In this document: in pieces, positions 1 to 23,434 of the stretch
Layout of the letters: every line of letters starts with the position of its first letter
How positions within the stretch are numbered: the first letter of the stretch is position 1
Source of the DNA: a virus
Strand: one strand, 5' to 3'
DNA length: 23,434 nucleotides
Virus record (IMG/VR): IMGVR_UViG_3300030099_002025
Location: 2,490 to 25,923 of that record
Made by a program: the position numbers and the translations under genes
The notes under the pieces: generated by a model
What the model saw: only the letters and a program-made list of their open reading frames with translations
Told to the model about the DNA's origin: nothing
The model's database searches: none

Positions 1-3000
1 CCGGAGCAACCCAAGTGAAATTTCCACCTGCATGATTATATGATAATAAGTAATTATCAGTTCCACTACCTGCGGCGTTAGTAACATCAAGATGTGATTC
101 TTGAACTGCACCATTCTTCAATTCTGAACTATCAACTGAATTTGCGTCAATCTGCCCTGCGGCAACTGAACTAAGAGTAGCCAGTGTTCCTAATCCTAAT
201 TCACTTCTTGCCGCACCTGCATTTGCGGCAGTAATTACACCAATCATAGGAGCAGAAGTAGCACCAGTTCCACCACTACTAATTGCTAATGTCGAGGAAA
301 GACCTGCCGCCGTTCCAGTAGTGTTTTGATTCCATGTAGGAACTGTTCCTGTTAATTGATTGTAGTTTACTGATGCTCCTGATAATGCTAAAGTACCTGC
401 TGTATTAGGTAATGTAATTGTAATATCATTACTAGACCCACTCGGATTACCACCTACTAATGTTGTCTCACTATCATCAGCAGTAGAACCTTCAAAGACA
501 ATACCATTACTTGTACTTACAGTTTCTACATTGTTAGTAGTAACAGTACCAGTTACAGTTAAATTACCCGGAATTGAAACTGCGGTACTTCCATCTCCAA
601 TAGTCAGAGCATTATCCGGCATGGCTGCACCAAGAGCAGTCTTTACATTTGCAGTGTCAGTAACATCAGCACCGTCTTCAACATTTATTATTGTTCTAAT
701 ATTTGCTCCTGTTAATTCTTCAACATTACCTGCACCACTAGTTATCCTACCTAATACTCTATTTGTAGCAGAAACATTTTGCATCTTTGCATAAGTTACT
801 GCATCGTTAGCAATTGTTAATGCTGTTGCACCTGTTACATCTCCTGTATGTGTAGCATTAGATGTTAATGTGTTTGCTATGGTTATTGTTCCATCAGATG
901 TAGCAGTTGTAGATATTCCTGTTCCCGCCGCTATTGTTAGTGTATCTCCTTCTGTTATTGTTGAGTTAGTTCCCGCAGTTGTAGCAGTAACAGTAAAACC
1001 ATCACCCATATCTACTGTATCAGTAGTAGAGTATGTTCCTGATAAGTCAGGAATATCTGCCGCTACTAATGCTCTAAATGCAGGTGCGGAGGCACTACCT
1101 GTTGTTGGCCCTGCATACACAACATTAGCATTTGCAGTTCCGGCAAGGTTAGTAGCAGTGTCAGCATTACCTGTGATATTGCTACTTGTTAGTGCTAATG
1201 TCCCTGCCGTAGCGGGTAAAGTAACAGTAGGATTGCCGCTAAATGACGAATGAGCAGGTGCTTGTAATCTCAAATAATGTGCGTTTGATACTTCACAATA
1301 GAAATCAATGTAAGATTGTGTTCCACTGTTTTTAATTTTGATAGAGCCTGAATCAAGGGTTATTCCATTTGAACCTGCAACAGTAAGAGCATTTGTCAAA
1401 TCCCAAGTATCATCAGCATCATCAAAGATGAAAGATGCCTGAGTTACACCATTACCACGATAAACGCTTATGCCACTTGTAGCAGCAGTAGCAGTGTCAG
1501 GAGAACCTTGAGTAGTATTCAATTGTAGAATGTTATCTTCGACTTCAACAGTAGCAGTGTTAATTGTAGTTGTAGTTCCACTAACAATTAAATCTCCTGT
1601 TACAGTTAGACCCCCACCAATAGTAACTAAATCATCTGTTTGTGTTCCAAATACTATATCTCCGCCAAAATCACTGTTGAGTGCAGATTTTAGATTAGCA
1701 ACAGAAACATCGTCATTAGCCGTTCCCGCAATAGATATTGAACCCGCACCATTAGTGATTGTTATGTTGTTTCCGGCAGTCAATGTTGCTTTTGATAATG
1801 TATTACCAGTTGTGTTTCCTATGAGCAGTTGTCCATTGGTGTAACTTGTTTGTCCAGTACCACCACTTGATACTGCTAAAGTAGAAGATAGGCTTCCCGC
1901 ACTTCCACTTGTATTCTGATTCCATGTAGGTACTGTTCCGGTGAGTTGTGAGTAATTCACGCTTGCTCCTGATAGAGCCAATGTTCCAGTGCTTGTAGGG
2001 AAAGAGATTAGGGCTTTGTTATGATTGACGTTGTTTGAGCCTAGTATTACTACATGACCACCCATGTACCCATGTGCAGTACATTGGTAATACAATATAC
2101 TTGGCGTATCTTCTGTTACGGCGATTTGAGTATATGCTCCTGAACTTCCCGCAGAACCGTTAGTTGTTACATTTGTGGTATATGCAGTGGTTTTATTAGC
2201 ATCTAAGTAAAATCTCAATGGGTGTCCTGAGTTTGAACTATCTGATTGGTCAAATCTATAATAATATCCTGATGAAGAAGTTACAGCATCTACTCCGTTA
2301 AGAGATAGAGCAGGGGCTTCTACACCATCCAAGTAATAACCTAAACTACTACCATCACCATAGTAAGGGTGAGAGGTACTTTTACTTGAAACTGTTACTG
2401 CAAATGTTATCGGGTTAGAAGAACTACCATATTTTCCAGTATTTACTCCGGTTGCCGAACTAACAGTTGCCGTATAATCACCTGATTCTGTGTTATTTTG
2501 AGATACCGATATTCCTGTTCCACCTGTTATGTCTACACCAGTAATGTCTCCTGATGATGTACCAAATCCTTGTGCGGCAATGTAATCATAAACTGCATTA
2601 CCAGTAACTAGACCCGCTTCTCCATCAGCAACTCCACTTGAACCATCAGTTGCAACTGCCTTTACTGCCGCCGCCCCTAATCCTAAAGCAGTTCTCGCAC
2701 CGGATGCACTAGTTGCTCCTGTTCCTCCACTTGCTATTGCTAGTGTTGCAGACAGACTACCTGCACTTCCTGTTGTATTTTGGTTTAGTGTTGGTATTCT
2801 AGCAGCATCGAATACTCCATCGTTTATTTTACTAGCATTGAGGTTTGGTATATCAGAAGCAGATAGACCACTGGCTAGTATGTTTATCTCTGCTAGGCTT
2901 GCTGTTATTCCCAAGTTTGTTATTGCGTTGCCTTGTTGTGTAGCAGTTAGTCCCTGACTGTTAGTGTCTACTCTTAGTCTGTTACCTAGTGCTGTTGAAG

Positions 3001-6000
3001 TAGTGGTAGCAAAGTTAGCGTCATCTCCTAAAGCAGCAGCCAACTCATTCAATGTGTCTAGAGCAGCCGGAGCAGAGGAAATTACTCCTGCTACCTCTGC
3101 ATCTACATATGCCTTTATTGACTGCTGACTGGCTACCTTTGTTGCTGAGTTAGATGCCATGTCATCCTCATCCAACAAGTCAGAGGAGATTGAGTAGTTG
3201 TTAGCACTAGCAGCGATACCATCTAGTTTAGTGTGGTCTGCGTCTGTGAATACGTTTGAGTCAGAGGCAGACTCGACTAGTGTTCTGATTTCTGCTGCTG
3301 TTTGGTCAGCAGTAGCAGCAGTTTCAATTCCTGCTAGTTTGTCAAACTGGTCATCAGTCATCAAACCGTGAGCAGATGTTGTTGCATCGGGTATCGTTGC
3401 CGTTATCGTAGAGGCATCTGTTTTTGTCAAGGTTAGAGTATTACCACTATATGATACCGCATTGACTGGTTGTGTAGAACTATCAATGATTATTCTCTCA
3501 TTGATTCTACTAACAGTCACGCTTCCAGTTCCCTCAAAGTTTACTGAAGTAGCACTACCATCCGTTCCTGTTAGTTTCAACTTCTTCGTGTTTGAAACAG
3601 CAGTATCTTCAACGGTGAAAACATATTGTGTGTCATTTGCATCGAAAGAGGTTAGGTCAACATATGCCTTTACAGCCTTTGCAGATGGAACAGAATCATG
3701 AGAACCACTAACAGCAGTCAAATCTGTATCGAACGCTGTTATTCCTGACAGTGATGTTATTGGTGATGAAGTTGTTAGGTAATTACCTGATGCTTGTTTA
3801 GCGTCCAACTGCGTTTGTATAGCGGAGGTCACTCCATCCAAGAATCCAATCTCAGTAGCAGTGAGAGTAGAGGGTATACCATCTAACGCATTAATCTCAG
3901 TGGCAGTTGCTGTTATGCTCAAGTCACTCAGACTACCAGCCTTTCCAGCAAGAGCAGATACTAAGCCAGTCACCTTGCTCTGTGCAATATCAAGAAGTTT
4001 GTCATTTGCTATTGAACCAGCCAATTGAGTGTTTGATATACCTCCACTCTTTACTGTCACTGCTCCACTAGACACATCAAAATCAGCACTGGCAAAGGAA
4101 GCAACTCCTTTGTTTGATGTGGTGGCATCCTCTGCATCTATTGTGAGTGTTCCACCAGTGTCATCGTAGGTTGTGGTGATTCCCTCACCATCGATTATGA
4201 GAGCGTTGACTCTATCATCCACTCTTTCATTAGTGTAGTAGAGATTTGACCCCTCTGCTATGTTTGCAGTTGTGAGAGTTAGAGTGCCTCCTAATGCTAG
4301 ATTACTACCATTGAGCGTTACTGATGAGTTAGCAAGTTTGTCGTTTGCTATGCTTCCAGCAAGTTGTGCATTAGTCACTGAGATGTTTGTCACGTTACTT
4401 GAGAAATCTGCACCTGCTGTTGCTCCGGTATCAATACCCGCTAACTTGGTGTTCAACGAAGAAGTGAAATTGACATCGGATTGTGTATCAGCAGATAGGA
4501 CTCCTGTGCTGCTGTTTATTGTTAGATTAGTCCCGACTTTGATACCACCAAGAACATCTGCCTCTGCCTTTGGCAATGAGAAGAAGTTAGCGTTTGCTTC
4601 TATTCCATCTAACTTAGTTTTGAGTGTATTCGTGAAATTGTTCTGTGTTAGTCCACCATCACCAACAGTGTACTGAGTATCAGTCACAGTTTCGGTGGCA
4701 GATTGTATTCCTATGATATGTCCATTAGAATCTAGAGTTATGTCCTGTATGTAGGTTCTCCCTGAGTTATTTACTGAAGATGCTGCGTTGCTTATAGTGG
4801 GATGCGCTGTTAAGAAACCAGAGTTACTGTTGCTGTAGTTAGACAGGTCGGTATCAACATTCAGAGTATCCCCACTTAGCGAGATGTTCGTTCCGGCTAC
4901 TAGATTCGTATCGTCACTGATATCTATCTGTCCTAGTGTTATGGCCTGACCGCTTAGTGATAGATAGTCATGGCTTGAGGTCACTAGAGTTACATCTGTG
5001 GAGTTGTCAGTACCTGCCGTGTCTACATTCAAGAAGGTTCTAGCCGCTGAAGCACTGAGGGTTTCTACAGCCCCACTTCCTGATGTTGTTCTACCTAATA
5101 GGACACCAGTGCCTACATTCTGTAGTTTTGCGAAAGTTATGGCGTCATCTGCTATCCTCGCTGTTGCGAAAGTACCACTGTCTATCTTAGACGCTGCTAG
5201 GTTCGGTATCCTTGCCGTGTCAAGCGTTCCGCTACCTATTGCGCTGGCTGCTAGACTAGGTATGTCAGAAGCCTGTAACTTAGCAAATATGTTTGAAAGT
5301 GCTATCTTTCTCAAACCAGCATCGGCATCATCATACATTATGAAGTCATTAGTTAGGTGTATTGCATTCTCAACTGATAGAGAATCGATGTCAACCTTTA
5401 GAGTAGAGCCAGTTCTATTCAATCCTTCACTAATTGTTAGGCTTGGCTCCTTTCCACTTAGGTCTGAGGTTAGGTTTGTCACCTTAGCCTGTGCGATACT
5501 ACCTGCGAGATGTGCATTCGTCACAGCACCATCTGCAATGGCAGCAGAAACAATTGCATCATCTGCAATCAACGCAGAGGTAATTGCGTCATCTGCTATT
5601 AGTGCAGTTGTTATCGCATCGTCTGCTATCTTTGCAGTGGTAACTGCATCATCTACTATCTTGATAGTGGCTACAGCATCAGTGGCTAACTTAGCACTTG
5701 TGACAGAGGAGCCTTGTAATTTAGCAGTGCTAACTGAATCATCCACTAGTTCAGTTGTATTTACAGTATTACCTGCTAATGCTGTGGATAATGTGACATT
5801 TCCTGAACCATCAAAGGATACTGCACTAGCAGTTACGTCACCTGATAATGCAAAGTTTCTACCAGTGGTCAATGTGTTAGCCGATGATACTGTTCCAGTC
5901 ACGTTACCAATGAAGGTTCCTGCAACGAATGTCTCAGAGCCAACTGTCCACCTTCCTGCACTTTCATCCCAAATCAGTGTCTTGTTTGCATCATCTCCCC

Positions 6001-7330
6001 TTTCGACTTCTATACCTGCATCTTCACTTGCGCTACCTGTTGCATCAGAGTTTAGAGTGATTATGCTATCTCCGATGTTCACGGTGTTTGAGTTGACTGT
6101 GGTTGTTGTTCCAGATACTGTTAGATTGCCTCCAACAGTAAGATTTCCGGAGAATGTAGCAGTGTCATCTGATTGGTTTCCTATTGTGAAATCACCACCC
6201 ATATCTGCATCCAACGCTGTCTTGACTCTAGCAGTGTTAGTGACATCTGCACTTGCTTCTACCCCTAACATTGTAAGTAGATTAGCAGGGGTTATTTCCT
6301 CTATATTGCCAGCACCCGAAGAGTCTCTTCCGAGTATTCTATTTGTAGCAGATACGTTTTGTATCTTAGCGTATGTTATAGCATTGTTCGCTACGTTTCC
6401 CTCGACTATAGTAGCATCATCAATCTTAGCCGAAGTCACTGCGTCATCTTCTATCATATCAGTAGCGACCTGCACCTCTCCAATCGCACCAGCAGTGGCC
6501 GCACCCAAGAGTCTGTTGTTCGTTGTCGTGTGTTGCATCTTTGCAAACGTGACAGCATCATCTGCAATCTTATTGGTTGTAACAGCACTAGTTCCTAACT
6601 TCGTTTCTGTTACTGCTCCGCCGGTTATCTTAGCCTCAGTTACTGCATTATCTGCTAAGTTACTAGCATCTAGACTAGTGATATCGTTCGTGGTTGCAAG
6701 TGTCCTAGCACTGCTACCAACACTAGGAAATGATATTGCACCAGCGTTTCCTGCTTTAACAACAGTCCCATCGGCGTTTATCCTAAGCGTCTCTGCACTG
6801 CTGTTTATCGCTGAGAACTCTCTGCTTGTCTGAGTGTATCCCACATACTGATGTGGTCTATCAGTTGCATCATTGTTAGAACCTGCTGTTATCTTTACGA
6901 TTATTATTGGAATGTCACCTGACTGCAACTCAGCAACAGTTGCCACACTAGTAGTTGTCTTTCCAGTGACAGCACCGTGTCTCCATGCTAAGGCATTGGA
7001 GGAGTTTGCTACGATAACGCCATACCAATCAGCAGAGTTAGGACTTATCGTATCTGTTCCTGATGTAGTAGTAGTCAATGTTGCCCCTGATACACTAACG
7101 AGTTTCCCTGAACGTAGTATGGTTCCACTTGCAACTTGAAAATGTGTTGTGCTACTAGTGGTTCCTTGAGTTAAACCAAAACCACTCAATGCTCTATTTT
7201 CACCAGTTGCAGTTTGGAGTGCCTTAATTATCCCTGAATGTATATTGTCCGTTCCATCTTTTAATTGGTCAGAACTTAGCGTAGAAGGATTTGTTGCCAT
7301 TGTTGTAATTAAGCCGGGATTTGTACTCAT
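1..7330 (-). CDS. Giant modular tail fibre protein (3' end cut by window)
   Basis: The frame is open from an ATG at 7330 to the window edge, giving at least 2443 residues with no in-frame stop seen. The ATG overlaps the previous gene's TGA (ATGA) and is preceded by a strong ribosome site, GAGGTGGAT. The protein is Thr/Ser/Ala/Asn/Asp/Gly-rich, beta-prone and lacks a signal peptide. The N-terminal ~150 residues are non-repetitive and probably attach it to the tail tip. After that come mosaic repeats: several AK[IM]Q...NR.LGR modules, SGTTTTVN modules, eight decapeptides at residues 529-608, SGGTGATS linkers, and a cupredoxin-like domain near residues 1630-1765. This is typical of long trimeric fibres of marine phages, and the role is presumably receptor binding at the distal tail. 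The C-terminal tip and any chaperone domain lie outside the window. Function as fibre is inferred from composition, repeats and place after the hub; an adhesin-like virion decoration is the alternative. Confidence 0.85.
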   Translation of the reverse strand, partial: MSTNPGLITTMATNPSTLSSDQLKDGTDNIHSGIIKALQTATGENRALSGFGLTQGTTSSTTHFQVASGTILRSGKLVSVSGATLTTTTSGTDTISPNSADWYGVIVANSSNALAWRHGAVTGKTTTSVATVAELQSGDIPIIIVKITAGSNNDATDRPHQYVGYTQTSREFSAINSSAETLRINADGTVVKAGNAGAISFPSVGSSARTLATTNDITSLDASNLADNAVTEAKITGGAVTETKLGTSAVTTNKIADDAVTFAKMQHTTTNNRLLGAATAGAIGEVQVATDMIEDDAVTSAKIDDATIVEGNVANNAITYAKIQNVSATNRILGRDSSGAGNIEEITPANLLTMLGVEASADVTNTARVKTALDADMGGDFTIGNQSDDTATFSGNLTVGGNLTVSGTTTTVNSNTVNIGDSIITLNSDATGSASEDAGIEVERGDDANKTLIWDESAGRWTVGSETFVAGTFIGNVTGTVSSANTLTTGRNFALSGDVTASAVSFDGSGNVTLSTALAGNTVNTTELVDDSVSTAKLQGSSVTSAKLATDAVATIKIVDDAVTTAKIADDAITTALIADDAITSALIADDAIVSAAIADGAVTNAHLAGSIAQAKVTNLTSDLSGKEPSLTISEGLNRTGSTLKVDIDSLSVENAIHLTNDFIMYDDADAGLRKIALSNIFAKLQASDIPSLAASAIGSGTLDTARIPNLAASKIDSGTFATARIADDAITFAKLQNVGTGVLLGRTTSGSGAVETLSASAARTFLNVDTAGTDNSTDVTLVTSSHDYLSLSGQAITLGQIDISDDTNLVAGTNISLSGDTLNVDTDLSNYSNSNSGFLTAHPTISNAASSVNNSGRTYIQDITLDSNGHIIGIQSATETVTDTQYTVGDGGLTQNNFTNTLKTKLDGIEANANFFSLPKAEADVLGGIKVGTNLTINSSTGVLSADTQSDVNFTSSLNTKLAGIDTGATAGADFSSNVTNISVTNAQLAGSIANDKLANSSVTLNGSNLALGGTLTLTTANIAEGSNLYYTNERVDDRVNALIIDGEGITTTYDDTGGTLTIDAEDATTSNKGVASFASADFDVSSGAVTVKSGGISNTQLAGSIANDKLLDIAQSKVTGLVSALAGKAGSLSDLSITATATEINALDGIPSTLTATEIGFLDGVTSAIQTQLDAKQASGNYLTTSSPITSLSGITAFDTDLTAVSGSHDSVPSAKAVKAYVDLTSFDANDTQYVFTVEDTAVSNTKKLKLTGTDGSATSVNFEGTGSVTVSRINERIIIDSSTQPVNAVSYSGNTLTLTKTDASTITATIPDATTSAHGLMTDDQFDKLAGIETAATADQTAAEIRTLVESASDSNVFTDADHTKLDGIAASANNYSISSDLLDEDDMASNSATKVASQQSIKAYVDAEVAGVISSAPAALDTLNELAAALGDDANFATTTSTALGNRLRVDTNSQGLTATQQGNAITNLGITASLAEINILASGLSASDIPNLNASKINDGVFDAARIPTLNQNTTGSAGSLSATLAIASGGTGATSASGARTALGLGAAAVKAVATDGSSGVADGEAGLVTGNAVYDYIAAQGFGTSSGDITGVDITGGTGISVSQNNTESGDYTATVSSATGVNTGKYGSSSNPITFAVTVSSKSTSHPYYGDGSSLGYYLDGVEAPALSLNGVDAVTSSSGYYYRFDQSDSSNSGHPLRFYLDANKTTAYTTNVTTNGSAGSSGAYTQIAVTEDTPSILYYQCTAHGYMGGHVVILGSNNVNHNKALISFPTSTGTLALSGASVNYSQLTGTVPTWNQNTSGSAGSLSSTLAVSSGGTGQTSYTNGQLLIGNTTGNTLSKATLTAGNNITITNGAGSISIAGTANDDVSVANLKSALNSDFGGDIVFGTQTDDLVTIGGGLTVTGDLIVSGTTTTINTATVEVEDNILQLNTTQGSPDTATAATSGISVYRGNGVTQASFIFDDADDTWDLTNALTVAGSNGITLDSGSIKIKNSGTQSYIDFYCEVSNAHYLRLQAPAHSSFSGNPTVTLPATAGTLALTSSNITGNADTATNLAGTANANVVYAGPTTGSASAPAFRALVAADIPDLSGTYSTTDTVDMGDGFTVTATTAGTNSTITEGDTLTIAAGTGISTTATSDGTITIANTLTSNATHTGDVTGATALTIANDAVTYAKMQNVSATNRVLGRITSGAGNVEELTGANIRTIINVEDGADVTDTANVKTALGAAMPDNALTIGDGSTAVSIPGNLTVTGTVTTNNVETVSTSNGIVFEGSTADDSETTLVGGNPSGSSNDITITLPNTAGTLALSGASVNYNQLTGTVPTWNQNTTGTAAGLSSTLAISSGGTGATSAPMIGVITAANAGAARSELGLGTLATLSSVAAGQIDANSVDSSELKNGAVQESHLDVTNAAGSGTDNYLLSYNHAGGNFTWVAP
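2040..2450 (-). other. Cupredoxin-like domain inside the tail fibre
   Basis: Within the fibre reading frame, about residues 1630-1765 form a non-repetitive Tyr-rich block unlike the surrounding Thr/Ala repeats. It contains GHPLRF (His1703) and, 47 residues later, YYQCTAHGYMGGH, giving Cys1750, His1753 and Met1756. The His...Cys-x2-His-x2-Met set is the ligand pattern of type 1 (blue) copper proteins, and the Cys-His-Met spacing is that of amicyanin. The four ligands are seen in the sequence; the fold and copper binding are inferred. From memory, similar H-P...YYxCxxHxxMG blocks occur in structural proteins of marine phages. The domain may bind copper or may keep only the fold as a rigid module. 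Confidence 0.6.
5507..5746 (-). repeat. Eight tandem decapeptide units (30-bp period) in the fibre gene
   Basis: Residues 529-608 of the fibre are exactly eight units of ten residues, beginning VDDSVSTAKL and ending ADGAVTNAHL, with a core of type ADDAITTALI. Most units carry D-[DG]-[AS]-[IV] followed by two small polar residues, then A/I and a hydrophobic position. At DNA level the period is 30 bp, but codons differ between units, so the repeat is kept at protein level rather than being a recent duplication. Such ladders are common in phage fibre shafts and probably form a beta-helical or triple-stranded fibrous segment. Confidence 0.85.
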
Positions 7331-7704
7331 TGTCCATCCACCTCTATTCTAATCGTAAAGGAAACAGTGTCGCTGGCCGCAACGGTTCCTGTGCTTGTGA
7401 AAGTGACTCGGCTCAATAAAATACCGTTAGGTGGTGTTGTTCCGTTACTCTCACCTGTTCCCGTTTTGAATATGCCTATTTCCGAAACACCGGATGCAGG
7501 TATATCGCTTCCTGCGAAATCAACATTGTATATCAAAGTCGAACCAACAATTGTCGGAGTCTGACTAATCTTTTTCGTGATAAAGTGATTCATGGTGGTT
7601 TGACTGGCAGAAGTTGTATCCCTACCATCACCAATCGCTACTACCCTATATTCTGCTGCTATCAAACTAGCAATATTTGCTGCCCCTACGTTTACTACTG
7701 TCAT
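7327..7704 (-). CDS. Small collar/fibre-adaptor-like tail protein
   Basis: The protein has 125 residues from the ATG at 7704. This start is chosen because GAGG lies 7 bases upstream; a TTG at 7710 would overlap the hub stop and has no better site. Residues near 20-30 read VVAIGDG and residues near 75-90 read IPASGVSEIGIF, followed by a beta-rich end with LLSRVTF and FTIRIEVDG. The order 'xxVGDG ... IPA..V.EIGIF ... L..R..F' resembles the N-terminal module of phage tail-collar fibre proteins (DUF3751-like), known to link fibres to the baseplate. Its stop overlaps the fibre ATG (ATGA), so the two are probably translationally coupled, and a role in mounting the fibre fits. The family assignment is by motif memory only. 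Confidence 0.55.
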   Translation of the reverse strand: MTVVNVGAANIASLIAAEYRVVAIGDGRDTTSASQTTMNHFITKKISQTPTIVGSTLIYNVDFAGSDIPASGVSEIGIFKTGTGESNGTTPPNGILLSRVTFTSTGTVAASDTVSFTIRIEVDGQ

Positions 7705-7706
7705 CT

Positions 7707-10700
7707 TCAATCCTCACTACTAAATTCGTCTAATACTATTGTTCCTGTTTCAAACCCTACTGTTTCTGTAAATCCTACTAAGTCGTCAAAGCCTGTGTTC
7801 GATGTCTGCCCTGTACCTGTTATAGTGTAAGCGACTAAGACGGTTTTTACAGATATTCCATCTGTCAGCAGATTTCCACTAGTTACTCTTTCCGTGTTTC
7901 TATTGAAAAGAGTGGAACTTGAGGATGATTGTTGTGTGTCTAATTCAGACAGTCTCTCTGCTATAGTCTTGTCAAACGTGTTGACTGTCATGGTTATAGT
8001 GCCTGTCAATACGTTTTCTATCTCAAATATTACATAGTCGTCTGCTGGTATTCCTGATTGTGGGAAGTCTAACGATACTATGTCTCCTGCTTCAAGCATC
8101 TCTAACCCGCTTTTCTCAAGTGTGAGTTTGATTTTACGAGCATTAGAACTATGTATCTCCAACAACTCTGTTGCCTTTATCTTGGCGTCAGATATGTTTC
8201 TGATTGTAGCATCAATGAATGTAACCTCAGTTCCATTATCGTCTTTTGCAACGGACGCTCGTATTCTATCTCCAATTACTGTCACTTTTACTGCTCTACC
8301 AAATAGCGATGTATTACTTTCTACCTTTATGATTCTATTAGTTCTATGTGAAATTGTCTGTTTTCTCAGAAGAGAAGTATCATTCACATTCCGAAATGCC
8401 ACTTTTTTACCCTTGATATTAAAATCGAGATTCTTTTTCGACGCTAGTAGGTTCATTGCGTTGAATGCTGGTGTTTGTGTGAAGTTGTTTGTTGCAACAA
8501 ATGTCTTCTTATCTCTCTTGATTAACTCGTCATTTTGTGAAGGCACAAACCATAAGTCAACATCAGCGTCTGTATGTACATCTGTAATTGTTAGAGTAGA
8601 GCCTGATATGGAGCCGACAACACCAACAGGATACCCTTCATGGGTATAGATGAAGTCGCCAACTGATATGTTCTGTATTGCCTGTTTGCAAGTTATCACG
8701 TTATCTGCAACTGAGTTGACTATGTTACCAGTGAACTCCGATTGAGTCTGTATGATGTCAGTGGTCAGTCCAGCCTCTTTTGCTATCCTCTGCATCTCTA
8801 CTTCAACCTCATCTCCTATGGTCATGCTAGTCCCTATGTGACATCTAGTTATGTTGTCGAGGTTTGGCTTCTTCGATAGTTCTAAGTCTATGACTTCACT
8901 AAATGACACAACTCCGTTCCCTGTCAATGTGCCATCAAAGGTTAGTTTTACCTCTCGTTGTCTAATAGCATCTGTAAGCGAAGTGGCGGTGTCCGTAAAT
9001 GTGACTTGCTTTCTCTGCTTGTTTGTGCCATCTGTGATGAAGCAGTCGAATACATCACCGCTTGTGAATGGGATATTATATGCAGAGTTAGAGGGTGTTT
9101 CAGGGACAATGGATACAATACTTGTGGACTCAGGTGCTTTATCTAGATTCATTAGAACGTAAGCACTGAAAACTCCCTCGTCTAGATGTGAGTTTGAGTT
9201 TCCTGAAGGACTTCCAGTATCAAATCTAGATGCGGTCTCACTGTAGTCAAGACCAGTTGCATGTAGTTTGTTCAGTATTATCTCCTTCGGTGTATCCCTA
9301 AATGTTGTCTCTGCCAACCTCATCAATCTAAATCTTGGTCTTCTTGCATTTTGATTGTCATTTGAAAGGAAAGAGGCAGTGTTAGAGGCTTCTATCCCTC
9401 TATCTAGTTTTAAGACATGAGTGAATGAGGTGCTGTTTACCGTAGTCTGAGTTGTCGTGTGACTCAAAATCTTAGCCATGAAACCAATGTTCCCTCCCCT
9501 ACCCGACTTGAACAACTCTCCCTTTTGCTGGTCAAAGAAACTAGAGCCACTGAAACCCCCAAGGCTCAAGTCGCTGTTACTCTCCAACCCCTTTTCAGAA
9601 ACTAGGTAGTATCCTGTTAAGTTAGGAACGAAAGAGAGCCAAGTGTGCTGTGAGTCTGAGTTACTTATATCGATTGTTAGTGTGTCTCTTGCAGAGTTAG
9701 TTTGACTAAGCGTTACGTTATTGGTATCAGATATGTCAATTACAGGCTTTATCATCATCTGCGCTCTGTATAATCCACCATTATCACTAGAGGTAAAATC
9801 AGTATCATCATGTAAGTCATGAGTTGTAGTCGTTAATGTATCTCCCTCCTTCGACCCCAAGAAGTATTTTGGTCCATCATCAGTGAATCCTGATTCACCA
9901 CTGTTCAGAGTGTTGTCAACACGACCAGACCTAGTGTGTGTTCCTGCTATTGCATATGTGTTTGGATTATTCTGAAATATCATAGTATTCACAGTATGCT
10001 GGTCAAGGTCAGTTGTACTGTCATTAGTACCTCCATTAAAGGCAGTAGCATAAGCACTGTGACTGCTTACCTGCTGTCTGCTTCCTAGTATAGCACTTGT
10101 TTGAAACATATCAGTTGGAACAGAGGGTCCATCCTTGCTGATTTTCCTTATGTTTCTAAAAACGGCAATGCAGTTTTCATATGGGTGAGCATTCGGTTCT
10201 AATCCATATGATTCGCTTCTGTTGATTGAGTTGCCTCCTGTAACCCCAAGTTCGTGAACTAGTCCAGCAATCACCCTTGAACTGTTCACAAATACATCAC
10301 TTCCTGAGTTTAGTGCAGTATCACCATGCCATGTGTATTCCGGGTGGTACGGACTCAAATCTGAGACATTGGGATTCGTGCTGTGTGTTGATGATTTGAA
10401 CACGAATGGTATGAAGACACTAGGAGGCAAGAAGGCATCTCCCCCATTGCTAAGTTTAGCATACTTGAATATGCCACTCTCTGAGTGGTAGTTTGGTCTC
10501 GCTAAGTAGACACTTGTGAAATCCACTCCGGTTTGTGATGCAGGAACACCATCGGTTATTGGACTTTGAAATCCTTCATCTTCAAACTTGAATATCTCAA
10601 ATGACAACAATGAGTATTGTCTGATTATATATGCAGGAGTGTTTAGAGCAGTATTGTCTCCTGTAACATTGGCTAATTTATTAGCAGGTTGATTATCACC

Positions 10701-13700
10701 ACTGCTCATGCTACTAATTGCGCTTGCTACGATGAAGACTAATTCACCTGTATCCGCTCTGAAGATAGCATCTCCTTCTGCTAGTGTTAGTGTACCGCCA
10801 CCTGTGAAAGTCAATGTGTTATTTCCACTGCCATCCTTTACAGCCGCTAAAGTAGAGGGTGAACCCTCTCTAGTTGCATACATTTGATATCTTTCAATAT
10901 CTAGTAGTGCGTCATCAGGAGAGGGTAGAGAGTCAGGGTCTATGGGATTAAAATGCCAGTCAAATGTTGCTTCAACCAATCTAGCAATACCGAATCTCTT
11001 TATTTCATCGGTTGACTTGGTTGCAGATTTTATTGATGCCCTTTCATAATCAATATCTCTCTTCTCAAGCATTTTGCTTTTTCCGCTGTAAGAGGAGTGC
11101 GAAACCGAGGTGGTTGAATTAACGCCATCACCCTCTAGTAAACATGCTAAGTCACTAAAGTTCAACTGCTGACTACCAATATTGTTGTATCTGAGTTTTG
11201 AATACGGAAACAAGTCTCCTGTTGCGAATATCTCATAGTTCTGTGCTTTAGGAGCATGATTCAGTATTTTATCGATATCTGATTTCCTTGTATTGATTAC
11301 TCCTGTGGAGATTATCGTATGCGTTGGCGGCACTACATTAGTCACACCACCATTGTCAACGAATGAACTACCAGTTGCATTTCTCAGAGTGTAGTTTGAA
11401 TCATTCATGTTGCTTCCCAAAACAGGAGCAGTAGAGGGAGATAAAGTGGGTGAAGCAGGTGCAATGCCATTTGCCTTTATTGGATAGGCTATTGAATATC
11501 CTGATATCGCCTGTGGCTTACTTGCATTTTCATATATTCCAGCATCAGACTTGGTTATTGTTCCTGCTGTCAGTCGATGTGTGTCCCAATACCTGTATGT
11601 CTCTCTAGGTGCATAGAATGTTCCAGTAAAGTTTCCAGTCTCCCCTATCTGAGAGTCTATTCTATGAAGAAAACCACCAGTATTCACATTATTATTGACC
11701 ATGTAGAATGAATACCCACTTCTAGTATCGACACTGTTGCTCTCTAGTCTAGCCATAACCAACGGACATATTGGTGCTATTGATATTCTAAAACCACCAT
11801 CATCCTTAGAAATCGTTTCCACTACTTCAAACAACTCAGAGGAGAATGTCATTTTACTGATTTTAGTTGTTGACACTCCTGTTTCATTGGACAACTGCAA
11901 TGCAAAGGTAGAGTCTTGAGTTGTTACACCGCTGTCTAGTGCATTAATGCTGATTGGATTAGCAATGTCAAACCCTAGTGTTCTGTTCTTCAAAAACGAA
12001 CCTGAGTTTGATGTGCCTTCTAATCTACTAGTTGTTAGACTTCTATCAAATGAAAACGAGTCTTGGAATATTACTCCTTTATCACTTACAGCAGAAAAGT
12101 CAGTAGACGTATTAGTTAGACTTGGGTTACTGCCGATTGCCTTGGTTCCCGACAAATACGTTGACTCTACAAATGGGTCATAGTAGTGTATGTTCTGTGT
12201 TGATGATAACGATATCAAAGGTTCGTGTGATAGCGTTATTTGATTGGATATAGCAGACGCTACTTCACCGATGAATTTCATATTGTTTGACTCTGTGCTG
12301 TCGTCTCTAGTGAAGAGGAGAGTATACTGAGTAGGCGTATAACCATCACTCGCATCATGAGTTATGACTCTTCCAGAAACACTAATGCTGGTTAACGTCT
12401 CTTCATTGCTAAAGGGTAGAACCGGATTCAGACTGCTATGAACTATATCTTCAGAGAAGGTTAGGTTCCTATCGACTGCTCTATTTAACAGAGAGGCAGA
12501 ATCATCTCTTCCCTCTATTCTCATTCTTGGAATCTCATTACCGGCAACTAGGTCTATCTGCTCTACATTACCATTGAACACTTCCTCTTCTATTCCATAG
12601 CCACCAGTGTAATAGTAGAATCTGTCTTTGGCATTGGTGTTCTGATAGAATTTTCTGCTTGAGTCTTGGAATACTAGATACTCCATCGTTCTATCAGCGT
12701 AGTCAATGTTATTTTGATGAGTTGATACGGAGTCAAAAGATACCTTTGCACCATACAATCTAGCATCTTCCTTATTGATTGTCGCACCTGAGATGGATAG
12801 TCTGTTTCCATCAGCGTAGTGAACTTGAGTGTCAACACCAACTCTCTCTGTGTTCAGAACCCCTGTCCAAGGTGCTATCTCTACCACTTCATTGCTAAAG
12901 TCATGAACAGTAGTTGCAACGGTGAAAGTTGTCGCATCTAATGTCTTACGGGCCTTTACAGTGAATGACTGAGCATTACCACTTTTATCGTTTACAGTGT
13001 TAACAACATAGTAGTATTTATCGATTCTGAGTATTGTATCTGTTGAAATCTTTCCTGATAGTTTGTAGTCATGTCCTGAGTCCATTTCATTGAATGTTAT
13101 TGTGCTTGCAGAGGAACTACCAGTTGCCTTGAATGGGAGAGTCTTGAACGTCTTTCTATCATTGAAGAGGGTTTTCATTACCTTCAATCGCTGTCCCTCC
13201 CGAATCTTCAATGGCAAAGAACCTGAGTTATTTAGGGAGGATAAGTTACATATCTTACTCATTTTATTTCTAGGACTATTGACCACGATATCCATGCTCA
13301 TAGGAACAATATCGTTTCTTAATGGTCTAGAATCACTGGATGCGTATCTAGATGGGCCATTGAAGTTACCATCAAACTGTCCTGCTGTGGCAGTTGTAGA
13401 GTCAGTCTCATGTCTCTTTGCATTTGGGAATGCCTTATGCCAAAAAATGGGATTGAAGTTAGATGTGTCTGCATCGTCTGTTGCTCTTAATGAGTCAATT
13501 AGAACAGCATCCAATCTATTTCCTATTCTGTTTTCTATCAATCCCTTTTCCTTTGCCTCTGTTCTGAATACGTTATTGGATATTCCCTTTCCTATTTGCA
13601 CATTGAAATTAGTGCTGGTTCCTGTGATTGCGATACGAGCAAAGTCCAGTTGGAAGTCATTGCTACTAATGCTCTTTATGTTACCTAGATACACGTTGCT

Positions 13701-14666
13701 ACTATTGAATATCGACATACCCTGACATAGTTTGTCAGTTTCTGAACTACCTGTTGTGGTGAATAGAACGGAACTACTGCCCTCCTGATACTGAGTATGG
13801 GTATCGACTTCTGTAATTGCAACATTGGTTAGAGTATTGTACCATCGAAGTCTGGTTAGCGTATACTTCTCCATGTAATCCAACTGGTCGTCCTGTTCCA
13901 ATCTCTCATTGTAGAAGTAGAAATTGGGTGTTACCACAATATTCAGAACGTCATAGTTATCTGTGGAGGAACTAGCATCTCCTCTTAGACCGTAACTGAC
14001 GGCCATCACATCAGTATCTGTCTTTGCTGGCCCCTTGAATACCTCAAAGTTAGTGTCTTTTGGTATTGGACCTGTATACTTCGGAGAGAACTCCAACCCA
14101 TCACCAAACTCATCGAATGATGTTATTGCAGTTATCTTGGCAAAGTGAGGTCTCTGAGTATTGGTTTGAGTAGATGAATCTACTATATCAGGATTCAATA
14201 GGATGAAGTAATCATAATTTTCTATGTCTATCCCTAGAGTATCCGTAGCAGGGTCATCAGTTGTAGAATATACAAACTTCCTGTTTGTGTTACCAGCACT
14301 GGTGTTTGAATCATATACTTTGATTTTGAAGGAGGGAGTTATTTCCTTATTGGTTCCGTGGTCAGACAATGACGTTGTGGTTGGAAGTATTCTGTTTCCT
14401 ATCTTATCAGCGGCGTCGTTAGAAATGCTGGTGGCATGTGGTCCCTTTCTGATTTCAGTAAATATAGCAGATGCAACTGTCGTTTCACTTGATGTCACAG
14501 TCTCGGATGTAATATGGGTAGTCTTCAATATTGGATTGACGGAGACATCCTTGAAGGCTCTAGAATTACTGAACTCAGTTCCAATGCTACCATAGGCAGA
14601 AACAACGGCTGAGTCGTCAACTCCTGATGATACAGGATATGTGAATACTCCATTTGTCTTTGCCAC
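7707..14666 (-). CDS. Giant baseplate hub / tail-tip protein with large internal insertion
   Basis: The protein is about 2319 residues from a GTG at 14666. That start has GGTGAT 4 bases upstream and lies one base after the previous stop; the longest frame starts at a GTG at 14702 with a 35-base overlap. Around residue 725 there is RMRIEGRDDSASLLNR, typical of the first half of gp27/Tal-like hub proteins. The C-terminal ~280 residues (AFNAMNLLASKKNLDF, then FRNVND, then LEAGDIVSLDFPQSG and FDKTIAERLSEL) look like the second half of that fold. Between them lie ~1300 residues of Ser/Thr/Asn-rich, beta-prone sequence with no recognised enzyme motif. The protein should sit at the tail tip, close the tube and carry collar protein and fibre. 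The hub call is inferred from these fragments plus position; the insertion's role is unknown. Confidence 0.65.
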   Translation of the reverse strand: MAKTNGVFTYPVSSGVDDSAVVSAYGSIGTEFSNSRAFKDVSVNPILKTTHITSETVTSSETTVASAIFTEIRKGPHATSISNDAADKIGNRILPTTTSLSDHGTNKEITPSFKIKVYDSNTSAGNTNRKFVYSTTDDPATDTLGIDIENYDYFILLNPDIVDSSTQTNTQRPHFAKITAITSFDEFGDGLEFSPKYTGPIPKDTNFEVFKGPAKTDTDVMAVSYGLRGDASSSTDNYDVLNIVVTPNFYFYNERLEQDDQLDYMEKYTLTRLRWYNTLTNVAITEVDTHTQYQEGSSSVLFTTTGSSETDKLCQGMSIFNSSNVYLGNIKSISSNDFQLDFARIAITGTSTNFNVQIGKGISNNVFRTEAKEKGLIENRIGNRLDAVLIDSLRATDDADTSNFNPIFWHKAFPNAKRHETDSTTATAGQFDGNFNGPSRYASSDSRPLRNDIVPMSMDIVVNSPRNKMSKICNLSSLNNSGSLPLKIREGQRLKVMKTLFNDRKTFKTLPFKATGSSSASTITFNEMDSGHDYKLSGKISTDTILRIDKYYYVVNTVNDKSGNAQSFTVKARKTLDATTFTVATTVHDFSNEVVEIAPWTGVLNTERVGVDTQVHYADGNRLSISGATINKEDARLYGAKVSFDSVSTHQNNIDYADRTMEYLVFQDSSRKFYQNTNAKDRFYYYTGGYGIEEEVFNGNVEQIDLVAGNEIPRMRIEGRDDSASLLNRAVDRNLTFSEDIVHSSLNPVLPFSNEETLTSISVSGRVITHDASDGYTPTQYTLLFTRDDSTESNNMKFIGEVASAISNQITLSHEPLISLSSTQNIHYYDPFVESTYLSGTKAIGSNPSLTNTSTDFSAVSDKGVIFQDSFSFDRSLTTSRLEGTSNSGSFLKNRTLGFDIANPISINALDSGVTTQDSTFALQLSNETGVSTTKISKMTFSSELFEVVETISKDDGGFRISIAPICPLVMARLESNSVDTRSGYSFYMVNNNVNTGGFLHRIDSQIGETGNFTGTFYAPRETYRYWDTHRLTAGTITKSDAGIYENASKPQAISGYSIAYPIKANGIAPASPTLSPSTAPVLGSNMNDSNYTLRNATGSSFVDNGGVTNVVPPTHTIISTGVINTRKSDIDKILNHAPKAQNYEIFATGDLFPYSKLRYNNIGSQQLNFSDLACLLEGDGVNSTTSVSHSSYSGKSKMLEKRDIDYERASIKSATKSTDEIKRFGIARLVEATFDWHFNPIDPDSLPSPDDALLDIERYQMYATREGSPSTLAAVKDGSGNNTLTFTGGGTLTLAEGDAIFRADTGELVFIVASAISSMSSGDNQPANKLANVTGDNTALNTPAYIIRQYSLLSFEIFKFEDEGFQSPITDGVPASQTGVDFTSVYLARPNYHSESGIFKYAKLSNGGDAFLPPSVFIPFVFKSSTHSTNPNVSDLSPYHPEYTWHGDTALNSGSDVFVNSSRVIAGLVHELGVTGGNSINRSESYGLEPNAHPYENCIAVFRNIRKISKDGPSVPTDMFQTSAILGSRQQVSSHSAYATAFNGGTNDSTTDLDQHTVNTMIFQNNPNTYAIAGTHTRSGRVDNTLNSGESGFTDDGPKYFLGSKEGDTLTTTTHDLHDDTDFTSSDNGGLYRAQMMIKPVIDISDTNNVTLSQTNSARDTLTIDISNSDSQHTWLSFVPNLTGYYLVSEKGLESNSDLSLGGFSGSSFFDQQKGELFKSGRGGNIGFMAKILSHTTTQTTVNSTSFTHVLKLDRGIEASNTASFLSNDNQNARRPRFRLMRLAETTFRDTPKEIILNKLHATGLDYSETASRFDTGSPSGNSNSHLDEGVFSAYVLMNLDKAPESTSIVSIVPETPSNSAYNIPFTSGDVFDCFITDGTNKQRKQVTFTDTATSLTDAIRQREVKLTFDGTLTGNGVVSFSEVIDLELSKKPNLDNITRCHIGTSMTIGDEVEVEMQRIAKEAGLTTDIIQTQSEFTGNIVNSVADNVITCKQAIQNISVGDFIYTHEGYPVGVVGSISGSTLTITDVHTDADVDLWFVPSQNDELIKRDKKTFVATNNFTQTPAFNAMNLLASKKNLDFNIKGKKVAFRNVNDTSLLRKQTISHRTNRIIKVESNTSLFGRAVKVTVIGDRIRASVAKDDNGTEVTFIDATIRNISDAKIKATELLEIHSSNARKIKLTLEKSGLEMLEAGDIVSLDFPQSGIPADDYVIFEIENVLTGTITMTVNTFDKTIAERLSELDTQQSSSSSTLFNRNTERVTSGNLLTDGISVKTVLVAYTITGTGQTSNTGFDDLVGFTETVGFETGTIVLDEFSSED

Positions 14667-14667
14667 T

Positions 14668-17109
14668 TTAATCACCAAACTCGTAATGGAAGAAAGTCTC
14701 ACTCACATTAGGTGTGAGTGTAGTTATGGATGCAGATGGTGTTGCTCCCCTGTGCATAGATATCTCATACAACTCACCCATGAACTGAGTATTGGTGTTT
14801 GACCCGTCTTTGCCTATTAGACAATCAGATGCGTGAAATCCAAACGTGCCTATGTTTACCTTCGCTCTTGTTACAGGAACGTTATTGACCATCAGTGTTA
14901 CAGTGTTTTTCTCAAAGGAGCAACTTACCTTTGTCACCTGCTCGATGTACAATGCCTCTTTACTCTGAGAGGTGTATATCGTGGAAGTAACAGTGGTAGC
15001 AGGGTCTGCTGCTAGTGTCATAGTGTCTCCTGTCACAGATGAAACTGTGCCTATCAAAGTTCCAGCATTGTCAAAAATCTCTGCTCCTGTGCTTATCTCA
15101 TCTGCTTGTCCTGAGCCAACAGTTATTGAACGTACATTGGTGCTAAAACTACCTAATGTAAGACCCGAACTTATTCCAGTAGAAGTGATGTTTTGTTGAC
15201 CTGCTGAAGCGGCCACCATTGTTACTGTGCTTGAATCTCTAGAGACACTTATTGTTCCGTTGTGTCCACTAGAACCGGCAATCACTGCTCTTAGGTTGTC
15301 AGCGGTATTGCTAGTGCTACTAGCATCATTGATGAAGAACGTCACTCCTCCATTCTCGGTGCTAGTAGAGCCATTGCTCTCTCCATTATCTCCTTTGCTT
15401 GGTTTGTATCTCTTAGTGGTGTTAGAACTATCTGTGATGCTGATGAAGGCGGTAGGGGTGCTTCCCGCTACAAAGTTGTCAAAGGGGTTTGCACTGAAGG
15501 AGACAATGTTATCAGATGTGTACTCAGACTCTATCGCTAATGCTTGGTTTGTTTGATTGTTGGACGCATGGGTGTTTGGTGAGGTAATAGTTACAACTCC
15601 ACTCCCATTGTGTGATGCTGTTCCTGAGCCGAATCCGTTGTTATGGTTGATTGCAGTTGCTAGTGCGTTTGCAGATGCTGTGGCATTTCCCCCAACAACA
15701 ACCTTCACCACATCTGTTCCGTTAGCAGTCTGTCCATTGGCAGCACTAGTGGTGACACTCCCTGTGGAGTGATTAACAGTGGAGCCACTCAAGATTTGTG
15801 AGGAGGGAAAGAACTTGAACTTCTTGGTTACTAGACTACTACCATCTGAGTTACCCAAAGATATAGTGATGAACTCATTGATACTACTACCATTCGCAGC
15901 ATTCAGACCGCCTGAGAATCCTGATACAGTCATTGTATGTGCGCTTCCCTTTACTATGCTTTGATTATACACAGTTCCAGCAGTATCAGCCTGTAAATTG
16001 ACCTTGCTTGTATTACTACCATCTATAGTAGAGTCTATATCGAAATTTCCTGAGTGCAAACTTGAGTTATTGTTGAAATTTATAGCAGCATTCAATGCAG
16101 CGGTAAAACCTGCTGATGTATTCGTACTACTTATGACAGCGATATCTACATCTGCTGTGTAGCCACTAGCCACTTCATCCGGGTCAAAAGGACTACTTGA
16201 GCCTTTGATGGGTCTTCCGTTGTAAGCAACATCTGTATTGGTTCCTGAACCATCATCTGCGCTATGGTCGAAGAAGTGGAAGTTCAGAGAAAGACCACTA
16301 GTGGATGGAATGGTCAGTTTCTTTGTTGCATCATATGTTCCTAGTGTGGATTTAGATACGGTATCGATAGTGACACTGCCTGTTGCTTGTGCAGCAGTAT
16401 TGCCGGATGTATCTAGGGAGCCATTGCTAGTGGTAGGTTGATTATTCACAGTGATAGTCGCAGTGCCTAGTACCTGTGCAGTATTAGTGAAACTAGCCAA
16501 GTTACCTGATATGGTCGCTGTTGCGGTTGGTAGAGAAGCAGTCGCACCAGTAGATACTTGTGCTTTGTTGCTAATTATTCCATTGTAGAGGGCAGTAGCA
16601 TCATAGTATGCCTCAAGACTACTGGTTGATACAAAGACAGGCTGACTGGATATAGTGTGATTAACTACGCTGCTGGTATCTGTTGAATCAGTTATCTCGC
16701 ATACTAACTTGTACTCTGCTGGTTGGTTGAAGTTAGAGGATGTCGTATTCTGTAGAAAGAACTTGAAGTATTGATTGTGAAAGAGCATCATCTTATGGGT
16801 GTCTCTTCCTGAGCCAAAGTAACTGACGCTCTGATAGGATGATGTGGTATCTGCATGGTCATCCAACGAGAGATTAGGACTAGGTGGTGTCTTGGTGCTA
16901 TCTAGTCTTCCTTGACCGGACGTTCGATGTCCAAGGCCATTCACATCATAGGGAGTTATGACTGCTTCAACTGTAAATGGACCACTGTGCCTCCATAGGT
17001 TTCCCTTCTTAGTTGATGTGTTCGTGTCATCGAACTCTATCTTTAGATGAGCGTCACACATGACAGGAAAGACCAATGCTCTCTTCTCACCAACATGCGC
17101 TGTAGTCAT
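14668..17109 (-). CDS. Tail protein with LamG/ConA-like lectin halves split by a repeat insertion
   Basis: The protein has 813 residues from an ATG preceded by GGTGAAGGA. Residues ~35-60 (WRHSGPFTVEAVITPYD) match the opening strand of concanavalin A-like/LamG domains. Residues ~710-800 (VSCSFEKNTVTLMVNN, then CLIGKDGSNTNTQFMGELYE) match its closing strands. Between them are ~530 Ser/Thr/Asn/Ala-rich residues with at least two and probably three copies of a module of the form 'A..L..AIN.NN......G.V.I....'; the A..L..AIN.NN helices are at residues ~330 and ~485, with a weaker copy at ~610. It sits between the distal-tail-like gene and the hub, so it is probably a virion component on the distal tail and may bind surface glycans. 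The lectin fold is inferred from sequence pattern; a purely structural decoration is the alternative. Confidence 0.5.
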   Translation of the reverse strand: MTTAHVGEKRALVFPVMCDAHLKIEFDDTNTSTKKGNLWRHSGPFTVEAVITPYDVNGLGHRTSGQGRLDSTKTPPSPNLSLDDHADTTSSYQSVSYFGSGRDTHKMMLFHNQYFKFFLQNTTSSNFNQPAEYKLVCEITDSTDTSSVVNHTISSQPVFVSTSSLEAYYDATALYNGIISNKAQVSTGATASLPTATATISGNLASFTNTAQVLGTATITVNNQPTTSNGSLDTSGNTAAQATGSVTIDTVSKSTLGTYDATKKLTIPSTSGLSLNFHFFDHSADDGSGTNTDVAYNGRPIKGSSSPFDPDEVASGYTADVDIAVISSTNTSAGFTAALNAAINFNNNSSLHSGNFDIDSTIDGSNTSKVNLQADTAGTVYNQSIVKGSAHTMTVSGFSGGLNAANGSSINEFITISLGNSDGSSLVTKKFKFFPSSQILSGSTVNHSTGSVTTSAANGQTANGTDVVKVVVGGNATASANALATAINHNNGFGSGTASHNGSGVVTITSPNTHASNNQTNQALAIESEYTSDNIVSFSANPFDNFVAGSTPTAFISITDSSNTTKRYKPSKGDNGESNGSTSTENGGVTFFINDASSTSNTADNLRAVIAGSSGHNGTISVSRDSSTVTMVAASAGQQNITSTGISSGLTLGSFSTNVRSITVGSGQADEISTGAEIFDNAGTLIGTVSSVTGDTMTLAADPATTVTSTIYTSQSKEALYIEQVTKVSCSFEKNTVTLMVNNVPVTRAKVNIGTFGFHASDCLIGKDGSNTNTQFMGELYEISMHRGATPSASITTLTPNVSETFFHYEFGD

Positions 17110-17117
17110 TCCTTCAC

Positions 17118-17864
17118 CTATAGATTGTTTATTGGATTCTCTGCTAGAACCGTTGCTATCTCAAACTCAAGAGTGAAGTTGACCGTATTGGGTTGCTCTC
17201 CTGATAGGCCGGTATTGAAAGAACGAATGAAACCAAGCATACCGGGTAGTTCATCAATATTAGATACGTCAGTGAAGAACTCCACAGGTGTCTCCCGTAC
17301 TAAATTCTCAACTCCTATCTCACTCTCTGCCTTATCGTTGATGACTCTCTTGAATCTCTCATCATATCTTCTGTTTTGAAAGGTAAAGGGTATCAGCGGT
17401 AGGACTGACATATCATCGTCCTCGCTACTAGCAGTGTGATAGTTCAGATTAGTATCAACCCTGCTTGGTATGAGTATAATCAGTTTGTTGATGAACTGGT
17501 CGTCCTGTGCTTGGCTGCTATCCACATATGAGTGAATCAACTGTGCCAGTTCAAACGGAGTCATTACCACTTCCTTCGCACTTGAATCGTTCTCTAGTGA
17601 GTCTTTCGATATCGTTTGATTGAGAAGCACACCTGTCAAACTAACAGTCTTAGTAGCAATGCCCATGTCAAATGCAAGGGTCTCTGAGAATCCCTTAGCC
17701 ATAGCGATGAATGGCACTGGAACAGTGGGAACGGTCTTTGCAGTTGATATGTCCACCTCAGTCACGAATAGTGGTATTCTATTGACTGCTCTTGCTCTTC
17801 CTGCATTCAATTCGTTTCTCCTCTGTAGTTCTAGAAATACCTTGAAGTCTGCTGTTGCTGCCAT
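17118..17864 (-). CDS. Distal tail protein (Dit-like), by position
   Basis: The protein has 248 residues. Its ATG overlaps the tape measure TAA by one base (TAATG), and GGTGGTGA lies upstream. It is a soluble mixed alpha/beta protein with no signal peptide or membrane segment. Residues ~60-85 (GFSETLAFDMGIATKTVSLTG) form a beta-rich stretch in which a conserved-looking SETLAF precedes a V-S-L-T-G strand. The C-terminus (VNFTLEFEIATVL) ends in strands of the sort used in tail hexamer rings. The gene directly after the tape measure in siphoviruses usually encodes Dit or a tube initiator that joins tube to hub. The role rests mainly on position; I do not recognise the family. Confidence 0.45.
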   Translation of the reverse strand: MAATADFKVFLELQRRNELNAGRARAVNRIPLFVTEVDISTAKTVPTVPVPFIAMAKGFSETLAFDMGIATKTVSLTGVLLNQTISKDSLENDSSAKEVVMTPFELAQLIHSYVDSSQAQDDQFINKLIILIPSRVDTNLNYHTASSEDDDMSVLPLIPFTFQNRRYDERFKRVINDKAESEIGVENLVRETPVEFFTDVSNIDELPGMLGFIRSFNTGLSGEQPNTVNFTLEFEIATVLAENPINNL

Positions 17865-19837
17865 TAGAATTTCACCACCGATGTTGAAGTCCGGTTGATT
17901 CTAGTGTTTATCTCCCTAGCGACCTTGTTCGCTATGTCTCTTATCTCTGCATCAGAAGCACCGACCCTTCCACTAACTTGCACTGTTATGTTATTAGTGA
18001 CACCACCACCCATCATGGACCTTGTATCTGAATTTTTGAATACCCTTGAGCCTTGGGGCAATCTAACTAGTTCTGGTCCTCGTTCACCTACCATGTGAAC
18101 ACCGGTTCTCGGAACCACGCCTCCTTGTGAGAAACCAAGCATATCTGAGATTGACTTGGCAGCCTTACCCAATGCCTTTCCAGCCTTATCGAATTTCTCA
18201 GGCTTTAGTACGCCTTTGATTGCACTTGCTATGTCGGATAAGGACGGTATTTTGTCCTTTATCAACGTCATAAAGAAGACGATTGTACTAAGTGTGTGAG
18301 ATATGGACAATAGGAAATCTGCTGCTTTATCAGCGTTATCTCTAAGCCCCCCAAACAATTTACTCAAACCTAGTATGAATACTCCCGCTAGGAGAACTGG
18401 AAGCGCAGTAAGACCAACAGTTACAAGTCCAATCAATCCAGCAATTAAAACGATAGTTCCAGTAATTCTAGTGACGCCACTGAGAACATTTGCTATACCA
18501 GCGATTACCTTTCCTAGTGCAGTATCTGCTGTAGCGAACCCCTTGCTGAACAAGGAGGACATGAATGCAACCGCACCAGAGATAATGACGCCTAGCGTTG
18601 CTGTGAACAGTCCAACTGCTATCTTCGCTATTCCCAATAGAATGATACCGAAGGACTCTGCTATTCCCATGAAATCCATAGTAGTAAAGGCCGTAATCAT
18701 TCCCTTTACTCCGGTAAACACATCTCCTAGTCCACTATGAATGAGAGTGAATCCAATCATGAAAACCTCTTTCATAGCATCAAATGCAGTAATGAAATCG
18801 TCTTTGAATTCAGTAAATATCTTTCTTAGTAGCATTATCGACAATAACAACACAAAGAAGGTAGTCATCAGTTTAAGAAAAAATGACACTATTTTTGCGA
18901 TTCCCTTAGAAATTCTTTTTACAAGCGTTACTATATTAGCGAAAGGTGCTTTTAACACTGAGAAAAAACCCCGAACGACACTAGGTTGTTTTTCTTCTAT
19001 ATCGTTCAGTTCGGCTAATTTGTTATTGATTTCTTCTAATACGTCTAGTTGTTTTTTGCTTAACTGCTTGGTTTTGCCGGTATCTTTCATCTCCGCTCTA
19101 ATGTTAGTTGCACCCATTTTGGTTTTGCCTCTGTCATCAATAGTCTCAACATTAAAATCTGCGGCATCTTTCATTTGCTCTATTTCGGCTTTCAATGCTT
19201 CTATTTCTTTTGTACTCTTTCGTTTGCCAAATCTGAAATTTCTTGTATCGTCTGCTACATTTTGAAAGCCTTGTATTATCTTGTATGTGGCACTTTGCTT
19301 TATTAGAGTAGCGAGCAAACCGCCTTGTGCATTTTTTAGTTTATCTACTCTAATTAACTGCTCTTTCATCATCTTATTCAATGCCGCAACTGCCTTTACC
19401 GCATTGTCGTTATTATCGACCATTAAGGCAGAGAAGGTGTCTGACTTTTCTTTTAGTGCTTCAACCAACTTATCTTGGTCTGCTCCTGATGCTGCTAAAA
19501 TCTTAGCAGTGTCCTCTCCGAGTTTTTGAGCATTCAACTCCATCCTGCCTATGTCAGCAAGAACCTTGAGTCTCTTTGCCTCTTTCGCCCTTCTCCTATC
19601 CTCTGCGCTCATTGCAGAGTTGATGAGTTGAATACTAGCCTTCACTCGGTTCTGTATTCTCCAAAGACCAGTTCCTGAGATGAAACGAGAGAATATCTCC
19701 CATCCCTTTGATTCTAGAATAGCGTTAGTTGTGCTTATCGATGCTTGCAATGTGCGCATATCCGATGCGCCTTTGATGAGGAATCGGTCAATCTCTTTGA
19801 AACTCTCAACGATTTTCTCTAACTCGTCATCTGCCAT
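17864..19837 (-). CDS. Tail tape measure protein
   Basis: The protein has 657 residues from an ATG 3 bases after the stop of the chaperone extension. Residues 1-~290 are highly charged and helical, with probable coiled coil. Residues ~315-340, ~390-430 and ~455-505 are hydrophobic segments, as in tape measures that enter the host membrane during DNA ejection. The C-terminus carries the family's hallmark near residues 570-595: GGVVPRTGVHMVGERGPELV followed by RLPQGSRVF. A last helical stretch ends at the stop that overlaps the next ATG. It sets tail length, chaperoned by the G and G-T proteins encoded just upstream. At about 0.15 nm per residue the tail would be near 100 nm. The length is short to average for siphoviruses. 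Confidence 0.93.
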   Translation of the reverse strand: MADDELEKIVESFKEIDRFLIKGASDMRTLQASISTTNAILESKGWEIFSRFISGTGLWRIQNRVKASIQLINSAMSAEDRRRAKEAKRLKVLADIGRMELNAQKLGEDTAKILAASGADQDKLVEALKEKSDTFSALMVDNNDNAVKAVAALNKMMKEQLIRVDKLKNAQGGLLATLIKQSATYKIIQGFQNVADDTRNFRFGKRKSTKEIEALKAEIEQMKDAADFNVETIDDRGKTKMGATNIRAEMKDTGKTKQLSKKQLDVLEEINNKLAELNDIEEKQPSVVRGFFSVLKAPFANIVTLVKRISKGIAKIVSFFLKLMTTFFVLLLSIMLLRKIFTEFKDDFITAFDAMKEVFMIGFTLIHSGLGDVFTGVKGMITAFTTMDFMGIAESFGIILLGIAKIAVGLFTATLGVIISGAVAFMSSLFSKGFATADTALGKVIAGIANVLSGVTRITGTIVLIAGLIGLVTVGLTALPVLLAGVFILGLSKLFGGLRDNADKAADFLLSISHTLSTIVFFMTLIKDKIPSLSDIASAIKGVLKPEKFDKAGKALGKAAKSISDMLGFSQGGVVPRTGVHMVGERGPELVRLPQGSRVFKNSDTRSMMGGGVTNNITVQVSGRVGASDAEIRDIANKVAREINTRINRTSTSVVKF

Positions 19838-19840
19838 CTA

Positions 19841-20047
19841 TCATCCCTTTGCCTTTTCCATTGCCTCCGATTCCAGTTTCTTTACTTCTCCGTGTATTTC
19901 TAGCATCTCTTTGATTAGTTTGGCTGGTGTGTCATAAGCATCCATCGGATTGACTGAGAAGGCAGAGCAGTAGGTGTAGAGCATAATCTTCATCCCCACC
20001 TCGTTATCTACTGCTCCTCCTTTCAACGCTCTTCGGACTAGTTTTCG
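19841..20047 (-). CDS. Tail assembly chaperone T extension, made by -1 frameshift
   Basis: This frame is read as the C-terminal extension of the G-like protein after slippage at GGGAAAC. After the slip, translation continues R-K-L-V-R-R-A-L-K-G-G-A-V and adds 68 residues, for a fusion of about 188 residues when started at 20406. The extension is helical, ending in charged EIHGEVKKLESEAMEKAKG. Its frame is -1 relative to the upstream gene, and it is open across the upstream TAG. Only a poor TTG start (20026) and a distant GTG lie in this frame; AAAGGAGGAG lies just downstream of that TTG, so it cannot serve it. Position between G and tape measure is that of lambda gpT. In that family the G-T fusion bridges tube subunits and tape measure during assembly. 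Confidence 0.8.
   Translation of the reverse strand, partial: RKLVRRALKGGAVDNEVGMKIMLYTYCSAFSVNPMDAYDTPAKLIKEMLEIHGEVKKLESEAMEKAKG
19965..20016 (-). repeat. Inverted repeat downstream of the slippery site
   Basis: GAGCAGTAG at 20016-20008 and CTACTGCTC at 19973-19965 (minus strand) are perfect complements: nine pairs, plus a possible G-U at the base, with a 34-base loop. The first arm starts about 30 bases after the heptamer. It lies in the chaperone T coding region. It could stimulate frameshifting as a long-loop stem or pseudoknot, but the spacer is far longer than the usual 5-9 bases, so the role is doubtful. Confidence 0.35.
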
Positions 20048-20406
20048 TTTCCCATATCATCCCCCATGACATCCATGAATGGATTAGGGAGGATTTCTTT
20101 CAGTTGTGCGCCAACATATGGGTTTAGTCTAATTAGGTCTGTCACCGTTAGGTGTGGCTCAGTCTTCTCTACAAAGTTCTCGACCATGTATCTGTACATC
20201 TTGTTCAGATTGATACCCATAGTCTGACCCTCTGCGTTCATGTCCATAACACTTGACAACGCTTGCTCGACTTGGAGCCATGTGGGTTGCTTTATCCACA
20301 CATTCAGGTATTCTTCAGATTCAGGGTTGACCCTAATCTGATGGCATTCAGTTGCTGTTGCAGCGAACAGCATGTTCTTATCACTTACAATTTTTCTTTC
20401 TGTCAT
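20038..20406 (-). CDS. Tail assembly chaperone G-like protein
   Basis: The protein has 122 residues from the ATG at 20406 (MTERKIVSDK). A GTG at 20418 directly follows an in-frame TAG and overlaps the GGTGG ribosome site, so it is less likely. The protein is acidic and helical. The region VWIKQPTWLQVEQALSSVMD resembles the tail chaperone pattern in which a short beta part is followed by helices. The end (FMDVMGDDMGNEN, then TAG) contains the slippery GGGAAAC. It lies between the tube and tape measure genes, exactly where lambda G lies, and most ribosomes should stop here while a few per cent continue into the extension. Sequence similarity to known G proteins is too low for me to claim; the frameshift and position carry the call. 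Confidence 0.82.
   Translation of the reverse strand: MTERKIVSDKNMLFAATATECHQIRVNPESEEYLNVWIKQPTWLQVEQALSSVMDMNAEGQTMGINLNKMYRYMVENFVEKTEPHLTVTDLIRLNPYVGAQLKEILPNPFMDVMGDDMGNEN
20047..20053 (-). promoter_or_regulatory. Programmed -1 ribosomal frameshift slippery site GGGAAAC
   Basis: On the minus strand the end of the G-like frame reads ATG-GGA-AAC-GAA-AAC-TAG, so the heptamer G-GGA-AAC is in the X-XXY-YYZ phase needed for tandem -1 slippage. It lies 6 bases before the TAG (which is at 20038-20040), and the -1 frame is open into the extension. GGGAAAC is one of the classical heptamers, close to the GGGAAAG of lambda G/T. A G-rich stretch (ATGGGGGAT) about 7-13 bases upstream could act as an internal Shine-Dalgarno stimulator. 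Confidence 0.85.
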
Positions 20407-20429
20407 TTTTCTTTCCACCTACAAACAAA

Positions 20430-20451
20430 ACCAACAAACAAACGTGTTGGT
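20430..20451 (-). terminator. Hairpin in the gap after the tail tube gene
   Basis: On the minus strand ACCAACA (20451-20445), an 8-base loop and TGTTGGT (20436-20430) form a 7-bp stem, followed by T-rich TTTGTTTG. It lies in the largest intergenic gap of the window (20407-20492). A position directly behind the most highly needed structural gene suggests a partial terminator or 3'-end stabiliser that lowers expression of the chaperones and tape measure. The stem is only moderately stable. Confidence 0.35.
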
Positions 20452-20492
20452 GGAATAAAAATCGGATAGCGTTCCCTACTTGGTCACGCCTC

Positions 20493-22073
20493 CTACTCAC
20501 TACTTGCCCTACCGCCTACGGAATAGATAGCCCACTTACCAGTGTAAGTAGCACTTGATAGGGTTCTAGCATTAGCCTGTACCTCTACATCGATTGGCCC
20601 CTTGTCTTCAGGGAAAGGAATCGTGACGGAATTGATTAGATAGTCCTCAAACTTCAAGAATATCTTCTCACCAGTATCCTTCTCAAAGGTAAGTGATAGT
20701 TCTCCGCTTGTTCCCTCTTCTCCTGATTCGTTGTCTATTCTCAGTTGGTCCCAAAGTTTGGTGTCGCTAATCAACATAGTTAGCGATATCTCATAGGTTC
20801 TCTGCCCCGGTAGATGAGCAGAAGCAATCTGTCTGTTATAGTTTCCAATGAATCTCTGTGGAGTGAGGTTGTTGTTGATTGTCACTGAGCCAGTCTTGAC
20901 CTTGCCAACTACTTGTCCGAATAGTTTGATAGCACCGTCTGAGAATAGGAATGGATAGTTGTCTGCTAGGCTTGAACCTGAGTATGGTTTTGCGTTTGTG
21001 CTGTAGTTGATGAAACCACTGTCTGCGTACTCACTGCCATCATTACCAACATCGCTAGAGTCGTTTGTTATGGCCTTCAAGATGCTTTGCCCTCTCATTG
21101 GTATGTATCCGTTTGGAGTGTCAAACGCTCTCCTACTTACTAGGTCTAGTGTTGTCTTGAGTTCTTGCCCCTCTTCAAAGTTCAATGTCATTGTATTTAC
21201 TTGACACCCTGTAAATATTCTTGAGTACATATTCGTATTAGGGTTATTGCTATCTAGTTGGGTGCTTCCTGTTCTACCTCTTTTTCCATAAACTACATCA
21301 AGAGCGAATGAAGGTAGTACGTCACTATCTGCCTCAGTGAACGTATATACAAACGGAGATGCAGTGTCTAGTAGGTTGAATGCGTTTAGAGTCCTAGCAT
21401 TACCCGCTCCATCATCTACATCTGGATATGTGTTGCCTTCTATGCCACGAATAATGTCCTCAGATGCCTCTCTAGTTAGTATTCCATTGTGAGTGTTACT
21501 TGATGTTGCTGCGACATCTGATTGTGCAGAGGTGAATGTCATTTCTCCTAGTGTGTAATACAACCAAGAGCCGTTGTTCAATGATAGGTCTAGAGAACCG
21601 CCACTGACAGTCTCTGAGCCTTTGTACTGGTAGTCGAAGTTCCTACCACCGGCAGCAGCGAGATTAAGTTGCTTCATCTCAACCTCTACGTTTGGAGGAG
21701 TAAATGTGTTCACTAGTCCTAGCCAACTGTCAGAGAGAATGCCACCTACTACGGTACTACCTGTCTTTACAGGTCCAGCAACTGGCGCACCGAAACCTAG
21801 TATCGTGATATTGCAACCGCTTGCTGCTGGTGCATCTGTGTCTAGTGTTACGGTGGTTTCATCATTCGCTAGAACAGCGTGATAGGTTGTTGTCCCACTG
21901 TTGACTACTTTAGCCATGCATCCTACATACAAACCTGAAACCAACTTGTAATCAGAACCGGCAGTTGCGGTGAATACCTGACTACCGTTTATTGTTTTAT
22001 TATCAAAATACATGTCCATTTCCGGACATAGCCCTACTTGTGCATTTGCTCCTACGAATACTTCATTACTCAT
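20493..22073 (-). CDS. Major tail tube protein
   Basis: The protein has 526 residues from an ATG preceded by GGAG at 8 bases. It begins MSNEVFVGANAQVGLCPEMD, in the style of phage major tail proteins. Near residues 295-310 it has MTLNFEEGQELKTTLDLVSR, a typical tube-domain strand pair. Near residues 390-450 (VKTGSVTINNNLTPQRFI, then YEISLTMLI) further strands follow, and the end is beta-rich. It is all-beta, soluble and polar, and lies between tail terminator and chaperones, as in most siphoviruses. It is about twice the length of common tube proteins. Residues ~25-95 (including Y-K-L-V-S-G-L-Y-V-G) look like an extra small beta domain that may decorate the tube surface. No sheath gene is next to it, which supports a non-contractile tail. 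Confidence 0.78.
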   Translation of the reverse strand: MSNEVFVGANAQVGLCPEMDMYFDNKTINGSQVFTATAGSDYKLVSGLYVGCMAKVVNSGTTTYHAVLANDETTVTLDTDAPAASGCNITILGFGAPVAGPVKTGSTVVGGILSDSWLGLVNTFTPPNVEVEMKQLNLAAAGGRNFDYQYKGSETVSGGSLDLSLNNGSWLYYTLGEMTFTSAQSDVAATSSNTHNGILTREASEDIIRGIEGNTYPDVDDGAGNARTLNAFNLLDTASPFVYTFTEADSDVLPSFALDVVYGKRGRTGSTQLDSNNPNTNMYSRIFTGCQVNTMTLNFEEGQELKTTLDLVSRRAFDTPNGYIPMRGQSILKAITNDSSDVGNDGSEYADSGFINYSTNAKPYSGSSLADNYPFLFSDGAIKLFGQVVGKVKTGSVTINNNLTPQRFIGNYNRQIASAHLPGQRTYEISLTMLISDTKLWDQLRIDNESGEEGTSGELSLTFEKDTGEKIFLKFEDYLINSVTIPFPEDKGPIDVEVQANARTLSSATYTGKWAIYSVGGRASSE

Positions 22074-22089
22074 TTTTTTCTCTCCAACC

Positions 22090-22617
22090 CTACGCCCTAG
22101 CGAATCTCTTTAGTTCTACTCCTATCTTGTATCCCAATAATCTTTTCCCTCTATCATTTGCTTCGTTTCTTGATGTTAGCCTTACTAAATCTGCATCTGC
22201 CTCGACTGCCGAACTGGTATCGGCGGGTGTTGCATAGACAGTTGGCCTAAAAGCATTATTTTCTAAGATGTATCTCACTACCTTGTATAGTGCCTCTAAT
22301 CTATCCCTAGAAAACGTGTTACTGGTCATGTCTCGTCTATGCAAAACACGCAAATGTAGCGTGAAAGTGAAGTCCTCGTTTCTAACAGAATAATCTATTG
22401 TTGGATACGAGGTATTGGAACTGTCCTCATACACTATGATAACGGATTCTGAGTCGATGTCCACCCGTCTTCCCTCTTGTGGTTCTATTGAACGTATATC
22501 GATGAATTTTGGTGTTGCGTTATGGCTCGCTGTTATTGTTCCCGCTGATACCAATGCAGAGGCAGATGAGGTCCAATTATCAGATAGTAATCTGATTATC
22601 AGCGTTACCTCATCCAT
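22090..22617 (-). CDS. Tail terminator / tail completion protein
   Basis: The protein has 175 residues. Its ATG lies inside the end of the previous gene (13-base overlap), with GGAGAG 9 bases upstream. It starts with the helix EVTLIIRLLSDNW, then has strands including FIDIRSIEPQEGRRVD and VIIVYED. Next come a strand pair (FTFTLHLRVLHRRD) and a helix RLEALYKVVRYILENN, and it ends with a YKIGVELKRF strand. This helix-strand-strand-helix order, with a central 'R..L..LY..V..IL..N' helix, is characteristic of tail terminators (gpU/gp17-like), which cap the tube at the neck. The place directly before the tube gene fits. Family membership is inferred by pattern. Confidence 0.68.
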   Translation of the reverse strand: MDEVTLIIRLLSDNWTSSASALVSAGTITASHNATPKFIDIRSIEPQEGRRVDIDSESVIIVYEDSSNTSYPTIDYSVRNEDFTFTLHLRVLHRRDMTSNTFSRDRLEALYKVVRYILENNAFRPTVYATPADTSSAVEADADLVRLTSRNEANDRGKRLLGYKIGVELKRFARA

Positions 22618-22802
22618 GACAAGACACTCTCCCTGAGTTCCTTAGTATACTCCTTAGTGAAGGTGTCTAAGGCGTTTTGAAAAATCATGTCATCAGAGAA
22701 ACTGATATCAAAGCCAATCGAATCCTTCATTTCCTTTAGAGCCTCATTCCTCTCTCTTTCCATCTCAAGAATCTGTAGGAATCTCTTTCTTAACACCGAC
22801 AA
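22605..22802 (-). CDS. Small charged helical protein of the neck module, unknown
   Basis: The protein has 65 residues from a TTG at 22802, which has GGTGAT 3 bases upstream (the same register as other genes here); a GTG at 22796 is the alternative. The ribosome site overlaps the TGA of the adaptor gene. The sequence is rich in Arg, Glu and Lys (for example FLQILEMERERNEALKEMKD) and probably all helix, without membrane segment or Cys. It sits where siphoviruses usually encode a head-closure (stopper) protein, but it is much shorter than those. I do not recognise the family. It may be a minor neck factor or assembly helper. Confidence 0.6.
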   Translation of the reverse strand: MSVLRKRFLQILEMERERNEALKEMKDSIGFDISFSDDMIFQNALDTFTKEYTKELRESVLSWMR

Positions 22803-22806
22803 GTAA

Positions 22807-23433
22807 TCACCCTATGAAATGTATGATGTCCTTCTTCCCATTCAATATTTTATTTGCCTCTTCAAGCAATATGTCGTGCTTGGTCTTTAGGTCGATGTTA
22901 GAACCTGTCTCAGCAATCAGTATGGAGTTGTCATCATGTCTGATAACTTCAGCAGCAACCAGTTTGGTAGTTGCATCATGAACCGTGGCTGGAACTCTTG
23001 ACTCACCACTTACATATGTCACACGAACTGAGTGAGCATGTAGGAATGGGTAATTCTTCAAGAAGAATATTTTACCGTCTTTGTCTATTGTCCAATAATC
23101 ACCTAGTCTTCTTTGGTCTTGGTTGTCTGTAAACGGAGTCACCTCTGCACTAGTTGATGCTATGGTACAAGCAGAACCGTCATCACTCAATAGTAAGGAG
23201 GATATGATTACTGTGTCTCCTGCTTCGCTATCTGTCGTTGCGTAGAAGAAATCAGATATGTTGATTGAACTGTTTCCTACTGCTGTTACGGACTTAGCAC
23301 TTGTCTCACCAGTGAACTTAGCGGTCTTGTGTGGGAAGACCTCATTGATTGCGTCTGTTACTTGGCTGGCCGTTGTCTTTGGGCCATAGTTATCGAAGAA
23401 ATCAGTTCCCTTGGTAACGACAAATGTGTACGG
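22807..23433 (-). CDS. Head-tail connector (adaptor) protein, 5' end cut by window
   Basis: The frame is open from the window edge to the TGA at 22807, about 208 residues; a TTG at 23190 is internal and not needed as a start. The visible N-terminal part (V-V-T-K-G-T-D-F-F-D-N, then VTDAINEVFPHKTAKF) is followed by beta-rich sequence. The C-terminal half has KIFFLKNYPFLHAHSVRVTY, then VPATVHDATTKLVAAEVIRH and a final helix KHDILLEEANKILNGKK. The 'VP..I..A...L.A.E..R' helix is typical of gp6/gp15-like head-tail adaptors that sit below the portal. The gene precedes tail terminator and tube, which matches. The role is inferred from that motif and order; the fold has an extra ~100 residues at the front. 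Confidence 0.6.
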   Translation of the reverse strand, partial: PYTFVVTKGTDFFDNYGPKTTASQVTDAINEVFPHKTAKFTGETSAKSVTAVGNSSINISDFFYATTDSEAGDTVIISSLLLSDDGSACTIASTSAEVTPFTDNQDQRRLGDYWTIDKDGKIFFLKNYPFLHAHSVRVTYVSGESRVPATVHDATTKLVAAEVIRHDDNSILIAETGSNIDLKTKHDILLEEANKILNGKKDIIHFIG

Positions 23434-23434
23434 G

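What the first reader, a model, noticed from the sequence alone, without database searches (positions are those of the whole stretch)
1..23434. GATC is completely absent from the window
Reading every line and line junction, I find no GATC in 23,434 bases; with equal base use 91.5 would be expected. GATA, GATG and GATT are all common. Codon choice shows selection at the DNA level: Asp is often GAT, but wherever the next codon begins with C, Asp is GAC. Examples are SDQ, ADQ and VDL in the fibre, FDPDEV and DDHA in the LamG-like protein, YDPF in the hub, WDQL in the tube protein and ADQD in the tape measure; I saw no exception in about 15 cases. This is the footprint of escape from a GATC-specific restriction (or methyl-GATC-directed) system in the host.
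Basis: partly seen in the sequence, partly recalled or inferred. Interest (0 to 1): 0.8.

Follow-up and report, generated by a model that had tools for sequence, protein, structure and literature searches.

The report
Archaeal virus genome purged of restriction sites
This marine virus, most likely one that infects uncultured Poseidoniales archaea, has no GATC in the window and has also lost dozens of other short DNA words that restriction enzymes cut, so its genome keeps an indirect record of the DNA-cutting defences its hosts use.

Summary
The window lies in a 25.9-kb contig whose rest holds one GATC, beyond an N gap. Near-complete relatives (84-98 kb) have none or at most two. Over 136 related, partly redundant loci GATC is 1 vs 8,466 expected. 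In the nearest clade 22 of 51 testable 6-bp palindromes are also gone, together with degenerate sites that have enzyme-sharp borders (GDGCHC 0, GAGCGC kept; CCWGG gone, CCSGG kept). No DNA methyltransferase turned up in the virus records searched. Gene content points to magrovirus-like viruses of Poseidoniales. In Poseidoniales genomes AGCT and GATC are the two most depleted of 136 tetramers, and a few carry Dam/DpnM-, EcoRII-, MvaI/BcnI-, Eco47II- and BglII-like genes. Best explanation: long-term purging of Type II restriction sites under host restriction. The kind is known (haloviruses HF1/HF2; Rusinov et al.); I found no report of it for magroviruses. No Poseidoniales enzyme common enough to explain the group-wide GATC and AGCT loss was found.

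The parts
1..23434 (.). Stretch with no GATC, AGCT or CGCG on either strand
   Evidence: exact counts
2..7330 (-). Fibre-like structural gene, at least 2,443 aa, runs off the window
   Evidence: open frame; weak DUF5907 repeat match; codon-level GATC/AGCT avoidance
7327..7710 (-). Small structural-module gene, 127 aa (phrog_5417, unknown function)
7707..14702 (-). Very large structural-module gene, 2,331 aa, no family match
14668..17109 (-). 813-aa structural-module gene, no family match
17118..17864 (-). 248-aa structural-module gene, no family match
17864..19837 (-). Tail tape-measure-like protein, 657 aa
   Evidence: PHROG tape-measure matches, tblastn to GBSV1 and Rhizobium phage tape measures
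20038..20418 (-). Tail assembly chaperone-like gene, 126 aa
   Evidence: phrog_25860
20493..22073 (-). Tail tube protein (PF18906), used to find relatives
   Evidence: Pfam E=2.7e-21; distant match to halovirus HCTV-5 tail tube; 55 related IMG/VR loci
22090..22617 (-). 175-aa structural-module gene
22807..23433 (-). Partial gene entering from beyond the window, 208 aa
   Evidence: open frame

Best explanation
The window is the tail module of a magrovirus-like tailed virus of marine Poseidoniales (Marine Group II) archaea. SHOWN: GATC, AGCT and CGCG have been removed from it, largely through synonymous choices, as part of a lineage-wide removal of many Type II restriction sites; related viruses keep the removal over whole genomes and carry no recognisable DNA methyltransferase. 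INFERRED: host populations carry a changing set of Type II restriction-modification systems, with GATC and AGCT specificities the most persistent. Every incoming genome with an unmodified site risks being cut, so variants without sites are selected until the sites are gone. Because the viruses do not seem to methylate their own DNA, loss of the sites is their protection. Host genomes, protected by methylation, show only partial depletion of the same words.
For: Zero GATC, AGCT and CGCG against codon-shuffle expectations of 68, 112 and 14. Whole relatives: G003 0/395 GATC, 0/266 AGCT, 0/35 CGCG in 84 kb, with no site at all for 18 tested patterns. 136 related loci pooled: GATC 1/8,466, AGCT 62/6,668 (59 in one locus). 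Enzyme-like borders: all six GDGCHC words without AGCT are 0 (about 340 expected) while GAGCGC 38/18, GCGCAC 64/37 and GCGCCC 18/12 are above expectation; RGCGCY 0 while AGCGCA 99/53; CCWGG purged while CCSGG is kept. 22/51 six-bp palindromes at O/E<0.1 against 15/1,936 non-palindromes. Purged sets differ by lineage (GTAC+ACGT, CTRYAG, CGCG), and GATC and AGCT retention are separable: G017 keeps GATC 83/143 but AGCT 0/68; G173 keeps AGCT 121/179 but GATC 0/131. No Dam-, N4/N6- or m5C-methylase in 22-23 virus records, none of the N4/N6 family in 14 more. Host side: AGCT 0.50 and GATC 0.52 are the lowest of 136 tetramers in Poseidoniales samples; in one genome group AGCT, GATC, CGCG are the three lowest palindromes, the same three that are zero here. 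Poseidoniales loci with a DpnM-like methylase beside an Mrr_cat/NOV_C protein, and with EcoRII-C, MvaI/BcnI, Eco47II and BglII family nucleases beside methylases.
Against: No host is known for this contig; the Poseidoniales link rests on magrovirus-like gene content and k-mer agreement (Spearman 0.50-0.66, p 0.006-0.05). Known GATC enzymes are rare in the sampled Poseidoniales (DpnM-like confirmed in 2/146, DpnII family 0/146), which is hard to square with a group-wide purge unless restriction genes turn over fast, are missed in incomplete genomes, or belong to unrecognised families. No enzyme for AGCT was identified; site specificities of host enzymes are predicted from homology only. Non-Poseidoniales archaea were not sampled as a control for the host depletion.
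Confidence: 0.82

Rival explanations
1. Self-avoidance: the virus encodes its own site-specific endonucleases that destroy host or rival DNA, and lacks the sites to spare itself.
For: The viruses encode nucleases (ERCC4, PD-(D/E)XK/Cas4-like, pyrimidine-dimer glycosylase), and the purge is group-wide for GATC and AGCT although such host enzymes are rare.
Against: Twenty or more specificities would be needed and they differ between lineages; no Type II nuclease family was among the Pfam matches shown for 71 proteins of G003 (25 of 37 families shown); AGCT, GATC and CCWGG are depleted in the host chromosome too.
Confidence: 0.04
2. Methyl-directed (Type IV / Mrr-like) or phosphorothioate-linked defence: hosts attack modified GATC (or depend on GATC modification) rather than using a classic Type II system for this site.
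For: A Haloferax Mrr enzyme targets methylated GATC (PMC7230728) and an archaeal phosphorothioate antiviral system uses GATC (PMC6459918, which also lists a marine group II/III euryarchaeote with DndCD). A widely shared methyltransferase without a nuclease beside it occurs in many Poseidoniales.
Against: It cannot explain the degenerate six-bp borders; it may apply to GATC or AGCT alone. Dnd genes were not searched for here.
Confidence: 0.13
3. Compositional or mutational effect: the host's k-mer habits, palindrome instability or methylation-driven mutation removed these words.
For: Host genomes are also depleted in AGCT, GATC and CGCG.
Against: Host depletion is only to 0.36-0.68 for AGCT and GATC while the virus value is 0.00; other palindromes (CTAG 0.97, CCGG 0.88, TCGA 0.80) are near normal in the same viruses; the deamination product of AGCT (AGTT/AACT) is not in excess (0.99); non-palindromic members of degenerate sites vanish with sharp borders.
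Confidence: 0.01

Closest known systems
HF1/HF2-group haloviruses (Hafunaviridae)
   Same: Tailed archaeal viruses with GATC and CTAG absent and many six-bp palindromes absent (PMC7230728). Re-counted here on 50 kb of HF2: GATC 0/238, CTAG 0/103, CCWGG 0/54, 28 of 34 six-bp palindromes at O/E<0.1.
   Different: HF2 keeps AGCT (207/227) and purges CTAG, while this lineage does the reverse; HF2 carries an N-6 methylase and an integrase, whereas no DNA methylase was found here.
Halovirus HCTV-5 (Druskaviridae)
   Same: Nearest named hit of the tube protein (23% identity); GATC 0/210 in 50 kb.
   Different: Fewer six-bp palindromes lost (9/35); it encodes two annotated AdoMet-MTases and queuosine-type genes.
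Magroviruses (order Magrovirales: Aoguangviridae, Apasviridae)
   Same: Genome size 84-103 kb, structural and replication genes in opposite orientation, PolB, clamp loader, ATP-dependent DNA ligase, PD-(D/E)XK nuclease (PMC10768690 and PMC12999244).
   Different: Reference genomes ON649702 and OR863078 were not held, so family placement is untested; the magrovirus papers I could read do not mention site avoidance.
Restriction-site avoidance in prokaryotic viruses in general (Rusinov et al. 2018)
   Same: Avoidance of orthodox Type II sites; complete or near-complete elimination in about a tenth of viral genomes (PMC6286503).
   Different: Here many sites at once, across a whole virus group of uncultured hosts, with no self-methylation found.

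Membership tests
Restriction-site avoidance (anti-restriction by loss of sites) | Site number far below expectation, at synonymous positions | tested here: met
   0 GATC vs 68±6, 0 AGCT vs 112±9, 0 CGCG vs 14±3
Restriction-site avoidance (anti-restriction by loss of sites) | Loss follows Type II recognition patterns, degenerate ones included | tested here: met
   GDGCHC, RGCGCY, CCWGG lost, neighbouring words kept
Restriction-site avoidance (anti-restriction by loss of sites) | Host carries restriction enzymes for the lost sites | tested here: inconclusive
   Single Poseidoniales loci with DpnM-like + Mrr_cat/NOV_C, EcoRII-C, MvaI/BcnI, Eco47II, BglII-like genes; none is widespread; no AGCT enzyme identified
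Restriction-site avoidance (anti-restriction by loss of sites) | No self-methylation of the lost motif | tested here: met
   no D12, N6_N4 or C5 methylase family in the virus records searched; no convincing methylase motif pair in ORFs; many records are fragments
Magrovirales | Genome about 90-110 kb, tailed-virus structural module, own replisome with PolB, oppositely transcribed modules | tested here: met
   met for relatives such as G003; the window contig itself is only a 26-kb fragment
Magrovirales | Phylogenetic grouping with reference magroviruses | not testable with these tools
   reference records not held
Magrovirales | Poseidoniales host | tested here: inconclusive
   k-mer agreement only
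DpnII-type host restriction | DpnII-family nuclease (PF04556) in the host order | tested here: not met
   0 of 146 Poseidoniales genomes

The most novel reading that the evidence does not exclude
GATC and AGCT are missing across almost the whole sampled virus group, yet recognised GATC enzymes are rare and no AGCT enzyme is identified in Poseidoniales. The most novel reading is that these archaea carry a widespread, so far unrecognised defence (or fast-moving pool of defences) aimed at GATC and AGCT, whose specificities can be read from the missing words of their viruses.
Probability: 0.3. Interest if true: 0.7.

Novelty: new member of a known kind. Interest (0 to 1): 0.45.

Why it matters
The hosts are abundant, largely uncultured ocean archaea whose restriction repertoire is hard to study. 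If the reading is right, the missing words in their viruses list the enzymes those hosts deploy, lineage by lineage, and give a second, sequence-only way to link viruses to hosts. It also shows a virus group that seems to rely on site removal rather than self-methylation, over whole 84-98-kb genomes.

Tried and rejected
Recoded stop codons (TAG=Q, table 4): not needed, genes are open under the standard code on the minus strand. Direct megablast to known phages: no match. A viral Dam or other methylase as the cause or shield: none found. An adjacent nuclease beside the widely shared Poseidoniales N4-type methylase: its neighbours are a metallopeptidase and small proteins without a nuclease match, so it looks like an orphan. 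DpnII nuclease family in Poseidoniales: 0 of 146. Mutational decay of AGCT by deamination: no excess of the product. A simple general avoidance of palindromes: contradicted by near-normal CTAG, CCGG and TCGA and by non-palindromic members of degenerate sites. Reference magrovirus records, two magrovirus papers and one marine methylome paper were not held.
Full report
CHECK. The window contains no GATC on either strand. A maximal-order Markov model predicts 104; shuffling synonymous codons within the ten minus-strand reading frames predicts 67.9±6.4 and never fewer than 48. Ser AGY before T is AGT 35/35 and Ala after A is never GCT (0/178).

CONTEXT. The window is bases 2490-25923 of a 25,923-base virus record. 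The remaining 2,489 bases, joined across ten N, contain a single GATC at position 174. All long genes lie on the minus strand under the standard code and form a tail module: tail tube (PF18906), tail assembly chaperone, tape measure, several large unassigned proteins and a fibre-like protein. The tube protein matches halovirus HCTV-5 distantly and 55 IMG/VR loci at 30-99% identity.

WHOLE RELATIVES. G003 (84 kb, tube 83% identical) has 0 GATC (395 expected), 0 AGCT (266), 0 CGCG (35), and no site at all for 18 restriction patterns tested together. G005, G009, G010 and G012 have no GATC or AGCT in 87-96 kb; G011 has 2 and 6. G007 has 2 GATC and 2 AGCT, all in its first kilobase, which also has a CCWGG site and a higher G+C, as expected of a recent import or a chimeric contig end. 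Over 136 loci fetched with two further queries (some contigs are represented more than once) GATC is 1 against 8,466 expected and AGCT 62 against 6,668, with 59 of the 62 in one locus.

MORE THAN GATC. In the nearest eight contigs (0.47 Mb) 22 of 51 testable six-bp palindromes have O/E below 0.1, against 15 of 1,936 non-palindromes. Many of those 15 belong to degenerate restriction sites. The borders are sharp: every testable member of GDGCHC is zero (about 340 expected), while GAGCGC, GCGCAC and GCGCCC are above expectation; RGCGCY is zero while AGCGCA and GGCGCA are above expectation; CCWGG is gone while CCSGG is present. Such borders are what restriction enzymes have and what composition or palindrome instability does not predict. 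Purged sets vary between lineages (GTAC and ACGT in G009 and G015, CTRYAG in G004-G008, GTWAC in G017). GATC and AGCT loss are separable: G017 keeps GATC (83/143) but not AGCT; G173 keeps AGCT (121/179), evenly spread, but not GATC.

SHIELDING. No Dam-type (D12), N4/N6 or m5C methyltransferase family was found in 22-23 virus records, nor N4/N6 in 14 more, and no ORF of the assembled contigs shows a convincing methylase motif pair. Many records are fragments, so this is strong for the near-complete ones only. One G003 protein matched a PHROG labelled methyltransferase; it was not traced to a gene and no DNA methylase family supports it.

HOST. Gene content of the relatives (PolB, replication-factor-C-like ATPase, ATP-dependent DNA ligase, ERCC4 nuclease, class II ribonucleotide reductase, SU10-type capsid protein, two oppositely transcribed modules, 84-103 kb) fits the ICTV description of magroviruses of Poseidoniales. 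I located Poseidoniales genomes with a Marine Group II 16S probe recalled from memory and sampled 20 genomes. Of 136 tetramers AGCT (0.50) and GATC (0.52) are the two most depleted. In the genomes that carry a widely shared N4-type methylase, the three lowest palindromes are AGCT 0.36, GATC 0.48 and CGCG 0.58, the same three that are absent here. CCWGG is also depleted (0.62-0.68) while the six-bp sites are near neutral in the host. The samples were chosen by me and the group contrast is confounded with lineage.

HOST ENZYMES. In 146 Poseidoniales genomes the N4/N6 family occurs in 85, m5C in 19, D12 in 22 (many weak), DpnII nuclease in none. Two D12 proteins (L280, L281) have DpnM, then E. 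coli Dam, as best solved-structure relatives; L281 sits beside a protein with NOV_C and weak Mrr_cat nuclease matches. Other loci pair methylases with EcoRII-C (L248), MvaI/BcnI (L190), Eco47II (L241) and BglII-like (L249) nucleases, whose prototypes cut CCWGG, CCWGG or CCSGG, GGWCC and AGATCT. These specificities are inferred from homology and from established knowledge of the prototypes. The widely shared N4-type methylase (closest solved relative 2zie) is syntenic and has no nuclease beside it.

MECHANISM. Shown: the purge, its breadth, its enzyme-like borders, its separability by site, the lack of recognisable viral methylases. Inferred: restriction by Poseidoniales Type II systems selects site-free variants; with no self-methylation, site loss is the protection; persistent specificities (GATC, AGCT) leave group-wide loss, fluctuating ones leave lineage-specific loss. 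The weak point is that no GATC or AGCT enzyme is common in the sampled hosts. Fast gene turnover, incomplete genomes or an unrecognised defence are the options.

COMPARISON. HF1/HF2 haloviruses show the same kind of purge (GATC and CTAG absent, 21 six-bp palindromes absent across the group; PMC7230728), and archaeal tailed viruses either methylate or purge GATC (PMC8651126). About a tenth of prokaryotic viral genomes show near-complete loss of some site (PMC6286503). My counts on 50 kb of HF2 (28/34 six-bp palindromes gone) are more extreme than here, and cyanophage Syn19 (GATC 272/309; 3/36) shows that the pattern is not universal. The finding is therefore a new, broad member of a known kind. 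Papers on magroviruses that I could search do not mention it, but key papers were not held.

Noticed in passing
window 1-23434 and G000-G008 contigs: CTGCAG, CCATGG, AGTACT, TTCGAA, TGGCCA and over a dozen more six-bp palindromes, plus CCAGG/CCTGG, are absent or nearly absent in the near clade (0.47 Mb).
   Followed up: yes
L106:1-1000 (start of contig G007): Two GATC, two AGCT and one CCAGG/CCTGG cluster in the first kilobase at higher G+C in a fibre-like frame; one purged-type site was found in the other 97 kb. Recent fibre import or chimeric contig end.
   Followed up: partly
L030 / G017 and L346 / G173: Natural exceptions: G017 keeps GATC but purges AGCT and GTWAC; G173 keeps AGCT and CCWGG but purges GATC and ACGT.
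   Followed up: partly
L190-L219 (Poseidoniales): A syntenic N4-type methylase (TSPPY motif) in roughly half of the sampled Poseidoniales has no nuclease beside it; its presence goes with lower AGCT and lower CTAG in the host, yet these viruses keep CTAG.
   Followed up: partly
L281:758-2382: Convergent DpnM-like methylase and NOV_C/Mrr_cat-like protein: candidate GATC restriction-modification pair in a Poseidoniales genome.
   Followed up: partly
L215, L193, L195 (beside the N4-type methylase): Fast-changing small proteins with a hydrophobic segment and often a Q/P-rich tail occupy the same slot next to the methylase in several genomes; no family match.
   Followed up: no
clade A contigs: Non-palindromic words CCCAG, CACGAG, GCAGGC and CTCCAG are also strongly depleted, which could reflect Type IIS/IIG or Type III enzymes.
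   Followed up: no
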